Shown piece after piece: positions 1 through 64,000 of a DNA stretch of 64,000 nucleotides. Where the stretch lies: positions 17,990 to 81,989 of the forward strand of contig CACYHC010000008.1 of assembly GCA_902774145.1 (NCBI GenBank). The letters run 5' to 3'. This stretch comes from an uncultured Bacteroidia bacterium. GTDB lineage: Bacteria > Bacteroidota > Bacteroidia > Bacteroidales > UBA932. The translations under genes were made by a program, and so were the position numbers. Under the pieces are notes generated by a model that searched no databases, was not told where the DNA came from, and saw only the letters and a list, made by a program, of their open reading frames with translations. Position 1 is the stretch's first letter, and every line of letters begins with the position of its first letter.

Positions 1-3000
1 GAAGAGTTTACGCTCCGTGGATTGGTATTGAAATTCACATACAGACGCTTTGCATAGCCCAAATTATCCGCCCAGGTATGCGTCATCATCTGTTTTCCGG
101 ACCTGGCGCTGTCCTCTGTCGTCCAATGGGAGGTCGGAACGGACGATGAGCCCACCAAACGCGCAAAAAACCAACCGACAAGCCGCTTGTCCCGGCTAAC
201 CGCTGTGCTTACACCATCCGTAATGTTAATGGTGTAATAATCCTGAGCATTCGACGGTGCCGTGTAAATGGTGGAAGTATGTGCCGTACCATTAATTTCC
301 GTGTAATAGAAGCCGTATTCCACCAAATTATTGGAGGCCACCTTGTTGGTGGTAAAACTCCCGGCAATTGTCGCCGTGGTGCGATTGTCATACCATGAAG
401 AGGAGTAGGTAGTCACCATAGAGAAGGGGTGCTCCAACTCGATATCCAGCGACTTCCAGGTGCTTGCATCCGACGATCCGCTGCGTCGCACGCCAAACTT
501 GACGGTTTGCGGACCTTCCGCGGCCAGGGTAGCGGCAGAGATGGTCTGGGTTCCGGCCGCAAGGTCTTGCGTAATCCCTGTCCAGGTCGAGCCCCCGTCT
601 GTACTGTAGCCAATCTCCAGTTTGCAGTTGGCATCCGTCACGGCGATGGTCCCCTTCAGGTCTGCAGAAGTCGCCCCCTGCCACAGGTAGTCGCCGCCGC
701 TGGCACTGGGCACGGGGCAGGTGAGCGTGTAACCGTCACCGCTGGCGGGATAGGCCACGCCTTCATTGCCCGAGCCGTCTACAAAGGCGAAGTACGGCCG
801 GTAATTCACCGAAGCGTAGTCCTCATCCGGCAGACCGGTCAACGGAGAAGAGCTATAACCGCTCCCGTCGTAGATATGCTGGGTATTGTAGGCCAATACG
901 CCGGTAAATATTCCTGTTGTGGGGAACGTCTCTCCCTGGCTGTCTCCAATCTTTTTGCTGTCAGTACGCGTCCGGATTTTTCCTGCAGCACCATAAAGAT
1001 AGCCGCTGGTAAAGCGTCCGACATTATACAGCGCCGGATCCAAGTGCGCAACGCTCATATAAGCGGTTTTAGTGACGTGCCCCGTCGAGGCACTGAAGTA
1101 GTGGGCTTCCGGCGCCGTCGTCACGGTCACCACCGGGCCGGCCAGAGTCACCTGAGAACCTGTCGACGCCCGGGCAACATATTTATAATCTTTGGTCTCC
1201 GAACTTTCACCGCTGGTTCCGTCATCAAACTTACAAGCCATATGCTGCACTACTATGGGGCGGTATACATAGGTCGTGCCGGGCGTCAGGCCGGTCAGGG
1301 TAGCGCTGATGCTCTGATTGGCTCCACTGGCCAGCGTATATCCGGAAATTTCGTCTTTCGTTGCACCGCATTGGTCCAGTTTGGTGTAATTCCAGTTGCC
1401 CGGTTCGTCTGCAGCCGCATCAGTTTTGTAGATAAAGCCGTAATCGTAAGCCTGCGTCGCTCCCGCCGTTACAGTAAAGGTCGCGCTGAGTTTCACCTGC
1501 GTATCGGAAGAATACACATAGTTCAAATCCGATGATGTGCCGCTCCAGTCATAGCTTGGACGCTGGATTTTCGTCAGGACACTGGTGCACCAGCCATCGC
1601 CGGAATCGCCTAACGATTCGGTCGGGTTCATCGTACGCGGATCCGTGGTGCAGCCGAACTTGCGTACATAGGCATAGACCTCGTTTTCTTCCGTAAGACC
1701 GGGGTCGCCGCCGGAAAGTTCATCTTCATCACGCATTTTACTCCAGGGGAGCGAATTTTCCCAAACATAGGTCTGCGTAGTTCCGACCACCGTGGGCGTT
1801 ACCGGAACGGGAATGACACGGTCGTACGAATGACCTTTCGGAGCATCGGGATCGGCCGTCTCCAGCGCATGCCGGACAACGATGCCCATGTCATACGCAC
1901 CGTCGGCACCTGTCAGGGTCAGGGTGTTTTCGTACCGGCGCAGGGTGGTACTGATGACACTGAGGGTCGGTTCGGGCAGGGTCAGGGAGCGGCTTTCCTT
2001 GGAGTAATAGAGCCGGATGCGCTGAATGCGCGGACCGGACCAGTCCGTCCCGAGGTCGTGGGAAATCACATAACGGTACGCCGTGTTGTCTGCGGTGCTG
2101 TAGAGATTGTAATCGTGGCAGAAGCCGTCTGCATCCCGGGTCAGGGTGTAATCTGCATTTACGCCTGCAACGGTTGTGATGTGCGGACAGGCAGCAGCAG
2201 AATACCCCTTCATATAAGGGCTTCCTCCTTCTGTCGAGGTCCCGTCGTAATCGACAATGACGCGCAACAGGTGGCGGTTCGGCATCGCCGGGAATTCGAT
2301 GTAACTGCCTACATGGCCGCTCAGGTACAAGCCATTGGCATTCTCGGCATAGCGGAGTTTTTCCGTTTTTGTACCGGTACCTCCAGCTGCCACGGAGTGG
2401 AGACGCAGGGTATGGCCGGAGTCCTTCAGTTTTCCCTCAATATCCCAGGCGAGACTTGAACGTAAGCTCTGCAAATTGGCCGAGGGGTCCGCCTTTTCCG
2501 TCCACGGACTACCGTCGTCCGAGGTCTTCCAGGACGCAAAGGGCCAACGGAGATTGGTGGCGGTGGTGTGGTCGTCCAGACCGGGAACGGCAAAGACGAT
2601 ATCGTAGTATTCCCAGGAAAGGCCCTCGTCCACCGCCTCCGTGCCGAAGTCGGTGTATTTTCCGCGTTCAAAGGAGAAGTTTGCGCCGGTCTTGCTGCGG
2701 GAAGCCGTCTGGTCGTCCTGGCGGGTGAAGGTCAGGCGCATATTCACCACATTGCCGTATCTGCTTGTAAAATCAGCAATGGGGACATAGTAAGCCCCGA
2801 CGGGGAAAGTGGTCTCCCCTGTCGGGGGATTCAGGGTAATGCCGCTCCGACCTGAACTATACTCCGGATGATCGTCTCCCGTCTTGATATCATCAGGATC
2901 AAGATGATTGACATCGACAATGAAGGTTCCTGCCAGCGGCCGGACCGTACCGGTGAAGGTGGAATTCAGATTCGCCTCAATGAAGATTTGCTTGATGTTC

Positions 3001-3473
3001 TTATAGGCCAGCGTAAACTTGATCATCGAGCAAAGCGGCGTCATTGTGAAGGACTTGCCGGTGGCGACGACGCCGGTAATGTAGCTATCGTTGGCAAATC
3101 CGTCGGTCACCGCCGTCTGTACGGCAGGGAATGTCACGTAAAATTTATCCGTCCCCTTCCGCGTAAACGCCGAATAGGGATAGACTACGGGCCAGGAGGC
3201 GGCATCCCCCGCCTCGCCGACGAAGCGGCAGCGGGCGCCGCCGCCCACATCGGTGTTGTCAAACACGTGGACATAGGGGGAGGTGTTGTCGATGACGGCA
3301 ATCTTGTCCGTCCCCCGCCATTTGACGGCGGTGCCGTCCAGCCGCCCTTCTTCGCTGCCTTCCCCGGTTATGGGAGAAATGCTCTCCTCTTCCTGCTCCG
3401 GGGTTTCCCGGACACAGGCCGGAAGCAGGGGCAGGGCGCAGGCTAACAGGTAGACAAAAACCTTTTTTTGCAT
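1..3473 (-). CDS. Very large surface lipoprotein with fimbrillin-like N-terminus (3' end outside window)
   Basis: The reading frame is open from an ATG at 3473 to the left edge, 1,157 codons with no stop, so the C-terminus is missing. The N-terminus is a lipoprotein signal (lipobox LPAC, then VRETPEQEEE, acidic as in surface-exported lipoproteins). About residues 40-290 match the fimbrillin-like pattern seen in its neighbours (VKWRGTDKIAV, VVYPYSAF, FPAVQ). Beyond that the protein is beta-rich, with stretches like fibronectin type III or discoidin-type modules (LTGLTPGTTYVYRP; FGVRRSGSSDASTW). No catalytic motif was recognised. It starts three bases after the stop of the GH-A glycosidase gene, so it is the last visible gene of the long operon. 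A glycan-binding or adhesive cell-surface role is inferred from the lipobox and context; the domain names beyond the first are uncertain. Confidence 0.8.
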   Translation of the reverse strand, partial: MQKKVFVYLLACALPLLPACVRETPEQEEESISPITGEGSEEGRLDGTAVKWRGTDKIAVIDNTSPYVHVFDNTDVGGGARCRFVGEAGDAASWPVVYPYSAFTRKGTDKFYVTFPAVQTAVTDGFANDSYITGVVATGKSFTMTPLCSMIKFTLAYKNIKQIFIEANLNSTFTGTVRPLAGTFIVDVNHLDPDDIKTGDDHPEYSSGRSGITLNPPTGETTFPVGAYYVPIADFTSRYGNVVNMRLTFTRQDDQTASRSKTGANFSFERGKYTDFGTEAVDEGLSWEYYDIVFAVPGLDDHTTATNLRWPFASWKTSDDGSPWTEKADPSANLQSLRSSLAWDIEGKLKDSGHTLRLHSVAAGGTGTKTEKLRYAENANGLYLSGHVGSYIEFPAMPNRHLLRVIVDYDGTSTEGGSPYMKGYSAAACPHITTVAGVNADYTLTRDADGFCHDYNLYSTADNTAYRYVISHDLGTDWSGPRIQRIRLYYSKESRSLTLPEPTLSVISTTLRRYENTLTLTGADGAYDMGIVVRHALETADPDAPKGHSYDRVIPVPVTPTVVGTTQTYVWENSLPWSKMRDEDELSGGDPGLTEENEVYAYVRKFGCTTDPRTMNPTESLGDSGDGWCTSVLTKIQRPSYDWSGTSSDLNYVYSSDTQVKLSATFTVTAGATQAYDYGFIYKTDAAADEPGNWNYTKLDQCGATKDEISGYTLASGANQSISATLTGLTPGTTYVYRPIVVQHMACKFDDGTSGESSETKDYKYVARASTGSQVTLAGPVVTVTTAPEAHYFSASTGHVTKTAYMSVAHLDPALYNVGRFTSGYLYGAAGKIRTRTDSKKIGDSQGETFPTTGIFTGVLAYNTQHIYDGSGYSSSPLTGLPDEDYASVNYRPYFAFVDGSGNEGVAYPASGDGYTLTCPVPSASGGDYLWQGATSADLKGTIAVTDANCKLEIGYSTDGGSTWTGITQDLAAGTQTISAATLAAEGPQTVKFGVRRSGSSDASTWKSLDIELEHPFSMVTTYSSSWYDNRTTATIAGSFTTNKVASNNLVEYGFYYTEINGTAHTSTIYTAPSNAQDYYTINITDGVSTAVSRDKRLVGWFFARLVGSSSVPTSHWTTEDSARSGKQMMTHTWADNLGYAKRLYVNFNTNPRSVNS

Positions 3474-3476
3474 CAA

Positions 3477-4613
3477 TTACTTCTGTTTGTTCTTGGTCAG
3501 GGACTGGATGAACTGCACCTCGGTGGGGTTCCAGGGGGTGCCGTCAGGATAGAAAATGTCGTGGAACCAGACGGCGGGCTCTTCCTTGAAGGGAATGGGG
3601 TTGCCGTCCTTGTCCTTGGCGTTCCAGGGATAATGGCACTGCTGCTTGCCGTTCACCAGGCCGTAGCTGAAGCAGGCGATCTTGTTGCGCTTGAAGACCG
3701 GCAGAATCGTGTAGAAATCCGACCCGCGGGTACGCGCCATCCACTCGGAGCAGACGATAGGACGATTGAACTGCTTGAGAATCTGGATGTAGCGGGCGCA
3801 GTTCTCATAGTTGCCGTAGCAGTGGAAGGAGACCACGTCGCTGTTCGCCAGCACGAAGGCCTGGATAGGCATATTGCTGCTGCCGATGCCGGGCAGGGCC
3901 CAGATGGGCGAAGTGAGGGGCTGCGAAGGGTTCACCTCGCGCGCCCAACGGTACACCGCCTCCAGGAAGGGCAGGGTCTTGAAGGTCTTGGTGTTCTCCG
4001 GCTCGTTGTAGAGGCACCAGGCGAAGATGCGCGGGTCGTCCTTGTACTTGGTGAGCACGCACTTGAGGTATTCCTCGATGACGGGCCACTTTTCGGGGTT
4101 GTTCACCACGTCGCGGCCCGGGGAGGACATCCACACGGAGTTGTGGACGCCCGGCGCGGACTGCGGCTGGGGCCCGAGGTACGGGTTCTTGATGGTACCG
4201 CCGTTGGTGAAGAAGGTCAGCAGGAGGCGCAGACCGTGCTTGTCGGAGAGGCTCACATATTTCTCCAGGCGCTCCATGAAGCCCTCGCGGTCGTTCTGCC
4301 AGACGAGGTCGCACATAAAGAGACGAATCACATTGAAGCCCAGGCTCTGCGCCAGGCCCAGTTCACGGTCGATGAGGGCCTCGTCGAAGTACTCCGCCGC
4401 CCACATTTCCACCGGCGTCCCGGTATTCGAAGGCACGAACACGCAGCCCACGGGCCACTCCTGCTCTGCATACCAGGCATTCGCCTTTTCCTCGCTCCAG
4501 CGTTCGGCGGGCACGGGCTTGGCCGGCTCGGCGGCCTTCTTTTTGGCTTCTACATTCACCGCAGCCCCGCAGACCAGGGCCGCCATCATCAGGAAACTTA
4601 CAATCTTTTTCAT
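3477..4613 (-). CDS. Secreted GH-A clan (GH5-like) glycoside hydrolase
   Basis: A 378-residue protein with a cleavable signal peptide (about residues 1-23, ending NVEA) and one TIM-barrel domain. Two motifs fit the catalytic glutamates of clan GH-A: WCLYNEPEN (proton donor, about E204) and CSEWMAR (nucleophile, about E290). This predicts a retaining beta-glycosidase acting in the periplasm or at the surface. Proteins of this look are often annotated cellulase-family or 1,4-beta-xylanase in Bacteroidales, but the substrate cannot be read from the sequence. It lies between the sialidase-fold gene upstream (22-base gap) and the giant lipoprotein downstream (3-base gap), so it belongs to the same operon. 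Family-level call firm, exact CAZy family tentative. Confidence 0.85.
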   Translation of the reverse strand: MKKIVSFLMMAALVCGAAVNVEAKKKAAEPAKPVPAERWSEEKANAWYAEQEWPVGCVFVPSNTGTPVEMWAAEYFDEALIDRELGLAQSLGFNVIRLFMCDLVWQNDREGFMERLEKYVSLSDKHGLRLLLTFFTNGGTIKNPYLGPQPQSAPGVHNSVWMSSPGRDVVNNPEKWPVIEEYLKCVLTKYKDDPRIFAWCLYNEPENTKTFKTLPFLEAVYRWAREVNPSQPLTSPIWALPGIGSSNMPIQAFVLANSDVVSFHCYGNYENCARYIQILKQFNRPIVCSEWMARTRGSDFYTILPVFKRNKIACFSYGLVNGKQQCHYPWNAKDKDGNPIPFKEEPAVWFHDIFYPDGTPWNPTEVQFIQSLTKNKQK

Positions 4614-4634
4614 CGTATTAAAATTTATAATTTA

Positions 4635-7217
4635 TCAGAATGAGAGTTTCATCCAAGAGGTAGTTTTCCGGGAAGAGGAGGTACTGCCGGGCTCGGTGAG
4701 CAGGGACTGCAGGCCGTCCTTGCCGTCCTTCACCGCGAAATTCACCAGCAGGGCCGACCCGCTGACCGGCAGGTTCGAAAGCGGTACGCTAAACTCCACG
4801 ACCGCCAGTCCGTCGCCCTTGCTCACAGCGCTCGCCGCCCCCAGCGACGCAGACACCCAGGAGCCGCTGTAGCGGCAGCTGCTGAGTTCGCCGCCCAGGG
4901 TGGACTGCAGATACACGTCGCCGGTCGCAACGGAAGTCTTGGACGCGTTCGCCAAGTAGATGCGCACATAGTCCGATGCGGCGAGCGCGGCGTTCTCCAT
5001 TTCCACGAGGAAGTACATCACCCCGTCGGACACGCTGGCGCGCAGGGTCGCGTGCATATCGCCGGCGGAACCCAGGAACAGGGCCTGGTCCGCGGTGCTC
5101 CAGTCGCCATTGCGGCCGTCCACGGTCTCGCTGCGCGACGAAGCGGTGATGTTGTGGTTCAGGTAGTGCTGGCCAACCTCGATGAAGAAGTCCTTGCCGG
5201 CTGCGCCGCCCTCGCCGGCCGTACCCGCGAGCAGCACGTGGCCGTCCGCGAGGCAGGAACCCCAGAAGCCGTGGCCCATCGGGTAATCGGCGGAAGAAGC
5301 GCCGAACATCCGCACCGGGTCAGCGAAATGGCGGGCGGTCTCGTCGCCGAAAACGCGGTAGAAAATATTGTTGTTGTTGTAGGTAATGACGGTCTCGCCG
5401 GAGCGGAACTGCTCGATGGTGGGCGCTGCGCCCTTGTACGCCTGGTTGGCGCGGTCGGCGGGCATTACGCCGTTGGCGTCCGGACTCCCCCAGGAACCGT
5501 CAGTGTCGCTCCAGGCCATATCGACCCAGTAATTGGACTGGTCGGTGCCGCCGGTGGCATAATTCGCTTCACCCACGCCCACCAGCTGGCGGCTGCCGTT
5601 GAGTTCGATGACGCCGGGCATCTGGTCCGTATAGATTTTTGTGCCGTCCTTGGTGTCGCGCAACTGCCGGAAGGCCCAGAGGTGGTCGTCCAGCACATTG
5701 CCGGGCTGCCAGGTCATTCCGTTGTTGTCCGAATAGATGTAGGAAACGCCGCTGCTCACGATGGCTTTGTCCCACACGCCCTCCACATAAGGACGGGAGT
5801 CGGTGTAATAGACCACGACGCGGCCGGACGAGAGCACAATCGGACGGGGCTCCCAGTTGGTGCCCACATTGATGTACTGCCCGCTGCTCCAGCTCCGGCC
5901 CTCGTTGGAACTATACCTGAAGACCAGGCCGTTGTCCTTGATTTTGTGCCGGAAATCCCCGCTGCGGCGGTACGAGGCCACCACCATCAGGCGGCCGTCG
6001 GGCAGGCGCAGGGGATGCGCCCCGGCGAAAATGCGCTGGAACTTGTCGCCATAAGGGCTGGGCACGTTGTATTCGCGGGCAAAAATCTTCCGGGGACTGT
6101 GCCAGTTTTTCATATCGCTGCTTTCCACGACATAGCATTCCGTACCGGCCCAGGTATAGGTCCCGGCGTCTTCGTGGTAAATCCCATTGTGGTAGAAGAG
6201 CAGCCAGCGGTGGTCCTTCGTGCGGATGAAACGCGGATAGGAGGTCATAGGAAGTCCCGTAACGCTCTCATCCAGCTGAACATAGGAGTTACCTACATAG
6301 GTCAGCATCGAGCGGTCCGTCTGTCCCGCATGCGAATTGAGTTCCTCGTTGCCGTCATTGAGCCGCCAGTAGGGCGTCACTTCGATATGGGAATCGTCCA
6401 CGTCGCCGGCATCGGCGCCAACCTCGGTGCCGTTGGGCACATAGGTCAGGGCGGTATTGTAAATCACGCCGGCTTCCGCGGTAAAGCTCTTGGCAGAGCG
6501 GACGGTCATCAGGCGGCCCGTCACGTCGGCGATACGCAGTTGCAGGCCGGAGGCGTAGGTCCCGGCGGGCAGGGCCAGGAGCATCGGCGCACCCTGGGGG
6601 ATGCCCGACGCGCGCTCGACGGCTACGGAAGGGCTGCCCTCGGTGGCCTGCAGGGACATCGTCGAGGGCTTGAACTGGAAGGTGCCGGAGAGGATTTCCC
6701 CGCCGATAGCGGTCACCCGTACGCTCTTGATGGCGGGCTGGGGCGCGGCGCCGCTCACGGTGAAGCGGATCCAGGCCATCGCGTGCCGGAAGGAGACTTC
6801 CGGAACCTCCCCGCTCTGCTTGCCCAGCATCACGGCGGCCGCGGGATCGAAGGAGTCCGCTACATAGGCCTGCACGGCGGGCAGTTCGACGCTGCCGTAT
6901 TTGGCCAGCGCGGGACGGTAAGAGCCTGCCACAAAGCCGCTGGCGGGATAAATCGCATAGTAGGGGGAATTCACGACCGGCAGGGTGAAGGAGGCCGACG
7001 AGGGGTTGTCCGCCTTGATGCTGATGCCGGTGGAGGCCTGGCCGTTCACGACAATCGCGTCCCCGGACTGCCAAATCACCTTGGTACCGCTGAGCGCCGT
7101 CCGGGACGCCTCCATCGAGCAGGAAAGCGTCATCGTCTCCGGATTTTCCGGGACTACCCGGCTACAAGCCGCAAAAAGCGCCGTCAATGCCAGCGCAGAC
7201 AGGACAAATCTATTCAT
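4635..7217 (-). CDS. Fimbrillin-like / sialidase-fold / CBM9-like three-domain lipoprotein
   Basis: The start is placed at 7217, not at the longest possible start 75 bases upstream, because MNRFVLSALALTALFAACS is a clean lipoprotein signal. The product is 860 residues. Residues about 20-265 are fimbrillin-like (VIWQSGDAIVVNGQ, YYAIYPASGF, DSFDPAAAVMLG). Residues about 290-690 are a beta-propeller with Asp boxes (SSNEGRSW, SDNNGMTW). About 690-860 resemble the CBM9-like sugar-binding fold (VDGRNGDWSTADQALFLGS). The propeller shares YPRFI, NWEPRPIVLSSG, YYTDS, TDQMPGVIEL and FRSGETVITY with four neighbours. It overlaps the upstream paralogue by 8 bases. Probably a surface-tethered exo-acting glycosidase; true sialidase activity is not shown, since the classical FRIP motif is replaced by YPRF. 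Confidence 0.85.
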   Translation of the reverse strand: MNRFVLSALALTALFAACSRVVPENPETMTLSCSMEASRTALSGTKVIWQSGDAIVVNGQASTGISIKADNPSSASFTLPVVNSPYYAIYPASGFVAGSYRPALAKYGSVELPAVQAYVADSFDPAAAVMLGKQSGEVPEVSFRHAMAWIRFTVSGAAPQPAIKSVRVTAIGGEILSGTFQFKPSTMSLQATEGSPSVAVERASGIPQGAPMLLALPAGTYASGLQLRIADVTGRLMTVRSAKSFTAEAGVIYNTALTYVPNGTEVGADAGDVDDSHIEVTPYWRLNDGNEELNSHAGQTDRSMLTYVGNSYVQLDESVTGLPMTSYPRFIRTKDHRWLLFYHNGIYHEDAGTYTWAGTECYVVESSDMKNWHSPRKIFAREYNVPSPYGDKFQRIFAGAHPLRLPDGRLMVVASYRRSGDFRHKIKDNGLVFRYSSNEGRSWSSGQYINVGTNWEPRPIVLSSGRVVVYYTDSRPYVEGVWDKAIVSSGVSYIYSDNNGMTWQPGNVLDDHLWAFRQLRDTKDGTKIYTDQMPGVIELNGSRQLVGVGEANYATGGTDQSNYWVDMAWSDTDGSWGSPDANGVMPADRANQAYKGAAPTIEQFRSGETVITYNNNNIFYRVFGDETARHFADPVRMFGASSADYPMGHGFWGSCLADGHVLLAGTAGEGGAAGKDFFIEVGQHYLNHNITASSRSETVDGRNGDWSTADQALFLGSAGDMHATLRASVSDGVMYFLVEMENAALAASDYVRIYLANASKTSVATGDVYLQSTLGGELSSCRYSGSWVSASLGAASAVSKGDGLAVVEFSVPLSNLPVSGSALLVNFAVKDGKDGLQSLLTEPGSTSSSRKTTSWMKLSF

Positions 7218-9045
7218 CAAACTTAATTTTACACCAGTTTTTGGTCTCCGTCGAGGAGACCGGCCGCACAGCCTGTTCGCCGTCCCCGGCACAGTTCACG
7301 GCGAAATTCACCCGCACTTCCCCGCCCCGGACGGGCAGGGCCGACAGCGGGACGGAAAATTCCGCCAGCCAGCAGTTTTCGCCCTTCGCGACGGCGGCTT
7401 CCGCACCCAGTTCGGCATTGTACCAGCCCGGCGAATAGCGGCAGCTGCGCAGTTCTCCGTCCGGCGATACGCGCAGATACACGTCGCCGACCGCAAGGCT
7501 CTCCCCCGCCGGGTCCGCCAGATAGACGGTCACGCGCTCCCCCGCCTCCGCGGCAAAAGCGTCCAGTTCCGCCAGGAAGCAGAGCTTTCCGCCGCTCACG
7601 GCTGCACGCAGGGTCGCGTGCCGTTCGCTCGCGGAGCCCACGAAAAGGGCGTGGTCCGTCGCAGGCCATTCCTTGTTGTTGCCGTCGACGGTGACGATCC
7701 TGGCCGCCGCATCGATATCGTGATTGAGGTAGTAGCGGCCGATTTGCAGGAAGTAGCCCAGGCCGGTCTTGCCGCCGGAACCGCCGATGCCCAGCAGGGC
7801 GATGTGGGAATCGATGTACGCCGAACCCCAGAAGCCCCGGCCCACCGGGCTCGCGCCTTCGAATACGCGCAACTGGTCGCCGAAAAGGGTGGCATCGGCG
7901 TTGCCGAGACGCATATAGAAGGTGTTGTTGTCATTGTAGGTGAGCAGCGTCTCACCGGAGCGGAACTGCTCGATTTGCGGGCCGGCGCCTTTGGTAAATT
8001 TCTTTTCCCAGTCCTGGCGGCCGGCGGGAAGTTCCCCGGAGGGATCCGGGTCCGCGGGGCCCCAGTCGCCGTTCTTGTCGCTGCGGGCCAGGCTCACCCA
8101 GTAGTCGGTCGTGGAGGAGGAGCCGGAGGCCATGTTGGATTCCCCGGTGCCCACGAGCTGTTTTCCGCCCGCCAGTTCAATCACGCCGGGCATCTGGTCC
8201 GTGTAGAGTTTCACCCCGTTTTTCTCGTCCCGGAGCTGCCGGAAGGCGGGAAGGTGGTCGGTAAAGGGATCGTCGGGCTTCCAGGTGGCGCCGTTGTCGT
8301 CGGAATAAATATAGGAGACGCCGCTGCTCACGAGCGCCGACTCCCAGACGCCCTCGACATAAGGACGGGAATCGGTGTAATAGATGAGCACGCGCCCCGA
8401 GGAAAGCACCAGCGGACGGGGCTCCCAGTTGGTACCCACGCAGATGCGCCGTTCCTGCGTCCAGGTCTTGCCTTCATCCGAAGAAAAGCGGACGGCCAGG
8501 CCGTTGTCGCGGGTGCGGTGGCGCATATCCTTGGAACCGCGGTACGACGCCACGGCCATCAGGCGCCCGTCGGCGAGCCGCACGGGATGTACGCCGGCGT
8601 AATAGCGGCTGATGACATCGTCGTATTCGCTCTGTGCACTGCGCTGGATAGGGAAAATGCTGCGGGGATTGCTCCAGTTGAGCAGGTCCGTGCTCTCCGC
8701 ATACCAGCAGTAGGAGCCCGCCCAGGAGTTTTTGCCCGTGGACGCGTCATAACTGCCGTTGTGATAGAACAGCAGCCAGCGGCCGTCCGTGGTCTTGATG
8801 AAGCGCGGATAGACCGGCATATCCATCTCCGTCGCGCTGCGCGGGGTCTGTACATAACTCCCGCCGATGAAGGTCAGCACGCTGCGCTCCTCGGCTCCCG
8901 CGTGGGAGGCGGGCGCGTGGGCGGAGGCGTTCAACAGGGCATACGGGGTGATGACCGCCGTCGGAGGTCCGACGGGTCCCTGTTCTTCCTTGCACGCCAG
9001 CAGCAGGAGGGCAGGCAGTAGCGCGATGAGAGACCGTTTGTTCAT
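7210..9045 (-). CDS. Sialidase-fold / CBM9-like lipoprotein
   Basis: A 611-residue lipoprotein (lipobox LLLLAC followed by KEEQ, a Lys-acidic-acidic pattern like surface lipoprotein export signals). The propeller (about residues 45-440) has Asp boxes SSDEGKTW and SDDNGATW, and the C-terminal 165 residues resemble CBM9. It is the closest relative of the preceding three-domain protein: LTFIGGSYVQ against LTYVGNSYVQ, then YPRFIKTTDGRWLLFYHNG against YPRFIRTKDHRWLLFYHNG. It lacks the fimbrillin-like domain, which points to a local duplication with gain or loss of that domain. Its start shares an ATGA overlap with the stop of the SGNH gene upstream, so translation is probably coupled. Substrate unknown. 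Confidence 0.85.
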   Translation of the reverse strand: MNKRSLIALLPALLLLACKEEQGPVGPPTAVITPYALLNASAHAPASHAGAEERSVLTFIGGSYVQTPRSATEMDMPVYPRFIKTTDGRWLLFYHNGSYDASTGKNSWAGSYCWYAESTDLLNWSNPRSIFPIQRSAQSEYDDVISRYYAGVHPVRLADGRLMAVASYRGSKDMRHRTRDNGLAVRFSSDEGKTWTQERRICVGTNWEPRPLVLSSGRVLIYYTDSRPYVEGVWESALVSSGVSYIYSDDNGATWKPDDPFTDHLPAFRQLRDEKNGVKLYTDQMPGVIELAGGKQLVGTGESNMASGSSSTTDYWVSLARSDKNGDWGPADPDPSGELPAGRQDWEKKFTKGAGPQIEQFRSGETLLTYNDNNTFYMRLGNADATLFGDQLRVFEGASPVGRGFWGSAYIDSHIALLGIGGSGGKTGLGYFLQIGRYYLNHDIDAAARIVTVDGNNKEWPATDHALFVGSASERHATLRAAVSGGKLCFLAELDAFAAEAGERVTVYLADPAGESLAVGDVYLRVSPDGELRSCRYSPGWYNAELGAEAAVAKGENCWLAEFSVPLSALPVRGGEVRVNFAVNCAGDGEQAVRPVSSTETKNWCKIKFDE

Positions 9046-11345
9046 TGTACGATAGAAAAACTGACGTGCGTACCGCCGAGGAAATAGAAGACCGAACCGT
9101 GGTCGCTGCCGGAGATGTACGGGGTATCGCTCTGGACGGCCCCGGTGGAACCCGCCTGGATGGTGCCGTCGGCGCAGCGCAGACGCAGGCGCAGGAAGCC
9201 CTCGGCAATGCCGTTCTCAAAGGTGACGTCGGTGCTGACATTCGTCGTGCCGTAGCCGACGGCAAAGGTCGCGTCGTGCGTGAAGGCGCCGTCCCAGGTG
9301 GTACATTCGGAACTGTTGTGCTTCCAGGTGTCGCCGTCCAGGTAGTCGAGGTACCAGAAGCAGGGACCCCGGCGCGTATAGACCGGCGCGGAGAAACGCA
9401 GGGTCGTTCCCGGCTTGAAATTCCGTACGGGGATCACGAATTCGAAATAATCCCCCGTCCAGACGCCGCCGATCGCGCAGGAAGTACCGCTGGAAGTGGC
9501 GGCGATGCTGCGCTTGTAGGGTTTGTCGGGAACGGGCGTCGATACCGAAACCCATTTGGCGAAGGCCTGTGCCTGGTCCGCCATCCATACGCCGAGCGGT
9601 CCCCAGAGGAATTGCTCGCCGCTCCCCTTCCAGCCGGTCAGGTGGAAACGCAGGGGGAAACTGACGGGACGGATGTCCACCCCGGTGTCGTCCAGGCAGA
9701 CGCTGCCCGGGTCGTCCACATAGTCGGGGACGGTGGTCCAGCTGCTCATATCCGTGATATGGTACGGGTCGGCGACCGCCGCATTCACCGCGGCGAGCAG
9801 CGCGGGCCAGTTCTCGTCGATGGCCGGAGTCGTGTATTTGCCGACATAGGGATAGAATTCGGTGAAGCGGAAGGAAATGTCCTCCGGCTGGATGCCGGTG
9901 AGCGGGGTGATGAGCGTCTTCCAGACCAGCAGGGACGCCGCCACGCGGGTCATTCCGTAGTCGAGGTGCACCCAGTCGCCGCGGCAGAGGTCACAGCCGT
10001 TGGGGAGGTTGAGCGCCGTGGTGCGCAGGTTCTGGAGCATCGCTGCCGTGGAGAAGAAGCGCTGGAAGGGATAGCCCTCGGCGGGATCCATCACGTGCAG
10101 GGAGTTGTTGTTCACCACTGCCTCGAACATCTCCACGTTGTTGTTGAAGTACTTGAGCAGCGTTTCGTAGCCGTTGGCCCAGCAATGGGACTGGAAGTAC
10201 ACGAATTCCGCATCCGGGCTGCTCACGCGGATCTTGTCCACCAGGCCGTGGATGGCGTCGCGTTCGGCGTCGTCCCAGGTCCAGGCGTGCAAATTGCCGG
10301 TATATTCCTGAAGCACCACGATGTCGTACTTTTCCTGCCGGACGATGTTCTCCAGGGAATAGGTCAGTTCCGTATTGCCGTTCCAGAAGCGCTGGCCGGG
10401 ATACCACCAGGTCAGCGAGGCGTTGTTCGCCTTGCTGAAATAGGTGTTGTAGCCCACCAGGTAGTACCCGCCGTGGAAGACGCGGGTCAGTTCCACGTTG
10501 CGGACCCCCTCGTGCCGAAGCATCAGGGGCAGCAGGTCCGTGGCGTCCAGCGTATGGCTGTTGCCGATAAAGAGAATCTTGGTCACGTTGTCGCGGCGGT
10601 CCGTATCCTCGGTCCCGGCCTCCACGAGGGTGCCTTCGGGAACGAAGTTCACCTCCGTCTTATAGACGGTGCCCGCCAGCGCGTCAAAGGCCTTTGCGGA
10701 ATGGATGTCCTGATAATGGCCTTCCACGTCCACGATGCGCATCCGGATGCCGGAAGCATAGGTCTTCGCGGCGACGGCGGCGTAAACCGCTTCGCCCAGC
10801 GGAATGCCGGCGCTACCGCTCACCACCACTTTCTTTCCCGCGGCGGCGACGGCGTCCAGCGGACCGCTCATATTCTCTCCGCCGATAGCCGACAATTCGA
10901 TGCGGCGGATGGCGTGCGCGTGTTCCGAATTCACCACGATGCGCAGGAATGCGGTCTGGCAGGAGAAGGTCACATCCGGCGAAGTGGCCGAATAGCCGCT
11001 CATCAGCGCGGCCGCAGGGTCGAAGGAATCCTGCACCCAGTTCTGCCGCTCCGGCAGCACCAGTTTGCCGTCTTCTACCGCCGATGCGGGATAATACACC
11101 GTATAGGGGGCGTTCACGAGGGGCAGGGTGAACTGCGCGCTGCGCCCGTCCGCGGACACGGTAATCGAAGTGGATGCCTGTCCGTTCACCATAATGACGT
11201 CATCCGGGCGCCAAAGCACCTTCACGCCGTCCAAAGCCGTCCGGCTCTCCTCCACCGTCGCCCGGATGATCGTCTGATATTGTTGTACTTCCTTGGTACA
11301 GGACAAGGAAAGCAGGGCCATCGCCAACATCAACATATTTCTCAT
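9042..11345 (-). CDS. Fimbrillin-like domain fused to SGNH hydrolase (DUF4886-like), lipoprotein
   Basis: A 767-residue lipoprotein (LLSLSC). Residues about 20-230 carry the fimbrillin-like pattern (VLWRPDDVIMVNGQ, YPASAV, DSFDPAAALMSG, SAIGGENMSG). The centre is an SGNH/GDSL-type hydrolase of the DUF4886 kind: ILFIGNSHT places the nucleophile at about S263, and GDWVHLDYG gives the D-x-x-H pair at about D457 and H460. The last 200 or so residues are a beta-sandwich of unknown type. SGNH enzymes in glycan loci usually remove acetyl or other esters, so a carbohydrate esterase role on the target glycan is a reasonable inference. It sits inside the run of sialidase-fold genes. Confidence 0.83.
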   Translation of the reverse strand: MRNMLMLAMALLSLSCTKEVQQYQTIIRATVEESRTALDGVKVLWRPDDVIMVNGQASTSITVSADGRSAQFTLPLVNAPYTVYYPASAVEDGKLVLPERQNWVQDSFDPAAALMSGYSATSPDVTFSCQTAFLRIVVNSEHAHAIRRIELSAIGGENMSGPLDAVAAAGKKVVVSGSAGIPLGEAVYAAVAAKTYASGIRMRIVDVEGHYQDIHSAKAFDALAGTVYKTEVNFVPEGTLVEAGTEDTDRRDNVTKILFIGNSHTLDATDLLPLMLRHEGVRNVELTRVFHGGYYLVGYNTYFSKANNASLTWWYPGQRFWNGNTELTYSLENIVRQEKYDIVVLQEYTGNLHAWTWDDAERDAIHGLVDKIRVSSPDAEFVYFQSHCWANGYETLLKYFNNNVEMFEAVVNNNSLHVMDPAEGYPFQRFFSTAAMLQNLRTTALNLPNGCDLCRGDWVHLDYGMTRVAASLLVWKTLITPLTGIQPEDISFRFTEFYPYVGKYTTPAIDENWPALLAAVNAAVADPYHITDMSSWTTVPDYVDDPGSVCLDDTGVDIRPVSFPLRFHLTGWKGSGEQFLWGPLGVWMADQAQAFAKWVSVSTPVPDKPYKRSIAATSSGTSCAIGGVWTGDYFEFVIPVRNFKPGTTLRFSAPVYTRRGPCFWYLDYLDGDTWKHNSSECTTWDGAFTHDATFAVGYGTTNVSTDVTFENGIAEGFLRLRLRCADGTIQAGSTGAVQSDTPYISGSDHGSVFYFLGGTHVSFSIVQ

Positions 11346-11346
11346 A

Positions 11347-13065
11347 CTACCTTAGTGTTATAGGGATCCATCTTTCTACCTGGAAAGGACGCACGCCGGT
11401 GAAGGTGTCGCACTTGTCGCCCTTGTAGAGCATCGCGTTCACATAGACCTTCCCGTCCGCGCCGAGCGGCAACTGCGACAGTTCCACGCTGTATTCCGCG
11501 ACATAGCCGGTTCCCTTGACCACCGTCGATGCGGCCTTGAGAGCGTCGCGGGGCGCAATCTTCACCGCCCGCGGGGACGCGTCCAGGAACACGGGATAGT
11601 ACTTCGACTTGTCGGCGCCGTCGCCCAGCAGGAGCGTCAGGCCGTCGCCGGCCTGCATATCGGCGTCCAGGCATTCGGCCAGGATATAGAGCCGGCTGCC
11701 GTCATTGGCAAAGCGGAAGCAGCACTGCGCGGGCGTCTCGCTGCCCAGGAACAGCGCCTCGTCCACCGCATCCCAGTCCGTATTTTTGCCGTCCACGGCG
11801 ATAGCGGCCTGCGGCGCGTCGATCGCGTGATTGAGCCGCATCTGCGTCACGAGCAGGTGGCCCTTCTCCACCCGCTGTCCCTTGTAGGTATGGGTGGCGA
11901 CGGCCAGGGCCGTATGGTCGTCCTTTTTGGACACGGCGCCCCAGCGCATCGTCCGGTTGCCGAAGGGTTTGAACTCCGGGCGCTCGGGCAGGTTCCGGCC
12001 GGTCTCGCTGCCCAGGCGGCAGCCGAACTCGCCGTAACCGTAGGAAAGCAGGGTCTCCCCGGAAGGGAACTGCATCAGGTAGGGTGCGCCGCCCTCGATG
12101 CACTGGTTGCGGCGGTCGTCGGGACCGGTCATCTCGCCGGTCAGGGTGATGGGCCAGGACGCGTCGCCCCAGGACAGGGAAACGGTCAGGGGGCCCTCCG
12201 TCATCTGCGTTTCATACGCGCCCAGGGCCGTATCCGTGCCGTTCAGGACAATGACCACCGGCATCTGGTCCGTAAAGACCGTGCGGGTGGAATCCGCGGG
12301 AATGCGCGGGGTGCCCACGGAACGCTGTTTGGGTTTGGCCTTGGCGCGCCGCTGGCGCGCGGCCTGCTTCTGGAGCGTCCAGGTATAGCCGTTGTCGGAA
12401 GAGCGCAGGAGGCTGGAGCCCGAAGAGTTGGGGTCCCAGTCCCAGTCGGAGTCCGTGAAGAACACGAGGATTTCGCCATTGGCGAGCTGCATCGGATAGG
12501 GTTCCCAGTCCACCGTGCGGTGGAGCACCTTCTCTTCTCCCCAGGTCTTGCCGCCGTCCGTGGAGCGTTTCATGCAGAGGCCGAATTCGTCCAGCTGCTC
12601 TGCGTAGTGCTTGTTGCTGTGGAAGATGCAGAAGCAGAGGATATCGCCGTTTTCGAGCTCGACGGCATCGGCGGTGGCGTATTTCATAATGTCGTCCTCG
12701 CCGTAGCCGTTGGTGAATTTGTAGCCTTCGAAGATGCGGACACCGCGGCTCCAGTGAATCGCGTCGTCGCTGAAGGAAAGGTAAATGTGGTAGCCGTGCA
12801 TCAGCGGCTGGTAGAAGAGCAGGTAGCGGCCGTCGCGCAGGCGTTTGATGCGGCCGTAGTCGAGCATCTGCTGCCCGAGTTCCTTTTCGCCGAGGGTGAT
12901 GAAAGTGCGCAGGTCCGGTTCGAGGTTGCTGCGCTCCGTCACTCCCGCGTGGGAATTGAGCGTTTCCGCCGTGCGGTTCAGTTCGTCGATGGAGTGGATG
13001 TGCAGCTGCGCCGAAGCGCCCAGGGCCCAGAAAAGGGCTGCCGTCAAAAGGAAAAATCGTTTCAT
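11347..13065 (-). CDS. Secreted sialidase-fold / CBM9-like protein
   Basis: The start at 13065 is preferred over the longer frame (13113) because MKRFFLLTAALFWALGASA is a normal signal peptide. The product is 572 residues with no lipobox, so probably periplasmic. The propeller has YGRIKRL at the place of the usual N-terminal arginine motif, Asp boxes STDGGKTW and SSDNGYTW, and the family motifs VDWEPYPMQLANG, FFTDS, FTDQMP and FPSGETLLSY. A basic insertion (QAARQRRAKAKPKQR) lies between the second Asp box and TDQMP. The C-terminus has the CBM9-like pattern (VDGKNTDWDAVDEALFLGSE). It follows its closest relative upstream by 5 bases; both share the LNRTAETL/LNRNWDTD N-terminal strand after HIHSIDE. 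Function inferred as an exo-glycosidase. Confidence 0.85.
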   Translation of the reverse strand: MKRFFLLTAALFWALGASAQLHIHSIDELNRTAETLNSHAGVTERSNLEPDLRTFITLGEKELGQQMLDYGRIKRLRDGRYLLFYQPLMHGYHIYLSFSDDAIHWSRGVRIFEGYKFTNGYGEDDIMKYATADAVELENGDILCFCIFHSNKHYAEQLDEFGLCMKRSTDGGKTWGEEKVLHRTVDWEPYPMQLANGEILVFFTDSDWDWDPNSSGSSLLRSSDNGYTWTLQKQAARQRRAKAKPKQRSVGTPRIPADSTRTVFTDQMPVVIVLNGTDTALGAYETQMTEGPLTVSLSWGDASWPITLTGEMTGPDDRRNQCIEGGAPYLMQFPSGETLLSYGYGEFGCRLGSETGRNLPERPEFKPFGNRTMRWGAVSKKDDHTALAVATHTYKGQRVEKGHLLVTQMRLNHAIDAPQAAIAVDGKNTDWDAVDEALFLGSETPAQCCFRFANDGSRLYILAECLDADMQAGDGLTLLLGDGADKSKYYPVFLDASPRAVKIAPRDALKAASTVVKGTGYVAEYSVELSQLPLGADGKVYVNAMLYKGDKCDTFTGVRPFQVERWIPITLR

Positions 13066-13070
13066 CGCCG

Positions 13071-14768
13071 TTACTGATTTTGCGCCCAGCCCATCATCTT
13101 GACGGGCATCCAATGGAAGTATTCTGTCTCCTTGAGGGCGGAGAAGCCGTCCACAAGGCCGGATTTGCGGATTTCCGCGTAGAAGAAGAGCCGGTCCGGA
13201 GCGTGCGGCAGGACGGAAAGCGGAATCGCGATTTCCGCCAGGTAGCCCACGCCGGGCTCTTCATAGACTTTGCCTTCGAGGTCGCGGTCCACAGCCACGC
13301 CCTTCTGCGTCACCTCCACGAAACTGGAGAAGATATCCTTGTCGTCGGTGCCGTTGGAGAACTTGAAGACAATCTTGTCCCGGTAGAGCAGTTCGCTGTC
13401 CAGGCACTCGACGAGCATATAGAGCATCAGTTCGTCGTGTGCGAAACGGAAGGAGCACTGCGCCTGGCTCTCGCTCCCCAGGAAGAGGGCGTCCGTATTG
13501 TCCGCCCATTCGATGGTGTTGCCGTCCACCCTCATATGGGAATAGGGTGCATCCACGCGGTGGTTGAGCCGCATCTTGCAGAGGCTGATGACGCTCTTGT
13601 CCATCTTGTGGTCCAGGGACGGCGCCACAGCAAAGAGGGTGTGCGGGTCCAGGATCTGGGTACTCCCCCACAGGCCCCGCCGGTAGCCGAAGGGCTGGAT
13701 GAAGCGCGCCTGCTTGAGGGAATTGAAGGTAGAGAGGCCCAGGGACACGTTGAAATACTTGCCCTGGAAGGAGAGGGCCGTCTCGCCGGAAGGGAAATGC
13801 GACAGGTAGGGACCGCCGCCGCTGCGCCAGTTGTCCAGGCGTGAGGCGGGCCCCTCCATCTCCCCGGTGAGGGTGGTGGCCCAGTTGGTGTCGTCCTTGA
13901 CGAAGGTGATGTGGAAGTGGTTCAGGGAGTCCTGGGACTCCACCGCGGCCAGGATGGTCTTGCCGTCCCCCAGCAGCACGGCGGAAGGCATCTGGTCCGT
14001 CCAGACCTTGCGCGTGCCGGGCTGGCCATCCTTGCGGCGGCCCGTCGCCCTGTACTGGCGGATGATCTGACAGTGGGTGGTCCAGGTTTCCCCGCGGTCC
14101 AGGCTGCGGAGCATCGTCACGCCCGAAGAGGCGGGCTCCCAGTCGTGGTCCGAGTCGGTGAAATAGACCTGCACCTCGCCGGAAGGGAGCTGCATCGCAT
14201 ACGGCTCCCAGGTGATGCTTTTGTAAATCTCCTTCTCTTCACTCCAGGTCCGGCCGCCGTCCGTCGAGCGCTTCATGCTCAGACCGTCGTCCTGCGGGAA
14301 ACGGGTGTAGCCCTTGACCGCGCGGTAGGACACGAAGGCGAGGATGTCGCCGTTGTCGAGCACCACCGCATCGACGGTGGAGTAGCCGCGGGAGTCTTTC
14401 TCGCCGCCGGAATTGACGATGGGATGGCCCTCGAACACCCGCGGACCGCGCTCCCAGTGGAGGCCGTCCTTGCTGAAGGCGCAGTAGCAGTGGTAGCCGA
14501 TGCGCGAGCTCTGGTAGAACAGGATGTAGGAGCCGTCCTTGAGCACCTTGATGCGGGGATAGTGCAGCTTCTGGAAGCCCAGTTCGGCCTCGCCCAGGTC
14601 CACCATCGTCCGGAAATCCGGTTCCAGCCGGTAGCGGTTTTCCTTGAGGTGCGTATCGGTGTCCCAGTTGCGGTTCAACTCGTCAATGGAGTGAATGTGC
14701 TGCTTCTGCCCCTGGGCAAACAGGGGCAGAAGGACAGCACTGATAAAAAGAAGAAGGTGTTTTTTCAT
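13071..14768 (-). CDS. Secreted sialidase-fold / CBM9-like protein
   Basis: A 565-residue protein with a signal peptide ending LLPLFAQG, then HIHSIDELNRN as in its downstream neighbour. Asp boxes SKDGLHW, STDGGRTW and SLDRGETW and the shared motifs YPRIKVLKDG, ITWEPYAMQLPSG, YFTDS, WTDQMP and FPSGETALSF place it in the same five-member family. The C-terminal 160 residues are CBM9-like (VDGNTIEWADNTDALFLGSE). The start codon directly abuts the stop of the next gene upstream (0-base gap). Probably a periplasmic exo-acting enzyme on the locus glycan; catalytic residues have not been established for this family from sequence alone. Confidence 0.85.
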   Translation of the reverse strand: MKKHLLLFISAVLLPLFAQGQKQHIHSIDELNRNWDTDTHLKENRYRLEPDFRTMVDLGEAELGFQKLHYPRIKVLKDGSYILFYQSSRIGYHCYCAFSKDGLHWERGPRVFEGHPIVNSGGEKDSRGYSTVDAVVLDNGDILAFVSYRAVKGYTRFPQDDGLSMKRSTDGGRTWSEEKEIYKSITWEPYAMQLPSGEVQVYFTDSDHDWEPASSGVTMLRSLDRGETWTTHCQIIRQYRATGRRKDGQPGTRKVWTDQMPSAVLLGDGKTILAAVESQDSLNHFHITFVKDDTNWATTLTGEMEGPASRLDNWRSGGGPYLSHFPSGETALSFQGKYFNVSLGLSTFNSLKQARFIQPFGYRRGLWGSTQILDPHTLFAVAPSLDHKMDKSVISLCKMRLNHRVDAPYSHMRVDGNTIEWADNTDALFLGSESQAQCSFRFAHDELMLYMLVECLDSELLYRDKIVFKFSNGTDDKDIFSSFVEVTQKGVAVDRDLEGKVYEEPGVGYLAEIAIPLSVLPHAPDRLFFYAEIRKSGLVDGFSALKETEYFHWMPVKMMGWAQNQ

Positions 14769-16583
14769 TTATTTCAAGGTAACGCTGAGCCACTCGCCAG
14801 GATAGTCGGAGTTCTCCCCTTCCATATCCTCGCGGATGACTTTCGCTTTCACTTTCACGCCGCTCTTCCAGATGCGGCGCAGGTGGATGCGGAGTTGCTC
14901 CCCTTTCTGAGGCTTTCCGCCGATCAGGTCCCAGGGCAGGGCGGCCAGGGCGCTGTAGCCCAGGTCCGCACCGGAGCCCTCGTTCACGGAACCGGAGACG
15001 TTCACCGCCGCCTTGCCGTATTCCCAGCAGAGGGGTTTCCAGTTGGAACCGTCTTCCTGGTACACGGTGTAGTCGCCCTTGGCGTTCACGGTAATCTTCC
15101 AGGTGCCCCGGCCTTCTCCCTTGCGGTTGCCTGCGCGGAAGAGCAGAATCTGCGCCGCGTCGGAGTTCTCGGGAGAATAGGAGACGATGTTGTCCGTGAA
15201 GACATAGGAGGTCAGGAAGAAGTTCTTGGCGTCGTAGGCAAAATCCACATAGGCTTTGCCGGGAGCCTCTTTGCCAATCATCCAGAGTCCTTCGGGCTTG
15301 AAGTCGCGCAGGTTCTGCACCACGGGGGCCTTCTTGCTCCGGACAATCGTGCGGGAGCGGTTGAGCCAGCCCTTGATGAGCATCACCTTGTAGCGCTGTT
15401 TCTGGCCCTCCGGGGTATAGCGGTAGGAGCAGGTGGCCATCACTTCATTGGCATTGAGCGCGTCGATGGAGCCCCAATAGCCGTCCGCACCGTCAGCGAA
15501 GGCGGAGCTGACGCAGTTGAAGTTGCTGCCGTTGTTGTCGCCGATCAGTACCCAGACGCCGCTCTGGTTCTTGTAAATCCCGTTGGAGAGGATGACCATC
15601 TCGCCGCTGGAGAGTTTGCAGCTGTAGGGGCCGAAGCCCTTGAAATCCTTGTTTACCTGCTTTTTGAGCGGGTATTCGGGGCCACCGTTCGCCCGCAGGG
15701 CCGCGCCCTGGTCGGGGGTTTTCCAATTGGTGGCCATCGAAGTACGCACGACGATGGGGCTGATGTCATAGACATCCCGGCCGCTCCAGGTCTCGAGGGG
15801 CACGACGATGCCGCGCCCGCCGTCCAGTTCCACCGCCGTGGGCATCCCGTCCATACCGCGCCCGTTCCAGCGGGTGCGGGAGATGGGCTCGGTGTCGAGG
15901 TGGGTGCACATTTCCTTGCCCTGCCAGGTGGCGCCGCCGTCAAAGGAACGGAGGACCGAGGTACAGGCGAAGGAGCCCTTGTCCTTGATTTCCTGGGAAT
16001 CCGTGATGTACATCTGGAGTTCCCCGGTGGACAGTTCCAGGAAGGCCGGCTCCCAGCAGCGGCCGCGATAGACCTCGCGGGGGGCGCTCCAGGACTCGCC
16101 GGCGTCGTCGCTGTAAACCAGCTCGATGCCGCAGTTGTCGTTGGTGTGCGGGAGGTCGTTGTAGCCCTTCTTGTAGCGCCACTGCCAGGCCATCAGGATG
16201 CGCCCGGAACGGAGCTGGATGAAATCGGGGTTCACGAAGACCTTGGTATCCTCGCCGACGGTGGAGACGGCGGGATGCGAATGCCGGATGAGCCGCGCGG
16301 CCGTCCAGGTCTTACCTCCGTCGTAACTCTTGCGGGTGTAGATGTCCCAGCCGTAGTGGTCGTTCTCAAAACTGAGCAGGATGCTGCCGTCCGAGAGGTG
16401 TTTGGCCCGGGGATAGCAGAGGTTGGGCTCCATCGTGTAATCCGCATTGGAGACGGCGACGGAATCCATCACCTGGAAGGTGGTATTGTCCCAGGCGATA
16501 CGGACATCGCCCCGGTGGATGTCCGCGGCGGCGGGAAGCGCCGCCGCGAGCATCATCGCCGCAAAAAGTAAGCGTTTAGTCAT
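14769..16583 (-). CDS. Secreted sialidase-fold (Asp-box) protein, most divergent of five
   Basis: A 604-residue protein with a signal peptide ending LPAAA. Three clear Asp boxes (SYDGGKTW, SDDAGESW, SFDGGATW) define a sialidase-type propeller. The family motifs are present in a changed form: YPRAKHLSDGS, RCWEPAFLELSTG, YITDS, DGMPTAVEL and LSSGEMVIL. The C-terminal 180 residues form a beta-sandwich like a family 9 binding domain, but lack the VDG-DW pattern of the other four. This form resembles proteins annotated exo-alpha-sialidase, and also the GH93-type propellers that cut arabinan, so sialic acid should not be assumed. It overlaps the upstream DUF5107 gene by 8 bases. Confidence 0.83.
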   Translation of the reverse strand: MTKRLLFAAMMLAAALPAAADIHRGDVRIAWDNTTFQVMDSVAVSNADYTMEPNLCYPRAKHLSDGSILLSFENDHYGWDIYTRKSYDGGKTWTAARLIRHSHPAVSTVGEDTKVFVNPDFIQLRSGRILMAWQWRYKKGYNDLPHTNDNCGIELVYSDDAGESWSAPREVYRGRCWEPAFLELSTGELQMYITDSQEIKDKGSFACTSVLRSFDGGATWQGKEMCTHLDTEPISRTRWNGRGMDGMPTAVELDGGRGIVVPLETWSGRDVYDISPIVVRTSMATNWKTPDQGAALRANGGPEYPLKKQVNKDFKGFGPYSCKLSSGEMVILSNGIYKNQSGVWVLIGDNNGSNFNCVSSAFADGADGYWGSIDALNANEVMATCSYRYTPEGQKQRYKVMLIKGWLNRSRTIVRSKKAPVVQNLRDFKPEGLWMIGKEAPGKAYVDFAYDAKNFFLTSYVFTDNIVSYSPENSDAAQILLFRAGNRKGEGRGTWKITVNAKGDYTVYQEDGSNWKPLCWEYGKAAVNVSGSVNEGSGADLGYSALAALPWDLIGGKPQKGEQLRIHLRRIWKSGVKVKAKVIREDMEGENSDYPGEWLSVTLK

Positions 16584-19500
16584 TGTTCTTCAGGAATCGG
16601 GCGGCCCAGAGGTCCGCGGGTTTGAGTTTCAGAACCTTCTTGAAGTCGCGGCGGGCGGCGCACTTGCGGCCGAGACCGAGTTCGCCCAGCGCCTTGGTGT
16701 AGTAGGCCCCCGCGTTCACGCCGTCGACGGTATGGCCCGAAGAACCTTCGGCACCGTAGAAGTTCACATAGTCGGTGACCATCCGGGCCTTGCCTTCCTT
16801 CACCATGGCGCGGAAGAGGGCCCTGGCCTCCGCCTTGCGGCCCAGTTTCTTGAGCGCCAGGCCGGTGTAGTAGCGATAGTCCTTGCTGCCCTTGACCTCA
16901 TAGTCCTGGTCGACGGCCTTCTGGTACCAGGCCTTGGCTTCTTCCTTGTCGCCCAGTTTCTCATAGGCCTTGCCCAGATACCAGAAAATCTGCGCATCGT
17001 GGGTGGCCCGCTTGTCCACGAGGAAGACCTGGTGGTTCTCGGGATAGGTGAAGGCCTTCTTATAGAGGGCGATAGCCCCTTCCACATCGCCGTTCTCCTC
17101 CTTCTGGCGGCCGGCCAGGAGCAGCGCGTCCACAAATACGTCGTGGAAGTTGGCCACACCCTCGCGGGTCGGGAAGTAGCAGTTGTCCAGCATATCGAGC
17201 ACATAGTCGTAATCGCCGACATAGGTGCCGGTAATCACTTCCGCGGCCTCGGGATAGTAGCGCTTGACGGCGGTGGCGTGGTGGCTCTTCAGCAGGTCGT
17301 AACGCTCCTGGACGGGTGCGCCGAGCGCTTCGAGCACCTGGTCGCATTCCTCCAGATAGAGGGCGGAATCGGGATTGAGCTCGATGGCCTTCTTGTAGCA
17401 GGCGGCGGCTTTCGCGTAATCCTTGCTGTTCAGCCAGGCCTCCCAGCCTATGTTGCGCCAGGCGGTGTCGTTGGAGGGATCGAGTTCCACGCACTTCTCC
17501 CACTGCGCCACCGCGGCGAGCGGCTGCAGATTGTACAGCAGGTTGCCTTCGTAATAGTACGGCAGGGCGCTCTGCGGGCAGGCCTTCTTCGCGGCTTCCA
17601 GCACGGCGACGGTTTCCAGACGGAACGGCGCGCAGTAGCCTACGGGCAGGGCCAGGGCCTGTGCATAGAGGGCGTCGTTGCCCGTCAGGTAGGCCAGCCA
17701 GAGTTTTACGGTCGGGTAAGCCACGCGGGCATCGATGTCGGCGAGGAGTTTCACCGCCTCGTCCGTGAAGCCGTTGTGCCAGTAGAGAATGGCGAGCTCG
17801 AGGTAGCTCTCGGGCTGCTCGCGCATAAATTTGCGGAAGGTCGCCTTGTCGGCGGCATTGTAGAGCGCATAGGCGTCCATCGGGTCGGCGGCGAGCACGC
17901 GGTCGAAGCAGGCCTTCGCCTCGGCGGTCTTGCCGAGCTTGCGGAGGATGGTGCCTTTGAGGTTGAGGGCGTGGAAATGGCGGCCGTTGTAGTCGATGGC
18001 CTCGTTGAGACGGTCGAGGGCCATTTCGTAGTCGCCGTCCTCGCTGTACATCTGAGCCAGCTGGAAGTTGGCGCCGGCGTTGTAGGTGTAGTTCCAGGTG
18101 GCGCGGTAGAGGGTGTCCATCGCGGCTTCGCGCTTGCCCTGGGCCTTCAGGACGAGACCGAGGTTGTACATCGCCTCGGCATCCTTGGGACGGGTGTAGT
18201 CGAAGGTCTGGCGGGCAATGGCCTTGCGCAGGTACGCGGCGGCCTTGTCGTACTCGCCGTTCAGGCGGCACATTACGCCCATCTGGGTGTTGGCGCGGGT
18301 GTCGCCCGGATCGCGGCGCAGGACCTCGAGGAAGTAATCGGCGGGCTTCACGAAAGGATTGTGGAACTGCTGGTTGCGCTGTCCCACGAAGAAGCACTCC
18401 TCGGTGTTCTCGATGTCCTTCGGGCGCTTGGGACGGTCCACAATCGGCGGCAGCGGCTTGTTGGGGTCGTGCACGACGGGCGTGTAGGTGAGCATCTGCT
18501 TTCCGTTCGCGTCATAGAGCGCGAGGGTCAGTTCGTGCTCCGCGATGGCGGGATCCACGGCGACGGTCTCCACGAGGGGATGCGCCGGGTCGATGGCGAA
18601 ACTCTTCTTCCAGAGTTCCTGCCCGCCCTTGCTCAGGCAGAGGGTGAGGGAGGAGAATTTCTCGGTGGCGTTGGCGCCGACGAGCACCTTTCCCGCTTCC
18701 TTCATATCCATATTGATGGCCGCGTGACGGTCTCCCGCCTTGACGCCGCCCATATCCCGGATGCCATACCAGAACTGGCTGAATTCCTTGGTTTCATAAG
18801 GGAAGTTCCAGTTGTAGTCGGGCTGGTTGTCGGAATAGGCGCCCACCATCAGTTCGCAGTAGTGGCCGGATTCGTCGGTCAGGATCTTGGTGTCCCACTC
18901 GGAGTTGGGGCCCCAGAGCCAGAACTTGCCGCCCTTGATGATGTTGTGGTTGCCCGTGAGCATCGTGCCGGCGTGCCGGCCGTGGTCGTAACCGGCCACG
19001 AAGTCGGCCTTCTGGTCATAGATGAACATCGAGTTGCCCACATAGTGGTTCTTCCACCAGGAGGCGTCCACGCCGTTCTGGTAGAAGTTCATCTTGTTGA
19101 AAGGCTCGTGCGTAATGGGCCAGTGGGCGAAGCACTCCTTGCAGTGGAAGGTCACGATTTCGGTCTGCTGGGGGAAGCACACCTGGTAGTTGTCGTCCAC
19201 CAGGGTGGCCACGTTGGACCAGTAGAGCATCGAGTTGTTGTCCTGGGTGCGGTTCATCAGGCGTCCGCTGATTTCGATGTAGGACTTGCCCGGACGGAGG
19301 GTCATACCGATGGCCCACTGCATACGGTGGCGGTATTCGGTCTCGCCCACCCAGATGGTCTTGGAGCCGTCGGGGTTGTCCACGATGCGCCAGTCGCAGG
19401 GGATGTGGCTGGTCTGGCGGTGGTGGTGGAACACGTTCCACTCCACGCCGCCGGAAATCCAGGCGCCGGTCATACCCACGTTGGCAGGCTTCACCACGGT

Positions 19501-19845
19501 ATTGTGGTAGAAGATGTCGTAGCCGTTGGTCTTGTCGATGGCATACATCAGGCGGCCGCCGAACTCGGGAATGACGCACATCTCGATGTACTCGTTCTCC
19601 ATGTACAGGCAATCGTAGGTCACTTCCTGACGGTTGCGGGTCATGTTGTCATTGAGGGGATAGGGGTACACGCTGCGGCGTGCGCGCTGGTAGGACCAGT
19701 CCCGCTCAAACACGGGGGCCTGCTCCGGAGGGTCCAGCAGATAGGTGGGGAGGGTGATTTTGCCTTCGTAGGCCTTGACGCCCTGCGCCCCGGCGTACGA
19801 ACCCGCCAGAGCCAGCAAAACGGTGACAATCAGTAATCTCTTCAT
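16576..19845 (-). CDS. DUF5107 and TPR-repeat secreted protein
   Basis: A 1,089-residue protein with a signal peptide ending SYAGA. Residues about 40-400 match the DUF5107 type of domain, an aldose-epimerase-like beta-sandwich (EFGGRLMYAIDKTNGYDIFY, SGGVEWNVFHHHRQTSHIPCDW). From about residue 500 to the end there are many tetratricopeptide-type helical pairs (MYNLGLVLKAQGKREAA, LNLKGTILRKLGKTAEAK, FWYLGKAYEKLGDKEEAK). Members of this family lie in polysaccharide loci, but no activity is known to me. The epimerase-like fold with conserved His and Asp could be a sugar-binding or catalytic site; the repeats could hold partner proteins in the periplasm. It is 5 bases from the DUF5689 lipoprotein gene upstream. 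Confidence 0.85.
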   Translation of the reverse strand: MKRLLIVTVLLALAGSYAGAQGVKAYEGKITLPTYLLDPPEQAPVFERDWSYQRARRSVYPYPLNDNMTRNRQEVTYDCLYMENEYIEMCVIPEFGGRLMYAIDKTNGYDIFYHNTVVKPANVGMTGAWISGGVEWNVFHHHRQTSHIPCDWRIVDNPDGSKTIWVGETEYRHRMQWAIGMTLRPGKSYIEISGRLMNRTQDNNSMLYWSNVATLVDDNYQVCFPQQTEIVTFHCKECFAHWPITHEPFNKMNFYQNGVDASWWKNHYVGNSMFIYDQKADFVAGYDHGRHAGTMLTGNHNIIKGGKFWLWGPNSEWDTKILTDESGHYCELMVGAYSDNQPDYNWNFPYETKEFSQFWYGIRDMGGVKAGDRHAAINMDMKEAGKVLVGANATEKFSSLTLCLSKGGQELWKKSFAIDPAHPLVETVAVDPAIAEHELTLALYDANGKQMLTYTPVVHDPNKPLPPIVDRPKRPKDIENTEECFFVGQRNQQFHNPFVKPADYFLEVLRRDPGDTRANTQMGVMCRLNGEYDKAAAYLRKAIARQTFDYTRPKDAEAMYNLGLVLKAQGKREAAMDTLYRATWNYTYNAGANFQLAQMYSEDGDYEMALDRLNEAIDYNGRHFHALNLKGTILRKLGKTAEAKACFDRVLAADPMDAYALYNAADKATFRKFMREQPESYLELAILYWHNGFTDEAVKLLADIDARVAYPTVKLWLAYLTGNDALYAQALALPVGYCAPFRLETVAVLEAAKKACPQSALPYYYEGNLLYNLQPLAAVAQWEKCVELDPSNDTAWRNIGWEAWLNSKDYAKAAACYKKAIELNPDSALYLEECDQVLEALGAPVQERYDLLKSHHATAVKRYYPEAAEVITGTYVGDYDYVLDMLDNCYFPTREGVANFHDVFVDALLLAGRQKEENGDVEGAIALYKKAFTYPENHQVFLVDKRATHDAQIFWYLGKAYEKLGDKEEAKAWYQKAVDQDYEVKGSKDYRYYTGLALKKLGRKAEARALFRAMVKEGKARMVTDYVNFYGAEGSSGHTVDGVNAGAYYTKALGELGLGRKCAARRDFKKVLKLKPADLWAARFLKNND

Positions 19846-19850
19846 ATCTT

Positions 19851-22211
19851 TTATTTCTTATATCTGATACCAACGTAATTCAAAACGGAGCGGCGGCTGT
19901 TGGCGATGGCCGCACCGTCGTAGCTCACGCCGATGGCGGCGGCGTTGTTGCCGCCGAGGTTCTTCGCCGCGTGCAGGTGGATGTAGAGGGCGTCCTTACC
20001 CCAGACATCGGCGCCGGCCGGAAAGTTGATGCTGACGTACTTGTTGCCCGGCAGGTTATACTGCTTCTTCGAAGCGATGACCGGGAAGTCGGGAATCGTG
20101 TAGGTGTAGTCCTGGCCCTTGGCGGTGAAGTCCACCCAGGACTCAGCGCCGTAACTTTCGTCCGTCACGGACGTCCAGTTCACCTTGTCCGTCGAGTATT
20201 CCATCAGCCAGTAGCGCGGGGCGCCGCAGTCCTCGCCGTAGGCCTGGCTGACGCCGAGGTTCAGCGAAAGCGGCGCGTGGGAAGCGTCCAGTCCCGCGGT
20301 GGAGACTTCGATTTCCCAGAAGTACTGGTCAAGCTTCGGATCGGAAGTGCTCCCGCTCCACCAGTAACCGCCGTACCAGCCGGTGCCGTTCGCCCCCTGG
20401 ATGATGCCGCAGGTGCTCACATAACTCAGCGGGCTCCAGTGGATGGAACGGCCGAGCGCGTCGAACACGCCGTTGTTGCCGGGGATGTCGGTAATCCTGC
20501 CGTCCTGGACGGGGCCGAGATGGGTCCAGTCCTGTGCCGTGGCAATCTTGCCGTACGAGTAGCAGAGGTAACCGTTGACCTCGGGGCTCTTGATGGGTTC
20601 CGGGACCGGCGGCCAGGTGGGATAGAGCGTATCGTTCTGGGTATTGGCGATGTACTTGTCCGGATACAGCTCGTTGCAGTAGCGGTATTCGGCCAGCAGC
20701 TGCGTGGACGCAGTCTCGGGATTTTCGGAAAGACCGATTTCCTCCCGCGTGACGGGACGGATCTGGTAGCGGCCGATGAAGCCCTTGTCCGTCACGTAGT
20801 CCGGCAGCATCGTGCTCTGCGCGGCCTCCTGCGAATTCCATTCGAAGTTGTCGCAGCGTTCGTGCACGAGAATACCGGCGATGGGGCCGCTGCCTTCGGG
20901 GATGCCCCGGCCGTCGCGGGCCCAGTCGCAATGGACGTTTTGCACCATATACATCACGCTGCCCTGAGCGTCGCGGATGACCAGCGGATACTTGTTGATG
21001 ATTTCCGTATAACGCAGGTCGACGGGGCAGAAGGGGCCCTTGCGGATGGGCACCTCGCACTGGTCGATCACGACGAAAGTATTGACGTCCTCATCCGTGA
21101 GCGTGGCTATCGTCCGGTGCCGCTCGGGCACGTCCGCACGGCTGCCGCGCGTGGAAGAGATGACGTTCACCACCGACGCGCCGGAAAGGGTCACGTTGTA
21201 GGGGGTGTCCTCGGCCTCCCCTCCCTCGGCGCTGTAGGTCAGGCCGCGGAGGTTGATTTCGAGCAGGTCGTAACGGTAGGTGCAGTTGTCATCGACGGTA
21301 TTGAAGATGAGCTTGAGGCCGCGCAGGGCGCCGGTCTCATCCGGCTCGAGGCTCTGCAGGTACACGGTACGCCCGGAGAGCGTCAGGTCCTGGATGATAA
21401 TGGAAAGGTTCTGGTTGGGAGCCCCGTTGCCCTCGGCGTTGTCGTTGAGCACGCGGCCCTTCAGGACATAGTTCTTGCGGACGCGGTTCTCGCCGTCCAG
21501 GTCGTCCTGGCTGAAGTTCAGCACGTCGCTGACGGTCACGGGAATCGTTTCCACCTCGCCGTTCGCCATCTGGGAGACATAGAGTCGCGCCACGAGCGGG
21601 CGGCCTACGCCGTCCACGGAGCTCAGGGTGATGATGGCTCCGCGCCGCTCCTTCGCCAGGTTTTCCCGGGCATTGAAGACGAGGTTGCCCTCCAGCAGGC
21701 CGGGGATGGGCTCTTCAATCCAGTCCCGTTCCTCATCGTAGGTCACCGCATAACTGACGGTGGAAGGGTCTACGTTGCAGGTGAAGGGGAAACTGTAGGT
21801 GCCCGTCGTGAAGGCGATGAGCACGTTGCGTTGCTCGAAGCGGAAGTCGCGGCTGTACGCCCCGTCCTGAATCAGCCGGAGGTTCATCACCCGGCTGCCG
21901 ATGGCGACGCGGATGACCGCATCCCGCTCTTCGGCCTCGTTGTCACCGTAGCGGAGACCCAGGGTGGCGTCCCCGGCGACGGTGACCGAGCGTGCTTCAC
22001 TGTTGGTAAAGGAAATCCAGTTCACGCCGTCCGGCAGGGTGGCCGTCCACTCGCCGTCACTCACAATCTGGAAGTAATGTTCTCCCCCGGTGGAGGGAAC
22101 TTCCGCTACGGGATCGGAACAGCCCAGTTCGTGGATTTCCACGAATTCGGGCGCTTTCTCACAGGCTGCCGCAAGGGCAAGCGCCGCAAACAGATAGAAA
22201 ATCTTTTTCAT
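19851..22211 (-). CDS. BACON/DUF5689 lipoprotein in SusE/SusF position
   Basis: A 786-residue lipoprotein (LAAAC, then EKAPEF). Residues about 35-220 look like two BACON-type Ig folds (VPSTGGEHYFQIVSDGEWTATLPDGVNWISF is one stretch in shortened form: STGGEHYFQI, GEWTATL, NWISF). Residues about 230-440 fit DUF5689 (VTVSDVLNFSQDDLDGENRV onward), and the last 220 residues are a beta-sandwich with Trp-rich loops (GTGWYGGYWWSGST) suited to sugar stacking. It follows SusC, SusD and a small BACON lipoprotein, the position normally held by SusE/SusF surface glycan-binding proteins, and that role is inferred. No catalytic motif is seen. Confidence 0.82.
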   Translation of the reverse strand: MKKIFYLFAALALAAACEKAPEFVEIHELGCSDPVAEVPSTGGEHYFQIVSDGEWTATLPDGVNWISFTNSEARSVTVAGDATLGLRYGDNEAEERDAVIRVAIGSRVMNLRLIQDGAYSRDFRFEQRNVLIAFTTGTYSFPFTCNVDPSTVSYAVTYDEERDWIEEPIPGLLEGNLVFNARENLAKERRGAIITLSSVDGVGRPLVARLYVSQMANGEVETIPVTVSDVLNFSQDDLDGENRVRKNYVLKGRVLNDNAEGNGAPNQNLSIIIQDLTLSGRTVYLQSLEPDETGALRGLKLIFNTVDDNCTYRYDLLEINLRGLTYSAEGGEAEDTPYNVTLSGASVVNVISSTRGSRADVPERHRTIATLTDEDVNTFVVIDQCEVPIRKGPFCPVDLRYTEIINKYPLVIRDAQGSVMYMVQNVHCDWARDGRGIPEGSGPIAGILVHERCDNFEWNSQEAAQSTMLPDYVTDKGFIGRYQIRPVTREEIGLSENPETASTQLLAEYRYCNELYPDKYIANTQNDTLYPTWPPVPEPIKSPEVNGYLCYSYGKIATAQDWTHLGPVQDGRITDIPGNNGVFDALGRSIHWSPLSYVSTCGIIQGANGTGWYGGYWWSGSTSDPKLDQYFWEIEVSTAGLDASHAPLSLNLGVSQAYGEDCGAPRYWLMEYSTDKVNWTSVTDESYGAESWVDFTAKGQDYTYTIPDFPVIASKKQYNLPGNKYVSINFPAGADVWGKDALYIHLHAAKNLGGNNAAAIGVSYDGAAIANSRRSVLNYVGIRYKK

Positions 22212-22216
22212 GGGCT

Positions 22217-22621
22217 TCAGATAAGATATTTGTCAAGTTCCGCATCCTGGATGTCCGCCGCATTGAGCGTGCTGCTGGACACCACGAAATAGACGGGGAT
22301 GGTTTTACTTCCGTTGCTCACTTCCACCCGGACGGCACGCACGATGTCGAGCGTGTTGGTCTGGGCCTGGCATTTGATGTACTGGTTGTTCTGTCCGGAA
22401 GTCCGGTCGAGGGTCAGCCAGTCACCGCCGGCCACGATCCGGACGGTCCAGGAGCCGGTGGAATACACCGGGAAGAAGAAATCCAGCGGGGCCTCCTTGA
22501 CCTGCGCCCAGGTAATATTGTACCGGGTGTCGTTCACGGCCAGGTCGACCTTGGAGACATAGGGCTTGTAGCAGGAGACGAGCGCAAAGAGCGCCGCGAT
22601 AAGTGCGATAGTCTTTTTCAT
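22217..22621 (-). CDS. Small BACON-like lipoprotein
   Basis: A 134-residue lipoprotein (LFALVSC). After the lipid anchor it has one BACON/Ig-like sandwich: FFFPVYSTGSWTVRI, GGDWLTLDRTSGQNNQ and VRVEVSNGSKTIPVYFVV are the typical strands (cold-shoulder Trp, GDWLT, then N-G-S-K). Such single domains are thought to bind glycans or mucin or act as spacers. It lies between susD (6-base gap) and the DUF5689 gene (5-base gap), so it is part of the outer-membrane uptake complex set. Function by context only. Confidence 0.8.
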   Translation of the reverse strand: MKKTIALIAALFALVSCYKPYVSKVDLAVNDTRYNITWAQVKEAPLDFFFPVYSTGSWTVRIVAGGDWLTLDRTSGQNNQYIKCQAQTNTLDIVRAVRVEVSNGSKTIPVYFVVSSSTLNAADIQDAELDKYLI

Positions 22622-22627
22622 AATCTT

Positions 22628-24298
22628 CTACTCTCCATATTCCTTGTTGTCCAGCGCCCCGTGCGAGTTGGCCACCTGGTCGGCAGGAATCGGCCAGTAA
22701 CGGTGGCAGGGGCGGATGTTCGCCACCAGGTTGGACGCGGTGTTGTACTGCGTGGTGCGCTCGTACCAGATGCCCCAGCGGACCAGGTCGAACTTGCGCT
22801 GGAACTCGCCGAAGAGCTCCCGGGCGCACTCGTTGCGGATTTCCTCGAGCATCAGCGCGTCGTTCCCGCCCACGTCGGAGACCGTCAGGTCTTCCAGGCC
22901 GGCGCGGCGACGCGTCATATTCAGGTAGCGGAGGCACTCGCTCTTGTCCCCCGTCATCAGGTGGGCCTCGGCGAGCCCCAGCAGCGCGGAAGCGTAGCGG
23001 AATACCTTATAATTATTATAGTCGCGCGTGAACTTCATGTCCCAGCACCAGAACTTGTTGCCGAGCCAGGGCGTGGCGCGGGCCTTCCCTACGCTGGTGA
23101 ACCAGTACACGCGGCGGGCGGAAGGCGTCCAGGTGTCCTCGGGGGTGGTGGGGTCGAAGCCGCTCCAGCGCCAGGCCAGGTTGCCGCTTCCCCCGCGGGC
23201 CTCGGTCGCCCCGTTGGAGTATTCGCCGCTACGCAGGTCGGGCGAATCGTAGGGCTGAAGCGTCTCGCTGAAGAACGTGGTGGGACGTGCGCAGGAATAG
23301 ATGTGCGCATCCCGCCCGAGCTCCGGAATGGCGATGCCGTTGTAGAAGCAGTGGGAGGAATCCGCGACCGCCTCTTCGTCGTCGTTATAGACCATACGCC
23401 GCACCGGCGTGGCCCAGGGCGAAATGCCCGCAACGAGCTGCAAGCCGTAAGGCTCGTAGGTCTGTGCCACTTCCCAGATGGATTCGGGGGTAAACTTACG
23501 GCTGAAGGGGATATCCGTCAGCGGATAGCGCGAAAGCTCGCCGTAAATATCCTCCAGCACGCCGAAGAAAGCCTTCGCGCTGTCCCAGTCCTTGTTCCAA
23601 AGCGCCATACGGCCGCCGACGAACAGGCCTACGGCCGCTCCCATACGGTAATCGGTGGCATTTTCCTCGTAGGTGCGACGGAACGGCAGGGCCGCTTTTC
23701 CGCCGAGGGCTTCGGGCAGCAGCGTCTCGCGCAACTCGGTGATCATCGCCTCGCGGATGCGCGACGCGTCATAGCGCGGCAGCGACTCGATGGCCTCGCG
23801 GTTGTCCTCCGTCACCTCTTCGAGGTAGAAGGGGACATCGCCGAAGGTGGCGGTCAGCACATAATAGAAGAACGCGCGCAGGACGACGGCCTCCCCGCGA
23901 AGGGCGGCATACTCGCTGGCCGAGATGTATTTCTTCTCTTTCGCCTCCGTGATGGCCTCGAGCATCGAATTGGCGCGCGAAACCCCGCGGTAGCCCGCCT
24001 GCCAGATGGTGGTGGCGCAGCCGGGACGGGACGGCGAGACGTTGCAGACCGCATTGTACTGATTGCGGACATTGAGGTACATCAGGTCCGTCGCACACTC
24101 GGTCATCTGCCAGAAGCTGACATTGGCGTAGATGCTGCGGATCGGCGTGTAGCAGGCATTCAGGCCCGTCTCGATTTCCTTGGCGTTCCTGTAGTAGTGG
24201 TCCCTCAGGGTATATGAGGTCACTTTCTCCTTGAGCGAGCACGATGAAAACAATACGGCGCTCAGAAGGGCCAAAAGGGTAATTTTACTTGTTTTCAT
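22628..24298 (-). CDS. SusD/RagB family outer-membrane glycan-binding lipoprotein
   Basis: The start at 24298 gives MKTSKITLLALLSAVLFSSC, a proper lipoprotein signal; the frame is open 20 codons further upstream but that extension makes no sense. The protein is 556 residues. Features of the SusD family include the N-terminal helical part (LKEKVTSYTLRDHYYRNAKEIETGLNACYTPI), AALRGEAVVLRAFFYYVLTATFGDVPFYLEE in shortened form AVVLRAFFYYVLTATFGDVP, and the C-terminal ECARELFGEFQRKFDLVRWG (ANELFGE-RKFDLVRW pattern). It forms the lid of the SusC channel and captures the glycan at the surface. It starts 4 bases after the stop of susC, the usual pairing. Confidence 0.95.
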   Translation of the reverse strand: MKTSKITLLALLSAVLFSSCSLKEKVTSYTLRDHYYRNAKEIETGLNACYTPIRSIYANVSFWQMTECATDLMYLNVRNQYNAVCNVSPSRPGCATTIWQAGYRGVSRANSMLEAITEAKEKKYISASEYAALRGEAVVLRAFFYYVLTATFGDVPFYLEEVTEDNREAIESLPRYDASRIREAMITELRETLLPEALGGKAALPFRRTYEENATDYRMGAAVGLFVGGRMALWNKDWDSAKAFFGVLEDIYGELSRYPLTDIPFSRKFTPESIWEVAQTYEPYGLQLVAGISPWATPVRRMVYNDDEEAVADSSHCFYNGIAIPELGRDAHIYSCARPTTFFSETLQPYDSPDLRSGEYSNGATEARGGSGNLAWRWSGFDPTTPEDTWTPSARRVYWFTSVGKARATPWLGNKFWCWDMKFTRDYNNYKVFRYASALLGLAEAHLMTGDKSECLRYLNMTRRRAGLEDLTVSDVGGNDALMLEEIRNECARELFGEFQRKFDLVRWGIWYERTTQYNTASNLVANIRPCHRYWPIPADQVANSHGALDNKEYGE

Positions 24299-24302
24299 AC
24301 GA

Positions 24303-27300
24303 CTAGTAGCTGAGGTTGATGTTGAACACATAGGAACGCGGGCGCGGGTAGGAGGCATTGTCTATCCTCCGGGCGCCGGTCTCGGTGGAAACATCCGGAT
24401 CGAATCCGATGTAGTTCTTCCAGAGGTAGAGGTTCTCCGCGCTGATGCCCAGCACGATGGACCGCAGCCACTTGACGCGGGTGGGCATATTGATGCGGTA
24501 GCTCAGCGAGAGTTCCTTGAAGCGGATGAACGAGGCGTCGTAAATCATACGGTCGGAACCGATGAAGTCGTCGTAGCCGGCCCTGGGAATGTCCGAGTTC
24601 GGATTGCGGACCGGATGCCAGGAATCCAGCATAAAGCGGTACTTGTTGTAGGCGCGCGAGCCGCCGCCGTTCCAGAACTGCCAGATGTTGTAGATCTTGC
24701 CGCCCAGCGAGTAGGAGAAGTACACCTTGAGGACCAGGTTCTTCCAGGTGAAGACGTTCTGCAGACCACCGTAAATGATGGGATCGGAACAGCCCTGGTA
24801 AATCATATCGTTCTGGTCCATGATGCCGTCGTGGTTGAGGTCGGCGAACTTGGTGCCGCCCAGCGACGGGACCGCGTCCGAGACATAGGTATGGGTCACG
24901 GCGTTACGGTCGATTTCCTCCTGCGTATGCCATACACCGGCGTACTGGTAACCCCAGAGCGAGTTCACCGGATAGCCGTTGCGGTAGCCGTAGAGCGGCT
25001 GGGTGGAGTTGCGGGGGTTGTAGAAGGTGCCGATGAGCCGGTCCTCGCCCACATTCTCCACCAACTGGGTGTTGTGGGAAATGGTGAAGGTCGTGCTCCA
25101 GCTGAAACGGCGCTTGGAAATGTTGCGGGTCGTGAGGGTGGCCTCGATACCCGTATTCACCGTACTTCCGAGGTTGGTGAAGTAGGTGTCGTAACCCGTG
25201 GCGCGGTTGGTCTTCATCGCCAGGAGAAGATCCGTGGTCCGGGACCGGTAGGCGTCGATTTCCAGCATAATCCGCTCCTTGAACGCCGCGAAGTTCAGAC
25301 CCACGTTGTAGGAAGTAGTCGTCTCCCAGGTCAGGTTGGAGTTCGCAAGGCGCGTGTTGTAGTAGCTGATGGGCTGCACGGAGCCGAAGAGCCAGCCCGT
25401 ACGCTCCGCCGTCAGGGTCTGGAGCGAGAGGTACGGCGAGATGGAGTCGTTGCCGCTGCGTCCCGCACTGACGCGGATGGACAGGTCGTCCAGCCACTTG
25501 GCCTTCTTCATGAAGGGCTCGTTGCGCAGGTTCCAGCGGACGGCCGCGGCCGGGAAGAAGCCCCACTTGCGGCTTTCGGCGAAGTTGGAAGCGCCGTCGG
25601 CCCGGGCCGTGAGCGTGACATAATACCTTTTCTTATAATTATAGTTCACGCGTCCCAGGACGGAAAGCCGGGTCCGAAGGGTTTCGTAATCGCGGAAGTC
25701 GAAGCAGCGCTCGTCCAGCAGGCTGGCGAGGTTCTTGGCGGTCACCTCGTCGTCCAGATAACCGGTACCGTTGATGTAGGTCCAGTCAATGTTCTTGTGC
25801 TCCGCCGTGAAACCGGCCAGCAGGTCCAGCGTATGCGCCTTCTTCCAGGTACGGTTGAAGGTCAGGGTGCTCTCGCTGATGTAGGTCTTGCCGATGTAGG
25901 TTTCCGCTACGGCCTGGCCGCCGCGCATATAACGCTGGGACACGGGCAGGGTCGAGGGCGCATAGTAGAAGCGCTTGTCGTTCTGCTGCGTGTAGCTGAA
26001 TTTCGTGACGAACTGGACGAACTTGCCGAGGAACAGCCGCATATACGGCATCACGTTCAGGTTGTTCATATCCTTTTTGTTCGTCGTCTGCATGGCCACG
26101 ATGTACGGGTTGTTGAACACCGATCCGCCGGAAGCAATCTCGGAACCGTAGGAGTTCCAGGTGTCGTCCTTGTTGAGGAACGGGGCCAGGTAGATGGCCG
26201 CGTTGCTGTCCGTACCGGTAATCTTGGCCGTGGTGAAGTCCTGGTCGCGGTGCGTATAACTGAAGCGCACGCCCAGGCGCAGCCACTTGAAGGGATGGCT
26301 TTCTACCAGCACGCGCCCGGTGTAGCGCCGGAAACCGGAACCGATGACGACGCCGCGAGTGTCATTGAAGCCCAGGCTCGCCTCCACGCGCGTCACCTTG
26401 GTGCCGCCGGAGAGGGACAGGTTGTAGTCCTGGTAGGAACCCACCTGCGAGAGGGTCTTAATCCAGTCGGTACCCTCCCCCATGGACCAGGGGTCCGTGA
26501 AATAGAGGTTCTCCTTGGTCAGGGCCTTGCCCGCAAGCGAGGAGTCGAAGTAGCGCTGCATGTTGCAGTACTCGGCGAACTCGGAGGCGTTCATGATGTC
26601 GAGGCTCCCGGCCAGGTGGGAAACGCCCGCGCTGGCCTTGAGGCGCACCGCGAAGTTCGATGAGGTCGGGGTGTTCGTCGTAATCAGGATGACGCCGTTC
26701 GCGCCGCGGCTTCCGTACAGGGAAGTCGAAGACACGTCCTTGAGCACCGAGATGGACTTGATGTCCGAAGGGTTGATGTCACTGAGCGAGGAAACCGCAT
26801 CCACCACACCGTCCACGACGATGAGGGGTTCGTTGCCCGCGGAAATCGAACGCGCACCGCGAATCTGGATGGACGCCGAGGAACCGGGCTCACCCGTGGA
26901 GGAAACGAATTCCGCACCGGCGATACGGCCCTGGAGGGCGTTCTCGATGGAGGTCGCGGGGACATCCTGCACAGACTTCATATCTACCGTGGCCACGGCG
27001 CCGGTCAGGTCCGATTTCTTGGCCGTACCGTAGGCGATGACGACGAGTTCGTCGAGGTTCGTGGATTCCGGCTTCAGGACCACGTCGATCTGCGTGCGGC
27101 CGTCCACGCTTTCCAGCACCGTGGAGAAGCCCAGGCTGGAAATCTCGAGGAAGCTGTTGGCGCTGACCGTAATCGTATATTTACCGTCCAGGTCGGTGAC
27201 GGTGCCATTCTTGCTGTTCTGCTTGTCGATGACGGCAGCGCCGGGAAGGGGCTGTCCGGCATCGTCGCGGATGACACCGCTCACCTTCACCTTCTGCGCG

Positions 27301-27359
27301 AAGGAGACGGAGGAGATCAGCAGTGCCGCCAGAACGGCGATGAGTTTGAACTTCTTCAT
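24303..27359 (-). CDS. SusC/RagA family TonB-dependent outer-membrane transporter
   Basis: A 1,018-residue protein with a signal peptide ending SVSFA. Residues about 22-100 are a carboxypeptidase-regulatory-like domain (VSGVIRDDAGQPLPGAAV, GTVTDLDGKYTI). Next come the characteristic linker DELVVIAYGTAKKSDLTGAV and the plug (about 110-215, with IQIRGARSISAGNEPLIVVDGV). The rest is the 22-strand barrel, ending in an aromatic-rich strand (YVFNINLSY). It imports oligosaccharides across the outer membrane with energy from TonB-ExbBD, in partnership with the SusD downstream. Length and motifs are typical and nothing is missing. It follows three fimbrillin/beta-helix lipoprotein genes in the same operon, an unusual position, since susC is most often first. 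Confidence 0.96.
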   Translation of the reverse strand: MKKFKLIAVLAALLISSVSFAQKVKVSGVIRDDAGQPLPGAAVIDKQNSKNGTVTDLDGKYTITVSANSFLEISSLGFSTVLESVDGRTQIDVVLKPESTNLDELVVIAYGTAKKSDLTGAVATVDMKSVQDVPATSIENALQGRIAGAEFVSSTGEPGSSASIQIRGARSISAGNEPLIVVDGVVDAVSSLSDINPSDIKSISVLKDVSSTSLYGSRGANGVILITTNTPTSSNFAVRLKASAGVSHLAGSLDIMNASEFAEYCNMQRYFDSSLAGKALTKENLYFTDPWSMGEGTDWIKTLSQVGSYQDYNLSLSGGTKVTRVEASLGFNDTRGVVIGSGFRRYTGRVLVESHPFKWLRLGVRFSYTHRDQDFTTAKITGTDSNAAIYLAPFLNKDDTWNSYGSEIASGGSVFNNPYIVAMQTTNKKDMNNLNVMPYMRLFLGKFVQFVTKFSYTQQNDKRFYYAPSTLPVSQRYMRGGQAVAETYIGKTYISESTLTFNRTWKKAHTLDLLAGFTAEHKNIDWTYINGTGYLDDEVTAKNLASLLDERCFDFRDYETLRTRLSVLGRVNYNYKKRYYVTLTARADGASNFAESRKWGFFPAAAVRWNLRNEPFMKKAKWLDDLSIRVSAGRSGNDSISPYLSLQTLTAERTGWLFGSVQPISYYNTRLANSNLTWETTTSYNVGLNFAAFKERIMLEIDAYRSRTTDLLLAMKTNRATGYDTYFTNLGSTVNTGIEATLTTRNISKRRFSWSTTFTISHNTQLVENVGEDRLIGTFYNPRNSTQPLYGYRNGYPVNSLWGYQYAGVWHTQEEIDRNAVTHTYVSDAVPSLGGTKFADLNHDGIMDQNDMIYQGCSDPIIYGGLQNVFTWKNLVLKVYFSYSLGGKIYNIWQFWNGGGSRAYNKYRFMLDSWHPVRNPNSDIPRAGYDDFIGSDRMIYDASFIRFKELSLSYRINMPTRVKWLRSIVLGISAENLYLWKNYIGFDPDVSTETGARRIDNASYPRPRSYVFNINLSY

Positions 27360-27368
27360 ATCTTTCGC

Positions 27369-29696
27369 TTATTTGATGGTGATGTTGCCGACGATATAGC
27401 CGAGGCTGTTGGAGATGGCCACATTGTCCTCCGTTACCGGGAGTCCGGCAATCGTTCCGCTGAAATAGTTCGTGCCTTCCAGGGTGAGCGTGGCGTAGCC
27501 CTGCGTCTGCACGCCGATCTTGAGGTTCGTATTCTTGGCCACCAGGCCCACGAAGCCGGCACCGAAGATATTGGACGCACCGGTGCGGTCATAGCGCAGG
27601 GTGATGTCCAGGTCCTTGAAGAGGGCGTCCCGGCCGACAAATCCGGCCGCACCACCCGCACAGCCCATATACTGGGCGGAATAGATGTTGTTCTTGGACA
27701 GGGAGATGCCCACGTCGGCCTTGCAGTTCGTGACATTGGCCTGTCCGACCGCGCCGAAGAGGCCGCCGGTACAGTCCGCACGGGCGCCGGAACCGACCCG
27801 GATGTCGCAGACACTACTGCAGTTGCGGATGTCGGCCCAGTCGTTATAGGACGCCTGCAGGGCCCCCACGAGACCGCCCACGTACACCTGTCGCGCACCG
27901 CTCATGCTGTTCGACAGCGTCGCGGAGTAGATGCTCACGTCGATGTTGCCGGTATTGCGGCAGTTCTCCATCTCGATGTAGAAGCCTTCGGCCGCCGTGC
28001 CGTTGTTGGCGCCGCTGAAGGTGACATAGAAGTCGGGACCGTCGCTGGCGAGGATGTTGCGCCCCAGGATGCCGCCCACGCAATAGCCGTAATTGGCATT
28101 GGTGTGCTTCTCATCCTGCCAGTAGGTGATGTTCCCGCTGTTGACGCAGTTCCGGAAGGTGCTGTGCACCCCGTCGGAGGTGCCCTGATAGACAAAACCG
28201 GCGATGCCGCCGAGCGCGAACTTGGTCAGCGAGAAAATGCCGGTTGCCATTCGCTTGATGACGATGTTGCCGCTGTTCTCGCAGTTCTCGAACGAACCGC
28301 TGAAGAGCTCCTCGCCGAGGTTGCGCTGCGCCCGTGCGCAGATGCCGCCGCCATACACCGTGCGGTTGGCGGTGATGGTCATCGAAACGGAGATGTCACC
28401 GGTGTTCTTGGAGTCCTTGATGAGACCGGCATTGTCGGTCACCAGACCGGCCAGGATAATGTTCTGGTCCACGCCGGAGAGGTCCACGGCCATTGCGTTC
28501 TCGCAGTTCTCGATGGTACCGCGGTTGAACGCCGCCAGGTTGCCGGTGCCGCGGTCCGCCACGGAACTGGCCGCTACGCGGGTACCGCCCACGGTGAGGT
28601 TCTTCACGGTAGCGCCCTGCTCAATGAGGGTAAAGAGCGCCTCTGTGGCACGGGCCCGCTTGATGGCGTGGCCGCCACCGTTGAACACCACGCCGGAAGG
28701 CAGGGCGTTGATGGGCGTAAGGTCGCCGCCGTAGGAAATGTCGGCGACGAGGGAGATTTCCCCGGTGTCCGGATTGATCCAGTGTTCGTAGTCCCCCGCG
28801 TTCATCGCGAGCGCGAACTCGTTCCAGGAATCAATGCCGTCGATGAGCTTGGTGTTGTTGGGCTTGAAGGCAATCTGCTTCAGCGTAACCACCACGCCCG
28901 CAGGGACTTCCGTCTCTTCTTTCCAATCGCAGAGCATATTGCCGCCCGGGCCGTCCAGCAGGAGGGAGAAACCCTCGGGATACTTCCCGGCCGGGACGCT
29001 GATGCAGAAATACTGCGGCGTATCTTCGGAAAGGACGACGCCTTCGGGGGGCATCGCCAGCAGCAGGGAGGAACTCCCCTGCCTGGCCGTCAGTTCCCCG
29101 CTGCGGGTGTCCAGTGTAAAGTCGCCGGCGAGGGGCGCGGCGGCCGATGCGCTCGATACGGTGATGCTGCGGATATTCTCCCCGTCGGACGAGCCCTTGA
29201 CCAGGGGCAGACGCACCACGCCGCAGAGGTTCTGCAGCGAGGTGGAAGCATTTTCCGTACTCCCGTACATCACCGCGGAGAAATCCGCGAAGCTGTCCGG
29301 CGTCCAGGCCTGGGCGACAGGCAGGGTAAGCTGCGCGACGCCGTCCGCGTCCATGGACATACAGAAAATACTGGGATACACGATATGGTAGGGGGCGCTC
29401 ACGCCTTCCACCGTAAAGAAGGCGCGCGTCACTTGCGCTTCCAGCCCGTAGAGGGTGGAAGACTTGACTCCGTTCACACAGATGCGGTCGCCGTTGCTCC
29501 AATAGACCGGATACACGTTCCCCTGCAGGGGGCCCAGCGTGGTCCTGGAATCAAACGAGGAACCCAGCTCCAGCGTTACGGGCGGGAGCGGGGGTTCCGG
29601 CTGCGGGTCCGTGCCGGGGCCCGCGGGTTGCAGGCCCTGGCACGCACACAGCATTGCCGCAAAAAGGGACGGAAGGAAGGATATCCTTGCGTTCAT
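27369..29696 (-). CDS. Fimbrillin-like lipoprotein with GLUG-type beta-helix repeats
   Basis: A 775-residue lipoprotein (AAMLCAC). Residues about 35-300 carry a fimbrillin-like domain (VYWSNGDRICVNGVKSS, YHIVYPS, LPVAQAWTPDSF). The remainder is a right-handed parallel beta-helix made of GLUG-like repeats with recurring NCxNxGxI and GGI/LxG units (ENCENSGNIVI, FRNCVNSGNITYW, ENCRNTGNIDVSI, VGGLVGAL). Beta-helices of this sort act as rigid surface stalks or ligand-binding spines. It is the third such protein in a row, between the second paralogue and susC, with gaps of 6 and 9 bases. A role in presenting or binding the glycan at the surface is inferred. No catalytic site seen. Confidence 0.82.
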   Translation of the reverse strand: MNARISFLPSLFAAMLCACQGLQPAGPGTDPQPEPPLPPVTLELGSSFDSRTTLGPLQGNVYPVYWSNGDRICVNGVKSSTLYGLEAQVTRAFFTVEGVSAPYHIVYPSIFCMSMDADGVAQLTLPVAQAWTPDSFADFSAVMYGSTENASTSLQNLCGVVRLPLVKGSSDGENIRSITVSSASAAAPLAGDFTLDTRSGELTARQGSSSLLLAMPPEGVVLSEDTPQYFCISVPAGKYPEGFSLLLDGPGGNMLCDWKEETEVPAGVVVTLKQIAFKPNNTKLIDGIDSWNEFALAMNAGDYEHWINPDTGEISLVADISYGGDLTPINALPSGVVFNGGGHAIKRARATEALFTLIEQGATVKNLTVGGTRVAASSVADRGTGNLAAFNRGTIENCENAMAVDLSGVDQNIILAGLVTDNAGLIKDSKNTGDISVSMTITANRTVYGGGICARAQRNLGEELFSGSFENCENSGNIVIKRMATGIFSLTKFALGGIAGFVYQGTSDGVHSTFRNCVNSGNITYWQDEKHTNANYGYCVGGILGRNILASDGPDFYVTFSGANNGTAAEGFYIEMENCRNTGNIDVSIYSATLSNSMSGARQVYVGGLVGALQASYNDWADIRNCSSVCDIRVGSGARADCTGGLFGAVGQANVTNCKADVGISLSKNNIYSAQYMGCAGGAAGFVGRDALFKDLDITLRYDRTGASNIFGAGFVGLVAKNTNLKIGVQTQGYATLTLEGTNYFSGTIAGLPVTEDNVAISNSLGYIVGNITIK

Positions 29697-29702
29697 AAAG
29701 GT

Positions 29703-32432
29703 TTAATTAAATACTTTGTTGCCGCCGCCGTAGCACATATCGGCGGTCACTTTCTCTCCGTTGAGGGACGGGGTGCCATAGATGTCGATTTTATGCGTCT
29801 CTTCGGTGGAAGAGCGGTGCACGGACTTCGCTCCGGTTACGCCCGTATAGCCCACGAACTGGGAATCGTTCCGGATGGACGCAGAGCAAAGCAGCCCCGT
29901 ATTCTCCGTCATATTGGCATTGACGGGAAGATCAGCAGTCCCCATCTGGGAGTACTTGACAATCCAGCCGATGGTGGCGCCCAGCGTACCGCGGTAGGCC
30001 GCGGGTTCACCGTTCATTTCCAGTTCCGTAGCCTCATAGGTGACGTCGCACTGGTCCACCTGCTCCACCTTGGTGTAGCAGCCACCGCCCAGGATACCGC
30101 CGGCCGCGATGGAACCGCTGGCGTTGGAACCCACCTTGATGATACCGTCCTGCTGTCCGCGGACCACGGCATAGTGCGCATCGGAAGTACCGGAGGTATT
30201 GACGCGGCCCAGACCGTAAGTAAAGCCGGCGATACCGCCCACATAGTTCACACGGGCACCGGTATTTTTGTCACCGGAGGGCGTAGGATTGGGCGAAGCC
30301 ACTTCCAGGGTACCGGTATTCTTGCAGTTCCTGCGAATCACCAGGAATACACCGTTCATCTCCGAGGTGGTCTTGGTGAGCACCAGGGAACCGCCTTTGG
30401 TTCCGTTCTCGTTGAGTGCGCAGCCAAGGATACCGCCCACAAAGGCCGGGCCGGCCGTGCTCGTCGCCGCATCCGACTTCTGCTCCCAGAAGGTCAGGTG
30501 GCCGTCATTGGTGCAGCCGTCGACGGTCGTATAGTCGTGGCCCTCCGATTTGGCATAGGCACCCACGCGGATGTCCGCGATAATGCCACCCACGCTGCTG
30601 CGGTAGATAAGGGGGTTCTCCGTCTTGACCAGGCTCAGGTCCCCGTAGTTCGCGCAAGCGTAGAAACGGCCGCAGTTGGTGGCCACGTTGCCGTCACCGT
30701 AACCGGAGATACCGCCCAGATGATAGGTCTTGCCCTTGGCGGCAGGCGTGGCGGTGAAGGTCAGCACGCCCTTGGTGTCGGCCGAGCCTTCCTCGCCGTT
30801 CACACAGCGGGTAAGATTGCCGCCACCGAAGATGGTCACGCCGGCCACACAGCCGCCGTTCGAACTTGCGACGGAGAAATTGCCGGTGTTGGTGAAGTCC
30901 TGCAGGGTGGTACGGGTCACATAGAACGGCGCCACGATGGCCTTCTGGTTGACGGCCCCCGCAAAGGTGACGTCACCGGTATTGACGCAGTCCTTCACGA
31001 CACCGTCGTTGCTGTAGGCGAAGGGAAGGACATACATATCCTTGGTAGTGATATCCGAAGGCGTAATGCTGAAGTTGCTGGCCTGGATGCAGTTCTGCAT
31101 CGTCGCGCCGGCATTGATATTCCGGACGAGACCATAGTAGTAGACAATGGCGTCCACGGTAGGAACAGCCGTAACTTCATAAGCAGCATTCACGCCGTCA
31201 ACGACGGCGCCGTCATCGAGCCGCAACGCCAGGGAAGCCGTGCCCCAGCCACTGGTGTTGATGGAAGGACGCACGCCGCCGATGTTGAGGTTCCGCACCG
31301 TACCACTGATATAGGTAAAAAGAGGAACCGCCATCGTGGTGGTGGTGACGCTGTGTCCGTTGCCGTTCAGCACGCCGGAGAAAGTCGTGTTGGCCACGCC
31401 ATCCGTGGTACCGCCGAAGCGCATCAGGGAGGTGGTATTGAGGTCGGCGAGAAGGTTGTAGTCCCCGCTCTCATCCTGGAATTCGTTGCAGAAACCGGCC
31501 ACGGTGATCTGTGCGGCCAGGGAGTTCCAGTCCGCCTCGGTGTAGATGCCGGGGCCTTCGTAAGTCATTGTGCCGTCGTAGGCCACCGTCGTGGGATAGA
31601 CCGTCGCAGGCTGCGCGGTGAAGGCCTTGTTGGAAACGATTTCCTGACAGTGGCCCTCGGTGTCGAGGATGAAGAGGTTGATACCCCGCGTATAGGTCTG
31701 CGCAGGTATGGCGATGAACAGGTCCGTCCCCTGGGCGACGCCGGCGCCGCAGTCGAGGGTGATCGAACTGCCGTCCTTAGGCTCACGGGTGAGGGTGCAG
31801 CCGTCTGCGCTGAACTTGGCCAGGAAGGCGCCGCTCATCGACTGGCGGCCGTAATCCTGATCGGTCACGCCCATCGTAATATTGGAACGCACGCGCACGG
31901 ACTTGATGGCCGCCGCGCTGCTGCCGCCGCTGATGTTGAGCTTCAGGAAGGCCATCGCACTGTGGAAGCCCACTTCTCCCTCCGTGGCATAGCCGAGCAT
32001 CACGCCCGCCGCCGGGTCATAGCTGCCCGCGGTGTAGGCCTGCACGGAGGGAAGGTTCACCATGACGGTGTCCGAGTGGTAATCGGAGGCCAGGGCCGCC
32101 GGATAGACCGCGCAGTAGGGATACTCCACGGCACCGCCGATGTCGAAGGTCGCGCCGGAGGGGTGACCCGGGGTGATGGTGATGGCGGTGGAGTTGCAGC
32201 CGTTGATCTGGATGGCGTCCGCCGCCTGCCAGTACACGCTGTACGAAGAACCCTCATGGGCGCCGAAGTAGGTCTTGGCATCGTCCGAGGTATTCAGGGA
32301 TGCGCTGACGACGGTGATGCCGTCTTCACGGATACCGTCTTTCCCGGCGAGCTTTTCGCTCAGCTCGGATTCGTTCACACAGGAGGCGAGCAGCAAAAGT
32401 GCTCCGCTGAAAGCAAAAAGAATCTTTTTCAT
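29703..32432 (-). CDS. Fimbrillin-like lipoprotein with GLUG-type beta-helix repeats
   Basis: The start is set at 32432 (MKKILFAFSGALLLLASC, lipobox LASC); the frame runs 41 codons further up through the small peptide gene but that part is a shadow. The product is 909 residues: fimbrillin-like about 25-330 (VYWQAADAIQINGCNSTAI, YPAALASDY, LPSVQAYTAGSYDPAAGVMLG), then beta-helix repeats (VLNGNGHSVT, LGGISGYGDGN, CKNTGTLEVAS). An AGGAGG stretch lies 10 bases before the ATG, unusual for Bacteroidetes, which seldom use strong Shine-Dalgarno sites. The 45-residue peptide gene ends 17 bases upstream. Surface scaffold or glycan-binding role by inference. Confidence 0.82.
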   Translation of the reverse strand: MKKILFAFSGALLLLASCVNESELSEKLAGKDGIREDGITVVSASLNTSDDAKTYFGAHEGSSYSVYWQAADAIQINGCNSTAITITPGHPSGATFDIGGAVEYPYCAVYPAALASDYHSDTVMVNLPSVQAYTAGSYDPAAGVMLGYATEGEVGFHSAMAFLKLNISGGSSAAAIKSVRVRSNITMGVTDQDYGRQSMSGAFLAKFSADGCTLTREPKDGSSITLDCGAGVAQGTDLFIAIPAQTYTRGINLFILDTEGHCQEIVSNKAFTAQPATVYPTTVAYDGTMTYEGPGIYTEADWNSLAAQITVAGFCNEFQDESGDYNLLADLNTTSLMRFGGTTDGVANTTFSGVLNGNGHSVTTTTMAVPLFTYISGTVRNLNIGGVRPSINTSGWGTASLALRLDDGAVVDGVNAAYEVTAVPTVDAIVYYYGLVRNINAGATMQNCIQASNFSITPSDITTKDMYVLPFAYSNDGVVKDCVNTGDVTFAGAVNQKAIVAPFYVTRTTLQDFTNTGNFSVASSNGGCVAGVTIFGGGNLTRCVNGEEGSADTKGVLTFTATPAAKGKTYHLGGISGYGDGNVATNCGRFYACANYGDLSLVKTENPLIYRSSVGGIIADIRVGAYAKSEGHDYTTVDGCTNDGHLTFWEQKSDAATSTAGPAFVGGILGCALNENGTKGGSLVLTKTTSEMNGVFLVIRRNCKNTGTLEVASPNPTPSGDKNTGARVNYVGGIAGFTYGLGRVNTSGTSDAHYAVVRGQQDGIIKVGSNASGSIAAGGILGGGCYTKVEQVDQCDVTYEATELEMNGEPAAYRGTLGATIGWIVKYSQMGTADLPVNANMTENTGLLCSASIRNDSQFVGYTGVTGAKSVHRSSTEETHKIDIYGTPSLNGEKVTADMCYGGGNKVFN

Positions 32433-32448
32433 TGTCTTGTCCTCCTGT

Positions 32449-32586
32449 TTAGACCCAATCAAAATCAAACTCTTCCTCCGACACATTGTCGATGGATGCA
32501 CAAAGCACCTCCTGCTCCCCATAGGAGAGCATGGCGGTGATACGGGGAGCCACATACGTGGCGTTGGTTTTGGTGTACATAGTCAT
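32449..32586 (-). CDS. 45-residue acidic peptide, second of a related pair
   Basis: A complete 45-codon frame (ATG at 32586, TAA at 32449-32451) fills the gap between two fimbrillin/beta-helix genes. The peptide has a basic, polar N-terminus (MTMYTKTNATYVAPRI), a short hydrophobic centre ending VLCASIDNV, and a strongly acidic, aromatic tail EEEFDFDWV. The same layout (Y-x-x-P, L-C-x-S, then V, then E-E-E-D/F-x-F-D-W) and the same length are found in the peptide at 35146-35283, and both end 17-18 bases before the ATG of a fimbrillin/beta-helix lipoprotein. That parallel arrangement is the main support for it being real. An ATG two codons in (32580) is an alternative start. Small peptides ending in acidic-aromatic residues are often seen in Bacteroidales surface loci, with no known function. 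Confidence 0.65.
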   Translation of the reverse strand: MTMYTKTNATYVAPRITAMLSYGEQEVLCASIDNVSEEEFDFDWV

Positions 32587-32604
32587 TATGTTGTTATGAT
32601 ATTG

Positions 32605-35127
32605 TTATTCAGGGAATGCGACGAATTTCACATTGCCGGCCCTGCGCAGGTAAGTACCGCTGGTCGTGGCCTTTCCGTAGAAATTCCAGGAAGATGCCTG
32701 ATAACCGGAACTCAAGGAAGCAGCAGCTTCCGTAGTGCCGTCCGAATGTTTGACGGCTACATTGTAACATTGCGCAACTTGATTTACCGTATAGCTTTCA
32801 AAAATAAAGTTCGGGGTCACGCTCTTCCCATCGATAGCCCCGGCGGCATTCTTGGAAGAACCTCCGGTAATCCCCATTACACCCTCACCCAGCAAAGTAA
32901 GCCCGTTCAGGCCGCTGGCATCCACCTTCATCGTAATGGTGGAAGTAGGGACCGCGATGGATCTTTTGACCACCCAGCCCACAAAAGCGGACACACCGCC
33001 CACCTTCAGGGGCGTACGGTTGGGATTCTCGGATTTGGCAAAGACCGTATTGGAAGCCCGGAGATAATCGAACTTCAAATAACCGCCGCCACCGACAATT
33101 GCGCCTACCGCTTCCGAACCCGTTTGGGAGCCAATCTTAATGGTAGCATTGTTATATCCCCGGATTACGGGATAATAGTCACTGTTCGTCGCGACCTCAG
33201 GGTTATTGCTTCCCATTGCAAAGCCGACCACACCACCGACATAGGTCTGGCGGGCACCGCTCATTTTGGCGCTCAGCGGCTGAATCGTATTCCCGGTACT
33301 GACATCCAGGGTACCCTTGTTCTCACACTGGTCGATGATAAAGTAATAACCCTGGTCGTTGTCCCCCACATACGGACAACTGGAAGAGTACAGCGTACTC
33401 ATGCCCAGAATACCGCCCAGGCCCATCGCCAGCTGGTCGCCGCTGGACGTTCCGGATCTTTCCTCCCAAAAGGTGATGGCGCCGCGGTTTTCACACTGGA
33501 CAAAGCGGGTGTAGACGCCCGTGTAGTTTTCACCCGGAATACCCTGGGTCACCGAAGCGCAGATACCGCCGATGCCGCATTGAGCAAGGCACTGAACGCC
33601 GGTTCCGGAAGCATTTTTGATGATGGTGATATTTCCGGAGTTAGTGCAGCGGATAAAGTCTCCGCAGGCACTGTTGTGATTATTCCCACAGGCAAAACCG
33701 CCCAACTTAAAGACTCGGTTGGCGTCGGAAAGAAGGGTGATGTTCATATTGCCCGCATTCTCGCAATCCCGGATCAAACCACCGTTGGAGGGGGCAAAAC
33801 CGGCAAAATACAAATCGCGGTGCGAAGCCTCGGTCTCGGTGTACGTGGTATTGATTGCGTTGACGCAATGGTCGATGAGGCCTCCGCGGAAAATACGGAC
33901 AGCAAAGGCCGCATTGCCCCAGGAACCGTATTCCGTGCAGGAGCCGGCGAGCGTCAGGTTCTTGACGGTGCCCGCCTCGCTTGCGGTGCCCAGCCAGGCA
34001 ATGATCGGGACACTTGAAGCCGTCTGGGTAATCGTGTGGTTGTTCCCGTCCAGGGTCTCCACGAAATAAATATTGTTCGTCGCACCGGGATAGCTGGCAT
34101 AGTTGGAGCCGTGACGGTGCAGGTTGCCTTCTACGGTAAAATCTTTGTAGAGGTTGATTTCCCCGTCCGTCCCGCGCCAGGCGCTGGCGTCTTCCTGCTG
34201 AGTGGCGTCCGAGGTAAACTTGGACTCATCTGCGCACACAAAGGACTTCCAGTCCGTCTCACAGTAGATGCCGGGACCCTGGTAAGTGTCCAGGTTGGAC
34301 AGGGTCGCCGACTTGGCGGAGAGGATACCGGCTTTCCCGGCCAGCGGAGCCGCAAGCGTGCGAAGAATCTGGTACTTGTCGTCGGTGGTGACGACGAAGA
34401 AATTCAGGCCCGCGGTATAGTCCTTGGGGGCGATGGCGAGAATCACGGCATCACCCGCGGCAATACCCTCGCCGCAGTCCGCGGTCGTGGTATTGAAGTT
34501 CCAGCCGTCGTGGTGGTTGCTCAGCGTACGCGCGGTGAAATGGGCGTCCATCCAGCCGCGGACGCGGATACCGTTGTTGGCCATCACGCGGACGCTCTTG
34601 ACATCCTGGTCGAAGGTCAGCTTGATGTAAGCCACCGCGTGCGAGAAGGTGAGGCCGTTCGCATCGCCCTCGCCGATCATAATGGCGGCGGCCGGATCGA
34701 ACGAACCGGCGGTCACGTTCTGTTCGGCGGGAATGATGACGGTAGCCTGGTCGTTCTCAGGGTCATCCGAATCGGCCACATAAGCGGAGGCCGGATAAAC
34801 GGCACGGTAGGGCGCCTCCAGCACCGCTTCGAAGGCGAAGGTCGCAGCCTTCCCATTGATGCTTTCCGCCGTCAGCGGAAGGGAAGTTACGCCGTTTACC
34901 ACGATCTGGTCGCCGACAGACCAGTTGACGGTCACGCCGTCGAGGGTGGTTTTCTGTTCTTCCACGGAAGCCGTCAGGAAGAAAACCGGTTCTCCGGCGA
35001 GTTCCGTATTTTCTCCCGCGGCGGCGGGATCCTCCAGTTGCTCCAGTTCTTTCTGGCAAGAGACAAAAGCGAGTGTGACCACGGCCAGACCCGCAAGCAA
35101 GATTGATTTTTTCATTGTCGTTTTCAT
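32605..35127 (-). CDS. Fimbrillin-like lipoprotein with GLUG-type beta-helix repeats, first of three
   Basis: An 840-residue lipoprotein (LAFVSC followed by QKELEQLED). ATG codons at 35127 and 35115 are both possible starts; either gives a good signal. Residues about 40-300 are fimbrillin-like (VNWSVGDQIVVNGV, YRAVYPASAYVADSD, AGSFDPAAAIMIGEG, FSHAVAYIKL). Later residues hold repeated beta-helix units (DCENAGNMNI, RCTNSGNITI, QCENRGAITFWEE, LGGILGMS, QCENKGTLDVS). It shares the sentence-like order MSGARQTYVGGVVG with MSGARQVYVGGLVG of the third paralogue, evidence of recent common origin. It is the first large gene of the operon behind the HTCS terminator, preceded by its own 45-residue peptide gene. 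Confidence 0.83.
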   Translation of the reverse strand: MKTTMKKSILLAGLAVVTLAFVSCQKELEQLEDPAAAGENTELAGEPVFFLTASVEEQKTTLDGVTVNWSVGDQIVVNGVTSLPLTAESINGKAATFAFEAVLEAPYRAVYPASAYVADSDDPENDQATVIIPAEQNVTAGSFDPAAAIMIGEGDANGLTFSHAVAYIKLTFDQDVKSVRVMANNGIRVRGWMDAHFTARTLSNHHDGWNFNTTTADCGEGIAAGDAVILAIAPKDYTAGLNFFVVTTDDKYQILRTLAAPLAGKAGILSAKSATLSNLDTYQGPGIYCETDWKSFVCADESKFTSDATQQEDASAWRGTDGEINLYKDFTVEGNLHRHGSNYASYPGATNNIYFVETLDGNNHTITQTASSVPIIAWLGTASEAGTVKNLTLAGSCTEYGSWGNAAFAVRIFRGGLIDHCVNAINTTYTETEASHRDLYFAGFAPSNGGLIRDCENAGNMNITLLSDANRVFKLGGFACGNNHNSACGDFIRCTNSGNITIIKNASGTGVQCLAQCGIGGICASVTQGIPGENYTGVYTRFVQCENRGAITFWEERSGTSSGDQLAMGLGGILGMSTLYSSSCPYVGDNDQGYYFIIDQCENKGTLDVSTGNTIQPLSAKMSGARQTYVGGVVGFAMGSNNPEVATNSDYYPVIRGYNNATIKIGSQTGSEAVGAIVGGGGYLKFDYLRASNTVFAKSENPNRTPLKVGGVSAFVGWVVKRSIAVPTSTITMKVDASGLNGLTLLGEGVMGITGGSSKNAAGAIDGKSVTPNFIFESYTVNQVAQCYNVAVKHSDGTTEAAASLSSGYQASSWNFYGKATTSGTYLRRAGNVKFVAFPE

Positions 35128-35145
35128 TGTTTACAGGTTTAACGG

Positions 35146-35283
35146 TCAACTCTCCCAGTCGAATTCAGCGTCTTCCTCTTCGAGGTCGACGACGCGGTAA
35201 GAGTCACAGAGAATGGGGACGGTCCTCCTGGGAATCGCCCTCATTTGCGGAGTCAGATACTCCAGCTCGGTTTTTTTGCTCAT
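35146..35283 (-). CDS. 45-residue acidic peptide at the head of the operon
   Basis: A 45-codon frame (ATG at 35283, TGA at 35146-35148; an ATG three codons further upstream at 35292 is also possible). The peptide begins MSKKTELEYLTPQMRAIPRR, continues with TVPILCDSYRVV and ends EEEDAEFDWES. It matches the peptide at 32449-32586 in length, in the L-C-x-S centre and in the acidic F-D-W tail. It lies first after the HTCS terminator, 18 bases before the fimbrillin/beta-helix gene. It is therefore the leader cistron of the whole glycan locus. No signal peptide is apparent. A secreted or post-translationally processed product is possible but unproven. Confidence 0.65.
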   Translation of the reverse strand: MSKKTELEYLTPQMRAIPRRTVPILCDSYRVVDLEEEDAEFDWES

Positions 35284-35329
35284 TTTTCGCATTTATGGTT
35301 TTTTAGTATTACAATTTCCACCATCAGGT

Positions 35330-35373
35330 ATGCAAAAATGAAAAATCCTTCCCGCGCACACGGAAAGGATTTT
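35330..35373 (-). terminator. Rho-independent terminator after the HTCS gene
   Basis: On the minus strand the HTCS stop is followed by a 13-bp stem (35342-35354 paired with 35361-35373, one mismatch, six-base loop) and a T-rich tail (TTTTTCATTTTT). It separates the galM-HTCS transcript from the glycan operon, which would then need its own start between 35340 and 35292. Confidence 0.75.
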
Positions 35374-35400
35374 GCCAAGAATTATAAGATTTTTTTCAAA

Positions 35401-38400
35401 TCACTTTTCTTCGCCGAGGGCGTACTCGGAAGGGGTGACACCGTACTTTTCCCGGAAGCACTTGGCAAAGTAGGAGGCGCTGGTAAAACCGACGGCGTAG
35501 CAGATGTCGGTCACGTTGTTGCCGTGCGCGTCACGCAGCATCCGGGCGGCGGCGCCCAGACGTTTGGTGCGGATGTAATTGCTCGGCGAGGTGTCGAGCA
35601 GCTTGCGGATTTTCCGGATCATCGACGACTGGCTCATACACAGCGCATCGGCGATCATGTCGTTGGAAAGTTCGGAATCGCCGAGGTGTTCCTTGATGAA
35701 GTTGTCGAATGTGCGGAAGAATTCCTCGTCGCGCTTAGGGAGGCCGAAGAGCGAGATGTCCGCTTCCTCCATTCCGGAGGAAAGGGCCTTGCGCATCAGG
35801 CTCCGGCGCTCCACGATGTTTCGGACGCTGGTGCGGAGGTATTCCAGGTCGAAGGGCTTTTCGATGTACAGGTCGGCCCCCGCCTCCATCGCCCGGATCT
35901 TGGACTCGACGCTCGTGCGGGCGGAAAGGACAATGACGGGGATATGGGAGTTTTCAGGGTCTTCCCGCACGCTGCGGCAGAGCTGCAGCCCGTCGATGCC
36001 CGGCATCGTAATGTCGGTAATGACGACATCGGGGCTTTCGGCCCGGATCAGACCCAGCGCCTCGTCGCCGGCGGCGGCTGTAAGGACGGTATAGTGGTCC
36101 CCCATCTTGCGGGCCAGGAAGTCCCGCAGTTCCGCGTTGTCCTCGGCGATGAGCAGGATGGGACGGGCGTCGCGCAGGCCCTCCCCTTCCTCATTTTCCA
36201 GCGATTCCGCCTGCGGCGCCGGGGCCTCGATGCCGGGCAGGCTGAGGCGGAAGGTCGTCCGTTCCGCGTCGAGCAGCACAATGTCCCCGCCGTGCATCCG
36301 CGAAAGGGAGCGCGCCAGCGGCAGCCCGATGCCGAAGCCCTCCCGGCCGTCGTCGTGACGGACGAACGGATGAAAGACGGATTCGCGGTGTTCCGGAGAT
36401 ATTTTTGCGCCGTCGTTGGCCACATCCACCTGTACTTGGTCCCCAGTGCGGGACAAGCTTATGTCGATGCTGCTTTGCGCGTATTTGAGGGCGTTGATCA
36501 GCAGGTTGTTGAGCATCTTGCCCAGGGCCGGACGGTCCGCCTTCACCCAGACTTCCTCTCCGGAGCCGGACAGATTCAGCGAAATGCCCTTTAGACGGGC
36601 GCTCTCCGTGTAATTGAAGACCGTGCTTTCCAGTTCTGCGGCCAGATTGACGGGCTCGCAGTTGAGGATATAGCCCTTGCGCTCCACCCGGGAGAATTCC
36701 AGTAGTTCGTTGACCAGGCCGGTGAGGTAGTCCGTATTGCTCTTCATCACGGAAAGGTCCCGGCGCGCCTCGTCGTCCAGGCTGTCCTTGGCCATTACGC
36801 TCTGCAGCGGGGTGCCGATCAGCGTGAGCGGGGTCTTGATTTCGTGGACGATGTGGCTGAAGAAATCCATCTTGCTCTGCAGCAGGTCGGCGTCGGTCTT
36901 CCTGCGGTATTCCGCTTCTTCCTCACGCGTACGGGCACGGCGCCGGCGTTCCAGCCGCCAGAAGAACAGGCCGCCCAGCAGCACGAGCAGCAGGAGAATC
37001 AGCGTGGTTCCCGCCGCCGAGGCCAGGAACTTCGGCCTCACCACCACCGTAATCGGGGAATGGGCTTCCGTCCAGTCCTTTCCCGACACGGAGGAACGCA
37101 GACGGAGCCGGTATCTTCCCGGCGGCACATTGAAGTAGTACACGGAACGGGATACGGAAATGTCCCGCCAATGATCGTCATGGCCCTCCAGCAGGCAGTT
37201 CAGCCGTCCCGCGACGGGAACGGGCAAGTCCATCAGGGAAAACGCGAAGCCGAAGGAATTTCGCCCGGGACGCAGTTGCACCTGATCCATCAGGTCCACG
37301 TTGCCGGGGTAAAAACCGCTTCCCACGCGCATCCGCAGGACAATGACCCGCGGCGATGCGCCACTGACCTCCACCGCCAGCGGCCGGAAGCGGATAAAGC
37401 CGTTGTCCGAACCGGCGAAGATATCCCCGGAGGGCAGCCGCAGCAGGCTCCGGGACATTTTGTTGTCCAGCAGGCCGCTCTGCTCGTTGAAAACGCTGAC
37501 GGAAGCGTCCGCGGGATTGAATTTGACCAGCCCTTTGTCCGACGAGAGCCAGAGGCAGCCGTTCTCGTCCTCCACGGCATTGAAATAGATGTCCGAAGGG
37601 AGATCGGGGACGCTGCGCCGGTCATAGACGGTGAACGTATCTCCGTCCAGCCGGGCAAATCCGCCGTTGAAGCCGATCACCCAGAGCCGCCCCTGCCGGT
37701 CCGTCAGCAGGGAGGAAATCTTGTCCGTGGGGAGGCCGCTGCCGTCCCCGTAACGGAAACGGCGAAGGATTTTCCCGTGCTGCGCATCCCATTCGAAAAG
37801 GCCCACCGCATAACTGGATACCCAGTTGCGGCCGTCAGGCATCCAGGCCAGCGAGGTAACGAACACTCCGTCCAGTTCGGGAACGGGACAGAAGGCATCG
37901 GTTTCCGCATCGTAGCGGGACAGGCCGAGGGTATTCGAGAAGTAGAGGTCCCCCTGCGGCGAGCGGCTGGCCAGGTACACCCGCGGGTCCTTGGCGCCAT
38001 CGCGGGCGAGCATTCCCTTGTTTTCCAGTACGCCGGAAGCGGGGTGGTAACGGTAGAGCCCGTTGTGGGTCCCGATCCAGAGCCAGCCCCCTTCCCAGAA
38101 GACAAAGGTCCGGGGAGACGGGAGCGCAGGCAGCTCCACCTTCGAGAGTTGTTGCGAGGAAATGCCGTAGTGCAGGATCGGAGCGTTTTCGCCGGAGACC
38201 CAGACGGCGTCGTCCCCGTCCCAGGAGAGGCCGGAAATGACGGCCCCGTCCAGCGGTTCCCCCGCACAGAGATACTGTTTTTCCACCAGGTTCTGGGGGG
38301 CGCCGGAGTAACTCACGCCGCCGTCCTTGGTTCCGATCCAGAGGCCGGAATCCCGGTCCACGAAGCAGGTGAACACATAGTGCCCCGCCAGGGAAAGGCG

Positions 38401-39345
38401 GTCGTTCTTCTCCTCGCGCAGGGACAGGGGCACCTGCTCCCCGTGCAAGTCGTAGCGCCATACCCCGTCCGTCGTGGCCATCCAGACAAAGCGGTCCTTT
38501 TCCAGAAACGCGTCTACGATGGAAACGCCCTCGGGACAGGGGAAGAGTTCCTTCACCGTACCGGAAGCGGGGAGATAGCGGCTCAGGCCGTGCAGGTTGC
38601 TCACCGTCAGTAGCGCGCCGTCCAGGAAAAAGAGCTGTTCGATTTCGTCCCCCGCGTAAAAGTCCGGGGCGTTGGACGGACGCAACGGAGCGATGTCCGT
38701 AAAACCGGGGCCCGATTGGAACAGACCCTTGTGATAACGCGACAGCCAGAAGGTGCCGTTTTCATCGCCGGTAATGCGACGGAAAGAAATGGATAGGTTG
38801 TCCGGAGAATAGTCCGGCGAGCTCTCCTGCGTGCCTTCCCAGTTGCGGAGGACGCCGTCGGCGGGCGTATAGCGGAACAGCCCCTGGTAATTCACGAGGA
38901 ACCAGACGGTGCCCGCTGCGTCGCACCAGATGCAGGTTACTTTGTTCCGGATTTGCGTCCCTTGGTCGCTCTGCGCGTCGAAGGGTTCGAAGCGGTCCTC
39001 GCGCCAGAGGTAGCGGCAGCAGCCTGCGTCCGTACCAATCCAGAGGTTGCCCTCGCCGTCCTCGACGATGGTGTGAATGAAATCCGACGGCAGCCCGAGC
39101 GCAGTTCGCGAATAACTGTCGAAGCGCACGCCGTCGAAGCGGTTCAGTCCGTTGAAGGTGCCGACCCAGATGAAACCGCGGCTGTCCTGCGTGATTTTGC
39201 TGACTCCGTCGTAGGAAATGCCGCTGTTGGAGGTGTTGAAGTGGGTAAATTTATAGGCTGTCTCCCCCGCCGAAGCGAGGGAGAGGCACGAAAAGGCAAG
39301 AATGAGCGCGAGACGCCTCCTCCCTATTTCGCGTAGAAACGCCAT
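35401..39345 (-). CDS. Hybrid two-component system regulator (HTCS), AraC output
   Basis: A 1,314-residue one-protein signalling system. Signal peptide (1-26), periplasmic propeller of Reg_prop repeats (about 30-690: ITQDSRGFIWVGTFNGLNRFDG, VEDGEGNLWIGTDAG), a Y_Y_Y-type sandwich (about 700-770), one membrane span (about 775-797), histidine kinase with HisKA motif IVHEIKTPL (H834), N box NLLINALKYA and G box FGIGLPLARSL, a receiver with VVITDITMPG (D1111), and a C-terminal AraC helix-turn-helix domain (about 1205-1310, VTDICYAVGFTSASYFAKCF). All phosphotransfer residues are present. It senses an oligosaccharide in the periplasm and would turn on the operon directly downstream. Its start overlaps the galM stop by 22 bases. 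Confidence 0.95.
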   Translation of the reverse strand: MAFLREIGRRRLALILAFSCLSLASAGETAYKFTHFNTSNSGISYDGVSKITQDSRGFIWVGTFNGLNRFDGVRFDSYSRTALGLPSDFIHTIVEDGEGNLWIGTDAGCCRYLWREDRFEPFDAQSDQGTQIRNKVTCIWCDAAGTVWFLVNYQGLFRYTPADGVLRNWEGTQESSPDYSPDNLSISFRRITGDENGTFWLSRYHKGLFQSGPGFTDIAPLRPSNAPDFYAGDEIEQLFFLDGALLTVSNLHGLSRYLPASGTVKELFPCPEGVSIVDAFLEKDRFVWMATTDGVWRYDLHGEQVPLSLREEKNDRLSLAGHYVFTCFVDRDSGLWIGTKDGGVSYSGAPQNLVEKQYLCAGEPLDGAVISGLSWDGDDAVWVSGENAPILHYGISSQQLSKVELPALPSPRTFVFWEGGWLWIGTHNGLYRYHPASGVLENKGMLARDGAKDPRVYLASRSPQGDLYFSNTLGLSRYDAETDAFCPVPELDGVFVTSLAWMPDGRNWVSSYAVGLFEWDAQHGKILRRFRYGDGSGLPTDKISSLLTDRQGRLWVIGFNGGFARLDGDTFTVYDRRSVPDLPSDIYFNAVEDENGCLWLSSDKGLVKFNPADASVSVFNEQSGLLDNKMSRSLLRLPSGDIFAGSDNGFIRFRPLAVEVSGASPRVIVLRMRVGSGFYPGNVDLMDQVQLRPGRNSFGFAFSLMDLPVPVAGRLNCLLEGHDDHWRDISVSRSVYYFNVPPGRYRLRLRSSVSGKDWTEAHSPITVVVRPKFLASAAGTTLILLLLVLLGGLFFWRLERRRRARTREEEAEYRRKTDADLLQSKMDFFSHIVHEIKTPLTLIGTPLQSVMAKDSLDDEARRDLSVMKSNTDYLTGLVNELLEFSRVERKGYILNCEPVNLAAELESTVFNYTESARLKGISLNLSGSGEEVWVKADRPALGKMLNNLLINALKYAQSSIDISLSRTGDQVQVDVANDGAKISPEHRESVFHPFVRHDDGREGFGIGLPLARSLSRMHGGDIVLLDAERTTFRLSLPGIEAPAPQAESLENEEGEGLRDARPILLIAEDNAELRDFLARKMGDHYTVLTAAAGDEALGLIRAESPDVVITDITMPGIDGLQLCRSVREDPENSHIPVIVLSARTSVESKIRAMEAGADLYIEKPFDLEYLRTSVRNIVERRSLMRKALSSGMEEADISLFGLPKRDEEFFRTFDNFIKEHLGDSELSNDMIADALCMSQSSMIRKIRKLLDTSPSNYIRTKRLGAAARMLRDAHGNNVTDICYAVGFTSASYFAKCFREKYGVTPSEYALGEEK

Positions 39346-40469
39346 TCTGTAGTGCTGTAGTAGGACTCACCCGGACGGAGCACCGTCGAGGGGAAACGCG
39401 GCTGGTTGGGGCTGTCGGCGAAGTGAATCGTCTCCAGCAGCATACCGGTGTATTTCTCGACGGGACCGTACTTGCCCTGCAGCGTACCGTTGAAGCCGCG
39501 GGCGGTGTAGGTCAGGATGGCCGGCTCGGTGGTCCAGGTCTCCACGCCGCGTCCGCTGCGGGGGTCGTACAGGTCTGCGGCCTTGCGCATCGTGCCGTCC
39601 CAACCGCGGATGCACCAGCAGGCGGACATCCCGTGCATGATTTCCAGGTGGCGCGAGGGCTTGTCCAGGCGGTAGTCCACCCTGTGCGGCTCCCGGAAGT
39701 CGAAAGGCGTACCCTCCACCGGAAGAATCAGGTCCGGGCACATCTGCAGATTGTTCTGGATGCAGGAATCCGCCTCTACGGTAAACAGTTCCTCCATGAC
39801 ATAGTAGCCGTGACGGGCACCGTGCATATTGAAGAACGTGTGGTTGGAGAGGTTGACGACCGTGGGCTTGTCCGTGGTGGCGGCATATTCTACCTTCACC
39901 GTGTTGTCCTCACTGAGCCAGTAGGTCACGAAGCAGTCGCAGTTGCCGGGGAAGCCGGACTCGCCGTCCGGGCTGAGGCGGTGCATCTTCACGCCCACGC
40001 GGCCGGGGCCTTTGACGGGCTCGCTCTCCCAGAGGAAGCGGTCGAAACCCTGCGAGGCACCGTGGCACTGCACCGGCTCGCCGCCCAGGTTTTCATTGGC
40101 TTCCAGTTCGTATTTCACCCCGTCGAGGGTGAAGGACGCGTGGTTGATGCGGTTGCCGTAGCGGCCGATGATGCAGCCCATAAAGCGCTCCGGCTTGGCT
40201 TTCACGAAGGTTTCGAAATCCCCGGGGCCGACGACGACGTCGTCCATCACGCCGTCCCGGTCAGGCATAAAGATGCTGACGATGCGGGCGCCGTAGTCGG
40301 AAACGGCAAGGCTGGCGCCGTTGCTGTTCGTGAGGGTATAGAGCTTGGCCTGGCCGCCGTCTTCCAGGGTGCCGAAGGGCGCTTCGACGACCGCCAGCTT
40401 GGGCGCATTGCAGGACAGTAGCGCCGCCGCGGCGAGCGCCGTAAGGAAAATTCTGGACAGTTGCTTCAT
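39324..40469 (-). CDS. galM: Aldose 1-epimerase (mutarotase), lipoprotein
   Basis: A 381-residue protein that interconverts alpha and beta anomers of free aldoses. The N-terminus is a lipoprotein signal (LAAAALLSC), so the enzyme is in the periplasm or on the surface, common for Bacteroidetes GalM. Family motifs are GRYGNRI, NLSNHTFFNM (catalytic His region) and LLETIHFADSPNQPRFPST with the catalytic Glu. The usual LHGG is replaced by CHGA. It overlaps the HTCS gene by 22 bases, so it is co-transcribed with the regulator and probably belongs to sugar handling in the adjacent glycan locus rather than to cytosolic galactose metabolism. Confidence 0.9.
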   Translation of the reverse strand: MKQLSRIFLTALAAAALLSCNAPKLAVVEAPFGTLEDGGQAKLYTLTNSNGASLAVSDYGARIVSIFMPDRDGVMDDVVVGPGDFETFVKAKPERFMGCIIGRYGNRINHASFTLDGVKYELEANENLGGEPVQCHGASQGFDRFLWESEPVKGPGRVGVKMHRLSPDGESGFPGNCDCFVTYWLSEDNTVKVEYAATTDKPTVVNLSNHTFFNMHGARHGYYVMEELFTVEADSCIQNNLQMCPDLILPVEGTPFDFREPHRVDYRLDKPSRHLEIMHGMSACWCIRGWDGTMRKAADLYDPRSGRGVETWTTEPAILTYTARGFNGTLQGKYGPVEKYTGMLLETIHFADSPNQPRFPSTVLRPGESYYSTTEWRFYAK

Positions 40470-40476
40470 AATAGCA

Positions 40477-40508
40477 CAAAATTAGCGCAGGCGGGCGGCC
40501 TGCGCTAA
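40477..40508 (-). terminator. tpiA terminator overlapping a galM promoter box
   Basis: A perfect 10-bp stem (40482-40491 with 40499-40508, loop of seven) is followed on the minus strand by TTTTGTG, as in an intrinsic terminator for tpiA. The same bases contain TAATTTTG (40477-40484), a match to the Bacteroidetes -7 box, about 8 bases before the galM ATG. The -33 box is not convincing. The stem could therefore both end tpiA transcription and affect galM-HTCS initiation. Confidence 0.55.
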
Positions 40509-40539
40509 CAGAATTTTCCCAAAAAAGGCAAAAATATTA

Positions 40540-41295
40540 TCAGAAGGACTTTGCGATAGCAATGAAGTCTTCCGCTTTGAGGGCGGCACCGCCGATGAGA
40601 CCGCCGTCGATATCGGCGCAGGCAAAGAGTTCCTTCGCATTGGAGGGCTTGCAGCTGCCGCCGTAGAGGATGGTGGTGTCGTCCGCAACCGTCGCGCCGA
40701 ACTGCCCGGCGATGGTCTTGCGGATGAACGCGTGAATCTCCTGCGCCTGTTCCGCCGTCGCGGTCTTACCGGTACCGATGGCCCATACGGGCTCGTAGGC
40801 AATCACGATATCCTTCATGTCTTCCGCGCTGAAATGGAAGAGCACATTGCGGGTCTGTTCGCCCACCACGTCGAAGTGGCGGCCGGCCTCGCGCTCGTCC
40901 AGGTTCTCGCCCACGCAAAGGATGACCTTCAGGCCGCGGGAGAGGGCGAGCTTGACTTTTTCAACGAGTTTGGCATCCGTCTCGCCGTAATACTGACGGC
41001 GCTCGGAATGGCCGAGAATCGTGTATTCGCAGCCCGCGGAAACGAGCATGTCCACGGAGACCTCGCCGGTGTAGGCGCCTTTCTCCTTGTCCGCGCAGTT
41101 CTGTGCGGAGAGACATACGCGCGTGCCTTTCACGACCTCCGCCACCGGGCAGAGATGGGTGAACGGCGTGGCGACGACCAGACCGACGCCCGCGGGCACT
41201 TCTGCCGACGCGGCGACGACATCTTTAGCGAGTTGCACACCTTCGGGAACGGTGGTGTTCATTTTCCAGTTCCCGGCTACAATTTTCTTTCTCAT
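40540..41295 (-). CDS. tpiA: Triosephosphate isomerase
   Basis: A 251-residue cytosolic glycolytic enzyme interconverting dihydroxyacetone phosphate and glyceraldehyde 3-phosphate. The catalytic set is complete: Lys in GNWKMN at the N-terminus, His in ILGHSERR, Glu in [14 protein letters not shown], and the phosphate-binding loop [11 protein letters not shown] followed by GGLIGGAAL. Length is normal. It is followed by a hairpin terminator and preceded closely (28 bases) by the glnS stop, so the two genes may be co-transcribed. Confidence 0.97.
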
Positions 41296-41304
41296 AATGG
41301 GGAT

Positions 41305-41336
41305 ACTTATTCGGGTTTATACTTATTCGGGTTTAT
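41305..41336. repeat. 16-bp perfect tandem duplication at the glnS stop
   Basis: The 16-base unit ACTTATTCGGGTTTAT occurs twice head to tail (41305-41320, 41321-41336). The first copy in the sense of glnS encodes the last codons (Y-K-P-E-stop), and the second repeats the same codons and stop just behind it. A replication-slippage duplication, probably neutral. Confidence 0.9.
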
Positions 41337-42975
41337 AGGAATCTTTGAGGGATGCGGTGCGGTTGAAGACCGGCTTTTCCGGCGTGCTGTCCTTATCCTT
41401 TATATAATAGGCGGTGCGCTCGAACTGCACGGCGATGCCGGACTGGTCATCCAGCAGGGCGGGTTCCGCAAAGCCCTTTGTGACAATCAGGGAGTCGGGA
41501 TTGAGGTACTCCTTGTAGTCGTGTCCTTCGGGGACGGCGCCCATGTCGGCGAGGGTGAAGAGGCGGTCGTAGTTGCGCAGTTCCAGTTCTTTGGCAAACT
41601 GGCGGGAGACCCAGTGGATGGTTCCCTTGACACTGCGCCACTCCCCTGCACCGGGCTTCGATGCGGGATCGTAGCTGCACTTGAGTTCGAGGATGTTGCC
41701 GTCGTCGTCCTTGACCACCTCGTCGCAACGGATGATGTAGGTGTACTTGAGACGGACCTCGCCGCCGGGACGCAGGCGGAAGAACTTCTTGGGCGCGTCT
41801 TCCATGAAATCGGCGCGCTCGATCCAGAGGTCTCCGGTGAAAGGCACCTTGCGGGCGGCGCCTTCGGGCTCGGCGGGGTTCAGCGGGCAGTCGAACCACT
41901 CCACCTGTCCTTCGGGCCAGTTGGTGATCGTGAGCTTGACCGGGTCCTGCACCACCATATAGCGGTTGGAGCGGGCATTGAGGTCCTGCCGCACGCACCA
42001 CTCCAGCAGCTGGATGTCCATCATCTGGTCGCGTTTGCTGACGCCGATCCTGTCACAGAACATCTTGAGCGCCTCGGCGGTATAGCCTCTGCGCCGCACG
42101 CCGCAGAGCGTGGGCATACGCGGGTCGTCCCAGCCGCTCACCAGTTCCTTCTGCACGAGTTCCAGCAGTTTCCGCTTGCTCATCAGCGTGTAGGTCAGGT
42201 TCAGGCGCGCGAATTCGTACTGGTGCGAGGGGAAGATGCCCAGGGTCTGGATGAACCAGTCGTAAAGCGGGCGGTGCACGTCGAATTCCAGCGTACAGAT
42301 GGAATGGGTGATATGCTCGATGGAATCGCTCTGACCGTGGGTGAAGTCGTACATCGGGTAGATGCACCATTTGTCGCCGGTACGGTGGTGAGACGCGTGT
42401 TTGATGCGGTAGAGAATCGGGTCGCGGAAGAACATGTTGGGGTGCGCCATGTCGATTTTCGCACGCAGGACTTTTTCCCCGTCGGCGTACTTGCCGTCGC
42501 GCATCTCGCGGAAGAGTTTCAGGTTCTCTTCTACGCTGCGGTTCCGCCAGGGGCTTTCCGTCCCCGGGGTTTCCACCGTGCCGCGGCCTTTGGAGATTTC
42601 CTCCTGCGTCTGGTCGTCCACATAGGCCAGGCCGCGTTCGATGAGCTGCTCCGCCCAGATATAGAGTTGGTCGAAGTAATCGGAAGCGTAGAGTTCCTTC
42701 TCCCACTGGAAGCCCAGCCAGCGGATGTCCTCCTTGATGGCGTCCACGTATTCCGTGTCTTCCTTGACTGGGTTGGTGTCGTCATAGCGGAGGTTGGTCT
42801 TGCCGCCGTATTTGAGCGCAAGGCCGAAGTTGATGCACAGGCTCTTGGCGTGGCCGAGGTGCAGGTAGCCGTTAGGCTCGGGCGGGAAACGCGTCAGGAT
42901 CGATTTGACGCGGCCGGACTTGAGGTCGTCCTCGATGATTTCCTCCAGAAAATTCAGTTTCCTTTCTTCTTCCAT
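41323..42975 (-). CDS. glnS: Glutamine--tRNA ligase
   Basis: A class I aminoacyl-tRNA synthetase that charges tRNA-Gln. The start is placed at 42975 (MEEERKLNFLEEIIEDDL); the upstream 44 codons of the open frame run through an intergenic palindrome and are not coding. The product is 550 residues. The HIGH-type motif is PNGYLHLGHAKS, the KMSKS-type motif is LMSKRK, and GlnRS-specific stretches include RFPPEPNGYLH, YDDTNPVKEDTEYV and WDDPRMPTL. The C-terminal half is the two-barrel anticodon-binding part. A TTTG about 20 bases before TATTATAT upstream is a plausible promoter. Confidence 0.97.
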   Translation of the reverse strand: MEEERKLNFLEEIIEDDLKSGRVKSILTRFPPEPNGYLHLGHAKSLCINFGLALKYGGKTNLRYDDTNPVKEDTEYVDAIKEDIRWLGFQWEKELYASDYFDQLYIWAEQLIERGLAYVDDQTQEEISKGRGTVETPGTESPWRNRSVEENLKLFREMRDGKYADGEKVLRAKIDMAHPNMFFRDPILYRIKHASHHRTGDKWCIYPMYDFTHGQSDSIEHITHSICTLEFDVHRPLYDWFIQTLGIFPSHQYEFARLNLTYTLMSKRKLLELVQKELVSGWDDPRMPTLCGVRRRGYTAEALKMFCDRIGVSKRDQMMDIQLLEWCVRQDLNARSNRYMVVQDPVKLTITNWPEGQVEWFDCPLNPAEPEGAARKVPFTGDLWIERADFMEDAPKKFFRLRPGGEVRLKYTYIIRCDEVVKDDDGNILELKCSYDPASKPGAGEWRSVKGTIHWVSRQFAKELELRNYDRLFTLADMGAVPEGHDYKEYLNPDSLIVTKGFAEPALLDDQSGIAVQFERTAYYIKDKDSTPEKPVFNRTASLKDSYKPE

Positions 42976-43018
42976 ATTATATAATAGCTCTTTTGAACGG
43001 AAAATTGCAAACGGCTCC

Positions 43019-43089
43019 AAAACTGCACCAACGGGTGCTTGTCGCTTCGCGACCCTATCCGGGTAAATGCACCCTTTTGGTGCAGTTTT
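43019..43089. repeat. Palindromic element with invariant 30-base core, copy 1
   Basis: A 13-bp perfect inverted repeat (43019-43031 with 43077-43089; arm AAAACTGCACCAA) plus an inner 6-bp pair (43033-43038 with 43069-43074) enclose a 30-base core at 43040-43069. The core contains GTCGC-TTC-GCGAC and CCC-TATC-CGGG. The identical core occurs at 50866-50895 inside a different stem. It lies between the divergent glnS and yicC promoters. Confidence 0.8.
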
Positions 43090-43153
43090 TACGCCTGTCG
43101 TTTTCAATTTTCCGGCCTAATCTGCAAATTTATAAAATATATTCCACATTCTG

Positions 43154-43184
43154 TTTGACTTATACGGAATAGACGTTAACTTTG
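43154..43184 (+). promoter_or_regulatory. Bacteroidetes-type promoter of yicC
   Basis: TTTG (43154-43157), exactly 19 bases, then TAACTTTG (43177-43184). This is a perfect match to the primary-sigma consensus of Bacteroidetes. The ATG of yicC begins five bases later at 43189, so transcription should start at or within a base or two of the start codon, giving a leaderless mRNA. Confidence 0.8.
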
Positions 43185-43188
43185 CACC

Positions 43189-44064
43189 ATGCTACAATCG
43201 ATGACAGGTTACGGGCGGGGCGAGGCCCTGCTCAGTACGGGCAAACTGGTGCTGGAAATCCGGACGCTCAACGGAAAGGGCTGCGATATCAGTGTAAAGG
43301 GCAGTTACTTGCCCAAGGACAAGGAGTTATGGGTGCGGCAGCGCCTCGCCGAGACGCTGGTTCGCGGTACGATCGACCTGTTCCTGAACTTTGAGCCGAA
43401 GGCCGGAGCGGCGGCCCGTACCATCGACGCGGCGCTGGTGGAAAATTACTTCCGGCAGATCCAGTCCATCGGCGGACGCGTGGGCGTCGATGTCCCCTGG
43501 CGCGAGTACCTGCCCTCGATCCTGCGTTTTCCGGATATTTTCGAAGGCGGACGGCAGGAGGTCATCGCCGCGGAAGAATGGCCGCTGGTGGCAACGGCGC
43601 TGGAGCAGTGCCTGGAAGCCGTGCTGGCGTATCGGCGTACGGAAGGCGAAATCCTCCGGAAGGATGTCAGCGGCCGCGTGGAGCGCATTCTGGCGCTGGA
43701 AGATGAGGTGGAGTCCTATGAGGCGGAGCGTATCGCCGCGGTGCGGGAACGTATCTTGAAGAATGCTGAGGACCTGCGCATCAAGCTGGAGGCGGAGCGC
43801 TTCGAGCAGGAAATGGTCTTTTACCTGGAGAAACTGGACATCAACGAGGAGAAAGTGCGCCTCCGCCAGCATTGCAAGTATTTTATGGATACGATGGACG
43901 GGGAGCCCTACCCCGGCAAGAAACTGGGCTTCATCATCCAGGAAATGGGGCGCGAAATCAACACCACCGGCAGCAAGGCGAACCACGCCGCCATCCAGGC
44001 CTGTGTGGTCCGTATGAAAGACGAGCTCGAGAAAATCCGCGAGCAGTCGATGAATATCCTATAA
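43189..44064 (+). CDS. yicC: YicC family endoribonuclease-like protein
   Basis: A 291-residue cytosolic protein. The N-terminal MTGYGRGE and the C-terminal block (PGKKLGFIIQEMGREINTTGSKAN, then KDELEKIREQSMNIL) are the hallmarks of the YicC/YloC family, members of which act as endoribonucleases in RNA turnover. Length is normal. In many genomes gmk follows yicC; here the next gene is a divergent-strand DUF5053 gene, so that link is lost. Its promoter predicts a leaderless transcript. Confidence 0.93.
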   Translation: MLQSMTGYGRGEALLSTGKLVLEIRTLNGKGCDISVKGSYLPKDKELWVRQRLAETLVRGTIDLFLNFEPKAGAAARTIDAALVENYFRQIQSIGGRVGVDVPWREYLPSILRFPDIFEGGRQEVIAAEEWPLVATALEQCLEAVLAYRRTEGEILRKDVSGRVERILALEDEVESYEAERIAAVRERILKNAEDLRIKLEAERFEQEMVFYLEKLDINEEKVRLRQHCKYFMDTMDGEPYPGKKLGFIIQEMGREINTTGSKANHAAIQACVVRMKDELEKIREQSMNIL

Positions 44065-44098
44065 CGCACTGCCGCCGCGCGCCTGGCTTCTCTCCGTT

Positions 44099-44359
44099 TT
44101 AAAGCCGATCTGCGGCAGCTCGGATTTGCGCGGAAAGATCCGTCAGCGCCATTTTGAGCGTGGCGAGTTCCTCGCGCGTAAATCCGCCCTTTCCTCCGTT
44201 CCCGTCTATCCCGTCCAGTTTATGATAGAGCCAGGACGGGGATTTCCCGAAGTACTGACTGGCAATCTCACGCCAGGTGATTTTCATATAGATATCGGAG
44301 AGTTGCCGCTTTACATCGGCAATCATTTCCCTGTCATTGCGTTTGATTACGATGTCCAT
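44099..44359 (-). CDS. DUF5053 family protein
   Basis: An 86-residue cytosolic protein. The block SDIYMKITWREIASQYFGKS, followed by SWLYHKLDGIDGNG and GGFTREEL, is characteristic of the DUF5053 family of Bacteroidales. ITWREIASQYFGKSPSWLYHKL reads like a helix-turn-helix (shortened: WREIASQYFGKS), so DNA binding is plausible. It is the second gene of a two-gene unit, 12 bases after the stop of a 54-residue partner. The size, pairing and location next to hicAB suggest a toxin-antitoxin or similar regulatory pair, but no toxin fold is recognised. Confidence 0.75.
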   Translation of the reverse strand: MDIVIKRNDREMIADVKRQLSDIYMKITWREIASQYFGKSPSWLYHKLDGIDGNGGKGGFTREELATLKMALTDLSAQIRAAADRL

Positions 44360-44371
44360 AATAGTATTCCG

Positions 44372-44536
44372 TTAGATATCAAAGGGATAAACCAAATCAT
44401 CAAATAATCTTTGTGCGTAGTCCAGGAGTTCCGGATATCCATCCGGATAACTCTTGACATAGTTTCGAATTGCGGCGATCAGGTCCGCCTCGCGGTCCGA
44501 TAAAGCCATTTTTGTCGTTTTCGGTTCTGCAAACAT
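44372..44536 (-). CDS. Small hypothetical protein paired with the DUF5053 gene
   Basis: A 54-residue acidic protein from the ATG at 44536 (MFAEPKTTKMALSD); the frame runs up to a TTG at 44560 but the ATG is preferred, and an inner ATG at 44509 would give 45 residues. The core DREADLIAAIRNYVKSYPDG followed by YPELLDYAQRLFDDL is helical and resembles small hypothetical proteins that accompany DUF5053-type genes in Bacteroides. The palindrome TTTGTA-TAG-TACAAA just upstream may be its operator. Function unknown; part of a possible toxin-antitoxin-like pair. Confidence 0.65.
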   Translation of the reverse strand: MFAEPKTTKMALSDREADLIAAIRNYVKSYPDGYPELLDYAQRLFDDLVYPFDI

Positions 44537-44546
44537 AGTACGATTT

Positions 44547-44561
44547 TTTGTATAGTACAAA
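44547..44561. promoter_or_regulatory. Putative operator upstream of the DUF5053 pair
   Basis: A perfect inverted repeat, TTTGTA-TAG-TACAAA, lies 11 bases before the ATG of the first gene of the pair, in AT-rich DNA where the promoter must be. A second GTACTAT half lies between it and the ATG. This fits self-repression by the helix-turn-helix-like DUF5053 protein, which is an inference. Confidence 0.4.
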
Positions 44562-44636
44562 TTTTTATACTAAATATTTGCTATAAATCTACGACTTGAA
44601 TCCGGACTTCATAAACGACTGTTACGGGGGAATAGA

Positions 44637-44673
44637 AGATTTTTATGATTTATACACATTTTTACGCAAATGG
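44637..44673 (+). repeat. Repeated intergenic element, copy A (most diverged)
   Basis: About 35 bases from GATTTTTATG to TTTTTACGCAAATG match the elements at 46023-46060 and 60173-60210 with a few changes. It lies about 100 bases upstream of the DUF5053 pair, in the same orientation relative to the module as the other copies. Confidence 0.7.
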
Positions 44674-45297
44674 ACGAAAAACGCGACTTCGAGGCGGGCA
44701 CCGCCGCCTCGCGGATACGAGGCTCGGCGGCTACGGCGCGGACGCTACGCCGGGCTCGATGGGGCGGCCCGCTCCGCGCCCGGCCGTTGCCCGGCAGCCC
44801 TGAGGTCCGGCAGCCCAGCAAAAAACGCCTCGAAATCCAGAGGTTGCCGGACCTATAAGCGAACAGACTACACGTCGGGTACGCGAAAAGGCAAGAGTTG
44901 CCCACGAAATTTGCAGAACCGCGTACCTATGGTACGTCAATATGTCAAAATAAGGGTAGTTTTTAACAAAACGGCGTACCGTCCTGCATCAGACATACCC
45001 ACTGCGGGAGGTGTCCGTCATCTTTGGAGACCTCCCGCATTTTTGGCGATTCTTGCGCTTGGTGTCCCTGATTTCAGGACACCTCCCGCACCTAAAGGGG
45101 AGAACGGCACCACCACCCGCGGCCACGAGGAGCGGCGAAAATAACGGGAGCGGGAGATGCCCCGGAGCGAATCGCCCATTGTTTCATTGAGCGGAGGGGC
45201 ACTGCCGCGGACGCTTTCGCCGCTCCGGAGTTCCGACGGGTGCGGTCTCCGATTAGCCGCTGCGGCAGCCGCGACGAGAAAAACGACAGGGCGGCTG
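44674..45297. other. Structured GC-rich non-coding stretch between two small gene pairs
   Basis: No convincing gene is seen in this 0.6 kb. The open frames here have no family signature and are built of Arg, Gly and Pro codons from GC-rich DNA. Instead there are strong inverted repeats: AGGTCCGGCA at 44803-44812 with TGCCGGACCT at 44845-44854, enclosing CCTC-GAGG; TGCGGGAGGT at 45003-45012 with ACCTCCCGCA at 45030-45039 followed by TTTTT; and a 14-base inverted copy, TGCGGGAGGTGTCC at 45003-45016 with its complement at 45077-45090. These could be terminators, a small RNA or a mobile-element relic. Confidence 0.5.
45003..45044 (+). terminator. Strong hairpin with T-run
   Basis: A perfect 10-bp stem (45003-45012 with 45030-45039), extendable with one mismatch to 14 bp, is followed by TTTTT on the plus strand. 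It has the form of an intrinsic terminator, but no plus-strand gene precedes it, so it may end a non-coding transcript from the GC-rich stretch. Confidence 0.45.
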
Positions 45298-45708
45298 TCA
45301 GCAGAACGAGGTGTGGATCAGTTCCTGGCCGAGGCGGTGCAGGGCGGATTCCATTTTAAGAAGCTGGGGCTTGCGGGGTTTGGATTTTCCGTGCATATAG
45401 GCCCAGATTTGTTTGGGATGAATGCCGGCAAGACGGCCGAGGGCGGAGGGCGTAATAATACCGGAATAATATTCCATCAGATCCTTCACGTTCCACTGTA
45501 CCTGGAATTCATATTCTTCATCCAGCCAGTCAGGATAGAACAAGGCAGCCTCCTTCCCGTCTTCCTTCACAAGTTGCAGGGTTTCCCGAAGGGAGTCAAT
45601 CGCGGCGGAAGGGGTATCCCCGCTGCCAAATATCGACGGGTGTTCATTACAGTAGACGGAATAAAATCCATCCGTCCCGATACTCATTGTAATATCTACC
45701 TTCTTCAT
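45298..45708 (-). CDS. hicB: HicB-type antitoxin with helix-turn-helix
   Basis: A 136-residue antitoxin. The N-terminal half is the partial RNase H fold of HicB (YSVYCNEHPSIFGSGDTPSAA then IDSLRETLQLVKE). The C-terminal half is an Xre-type helix-turn-helix (GIITPSALGRLAGIHPKQIWAYMHGKSKP) used for operator binding. It should neutralise HicA and repress its own operon. The start overlaps the hicA stop in an ATGA, toxin first, the normal hicAB order. Confidence 0.85.
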   Translation of the reverse strand: MKKVDITMSIGTDGFYSVYCNEHPSIFGSGDTPSAAIDSLRETLQLVKEDGKEAALFYPDWLDEEYEFQVQWNVKDLMEYYSGIITPSALGRLAGIHPKQIWAYMHGKSKPRKPQLLKMESALHRLGQELIHTSFC

Positions 45709-45893
45709 AACTCGATGTTCAATTCTTTTAGTAGGCGTTTTGCGAAGTCATTCCCGATTTCTTTCCCTTTATGATACGGGACGGTATAAATCTTCCCCTC
45801 TTTCTTGTACCGCTTATGGCTTCCTTTGCCCCGTCCCGGAATTTCCACCCAACCACTCTGGAGAATGATTCGATGTAGTTCTGTCATTTTCAT
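45705..45893 (-). CDS. hicA: HicA-type mRNA interferase toxin
   Basis: A 62-residue toxin of the double-stranded-RNA-binding-like HicA fold (MKMTELHRIILQSGWVEI, then GRGKGSHKRYKK). The conserved catalytic His is in GSHKRY. It cleaves mRNA and stops translation when free of HicB. The start at 45893 fits the family better than the longer form at 45902. A good Bacteroidetes promoter lies just upstream. Confidence 0.85.
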   Translation of the reverse strand: MKMTELHRIILQSGWVEIPGRGKGSHKRYKKEGKIYTVPYHKGKEIGNDFAKRLLKELNIEL

Positions 45894-45918
45894 ACCGACC
45901 AATGATTGGAAGGCTTTG

Positions 45919-45951
45919 CAAAAATAGATATTTTTCTATTATTTACAATAA
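45919..45951 (-). promoter_or_regulatory. Promoter of hicAB
   Basis: On the minus strand TTATTG (45946-45951), 19 bases, then TATTTTTG (45919-45926). The -7 box is a full match to TAnnTTTG and the spacing is exact. The hicA ATG is 25 bases further on. Confidence 0.65.
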
Positions 45952-45970
45952 CCCTGTTAAAATTTCATCG

Positions 45971-46060
45971 GCGCAAAACTATACATTCAAGGGACGAATT
46001 CAAGGGGCACGACATCTCCTGCGCGCAGATTTTTACGTTTTATAAACGTTTTTACGCAAA
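45971..46060 (+). repeat. Repeated intergenic element, copy B
   Basis: The best-conserved part, 46023-46060, runs from GCAGATTTTTACG to TTTTTACGCAAACG and differs from copy C (60173-60210) at a single base. Weaker similarity extends leftward to a shared GCGcAAAACT about 52-55 bases away in both. It lies 130 bases upstream of the hicA start, between that module and the terminator of the next operon. Confidence 0.8.
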
Positions 46061-46075
46061 CGGGGACAGCCGCGA

Positions 46076-46105
46076 ATAAAAAAAACACCCCACTGGGGAT
46101 GGGGT
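46076..46105 (-). terminator. Terminator of the ABC exporter / 5'-nucleotidase operon
   Basis: On the minus strand, a CACCCC/GGGGTG stem (46085-46090 with 46100-46105, nine-base loop) is followed by eight T residues. It lies 24 bases after the stop of the last gene. Confidence 0.8.
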
Positions 46106-46128
46106 GCCTTAGCGAGGGACTGCGCCAA

Positions 46129-46977
46129 CTACGCCTTGAGTAGGGCGCGGAGGGTGAGGGCGTTGCCGGTGGTCTGGAGGGAGACGGTGAATTTTTCTTC
46201 TTCGCCGGACTTCTGCAGGTAGAGGACATTGACGTCCAGGCGGGTCTCTTCACGGGTGAAGGTCTTGCCCTCCAGCTGGATGCTGTCACTAAAAAGTTGC
46301 ATAACTGCGCTCAGTTTCCAACTGCCATCGTCCTCTTTCTTGAAAATGTAGAAGGGCTGCGACTCCCCGGCTGCCCAGCGGGCCTTCGCGTTCCGGACGC
46401 CCTTCTCGGTCAGGCGGGCCTCCACGCGGACCCAGAAATCATAAATCGGGTCGCCGGTATTGTCACCACCGTCAGGGCACTGATGATAAGAGGTATCCTC
46501 GTCGATAATCTCCAGCGCACTTCCTTCCACGGGCTCTTGCATCAGCATGAACGCATAGTTGGTCTTGTCGTAACCGTTATTGAAAACCACCTCCTCCCGG
46601 TGGAGCAGCAACAGCTTTTCATCAAAACGGCGCTCGTTTTTCCAGTCGACATTCTCCCGATTGCCGGAGAACTGATAGACGGCAAAGCCCTCCGTACCGA
46701 TGAAAAAGTCCCGGCCCAGGAAGCGCTGCCCCTTGAAATAGTACCAGCCGAAACCGAAGGCCGTCAGCGAGCCCAGGATGGCCCAGATCACCTCATTGAA
46801 AAACAAGAGCCAGGACAGCACGATGGCCAGAATGGTCAGGAACACGACGATAATCTTGCGGCGGACATACGTCCACTTCGACGGGGGTTCCGCTTCGGAA
46901 GTCGTGGAATCGACATAAACCAGTTTCCCGATTCCCTCGGGATAAACTTTTACAGGGGGATTTTCAATGAAAGGCAT
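46129..46977 (-). CDS. Hypothetical membrane protein
   Basis: A 282-residue protein of unknown family. After a polar N-terminus there are two membrane spans (about residues 42-60, IIVVFLTILAIVLSWLLFF, and 64-82, VIWAILGSLTAFGFGWYYF). The rest is a soluble mixed domain (DFFIGTEGFAVYQFSGNREN; YDFWVRVEARLTEKG). The layout, two spans followed by a PH-like beta domain, resembles bacterial PH-domain or DUF-type membrane proteins, but I do not recognise it. It is the last gene of an operon with the split 5'-nucleotidase (21-base gap) and ends at a terminator. Confidence 0.7.
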   Translation of the reverse strand: MPFIENPPVKVYPEGIGKLVYVDSTTSEAEPPSKWTYVRRKIIVVFLTILAIVLSWLLFFNEVIWAILGSLTAFGFGWYYFKGQRFLGRDFFIGTEGFAVYQFSGNRENVDWKNERRFDEKLLLLHREEVVFNNGYDKTNYAFMLMQEPVEGSALEIIDEDTSYHQCPDGGDNTGDPIYDFWVRVEARLTEKGVRNAKARWAAGESQPFYIFKKEDDGSWKLSAVMQLFSDSIQLEGKTFTREETRLDVNVLYLQKSGEEEKFTVSLQTTGNALTLRALLKA

Positions 46978-46998
46978 AGGCGGTAATGATTTAGCGTC

Positions 46999-47787
46999 TT
47001 AATAGATTTTCAGGACCCCCATCTCCAGTCCCCAGCAGCCGTCGGTAACGATGGGGACACGCTTCCCGTCCAGATTCCGGACGTACTTCACACCCTTGAT
47101 AAACGTATGCGAATGCCCGCCGACGATCAGGTCCACACCCCGCGTGGCGGCAGCCAGTTCCTGGTCCTCGTCGTAGCCGATATGTGTCAGGGCAATCACA
47201 TAGTCGCACTTTTCGTCGGCGCGCAGCAGCGCAGCATACTTGTTCAGCATCTCCACCCGGTCGAACTGCGGGATACGGGAGGAAGTAGTACGGCTGACGC
47301 AGGAAGTAATATCCGCCAGGAGCCCGACGATACCGATGCGCATGCCGCCGCGCTCGATCACCGCATAGGGCTTGACATACTGCCCCAGTTCAAAAGAGCG
47401 CAGGTCCAGGGTCGCGCAGACGATGGGACACTGGATTTGCTTTACACGGGCGGTCAGGTCTTCGATACCGTTGTCAAATTCGTGGTTGCCGAGCGTGATG
47501 CAGTCATAGCGCATCGCGTTCACCAGGTCCACTTCCAACTGGCCGCCTAAGGTGGTATAGTAGGAACTGCCCTGGTTGAAATCGCCGGCGTGCAGGAGCA
47601 GGGTACGCCCTTCCCCCTCGCGGGCACGGACGCCGTCCACGAAAGCCGCCCGTTCAATGACGCCGCCTTTCCCGGAATCCCGCAGGGGGTCCAGGTGGCT
47701 GTGGGTATCGTTGGTGTGGACGATGACGAGGCGCGGCGAGCAGGCGGCGCACAACGCCAGGAGCATTAATATTACTTTTCTTCTCAT
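46999..47787 (-). CDS. 5'-nucleotidase N-terminal metallophosphoesterase, lipoprotein
   Basis: A 262-residue calcineurin-like phosphoesterase with a lipoprotein signal (LCAAC). Metal-binding motifs are VHTNDTHSHLDP, HAGDFNQGS, TLGNHEFDNG and VGGHSHTF, in the order of the UshA-type 5'-nucleotidase catalytic domain. It should remove phosphate from nucleotides or related esters outside the inner membrane. The C-terminal substrate domain is encoded by a separate gene just upstream (5-base gap), so the two products probably act together. Confidence 0.9.
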   Translation of the reverse strand: MRRKVILMLLALCAACSPRLVIVHTNDTHSHLDPLRDSGKGGVIERAAFVDGVRAREGEGRTLLLHAGDFNQGSSYYTTLGGQLEVDLVNAMRYDCITLGNHEFDNGIEDLTARVKQIQCPIVCATLDLRSFELGQYVKPYAVIERGGMRIGIVGLLADITSCVSRTTSSRIPQFDRVEMLNKYAALLRADEKCDYVIALTHIGYDEDQELAAATRGVDLIVGGHSHTFIKGVKYVRNLDGKRVPIVTDGCWGLEMGVLKIY

Positions 47788-47792
47788 ATCGC

Positions 47793-48629
47793 TTATTTCC
47801 GGATCACCACTCTGCCATCCGCCTGATACGTCAGCGGCCGGCCGGCGGCGGTTTCGGCTCGGACATAATTCATCATCGCGTCGATGACCTTGATTTTCGT
47901 AATCACCAGATCCGTCGCATTGCGCGCGACGAAGAGGTCATCCCCGCCGTCGAGGAGGAAATCGATGGTGGCGACGCCATATTCCCGCGCATCGTCCAGG
48001 GGCGCTTCCCCCACCTCCGCGCTCTCCAGGCGGCCGTCGGCAACGACCAGGCGCACCCCGCCGACCACCTGCATCCCCGAAGCGGCCATCTGTTCGAAGA
48101 GCTTCCGCAAATCCGCACCGCGCAACTGCACCAGGCAAAGGTGGTTCTTGAAAGGGAACATCGACACGAAGTCATCCAGCAGCACATTGCCGGCAGGAAT
48201 GGCATCCAGGCGTATACCGCCGAAGTTCATAATGCCAGCGTCTACTTTCCGTCCCGTGGCCGCAGCGGTCTGCGCCATCAGGATGTCCACCGTCAGGTTG
48301 CTGAGAGGGCTCTCGGGCCACCCTTTCGGAATCGCCACGGGCGCATAGGCCACCACCTCGCGCAGCGGAGCCATCGGCGCCTGCGCATCCAGCATCAATT
48401 TGGCCACCGCAGGGGTGGAGCCGCAATTGAACACCTTCCCGTTCGGGGCACTGTACACCCCGGCATCAAACTTTCCGAGCGCCTGCGGGACATTGTCCCC
48501 TTCCGCCGCGCGCACTCCGGTCCGGGAGCCGTTCATCGGAACGCGGCTCCACTGCACCGTCCCTGCACAGGCAGAGAGCAACAGCAGCGAAGACGCAAAT
48601 GCAACTAATTTTGTCTGAACCATTTCCAA
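47793..48629 (-). CDS. 5'-nucleotidase C-terminal domain lipoprotein
   Basis: A 278-residue lipoprotein (LLLLSAC) made of the 5'-nucleotidase C-terminal domain, which binds the nucleoside: VDAGIMNFGGIRLDAIPAG, DDFVSMFPFKNHLCLVQLRG and VATIDFLLDGGDDLF are its usual strands, with the stacking aromatic in FPF. The domain order is reversed on the chromosome compared with fused UshA, the C-terminal part coming first. It overlaps the ABC permease stop by 25 bases (19 if the ATG at 48623 is used). Confidence 0.87.
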   Translation of the reverse strand: MEMVQTKLVAFASSLLLLSACAGTVQWSRVPMNGSRTGVRAAEGDNVPQALGKFDAGVYSAPNGKVFNCGSTPAVAKLMLDAQAPMAPLREVVAYAPVAIPKGWPESPLSNLTVDILMAQTAAATGRKVDAGIMNFGGIRLDAIPAGNVLLDDFVSMFPFKNHLCLVQLRGADLRKLFEQMAASGMQVVGGVRLVVADGRLESAEVGEAPLDDAREYGVATIDFLLDGGDDLFVARNATDLVITKIKVIDAMMNYVRAETAAGRPLTYQADGRVVIRK

Positions 48630-49960
48630 AGGTCTTTCCAGGTTGTTTTCTTTCCGAACATCAGGATGCCGACACGATAAATCTTCGCCGACGCCCAGGC
48701 GCAGAGCGCGAAGGTCGCGACCAGCAGCGCCAGCGAGAGCGCCAGTTCCCAGAAGGGGACGCCGAAGGGCAGGCGCGCGAGCATCACGATCGGCGAAGTG
48801 AAGGGAATCATCGAGCCCCAGAAGACAATCGCGCTGTCCGGCGCCTTGAACGCATAAATCGCGATGAAGAACCCGATGAGCAGCGGCACCGTCACCGGCA
48901 GCTGCAGTTGCTGCGTATCGCCTTCATTTTCAGCGCCTGAGCCTATCGCCGCGAAAATCGACGCATAGAGCATATAGCCGAAAAGGAAGTAGAGCAGGAA
49001 GCTTACGGCGATGGTACCGACGGGCAGGTTGCGCAGGGTGCCGAGAATCACCGACGGACCGTCCTGCGCGGCAGCAGCGGCAATCGCTTCGGAAGCGGCG
49101 GCCCCAATATCGCCGGACACCATCATTCCCGTGGGATCGGAGCCCATCGACGAAAGCAGATCCTGTCCCATAATGCCGCCGGCGACGCCGACAATCGCGA
49201 CCGTCAGCACGATCCAGAGCAGGAACTGGGTCAGTGCGACGAGCGCCACGCCGATGATTTTGCCGAACATCAGTTCCGTCGCCTTGACGGACGAAACGAG
49301 CACCTCCACCACGCGGCTGGCCTTTTCTTCGATGACCGAAGACATCACCATGCCGCAGAACAGCGCGATGAACATATAGAGCGCCATCCCGAGCAGCATC
49401 GACACAATCATATAGACGCCGGATTCGGAGATGGTCTCCTTGCCGTCTTCGCCGATGGTGTAGGAGCGCACGCGCACGTGCGACCTGACTTCCTTCATGA
49501 TGTTTTCCAGGTCCGCAATCTGGTAGGAATCAATGCGGTAGGCTTCTATTGCATCATTGACGCGGCCGTTGATGTTTTCCGTCATGTCCATCCCCAGCGG
49601 CTTGAGCGAATAGATCGACGCGCTGAGCGTCTTTTCCTGTTCGTCGATGGGCGAGATGTCCAGCACCGCGTCGTAGCCGAGTTCCTTCATCGCGTGTTTC
49701 AGGGAATCCGGGTCGGAACCGCTCAGGTCCGTGTAAAGGAGGGTCTCGCTGTCCTGCAGGAAGGGCAGGACGATGCCGGAGGCATCCACGACGGCGATTT
49801 TCTTGGCTTCTTCCTTCGCCTTCATCATAATGATGGTAGGCAGGATGCAGAGCGCCGCGAAAAGCACGGGCGCGAGGAAGGTAATCAGCAGAAAGCTCTT
49901 TTTCTTGACGCGGTTCAGGTATTCGCGCCGGATGATGATGCCAATGGTTCTCAGGTTCAT
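48605..49960 (-). CDS. ABC-2 type transporter permease (NatB-like)
   Basis: A 451-residue membrane protein with one span near the N-terminus (SFLLITFLAPVLFAALCIL), a large extracytoplasmic domain (about 50-190), and a cluster of spans from about residue 185 to 430. The conserved cytoplasmic helix SSVIEEKASRVVEVLVSSV, followed by MFGKIIGVA, is typical of NatB/ABC-2 exporters. It works with the ATPase encoded upstream (ATGA overlap) to export an unknown substrate, in NatAB systems sodium or lipophilic compounds. Confidence 0.9.
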   Translation of the reverse strand: MNLRTIGIIIRREYLNRVKKKSFLLITFLAPVLFAALCILPTIIMMKAKEEAKKIAVVDASGIVLPFLQDSETLLYTDLSGSDPDSLKHAMKELGYDAVLDISPIDEQEKTLSASIYSLKPLGMDMTENINGRVNDAIEAYRIDSYQIADLENIMKEVRSHVRVRSYTIGEDGKETISESGVYMIVSMLLGMALYMFIALFCGMVMSSVIEEKASRVVEVLVSSVKATELMFGKIIGVALVALTQFLLWIVLTVAIVGVAGGIMGQDLLSSMGSDPTGMMVSGDIGAAASEAIAAAAAQDGPSVILGTLRNLPVGTIAVSFLLYFLFGYMLYASIFAAIGSGAENEGDTQQLQLPVTVPLLIGFFIAIYAFKAPDSAIVFWGSMIPFTSPIVMLARLPFGVPFWELALSLALLVATFALCAWASAKIYRVGILMFGKKTTWKDLWKWFRQN

Positions 49961-50817
49961 AGCTTGTCCTCCCCCGTTACCAGTTTAATGAAAATGTCGT
50001 TCATCCGGGGCATCAGTTCCCGGAAGGCGTTGATCGTGGCGCCCTTTTCCATCAGGGCGGCGAGCACCGCGTTGCCCCCTTCTTCGGCGGGCAGGATGTC
50101 CGTGTGGGAACCTTCGGCGTCGGTGTAGACCACTTCCACGCGGTTGTTGCCGTAGCGGCGGCGGATGTCCTCCACCCCGCCGGTGAGCACCACCTTCGCC
50201 GCGTTGATCAGGGCGATGTTGTCGCAGAGTTCCTCGACGGACTCCATGTTGTGCGTGGAGAGGATGATGGTCGCGCCTTCGTCGCGCAGGCGCAGGATTT
50301 CCCCGCGGATCAGTTCGGCGTTGACCGGGTCGAAGCCGGAGAAGGGTTCGTCCAGAATCATCAGCGAGGGTTTGTGGACCACGGTAGTGATGAACTGGAG
50401 TTTTTGCGCCATGCCCTTGGAGAGTTCTTCGACTTTCTTGTTCCACCAGTCCTGGATCCCGAAGCGGATGAACCATTTTTTGAGTTCCTGCTGGGCGTCG
50501 CGGGCGCTCATGCCCTTGAGTTGCGCCAGGTAAACCGCCTGTTCGCCGACCTTCATTTTCCGGTACAGGCCGCGTTCTTCGGGCATGTAGCCGATTTTTT
50601 CGACGTCGCGCTGGGTGATGGGGGCGCCTTTGAAGAGCACCTCGCCTTCCGCGGGGACGGTGATCCGGTTGATGATCCGGATGAGGGTGGTCTTGCCCGC
50701 GCCGTTGGGGCCGAGCAGGCCGAAAATCTTGCCTTCGGGGATGTCGAGGGTGACGTGGTCAAGGGCGACTTTCGTCCCGAACGTCTTGCATACCCCTTTA
50801 CATTCTATTAGTCCCAT
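49957..50817 (-). CDS. ABC transporter ATP-binding protein (NatA-like)
   Basis: A 286-residue cytosolic ATPase. Walker A is GLLGPNGAGKTT, the signature is LSKGMAQK, Walker B is LMILDEPFSGFDP, and the switch His is in STHNMESVEEL. The C-terminal 70 residues are the usual accessory part of the NatA/CcmA subgroup. First gene of the five-gene operon ending at 46105. An invariant-core palindromic element lies 35 bases upstream of the start. Confidence 0.95.
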   Translation of the reverse strand: MGLIECKGVCKTFGTKVALDHVTLDIPEGKIFGLLGPNGAGKTTLIRIINRITVPAEGEVLFKGAPITQRDVEKIGYMPEERGLYRKMKVGEQAVYLAQLKGMSARDAQQELKKWFIRFGIQDWWNKKVEELSKGMAQKLQFITTVVHKPSLMILDEPFSGFDPVNAELIRGEILRLRDEGATIILSTHNMESVEELCDNIALINAAKVVLTGGVEDIRRRYGNNRVEVVYTDAEGSHTDILPAEEGGNAVLAALMEKGATINAFRELMPRMNDIFIKLVTGEDKL

Positions 50818-50851
50818 AAAAATATTTACGCTTCGCGCTATTGTGTCACTA

Positions 50852-50908
50852 TTCCTTTTGCTCCCTGTCGCTTCGCGACCCTATCCGGGTAAATGGTCGC
50901 AAAAGGAA
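50852..50908. repeat. Palindromic element with invariant 30-base core, copy 2
   Basis: A perfect 10-bp inverted repeat (TTCCTTTTGC at 50852-50861, GCAAAAGGAA at 50899-50908) encloses the core 50866-50895, identical over 30 bases to 43040-43069. The stem sequence is unrelated to that of copy 1. It lies between holA and the ABC ATPase gene. Confidence 0.8.
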
Positions 50909-50977
50909 ACAGCTCCACAATTTAAGCGCTCGCTAATAACTATATTTTCAAAAAAATATTCCAGAAATAAACAATAT

Positions 50978-52024
50978 TCAGACGTTCAGTAATTTAGCAA
51001 TTAACTCTAAGAGGAGGCCGTCGGGGGGTGTGGAGAGGCCGCCGTCGCCGCCTTTGCCCAGGTAGTCGTATTCGCAGAGCAGGGAGATGGCCTGCAGGGC
51101 CTTGGGGGGCGGATAGTTGCGCACCGCCATGTCGTATTCGCGGTAAAAATAGGGATTTACCCCTTCCAGGGCCGCCGCCTTGGCGTCGGGAGAGGGATTG
51201 CGGTCCCGGGCGAGCAGGGCCCCGTATTTGAGGATGCGGATGAAGTGCAGGGCGAGCATACTCACGGCCCCCGGCATACTGAATTTGGCAGCCGTGCCCA
51301 TCCGGGCGGCGATTTTCAGCGCCTTCGGGGCATTGCGCGCAGAGAGTTCCTTCGTCAGTTCGAATACGCTGTAGCGGCGCGAAATACCGATATTCTTTTC
51401 GATATCCTCGATGCCGATGCGCTGGCAGCCTTCGGGCAGGGCCTGTAGCAACTTGTCCGTCTCTACGGCGATGGTGCCGAGGTCCGTGCCCACCGATTCC
51501 GCAAGCAGCGCCGCCGCTTCCGGGTCGATGACCAGCCCGCGGGAAGCGTAATACGACGAAATCCAGCCGCTGATCTGGTAATCGCGCAGCAGCGGGGAAT
51601 CCACCACCACACCCGTCTTCTGGACGGTCTTGTAGAGCGATTTCCGCTTGTCCGCCGATGCGCCGCGCAGCAGCAGCACCAGCACGGTGCTCTCCAGGGG
51701 TTCCGCGCAGTAGACGGCCAATTCTTCGAAGCCCTTCATCAGGTTGGCGTCCTTGACCACCACCAGCTGGCGCTCCGCCATCATCGGGAACTGCCGGGCG
51801 GTGGTGACAATCTGGTCCGCCGTCACGTCGGCGCCGTAGCAGATCAGTTCGTTGAAGTCTTTTTCCGAAGGGTCGATGCAGTGCTCGACGATGGCGTTGC
51901 AGACGAGGTCCGGGTAATAGGGCTCGTCGCCCATCAACAGATAGACAGGCTTGAAGATGCCGCGACGGACATCTTCAAGCAAGGCGCGGCATTGCGCGCC
52001 GACATCTGTTTTTGGGGCCGCCAC
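50978..52024 (-). CDS. holA: DNA polymerase III subunit delta
   Basis: A 348-residue clamp-loader subunit that opens the sliding clamp. Family features are YLLMGDEPYYPDLVCNAIV near the N-terminus, LVVVKDANLMKGFEELAVY, and the central DYQISGWISSYYASRGLVIDPEAA. The remnant AAA+ fold lacks a working P-loop, as expected for delta. Its start abuts the hpf stop with no gap. No clear terminator follows it. Confidence 0.92.
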   Translation of the reverse strand: MAAPKTDVGAQCRALLEDVRRGIFKPVYLLMGDEPYYPDLVCNAIVEHCIDPSEKDFNELICYGADVTADQIVTTARQFPMMAERQLVVVKDANLMKGFEELAVYCAEPLESTVLVLLLRGASADKRKSLYKTVQKTGVVVDSPLLRDYQISGWISSYYASRGLVIDPEAAALLAESVGTDLGTIAVETDKLLQALPEGCQRIGIEDIEKNIGISRRYSVFELTKELSARNAPKALKIAARMGTAAKFSMPGAVSMLALHFIRILKYGALLARDRNPSPDAKAAALEGVNPYFYREYDMAVRNYPPPKALQAISLLCEYDYLGKGGDGGLSTPPDGLLLELIAKLLNV

Positions 52025-52318
52025 CTATTTGGCGTACTTCTTTTCCTTGTTGCGGGTGATGCGTTCCTTCATCGCATCGACGGCTTCGGTAAGCGCCTCC
52101 TCGAAGGTCTTGGCGTTGCGCTCGATGACGAGTTCCTCCCCGGGAACGTGCAACATAATCTTCACCTGCTTGCCGACCGGCTCGTTGAGCTGGGTCAGGG
52201 TCACCTCGGCGTCTCCGGTGTTGTCGAAGAACTTCTCGATGCGGGCGACTTTCTTCTCGACCAGGGCGATGAGTTTTTCATCGGCGTCGAATTTGAGGGC
52301 TTTAATCTTTACTTCCAT
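52025..52318 (-). CDS. hpf: Ribosome hibernation promoting factor (short form)
   Basis: A 97-residue protein of the HPF/RaiA fold from the ATG at 52318 (MEVKIKALKFDADEKL). The longer frame to 52357 lies inside xerC. KKVARIEKFFDN, then VTLTQLN, and the basic C-terminus ITRNKEKKYAK match the family; there is no long-form C-terminal dimerisation domain. It binds between the ribosomal subunits and silences ribosomes in stationary phase. It overlaps the end of xerC by 17 bases, the usual Bacteroidetes arrangement. Confidence 0.9.
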   Translation of the reverse strand: MEVKIKALKFDADEKLIALVEKKVARIEKFFDNTGDAEVTLTQLNEPVGKQVKIMLHVPGEELVIERNAKTFEEALTEAVDAMKERITRNKEKKYAK

Positions 52319-53279
52319 GCTTTTCAGTGTTTTTTGCCCTGGGGTGGGCGTGGTCATACACAGTTTTCAGGCGCTCTACGGTGTTGTGGGTGTACACCTG
52401 CGTGGCCGCCAGCGAGGAATGTCCCAGCAGTTCCTTGATGGAATTGAGGTCCGCCCCGCCGTCCAGAAGCTCGGTTGCGAGCGTGTGCCTGAGCACGTGC
52501 GGCGATTTACGTCCGGATATCCCGGCCACGCCGCCCAGTTCCCGCTTCACCACCCGATCCACATAGACCGGATACAGCCTCCGGAAGGTCTCGGTGACAA
52601 GGAGCGGACTGTCAGCGCCAAAAGAGCAGCCGCTCATCCTGTCAACCGATTCCAAATATAGTGAAATTTCTTTACAAATCGAAGGGACCAGCGGAATTTC
52701 GCGCATTTTATTTCCCTTTCCCAGTACGCCGATGGCCCCGCGCCGAAGGTCCAGGTTCCCGCGGTTCAGGCCCACCAGTTCCGCACGGCGCAGGCCCGTC
52801 GCATACAACAGGCTGATAATCAGCCGAGACAGGCGGCGCTTATAGAGCGAAACCGCCGTCTTGTCGCCCGGCGGCAGCGCCTGGAGCAGCGCGAGGGTAT
52901 CTTCGCCGGCATCCGCTTCCGTCGCGTCGAGATAGGCCTTGAGGCTCTCTTCCCGGAAAAAGTCCGGGAGCCGTTTTTCCTTCTTGGGGCGCGGGACGAT
53001 CCGCACGGGATTGGAGGCCAGGAGGCCCTCCCGCATCAGGAAGCGCGCAAAGCCGCTCAGCACGCTCAGGTGCAGGTCCACGGTGCGCGGGGATTCCTTG
53101 CATTCGTCCAGCAGGTGCATCTCGTAATTGCGCAGGGAACGGACTTCCACAGAGCCCGGGAAGGCGCCGGCAAAGGTCGCATAACGATCCAGGACATCGC
53201 GGTAAATCGCCACGGTGCGCGGGGAATAGCGGCGGATGCCCGACAGGAATTCCAGGTATTTTTCCGTCAGTTCCGACAT
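52302..53279 (-). CDS. xerC: Tyrosine recombinase XerC/XerD type
   Basis: A 325-residue site-specific recombinase for resolving chromosome dimers at dif. The N-terminal SAM-like domain (about 1-105) is followed by the catalytic domain with Arg in ATGLRRAEL, Lys in GKGNKMREIP, HxxR in HVLRHTLAT, His in LGHSSLAATQ and the nucleophile Tyr in VYTH. All residues are present. Location between cca and hpf is that of the chromosomal housekeeping copy, not of an integrase. Confidence 0.92.
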   Translation of the reverse strand: MSELTEKYLEFLSGIRRYSPRTVAIYRDVLDRYATFAGAFPGSVEVRSLRNYEMHLLDECKESPRTVDLHLSVLSGFARFLMREGLLASNPVRIVPRPKKEKRLPDFFREESLKAYLDATEADAGEDTLALLQALPPGDKTAVSLYKRRLSRLIISLLYATGLRRAELVGLNRGNLDLRRGAIGVLGKGNKMREIPLVPSICKEISLYLESVDRMSGCSFGADSPLLVTETFRRLYPVYVDRVVKRELGGVAGISGRKSPHVLRHTLATELLDGGADLNSIKELLGHSSLAATQVYTHNTVERLKTVYDHAHPRAKNTEKHGSKD

Positions 53280-53282
53280 CGT

Positions 53283-54728
53283 TTACGCCACGGGCGTCAG
53301 GCCCATTTCCGCGGCACGCACCCGCATCAGCACGTCCGCTTCCTCGAAATTGTTGCCGATTTTCCCGTCCAGGATGGCCTCCTTGACATATTCCTTGAGT
53401 TCCCCGATTTCCTTGCAGGGCGGCAGGCCGTAGGTCTGCATCACGTGCTCGCCGGTGATGGGGTTCTTGAAATTGCGGATGGCGTCCTTCTCTTCCACCT
53501 CCACCAGTTTGCGTTCCACCAGCGAGAAATTCGCCTGGATGCGCGCCACCTTGACGGGATTCTTGGAGGTCACGTCCGCGCGGCACAGGATCATCAGGTC
53601 TTCCACGTCGTCGCCCGCGTCGAACAGCAGGCGCCGCACGGCACTGTCCGTCACCCCTTCGTCCGCCAGCGCAATCGGCCGCAGGTGCAGCTGCACCAGT
53701 TTCCGCACGTATTTCATCGCGTCGAGGGGCAGGCGAAGCCGTTCAAAGATTTTCGGCACCATCCGTCCGCCGATGACTTCGTGTCCGTGGAAGGTCCAGC
53801 CCTGGCCGGCGACAAAGCGCTTGCTCGCGGGCTTGCCGATATCGTGCAGCAGCGCCGCCCAACGCAGCCAGAGCGCCTTTTCCGGCGGCCATTCGGCGGT
53901 GGCTTCCGCTACGTGGTCCAGCACCGCGACGGAATGTTCGAAATTGTCCTTGTGTCCTTTGCCGTCGACGGTCTCAACTCCTTTAAGCGCAGCGATTTCC
54001 GGCAGCAGCGCCGGCAGCAGGCCGGCTTCGTCCAACAGGCGGAAGGCCATCGACGGGCTGGCGGTCAGCAGCATTTTGTTCAGTTCTTCGGCGATGCGTT
54101 CGGCGGACAGGATTTCGAGGCGCTGCACGTTGCGGCGCATGGATTCTATCGACTCCGGCACGATGCGGAAGGTCATTTCGGGGGTGGAAAGTTTCGCGGC
54201 GAAGCGTACGGCCCGCAGCATGCGGAGCGGATCGTCGGAATAGGTGGTATCGGGGTCCAGCGGCGTGCGGATGATGCCCGCCGACAGGTCGCGGATGCCG
54301 CCGAAGGGGTCCACGAGTTCGCCGAAGGAGTCTTCCTGCAGGCTGAAGGCCATCGCGTTGATGGTGAAGTCGCGGCGCAGCTGGTCGTCTTCGAGCGTGC
54401 CGTTTTCGACGATGGGCTTGCGCGATTCGCGGCGGTAGGACTCCTTGCGCGCGCCGACGAATTCGACCTCGTCGCCGCAGAAATGCAGCATCGCCGTACC
54501 GAAATTCTTGAAATAGGAGACCTTGGCGGAGGCTTTGCGGCCCACCGCGCGGGCGAAGTCGATGCCGCTGCCTTCCACGACGATGTCGATGTCGCTGCAG
54601 GGGCGGCCGAGGAAGCAGTCGCGCACGTAACCGCCGATGGCGAAGGCGCGGACGCCCGTCTCGCGGGCCACCTCGCTCACCAACTTAAAGACCGGACGGT
54701 CAAGGTATTGGGGCACTATCGTGGGCAT
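53283..54728 (-). CDS. cca: CCA tRNA nucleotidyltransferase with HD domain
   Basis: A 481-residue enzyme starting at 54728 (MPTIVPQYLDRPVF); 60 further codons of open frame upstream overlap another gene and are discarded. The nucleotidyltransferase head has AIGGYVRDCFLGRPCSDIDIVV with the G-G and D-x-D metal site, then RRDFTINAMAF and DDPLRMLRAVRFAAKL for base recognition. The C-terminal HD domain has LLHDIGKPASK. It builds or repairs the CCA end of tRNAs, or acts as its poly(A) polymerase-type relative. It is 3 bases from xerC downstream and overlaps the HsdR-N gene upstream by 13 bases. Confidence 0.93.
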   Translation of the reverse strand: MPTIVPQYLDRPVFKLVSEVARETGVRAFAIGGYVRDCFLGRPCSDIDIVVEGSGIDFARAVGRKASAKVSYFKNFGTAMLHFCGDEVEFVGARKESYRRESRKPIVENGTLEDDQLRRDFTINAMAFSLQEDSFGELVDPFGGIRDLSAGIIRTPLDPDTTYSDDPLRMLRAVRFAAKLSTPEMTFRIVPESIESMRRNVQRLEILSAERIAEELNKMLLTASPSMAFRLLDEAGLLPALLPEIAALKGVETVDGKGHKDNFEHSVAVLDHVAEATAEWPPEKALWLRWAALLHDIGKPASKRFVAGQGWTFHGHEVIGGRMVPKIFERLRLPLDAMKYVRKLVQLHLRPIALADEGVTDSAVRRLLFDAGDDVEDLMILCRADVTSKNPVKVARIQANFSLVERKLVEVEEKDAIRNFKNPITGEHVMQTYGLPPCKEIGELKEYVKEAILDGKIGNNFEEADVLMRVRAAEMGLTPVA

Positions 54729-55114
54729 TGCAGCATTTCTTCGTAGGAGGGCAGGTGGTCCAGGGGTTGGAACGCATCGCCTTCGCGCTTGTAAAGATAG
54801 TTGTTTTTTCCGTTCGTCAGCATCAGGAAGGGAGCGTTCAGCACAATATGGTAGCGCATCGCCTGCTCGAGGACCTTCGCGTCGATGGGGACGTCCGGAC
54901 GCTTGCATTCGACGACGAGCAGGGGCTCGGCCTTACGGTCGAAGGCCACGATGTCGGCACGGTAACGTTTGGCGCCGTAGTCGAAGGCCCATTCGCTGGT
55001 CATCAGGCCTGTGGGAATGCCAGCATTGTCGCGCAGCAGGGCGATGCACCACTGCCGCACGCGCTCCTCCGGGGTGTCCGGGACTTCCTTTTTCCGCAAC
55101 GGATCGAAAAGCAT
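54716..55114 (-). CDS. Type I restriction HsdR N-terminal-like nuclease-domain protein
   Basis: A 132-residue protein from the ATG at 55114 (MLFDPLRKKEVPDTPEERVR). The open frame continues 238 codons upstream, but that part is antisense to proC. ADIVAFDRKAEPLLVVECKRP is the D-x(n)-E-x-K motif of the PD-(D/E)XK nuclease fold as in the HsdR N-terminal domain (HSDR_N_2 type). There is no helicase part or HsdM/HsdS nearby. Single-domain versions beside cca or holA genes are common in Bacteroidetes; their job is unknown. Confidence 0.87.
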   Translation of the reverse strand: MLFDPLRKKEVPDTPEERVRQWCIALLRDNAGIPTGLMTSEWAFDYGAKRYRADIVAFDRKAEPLLVVECKRPDVPIDAKVLEQAMRYHIVLNAPFLMLTNGKNNYLYKREGDAFQPLDHLPSYEEMLQCPR

Positions 55115-55141
55115 AGCAGCGCAAATATACGGAAAATCTGT

Positions 55142-55149
55142 TATCTTTG
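55142..55149 (+). promoter_or_regulatory. -7 box of the proC-proB-proA promoter
   Basis: TATCTTTG is a full match to TAnnTTTG. It lies 28 bases before the proC ATG. The -33 position has no clear TTTG. Confidence 0.5.
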
Positions 55150-55177
55150 TGGTTTGTTGTTTAGAAGTATTACGCGT

Positions 55178-55951
55178 ATGAAAATTGCGATACTGGGCGC
55201 CGGGAATCTGGGCGGCGCCGTGGCCAGGGGCCTGGTTCGGGGCGGCATCGACGCCTCCTGTGTTACGCTGACGGCGGCGCACGCCGCTTCCCTGGAAAAA
55301 TTTGCCGCCGAGGGCTTTGCTACCGCGACGGACAATGCCGCGGCGGTCCGCGGGGCGGATTTCGTCTGCATCGCCGTCAAACCCTGGATTTTCGAGCAGG
55401 TGGCGCGCGAGATTGCGCCCGTCCTGGATGCGGACACGCAGATGCTGGTCTGTATGGCGCCGGGCATTCCGGCCGCCAAACTGGAAGCCCTGTTCCCGGG
55501 CAGCCTGCCCATCGCCTATGTCATTCCCAATACCGCCGCCGAGGTGGCCGCGAGCGCGACGATTCTCTCTCCCGTCCGGGCAACCGCCGCGCAAATGGAT
55601 GCGCTGGAGGCCCTGACGGACCGTTTCGGCAAGACCTTCCGCCTGGACGCGGCGCATATGATGGCGGGGACGGCTACCACTTCCTGCGGCATCGCCTACG
55701 CCCTGCGCTACATTCGCGCGGCCGTGGAAGGTGCAGTGGAACTGGGGATTCCGGCCGCCACGGCCCTGCAGGCCGTCAGCGCCACGGTGGCGGGAGCGGC
55801 CGCGCTGCTCGATGCGCACGGCAGCCATCCCGAAGCCGAGATTGACAAGGTTACCACGCCCGGCGGCCTGACCATCAAGGGACTCAACGCCATGGAGGAG
55901 GGCGGATTTACCGCCGCCGTCGTCAGCGGACTCAAAGCCGGAACGAAATGA
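55178..55951 (+). CDS. proC: Pyrroline-5-carboxylate reductase
   Basis: A 257-residue NAD(P)H-dependent reductase making the last step to proline. The start at 55178 (MKIAILGAGNLGGAVARGL) puts the GxGxxG dinucleotide fold at the very N-terminus; the much longer frame upstream is antisense to the HsdR-N gene. The C-terminal signature DKVTTPGGLTIKGLNAMEEG matches the family pattern. The stop overlaps the proB start in an ATGA. Confidence 0.95.
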   Translation: MKIAILGAGNLGGAVARGLVRGGIDASCVTLTAAHAASLEKFAAEGFATATDNAAAVRGADFVCIAVKPWIFEQVAREIAPVLDADTQMLVCMAPGIPAAKLEALFPGSLPIAYVIPNTAAEVAASATILSPVRATAAQMDALEALTDRFGKTFRLDAAHMMAGTATTSCGIAYALRYIRAAVEGAVELGIPAATALQAVSATVAGAAALLDAHGSHPEAEIDKVTTPGGLTIKGLNAMEEGGFTAAVVSGLKAGTK

Positions 55952-56715
55952 AACGGATTGTCGTAAAAGTGGGCAGCAACGTGCTCACACGGGAGGACGG
56001 CACGCTGGACACCACGCGGGTGTCGGCGCTGACGGACCAGATTCAGGCGCTGCGCAGCCGCGGGATTGAAGTCATCCTGGTAACGAGCGGGGCGGTGGCG
56101 TGCGGGCGGAGCCTGTGTCAGGCTGCGCCCGGACTGGACGAAGTCCAGCAGCGGCAGCTGCACGCCGCCGTCGGCCAGGTCCGCCTGATGGACCTATATT
56201 ATAGACTGTTTGCCGACTACGGCATCCGCGTGGGCCAGATTCTCTCGATGAAAAAGAATTTCGAGCCCGGCGAGGAATACGAAAACCAGCGCCGCTGCAT
56301 GGAGGGGATGCTCCGGAGCGGCGTGCTTCCCATCGTCAACGAAAACGATGCGGTGAGCATCACCGAACTGATGTTCACGGACAACGACGAACTCTCGGGG
56401 CTGGTCGCCGCGATGATGGGCGCCGACACGCTGATTATCCTCAGCAACATCGACGGGCTCTATGACGGCGACCCGTCCGCGCCCGGCAGCCGCGTGATTG
56501 CCCGGGTCCGCCCGTCGGAGGATTTGAGCACCGTCATCGGCGAGGCGCACAGCAGCGCCGGCCGGGGCGGGATGCACACCAAGTACGGCGTCGCCAAACG
56601 GCTCAGCGCCGGCGGCATCCGCGTCCTGCTCGCCTGCGGAAAGCGCGACGACGTCCTCACCCTGCTCGCGGACAACCCCGCGGGCATCGTCCACACTGAA
56701 TTTTCCGTACAATGA
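55948..56715 (+). CDS. proB: Glutamate 5-kinase without PUA domain
   Basis: A 255-residue amino-acid kinase that phosphorylates glutamate, first step of proline synthesis. [47 protein letters not shown] and [15 protein letters not shown] are the family blocks. The C-terminal PUA domain of the E. coli enzyme is absent, as in other short ProB proteins. Overlaps of 4 bases on both sides couple it to proC and proA. Confidence 0.95.
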
Positions 56716-57941
56716 AAGCGATATTTGAAGCCGCGTCGCGCGCAGCGGGCCTTGTCGCCGCGCTCTCCGACGAAAAACGCAATGCCGTCCTGCGCAAGGT
56801 GGCGGATGCACTGCTCGGCGCATCGGACGCGCTGCTCGCCGCCAATGCCGCGGATCTGGCGCGGATGTCCCCCGAAAGTCCGCTGTACGACCGCTTGAAA
56901 CTCGACGGGAAGCGGCTCGAAGGCATCGCCGCCGATATGCGCAATGTCGCGTCCCTCCCCTCCCCGCTCGGGCGGACGCTGCTGGAACGGACGCTGCCCA
57001 ATGGCTTGAAACTGCGCAAGATAAGCGTCCCATTCGGCGTGATAGGCATCATTTACGAAGCGCGCCCGAATGTGACCTGGGACGTGTTTTCCCTTTGCTT
57101 CAAAAGCGGCAGCGTCTGTGTCCTGAAGGGCGGGAGCGATGCTGCGGACTCCAATGCCGCCGCCGTGGCGCTCATCCGCCGGGTCCTGCGCGAGGAAGGC
57201 GTCTGCGAAGATGCGGTGAACCTGTTGCCTCCGGGCCGGGAAGCCACCAAAGCCCTGCTGGAAGCCACCGGCTACGTGGACCTCGTCATTCCCCGGGGCG
57301 GACGCGCGCTCATCGATTTCGTGCGGGACAACGCCAAGGTGCCCTGCATCGAGACCGGCGCCGGCGTCGTCAATACCTACTTCGATGCCTCCGGCGACCT
57401 GGAGAAAGGCCGCCGCATCGTCACCAACGCCAAGACGCGGCGCGTCAGCGTCTGCAACGCCCTGGACTGCCTGATCGTGCATGCCTCGCGCCTGGGCGAC
57501 CTTCCCGCGCTTCTCTCCGAAATGCCGCAGGTCACCCTGTACGCCGATGAACGCGCCTACACCGCCCTCAAAGGCCGGCACGCGAAACTCGAAAAGGCGA
57601 CGGAGGCCTCCTTCGGCACTGAATTTATGGACTACAAGATGGCCGTCAAGACCGTCGACAGCCTCGACGAGGCGCTCGCGCACATCGCCCGCTACGGTTC
57701 GGGCCACAGCGAGGCCATCGTGACCGAATCGCTGGAAAACGCCCGTCGCTTCCAGTTGGCCGTCGACGCCGCCTGCGTCTATGTCAACGCGCCCACCTCG
57801 TTCACCGACGGCGCGCAGTTCGGCCTGGGCGCGGAAATCGGCATCAGCACCCAGAAACTCGGTGCCCGCGGCCCGATGGGCCTCGAAGAAATCACCACCT
57901 ACAAATGGCTCATCGAAGGCGAGGGCCAGACCCGGCCGTAA
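56712..57941 (+). CDS. proA: Glutamate-5-semialdehyde dehydrogenase
   Basis: A 409-residue enzyme that reduces glutamyl 5-phosphate to the semialdehyde. [45 protein letters not shown], the catalytic Cys region [11 protein letters not shown] and the C-terminal [14 protein letters not shown] are typical. The phosphorylated intermediate is handed over from ProB, which fits the coupled genes. Length is normal. Confidence 0.96.
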
Positions 57942-57953
57942 AAGACATTTCCT

Positions 57954-58241
57954 ATGTTTGACGTAACTCTTTTGTCCGACACACGCGAAGGCGATTTGCG
58001 GAAAGCATCGTTTCTCACCGGCGACGCCGTCTGCTCCCGGCAGATAGACATCGAACTGGAGGGCGACACGCTACGCAGCGTGCACTACACCGGCGGCTGC
58101 CACGGCAACACCCAGGGCATCGCCGCCCTCGTGCGCGGCATGAAAAAGGACGAAGTCATCGCCCGCCTGGGCGGCATCGACTGCAAAGGCCGCGGCACCA
58201 GCTGCCCCGACCAACTCGCCCGCGCCTTGAAACTCCTGTAG
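57954..58241 (+). CDS. TSCPD domain protein
   Basis: A 95-residue protein with the TSCPD motif spelled out near the C-terminus (GRGTSCPDQLARAL) and a conserved Cys in YTGGCHGNTQGIAALV. TSCPD domains also occur at the end of some ribonucleotide reductases, and short free-standing forms may bind a metal; the function is unknown. It follows proA by 12 bases on the same strand, so it may be co-transcribed with the proline genes. It is convergent with the AbiEii gene, with 14 bases between the stops. Confidence 0.85.
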   Translation: MFDVTLLSDTREGDLRKASFLTGDAVCSRQIDIELEGDTLRSVHYTGGCHGNTQGIAALVRGMKKDEVIARLGGIDCKGRGTSCPDQLARALKLL

Positions 58242-58255
58242 TTTGTTAAAACATA

Positions 58256-59320
58256 CTAGCCGGCGAGCAGTTCGCTGGTCTTTACCCAGTAGTAGTAGGC
58301 TTCTGGAGAGGGGAGTTGAAGTTTGCCCAGTTTGACCGGAACTGCAGGGGTGAGTCTCAGATGTGAGACACCGCTGCCGTCGTAGCGGTCGAATGATGAG
58401 GCGCCCTGTAGGATAAGGGTTGCAAGGTAGGCGGCTTTGGCGGCATCGGCCGCAGCCTGTTCTATCTGGTATTTTCCCAGATACATAAAGGAACGGAGGC
58501 GGGAGATACCATTCTGGAGTGCGCTGAAGTCTCCCTGCCCTGCAGCTCCGCGGGTGGAGATACAGAGGGCGGTGTTAAAACTGTCTTTCAGCGAGCGTAA
58601 AGGATTTTCTTCTATTTTGCGATAGGACAGTTCTACGCGGGAAATCTTGTCGTAGGCGGAAGCAACGACGGAGAGGTCGTCCATATGGTCAAACAGGCGG
58701 CCGATGTCGTATAGTTGCTTGATGATTTCCAGGTTGCAGTCTTTTTCGCCCTTGAAATACGGGATGCCGGAAGTGTTGGGGGCGAAGGCGGTGAGTTTGT
58801 CGCCCAGGATGTCGTTTACCGACGGGATGTTTACCATAAGCGGTTCTCCTTCAAGGTGGACGAAGGGGCTCCGGACCGGTACGCGTTCGATTTTATTGTA
58901 GTGGCTGTCTTCGTAGAGGACGTCCAGGAGGATGTTACCGGGTCGGGCGTCGCTGTCGCGGAAGGCAATCTTGTAGAAAAATTTGGAGTGCGCCTTGGGG
59001 ACATTGGCGCCTCGCTGGATGCGTTCCACTGTCTCCACGTCAAGAAAGCCGAACTGGCGGAAGTTTTTAAGATATCTTTCAATTTCCGTCCCTGGAGGGC
59101 AGATTACATCGACATCTATCGAGAGCCTGTGGCGCGTCCTTGAGAGGAGGAGCATCAGCGCGGTGCCACCTTTCCAAGTGAAGGGGCAGCCGGAAGATGC
59201 AAGCAATTCCACGAGGGAGAAGGCTCGGATGACCTTCTCAATGAGGTTGACATCGGGATACTGGAGGTCATTGGAAATCTTCTGAATCAATTCGCGGGTG
59301 TAACATTCATGGCTTATCAT
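58256..59320 (-). CDS. AbiEii-like nucleotidyltransferase toxin
   Basis: A 354-residue protein of the nucleotidyltransferase AbiEii/AbiGii type. The motif FTWKGGTALMLLLSRTRHRL, then SIDVDVIC, holds the GG-(x)-T, and D-x-D metal site. SVNDILGDKLTAFAP and the later Lys/Asp region are usual for the family, which in known cases modifies tRNA or nucleotides and stops growth unless held in check by AbiEi; phage-infection abortion is the known outcome for some members. It follows its partner with an ATGA overlap. Target unknown. Confidence 0.87.
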   Translation of the reverse strand: MISHECYTRELIQKISNDLQYPDVNLIEKVIRAFSLVELLASSGCPFTWKGGTALMLLLSRTRHRLSIDVDVICPPGTEIERYLKNFRQFGFLDVETVERIQRGANVPKAHSKFFYKIAFRDSDARPGNILLDVLYEDSHYNKIERVPVRSPFVHLEGEPLMVNIPSVNDILGDKLTAFAPNTSGIPYFKGEKDCNLEIIKQLYDIGRLFDHMDDLSVVASAYDKISRVELSYRKIEENPLRSLKDSFNTALCISTRGAAGQGDFSALQNGISRLRSFMYLGKYQIEQAAADAAKAAYLATLILQGASSFDRYDGSGVSHLRLTPAVPVKLGKLQLPSPEAYYYWVKTSELLAG

Positions 59321-60033
59321 AGGCCTAATTGCTTGAGGTCGTTTTCGAATTCTCCGCGACAGTGGCGGCGGCCGGCATAACGAAGGAGTTTGGTAGTGTT
59401 GAATGTGAAAAGCGATGCGGCATTTTCCAACATCCGGGAAGCCTCACCTCCGCCCATATAATCGAAGTCGGCATCGCAGCGGATATCCACGAGGAGTTTT
59501 TCCAGCATCGGCAGGGTGACGCCATCCACAACCCGAAGGGGCGAACCGCTGACGAGAGGCTTAATCATCAGCCCCGGCTGGGAGATATCGACGTAGTCAT
59601 AGAAAACTTTCTTGTCCGGGCGGTGGAAGACGCGACGCCCTTCGCTTTGAAAGCGGTGAAAGAGTGTCTCTGTTAATTCCCGCTGCGTTTCTATATATGT
59701 GAGGGCATTGAAGGAGAGGTGGTGCTGCAGCGGGGCGAATACAGTGCCTTTGTAAATGCAGAAAGTAGCGTCAGGATACCAATGCTGTAGTTTGTCGGCG
59801 AGGTCTTTGTCCGTTTCGGGCTCATCGGGAATAAAAAGAGGAAGGGCCTTGACTGAGTACTTGCCCCTGCCAATCCTGCCCAGCCGCCCTTCCTTGGTGA
59901 GTTGACTCAGGTGCCATTCCAATGTAGCCCGTGAGTGCAGGAGCGAATCCGGAGTTGCAGCGGCGAGTTCCAAAGTCGTGAAGGTGGGATGCAGCTTGGT
60001 ATACTCCAGTATGTGATTCTCAATCTCTGACAT
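59317..60033 (-). CDS. AbiEi-like antitoxin/transcriptional regulator
   Basis: A 238-residue protein whose N-terminal 70 residues are a winged helix (TTLELAAATPDSLLHSRATLEW, LSQLTKEGRLGRIGRGKYSV) and the rest a C-terminal domain of the AbiEi/DUF6577 kind (DATFCIYKGTVFAPL, KVFYDYVDIS, LPMLEKLLVDI). It would repress its own operon and offset the AbiEii-type enzyme. A consensus promoter and an inverted repeat TTGTCA/TGACAA lie just upstream, as expected for self-regulation. Confidence 0.83.
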   Translation of the reverse strand: MSEIENHILEYTKLHPTFTTLELAAATPDSLLHSRATLEWHLSQLTKEGRLGRIGRGKYSVKALPLFIPDEPETDKDLADKLQHWYPDATFCIYKGTVFAPLQHHLSFNALTYIETQRELTETLFHRFQSEGRRVFHRPDKKVFYDYVDISQPGLMIKPLVSGSPLRVVDGVTLPMLEKLLVDIRCDADFDYMGGGEASRMLENAASLFTFNTTKLLRYAGRRHCRGEFENDLKQLGL

Positions 60034-60049
60034 AACACTCTTTTAAGCG

Positions 60050-60091
60050 GCAAATGTACAAAATATTGTCAATTTTTTCAAAATATGACAA
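60050..60091 (-). promoter_or_regulatory. Promoter and likely operator of the AbiE pair
   Basis: On the minus strand TTTG, 20 bases, then TACATTTG (60050-60057). TTGTCA (60066-60071) and TGACAA (60086-60091) form an inverted repeat across this region, with the direct echo AAAATAT on each side. AbiEi proteins are known to bind inverted repeats in their own promoter, so this is the probable operator. Confidence 0.6.
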
Positions 60092-60117
60092 ATTTTTGAA
60101 TCCCAAAATATTCTGTT

Positions 60118-60210
60118 GCGACAAAACTAAACGATGCGATTGAAGGACGCAATAGACACGTCTTTGGGACAAGCAGATTTTTACGTTTTATACACGTTTT
60201 TACGCAAACG
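60118..60210 (+). repeat. Repeated intergenic element, copy C
   Basis: The block 60173-60210 is nearly identical to 46023-46060 and recognisably the same as 44637-44673. The homology with copy B reaches back to GCGACAAAACT at 60118. It lies about 140 bases upstream of the AbiEi start, just beyond the promoter. Confidence 0.8.
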
Positions 60211-60260
60211 AAGGCGAGAGACGTGATTCCAGCCTATAAACTCAGGATTCAGAAAGCGAC

Positions 60261-60794
60261 TCAATTGAATGTAGAGATTCGGCGAAGACGCACATTGGGC
60301 AGGTCTTCGTAAGTCAATGTATTCTTATCAAGGATAACCAACAAGTCCGGTTCTCCGTAGAGTTTGTTGTACAGTAACGGATAATCACGATAGTCCGAAT
60401 GAATCTTCCCGTCGATAAAGAGGACCTTTCTTATATTGCGCTGCAAAAACAATGAGCGAGGCTTGTCTACACGGCCGTTGTTGTACTTCGGCAAACTCGC
60501 CCTCCCCTGATCATATTCCAGCATAAAAACTTCGTTATCCAGAACGCTGTAAGCGATTTCCGATTCCTGATTATAATGCAGGTAATGGGTGAACTGACTT
60601 GCGCCCGGGTCCCGGAAAACCGCCCAGTCACCTGCAATGTCAACGCTTTTTCCCTTCCCGTCAACGATGACGGTGCTACGGTTAAACGTCCCGGGGAGAA
60701 GGTTTTGATCGACCTTCCCGCAACCGGACAGACAAACTACAGCAATGAGTAGCATACTCACCCTGGGAGAACAATACAAGTAAGACATCATCAT
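60261..60794 (-). CDS. Small hypothetical lipoprotein
   Basis: A 177-residue protein from the first of three consecutive ATGs (60794, 60791, 60788). The frame extends 51 codons further but that part lies over a divergent promoter. The lipobox is VVCLSGC, followed by GKVDQNLLPG. The mature part (SVDIAGDWAVFRDPGASQFTHYL, then KVLFIDGKIHSDYRDYPLLY) is unknown to me. Neighbours on both sides are an AbiE module and a candidate small RNA, so it lies in an accessory region. Confidence 0.65.
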   Translation of the reverse strand: MMMSYLYCSPRVSMLLIAVVCLSGCGKVDQNLLPGTFNRSTVIVDGKGKSVDIAGDWAVFRDPGASQFTHYLHYNQESEIAYSVLDNEVFMLEYDQGRASLPKYNNGRVDKPRSLFLQRNIRKVLFIDGKIHSDYRDYPLLYNKLYGEPDLLVILDKNTLTYEDLPNVRLRRISTFN

Positions 60795-60859
60795 CCTGAT
60801 TTTTGGTTCTCCATTTTCAAGATGCGTGCCTGAATTATGCCATTCGACCGCGACTGGAT

Positions 60860-60890
60860 TTTGAAAGTCTGAAAAATAATTATACCTTTG
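60860..60890 (+). promoter_or_regulatory. Perfect consensus promoter without a protein gene behind it
   Basis: TTTG (60860-60863), 19 bases, TACCTTTG (60883-60890). Sequence and spacing are the full Bacteroidetes consensus. The only thing downstream on the plus strand is a 100-base stretch ending in a terminator. Confidence 0.75.
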
Positions 60891-60894
60891 CAGC

Positions 60895-60997
60895 AGGATT
60901 CGTCGAAGGGGAATTCGTTTGAAGGGATGACAACCCTCCCAAGTCATTTGGTCCGAGCCCTATTTTAAAAGCCGTTACCTGACGGCTTTATTTTTTG
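60895..60997 (+). ncRNA. Candidate small RNA of about 100 bases
   Basis: It is bounded by the consensus promoter at 60860-60890 and the intrinsic terminator at 60968-60996. No reading frame of note lies inside. It can form an ATGAC/GTCAT hairpin (around 60927 and 60942) that competes with a CCAA/TTGG pairing, and then the terminator stem. The 3' part is antisense to the last codons of the LPD3-like gene. I do not recognise a known RNA family. Confidence 0.5.
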
Positions 60998-61381
60998 TCC
61001 GCCGCTGATATAGTACAACTCATACTCGCCGCTGGTTTTCCGTTGCCCGACAAGCACTCGTGACGATTTCCATCTTAAGAATAGCATTCTGGAGAACTTC
61101 TTCTGATTTTTGTCTCCGAACTTTGGCGGGCGTTTATCAATATATACTGCATCCGAGAGGATTTCAGATAAATGTATCTGAGCCACAGTAGCATCGAATG
61201 ACCTTGGGGCATGGCCGAGTGCTTCATTAACGGAATCATTCTTCACGTTGATGTATGCTTTAAGCGATTGATTCCAAATCTTTTTCTCCGGATGTTTTGA
61301 TATCCAGTCGGCATAGAATGCCTTGATGATTAGTCTTCTTGCTTTATTGGCCTCGCGAGAATTCTCCTTCGGGATATTCAT
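60965..61381 (-). CDS. LPD3-like small protein, possible BECR-type nuclease relative
   Basis: A 138-residue basic protein from the ATG at 61381 (MNIPKENSREANKARR); the alternative start at 61402 is a TTG. The centre (INVKNDSVNEALGHAPRSFD, VAQIHLSEILSDAVYIDKR) and the end (SSRVLVGQRKTSGEYELYYIS) resemble LPD3-type domains of polyvalent mobile-element proteins and the barnase/RelE-like BECR fold. That would suit a small toxin or RNase, but the match is from pattern memory only. A -7 box TATGTTTG lies upstream. The gene ends inside the terminator stem of the candidate small RNA. Confidence 0.5.
   Translation of the reverse strand: MNIPKENSREANKARRLIIKAFYADWISKHPEKKIWNQSLKAYINVKNDSVNEALGHAPRSFDATVAQIHLSEILSDAVYIDKRPPKFGDKNQKKFSRMLFLRWKSSRVLVGQRKTSGEYELYYISGGQKIKPSGNGF
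60968..60996 (+). terminator. Terminator of the candidate small RNA
   Basis: AAAGCCGT (60968-60975), loop of six, ACGGCTTT (60982-60989), then ATTTTTT. On the minus strand the same stem is followed by TTTAAAAT, so it may act weakly for the oppositely oriented gene as well. Confidence 0.75.
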
Positions 61382-61431
61382 AATCGCTGTACGTTTTTGC
61401 AAACATATGAAAATATCCGCGAAATAATTAC

Positions 61432-61675
61432 TACCTTAGCAACGCCGTTCCTCGGGACGGCGGACATATTATGAGATGAAAGTGTTTCGCTTTTATCCTT
61501 GTACGGAAATCTGGAAAATTTCAAAGCATCAAGGAAAAGCAAGACGTTCATTACTTGTGTGGTTATCTGTGCCCTATATGGCATATTCCATACAGGTGTG
61601 GAGTGTTGTTTATTTGATGCTAGGTCTTCCAGAACCTCCGTACAGATAAACGAACGGCTCCACACTTTTTGCGTT
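61432..61675 (+). other. Structured intergenic stretch, possible RNA
   Basis: After TACCTTAG (61432-61439, one base off the -7 consensus) comes a GCCGT/ACGGC hairpin. Near the end GTGTGGAGTGTTGTTTAT pairs imperfectly with ATAAACGAACGGCTCCACAC across a 30-base loop that itself holds AGGT/ACCT, followed by TTTTTG. This looks like a structured transcript with a terminator. From there to 61877 nothing else is seen apart from a GCCCA/TGGGC hairpin. Confidence 0.35.
61476..61649 (+). CDS. Possible 57-residue small protein
   Basis: An ATG-to-TAA frame of 57 codons. The N-terminus is basic (MKVFRFYPCTEIWKISKHQG) and the C-terminal half hydrophobic (LLVWLSVPYMAYS, VWSVVYLMLGLP), as in a small membrane protein. 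No family is known to me. It lies inside the structured stretch and could equally be chance. Confidence 0.25.
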   Translation: MKVFRFYPCTEIWKISKHQGKARRSLLVWLSVPYMAYSIQVWSVVYLMLGLPEPPYR

Positions 61676-61877
61676 TATAATTAACGCCCGGCAGGAGCCC
61701 CCGGAATAATACTGGAATCACGAATGACTCCGAATCCCGGCCCCCTTCTCTTCTATGAAGCGCCAACTATTTTGATTTTGCCCACCATTGGGCAGGATAT
61801 CCTGTGCGAAAGCCCCAAACCCGGGGGCAATGAAAACCTGGTCTATGAAGAATGGTAAAACCCTTATGACGATGATT

Positions 61878-63011
61878 ATGAAAACGACAAAGAAATTTTG
61901 CACCGCCCTGGCAATGACGGCCCTCGCGCTCTCCTGTACCCGGGAAGCGGAAGTTTCCGATGCCATCAGCACCGGACAGGAAATTACGATTACCGCCACG
62001 CTGGAAAGTGGCTCACGGACAGCCGTCCAGAATGGAGGCGCCGAGGTCTATTGGGAACCCGCCGACGAAATCAAGCTGTTCCTTAACGGTACAGGGAGCC
62101 GCTTCATCTCCAATAATACGGAACTAGCGGGCGTTGCTAAGTTCACCGGGACGCTGAATGCCGTTATCGGATTCAACGAGGGTTTTGCTGACGATAACCC
62201 GCTCTGGGGCCTCTACCCCTACCGGGCGGACGCCACTTCCGATGAGACTTCCGTCACCACGACGCTACCCGCCGACCAGATTGGTCGTGCCGGCTCCTTT
62301 GCCAAGAACACCCACATCACCCTTGGGCGCAGCACGAGTTATTCGATGGGCTTCTATTCCGTCTGCGGCGGCCTCCGCTTCTCCCTCACTCAGGAAGGTA
62401 TCAAGAAGGTGACCTTTGAAGGAAACAATGAAGAAGCCCTGGCCGGAACGATCAAGATGACCTTTATAGACGGACTTCCCGCCATTCAGGAAATCACTAA
62501 TCCCCAGGCGAAACTCACGCTGACCGCTCCCGCGGACGGCACTTTACAGACGGGGGTGTGGTATTACATCGAGGCAATCCCCGGCACACTTTCCGGCGGG
62601 TATAAGATGTCTTTCTACAAGGAAGATGAATCTGCGAAATTCACCTCCAACAGCCTCGCCAGCTTCAAACGCGGAGTATTCGGGACTCTCGCCGATGCGG
62701 ACGAGGGACTGATCTTCAAACCCACGGGCGGGGGCGGAGACGACCCTGATCCCGAAGATATCATCTATTTCGCGGATCCTATCGCGAAGTACGCTTGCAT
62801 TGAAAAGTTTGACACCAACGGCGACGGAGAAGTCTCCTACGCCGAGGCTGCTGCCGCAACAACGCTTAGCGGCCTCTTCACCGATTGGAACACTGTTACC
62901 AGTTTTGAGGAGATCAAATTCTTCACCGGCGTGACTTCCACTGCAAATCCACCCTCGGCACCTTTGAGAACTGCACTGCGCTCAAAAAGGTGGTACTCCC
63001 TGCCGCCCTAA
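61878..63011 (+). CDS. Fimbrillin-like / EF-hand-like N-terminal part of a frameshifted surface lipoprotein
   Basis: The start at 61878 gives a lipoprotein signal (lipobox LALSC, then TREAEV). Residues about 25-290 are fimbrillin-like (VYWEPADEIKLFLNG, LWGLYPYRAD, AGSFAKNTHITLG). A Gly/Asp linker follows, then an EF-hand/dockerin-like loop, DTNGDGEVSYAEA, and FEEIKFFTGVTST, the lead-in normally found right before BspA-type leucine-rich repeats. At about 62943 the expected continuation moves to another frame, so this frame ends 23 codons later in meaningless sequence. Either a real inactivating deletion or a sequence error. Confidence 0.75.
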   Translation: MKTTKKFCTALAMTALALSCTREAEVSDAISTGQEITITATLESGSRTAVQNGGAEVYWEPADEIKLFLNGTGSRFISNNTELAGVAKFTGTLNAVIGFNEGFADDNPLWGLYPYRADATSDETSVTTTLPADQIGRAGSFAKNTHITLGRSTSYSMGFYSVCGGLRFSLTQEGIKKVTFEGNNEEALAGTIKMTFIDGLPAIQEITNPQAKLTLTAPADGTLQTGVWYYIEAIPGTLSGGYKMSFYKEDESAKFTSNSLASFKRGVFGTLADADEGLIFKPTGGGGDDPDPEDIIYFADPIAKYACIEKFDTNGDGEVSYAEAAAATTLSGLFTDWNTVTSFEEIKFFTGVTSTANPPSAPLRTALRSKRWYSLPP

Positions 63012-64000
63012 CTTCGCTTCCCAACTACTGTTTCAGTGGCTGCAATGCTCTCGTAGATATCACATTCCCCGAAGGACTAACTACCATTCCGTACAACTGT
63101 TTTCGGAATTGCTCTGCTTTGGAAACTATCGTCCTACCCTCGAAGGTTACGAGTATAGGAAGCTATGCGTTCTCGGGGTGTTCTGCCTTGCAACGAGCTG
63201 CGCTCCCCAATGGAATTAAGACCCTGCCGGGCGATTGCTTCAGCGGTTGCGGCGCCCTTACTGAAGTGGAGCTTCCTGCAGAACTGACAGCCATTCCGAA
63301 CTATTGTTTCCGGAATTGTACTTCGCTATCTTCATTAACTATACCAAAATCGGTAACCAGTATCGGGAGCTACGCTTTCCAGGGCTGTTCTTCCCTCGCA
63401 GACCTGCTGCTTCCGGAGAATCTCAACAGTATCGGAACTTATGCTTTCCAGAATTGCACCAGCATCGAGATGATAGCTCTGCCGGATGGTATGACGGCTC
63501 TCTCTACTGGGCTTTTCAGCGGGTGCAAAGCCCTGACAACTATTTCCTGGCCCACTAATTTGCAGTCCATTGGAGACAACGCGTTCAGTGGATGCTATTT
63601 CGAGAACAATGACTACACATTGGAGTTGCCGACAAGTATTACTTCCATTGGCTCCAATGTCTTCATTGGCCTCCGCCATATACTCATTTCTTCGACCTCA
63701 TCCGTATCAATATCCAATAAAGCATTTGGAGACCCTACAGTTTATTTCACTTACTTATATGTCCCCGCCGGCAAGGTAGAAATGTATAAGGCCCGCACTA
63801 ATTGGAATGAATACTCTGACAGGATTCGTCCGATGAGTGTTTACCCTATTGAAAAACCCGAATGGAATTATCCGATTGCAGAGCCCGTAGATTTAGGTCT
63901 TAGCGTGAAGTGGGCGTCATGGAATGTGGGCGCTTCTGCCCCTGAAGAATACGGAGAATATTTCGCTTGGGGTGAGACTAATGAATGGGTGAAAAAATCA
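62945..64000 (+). CDS. BspA-like leucine-rich repeat and FISUMP part of the frameshifted lipoprotein (runs off right edge)
   Basis: In the shifted frame, open without a stop from 62945 to the window end, the protein continues STLGTFENCTALKKVVLP and then about ten LRR_5 repeats of about 23 residues (LTSLPNYCFSGCNALVDITF; VTSIGSYAFQGCSSLADLLL). After a linker comes PVDLGLSVKWASWNVGAS, then EYGEYFAWGET, the start of a Fibrobacter-type major paralogous (FISUMP) domain. LRR_5 proteins of this kind are surface adhesins or binding proteins. It has no start codon or signal of its own, so it belongs with the frame upstream. Confidence 0.75.

Follow-up and report, generated by a model that had tools for sequence, protein, structure and literature searches.

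We consider it fairly probable that the locus analyzed here is a polysaccharide-utilization locus (PUL) of a rumen-type Bacteroidales species, in which exo-glycosidase propellers related to GH93 act on a glycan that is acetylated and perhaps bears arabinofuranose. The anatomy of the PUL, its recurrence in related genomes, the relation of its five propellers to GH93 and the conservation of a pair of glutamates are all evident at the level of sequence, and the propellers are unlikely to be GH33 sialidases. The preliminary description of this DNA had called the system undescribed. This needs qualifying, as the propellers are not orphans and fall in a GH93-related clade with both catalytic Glu positions conserved. 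Because their catalytic parts are common to enzymes that cut plant arabinan, they probably represent a poorly known branch of GH93 whose target is a sugar chain from plants.

The window (the whole stretch of 64,000 nucleotides that was analyzed) contains a packed run of minus-strand genes spanning 3-35127. About 18 tightly linked genes had been claimed; the packing is real and the count is 16, with intergenic gaps of -56 to +49 nt when starts are taken as first called. Likelier starts for the SusD gene (24298) and for the gene at 29703 (32432) each give the product a lipobox (by eye), and with them those two gaps become, on our own reading, +4 and about 172 nt. The last gene of the run overshoots the left window edge by 646 nt and ends at contig position C8:17344. 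Beyond the first gene lies that of a hybrid two-component regulator (HTCS; 35401..39345, minus strand), and between the HTCS gene and the putative operon, after the former, is a terminator-like minus-strand hairpin with a 14-pair stem and a T-rich tail (35373-35342). A scan of 32300-35500 found no sigma-70-like promoter on the minus strand. The start of the HTCS gene is overlapped by a minus-strand gene for an aldose 1-epimerase (39324..40469; PF01263, 4.9e-57; NCBIfam GalM below cut-off). The presence of a SusC/SusD pair, a linked HTCS regulator and enzymes in one gene run bears out the earlier proposal of a PUL, and SusC/SusD, the HTCS and the terminator-like hairpin are, as read from their sequences, marks of such a locus.

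All genes of the run are on the minus strand. It begins with three lipoproteins that share an N-terminal domain: the product of the first operon gene (32605..35127), that of 29703..32555 (likely start 32432), and that of 27369..29696, which also has GLUG repeats. These are followed by a SusC-like TonB-dependent transporter (24303..27359), a SusD-like glycan-binding lipoprotein (22628..24358, likely start 24298), a small BACON-like lipoprotein (22217..22621; match under the curated cut-off), a DUF5689 lipoprotein that weakly matches BACON (19851..22211) and a DUF5107 and TPR protein that is mutarotase-like by eye (16576..19845; PF17128, 2.9e-42). The model of this last protein had a mean pLDDT of 66, too poor for a fold search, and the only paper to mention DUF5107 in the literature searched concerns stramenopiles. 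Among the propeller genes is one for a DUF4886 lipoprotein (9042..11345), by eye an SGNH-type hydrolase, which has this shared N-terminal domain, as does propeller a, and is a probable O-acyl esterase. The run ends with a GH5/GH2-like TIM barrel (3477..4613) that has NEP and SEW motifs (by eye) and a signal-peptidase-I type leader, and with a large lipoprotein (3..3476; lipobox by eye), the last operon gene, cut by the left edge. The barrel matches PF02836 at 19 bits, under the cut-off of 21, and the L049 member of its cluster matches Pfam Cellulase at 3.6e-11. Pfam matched no classical arabinanase or arabinofuranosidase within the window's operon. Like other HTCS-controlled PULs of Bacteroidetes, the locus has SusC, SusD, HTCS, lipoproteins and enzymes in a single run. 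In contrast to them, its enzymes come mostly from one expanded propeller family, and it has recurring partners in the GH5-like barrel (cluster present in 16 of 67 sources) and the DUF5107-TPR protein (13 of 67).

The five paralogous Asp-box propellers lie where they had been reported: a (4635..7217), a lipoprotein with a fimbrillin-like N-terminal domain before its propeller; b (7210..9045), also a lipoprotein; and c (11347..13065), d (13071..14768) and e (14769..16583), each with a signal-peptidase-I type leader, e being the most divergent. The other four are 53, 31, 29 and 22% identical to b. A CBM9-like tail had been credited to only four, which proved wrong: all five have it, and a tail profile built without e and its four closest orthologues, which kept more distant kin of e, detects the tail of e (E 5.9e-34). 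The family profile matches 1i82, the solved CBM9 of a xylanase, at E 2.6e-14; no Pfam CBM9 match was obtained at 0.01, and NCBIfam gives the five propellers no name, save one weak match far under cut-off. The motifs TDS, (T/M)D(Q/G)MP and SGE are present in all five, as is WEP; the proposed WEP-(6-8)-SG spacing holds in only three, with NG at the SG position in c and TG in e. FRIP is indeed absent, and the N-terminal motif said to replace it, YPRI/YPRF, is really Y-x-R with more variants (YPRF twice, YPRI, YPRA and YGRI). At the position equivalent to 149 of propeller d, which is Arg in most homologues, propeller c has His. The five form four deep groups (e, d, c and a/b), and since these recur in related genomes, it is plausible from the sequences that the propellers act on several related terminal sugars.

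The relation to GH93 was seen with a profile of 87 rows, hand-picked from a list of family matches; same-protein repeats and fragments were omitted, as were most proteins whose N-terminus is much extended, propeller a included. In the PDB it matched the GH93 structures 3a71 (7e-13), 2ydt (6e-10) and 2w5n (9e-10), each in one collinear stretch; GH33 matches, among the 60 of 123 rows listed, were mostly in two or three stretches. With the Asp boxes masked, 3a71 ranks first; its match is weak (E 0.11) and stops before the second Glu, and it is the one in which the YPR, WEP and GMP motifs line up. An hhalign comparison to a bacterial GH93, itself matching 3a71 at 3.6e-29, gave 98.5% unmasked and 84.9% masked, a relation that extends beyond the Asp boxes and covers, when masked, 98 columns only (186-298). 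Two FRIP/YRIP proteins, treated as GH33 from that motif and their Asp boxes alone, gave 97.1 and 97.2% unmasked, barely apart from GH93, and 2.8% and 6.6% masked. Two other searches were set aside. When single sequences were searched against the PDB, sialidases came up through Asp-box-type matches and GH93 did not, and with the WEP-to-SGE part alone (64 of 87 rows) sialidases still came first, with 3a71 50th, because one Asp box remained.

In propeller d, the aligned counterparts of the bacterial GH93's Glu pair are E188 and E277; that pair in turn corresponds to residues 151 and 223 of 3a71, and the first Glu was also aligned directly to 3a71 in the masked search. A figure legend in the review PMC11813348 numbers the GH93 active site E170/E242/Y337, and the propellers have the catalytic pair (E170/E242 in that numbering); the alignments stop short of the part that contains Tyr337. 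Both residues are invariant in 87 of 87 alignment rows and in all five paralogues. Such invariance, in rows from several phyla, argues against the propellers being mainly glycan-presenting binding proteins without catalysis. We think this very unlikely; the CBM9-like tails and the many lipoproteins of the operon would suit it, but three of the five propellers have no lipobox (by eye).

The propellers had been described as sialidase-fold proteins, and at the level of fold this is right. The predicted structure of propeller d (mean pLDDT 95.2) was compared by Foldseek, and among the best 50 of 1030 matches sialidases are top by E-value, a Micromonospora sialidase being the best. By target-normalised TM within the same 50, GH93 (2ydp, 0.68) and GH33 (0.67) are level, and the highest value (0.73) belongs to the uncharacterised 5hx0 (Dfer_1899, Dyadobacter). 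The profile match to 5hx0 starts at least one blade out of register (82-227 versus 170-312), and no paper was found for the Dfer_1899 locus tag in the literature searched.

If the propellers were GH33-type sialidases, or relatives releasing Kdn or Kdo, the PUL would serve use of nonulosonic acids from host or plant. Such a reading, which we regard as improbable, would fit the Foldseek E-values, the lead of sialidases among unmasked PDB profile matches, the 97% unmasked hhalign results and a SASA esterase domain in a sister locus of the same genome (C37). The propellers share Asp boxes and fold with GH33, but they have Y-x-R instead of FRIP, and similarity beyond the Asp boxes was not found with the two FRIP/YRIP proteins compared, masking taking the match to 3-7% while GH93 holds 85%. 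The genome bears on this as well. The preliminary description had noted a lack of NanA/NanE-type genes, an argument that rested on the window alone. Across the whole genome, NanA has no match above cut-off (the sole match, 87.8 of 382 bits and far under it, is DapA-like by eye and adjoins a DapB-like gene), but there is a NanE homologue on contig C56. None of the eight called ORFs on this 9-kb contig matches genes of the window's PUL, and the earlier doubt over plain sialic acid is supported.

Members of the propeller family are found in several phyla; there are 14 matches in this genome, and 4 of the 25 genomes from the genus have strong ones. A single-linkage propeller cluster was left out of these counts because it was mixed with GH43, a sulfatase and lipoproteins. 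The gene order DUF5107-e-d-c-SGNH-b is conserved in L009, L010 and L012, the last treated as one genome with G009:C39 because their identities to the window proteins are equal; in L011, d-c-SGNH-b is conserved and the contig begins at that point. From the sequences, tandem propeller arrays have more than one origin. Related loci contain two GH51-type genes, DUF2961 and GH43; GH127 and GH43-like genes are close to family members in the same genome, GH127 and GH2 adjoin an e-like gene in G004, and a GH43-domain gene lies inside the G009 copy of the operon. The GH43, GH51 and GH172-type neighbors are mostly in distant relatives.

The GH43, GH51-type and GH127 genes of related loci, together with the shared Glu pair and motifs, would be expected if the propellers were ordinary GH93 exo-1,5-alpha-L-arabinanases in an arabinan PUL. 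We consider this unlikely, if less so than the sialidase reading. Like those enzymes (3a71, Abnx; 2w5n and 2ydt, Arb93A), the propellers have the fold, the YPR/WEP/GMP motifs and two catalytic-position Glu in the same order. However, they are very distant in sequence (20% identity to the bacterial GH93 over 198 aligned columns), have DQMP/DGMP where GH93 has PGMP, and have a CBM9-like tail, a SusCD-type PUL context and a host with no detected AraA. Neither AraA nor XylA was found in this 97%-complete genome. Of the 25 genomes from the genus, 10 were found to have AraA, and the four propeller carriers (this genome and three others) are not among them; the one-sided chance of this is about 0.11 by our own arithmetic, with three of the carriers only 72-80% complete. 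In addition, five diverged paralogues appear to exceed what linear arabinan would need. A sugar isomerase-like gene on C36 was rejected as the missing pentose isomerase, being absent from three of the four genus carriers. Elsewhere, a table in PMC4769552 counts zero GH93 in B. xylanisolvens, and the relevant part of PMC9655821 is a background mention only. The substrate of the GH93-related propellers is probably not simple L-arabinan and is likely an acetylated glycan bearing arabinofuranose or a similar furanoside.

We assign catalysis, place in the cell, import, regulation and substrate by inference. We postulate that SusC and seven lipoproteins, including SusD, would bind and import the glycan, and that the SGNH-type hydrolase would remove acyl groups. 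The five non-redundant propellers, with their CBM9-like tails, would act as retaining exo-glycosidases. Surface location is predicted for the lipoproteins a and b, and a place in the periplasm for c, d and e, which the DUF5107 protein and the GH5-like barrel would join there; these predictions were made by reading signal sequences rather than with a tool. The freed sugar might pass to the aldose epimerase, and the HTCS might sense an intermediate.

Our results point to a broad, multi-phylum clade of GH93-related propellers that is accompanied by recurring partners and has expanded in tandem in several gut lineages. No paper was found, in the literature searched, on sialidase-like propellers in Bacteroid polysaccharide utilization loci or on uncharacterized BNR repeat proteins with such loci. 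With BNR models and with sialidases leading their matches, such propellers would be easily mislabelled as sialidases, and a label given from Asp boxes could wrongly credit rumen or gut bacteria with the use of sialic acid. We speculate, as a possibility to which we give somewhat less than even weight, that the propellers constitute a glycosidase family of their own, the sister of GH93, hidden by Asp boxes under sialidase-like labels and with a substrate other than L-arabinan. In this scenario, tandem duplication that occurred repeatedly, and in gut lineages unrelated to one another, would have produced exo-enzyme sets for stripping a glycan whose terminal residues are of several different kinds. 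The five propellers offer a concrete enzyme set with two catalytic residues that can be tested, and may thus provide a route to the target glycan of these PULs.

The operon comprises 16 minus-strand genes between 35127 and the left edge of the window, and its final gene extends beyond that edge, to position 17344 of contig C8, of which the window is a part (the genome, of 2.23 Mb in 76 contigs, is 96.9% complete). With the gene starts adopted, intergenic gaps range from -56 to +49 nt. From translations read by eye, a start at 24298 for SusD and at 32432 for the 29703 gene is more likely, and with these starts the respective gaps become +4 and ~172 nt. A terminator-like hairpin of 14 pairs (35373-35342, minus strand) lies between the operon and the gene for the hybrid two-component regulator (HTCS; 35401-39345, minus strand). 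A scan of 32300-35500 gave 10 terminator-like sites against 4.1 expected, part of them intragenic, and no promoter-like site on the minus strand. Elsewhere in the window, two minus-strand genes (58256-60033) resemble, by eye, an AbiEii/AbiEi-type pair. The closest named relatives of the source genome are rumen Bacteroidales MAGs (one from goat rumen, L009, matches propeller b at 77%), and because of these relatives we infer a rumen-type Bacteroidales.

Among the proteins of the operon and its regulator, SusC, SusD, HTCS, DUF4886, DUF5107 with TPR, and DUF5689 score above Pfam cut-offs. Scores under the cut-offs were obtained for BACON, for the TIM barrel and for most of the BNR matches. The DUF4886 protein (9042-11345) we take to be SGNH-type. 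By reading, six genes share an N-terminal lipoprotein domain; a search with the copy from propeller a (4635-7217) returned five, namely 4635 itself, 9042, 27369, 29703 and 32605. Read by eye, a lipobox is present in propellers a and b (7210-9045) and in the SGNH-type protein, and propellers c (11347-13065), d (13071-14768) and e (14769-16583), the DUF5107 protein (16576-19845) and the TIM barrel (3477-4613) have leaders of the signal-peptidase-I type.

The four paralogues of propeller b are 53, 31, 29 and 22% identical to it, and all five propellers have a CBM9-like tail. Invariant across the five (7210-9045 numbering) are Y79, R81, W207-E208-P209, T224-D225-S226, D283, M285-P286, E302 and S363-G364-E365. 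In an 87-row family alignment, which includes four of the window propellers and leaves out the 4635 protein, Y70, R72, W187, E188, M260 and E277 are invariant (13071-14768 numbering) and R149, P189, D258, P261, G328 and E329 nearly so. One related chain (L084:1925-5167) contains two copies of the propeller domain.

That the five propellers are sialidases is unlikely; they may belong to GH93 proper or to a sister family. Sialidases do lead plain searches with the propellers, but what aligns there consists largely of Asp-box stretches. A broad profile aligned with GH93 chains in one collinear stretch each, starting from the first blade (3a71, 7e-13), and many sialidase chains outscore them. When Asp boxes were masked in 12 sequences and PDB matches accepted with E up to 10, five remained, with the GH93 enzyme 3a71 on top (E 0.11); its alignment places YPR, WEP and GMP in register and stops short of the second Glu. 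The other four are unrelated by name, save sialidase L (E 1.1, short stretch). We also compared the family profile, by hhalign, with a Catenovulum protein assigned to GH93 on sequence (match to 3a71 at 3.6e-29) and with two proteins labelled GH33 by motif only; these are the two proteins in eight loci (L098-L105) that combine a FRIP-like motif with two or more Asp boxes. Unmasked, the GH93 protein reached 98.5% and the FRIP/YRIP proteins 97.1 and 97.2%, whereas with Asp boxes masked the values were 84.9% (98 columns) versus 2.8 and 6.6%. Family E188 and E277 align with the Glu pair of the Catenovulum protein. In the match of that protein to 3a71, the 3a71 stretch closes with VYE (position 223), and the WEP Glu at 151 lies 72 residues before it. 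This is the spacing of the GH93 catalytic pair, given as E170/E242 in a review figure legend (PMC11813348); the PDB title of 2ydp names E242A, one residue of this pair. A model of propeller d (pLDDT 95.2) gave target-normalised TM values in Foldseek of 0.73 for 5hx0, 0.68 for 2ydp (GH93) and 0.67 for 1eus, and sialidases led the E-value order among the matches listed.

The 87-row profile found some match in 25 of 41 genomes. Matches over 200 bits occur in four of the 25 same-genus genomes (G000, the window's own, with G002, G004 and G009; hereafter carriers), and none of the other genomes among the 41 has a match that reaches 60 bits; these weaker matches we presume to be other Asp-box or CBM proteins. 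Within the window's own genome, 14 matches are spread over six contigs, and one protein contains two of these. In GTDB contigs, 103 stretches matched, of which 67 were confirmed, giving 60 loci. The family occurs in Bacteroidota, Pseudomonadota, Actinomycetota, Verrucomicrobiota, Planctomycetota, Armatimonadota, Abditibacteriota and Caldisericota, plus one Clostridia MAG, from goat rectum, with four tandem propellers (L020:5719-12904), possibly through transfer or a binning error. In a quick 100-row tree without bootstrap, rooted on a single long-branch outgroup, window propellers e, d, c and a/b fall in four deep groups. Groups d and c have members from L009, L010, L011 and L012, and group e from L009, L010, L012 and L025 (the L011 assembly). 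The b group includes L009 and L010, the L011 and L012 copies branch beside the a/b pair, and the a group includes L009 only. The four L020 copies cluster together and the L057 and L068 arrays sit elsewhere; therefore arrays arose more than once.

Neither AraA nor XylA was found in the window's own genome (96.9% complete), and AraA, present in 10 of 25 same-genus genomes, is in none of the four carriers (chance ~0.11 by our own arithmetic; three carriers are only 72-80% complete). These absences argue against plain L-arabinan as the substrate. An isomerase-like gene in the same genome (G000:C36:1432-2895) shows weak similarity to models of AraA, FucI and sulfoquinovose isomerase and has a transporter and a ROK-type kinase nearby; it is missing from three of the four carriers.

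Partners recur across 67 sources (66 loci and the window; many are cut short, and near-duplicates include L027/L028 and L064/L065): single-linkage clusters of SusC span 26, SusD 24, HTCS 20, TIM barrel 16, DUF5107 13 and GH2 nine. DUF5107 occurs in four of four carriers versus five of 21 other same-genus genomes (one-sided ~0.01 by our own arithmetic, the genomes not being independent), and among 14 control genomes only E. coli had a match to this Pfam family, probably YphG, we assume. L035 has two arabinofuranosidase genes and DUF2961, which we take to be GH51-type and GH172, respectively. Pfam GH43 was confirmed in L066 and L058, and the copy of this operon in G009 (L107) has a GH43 match barely above cut-off; in G004, GH127 and GH2 adjoin an e-like gene and an epimerase. 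In the window's own genome, L085/L086 (C13, 11669-23331) has a GH127-like gene close to three propellers and one GH43-like gene, with no SusC or SusD recognised in its ORF list by eye. A second related locus, L091 (C37:219-18759), has a lipoprotein, HTCS, DUF5107-TPR, a SASA esterase whose weak GH43 part does not reach the cut-off, and also a GH43-like lipoprotein and two TIM barrels. Judged from sequence, the window locus is an ordinary polysaccharide-utilisation frame around an unusual, expanded enzyme clade related to GH93.
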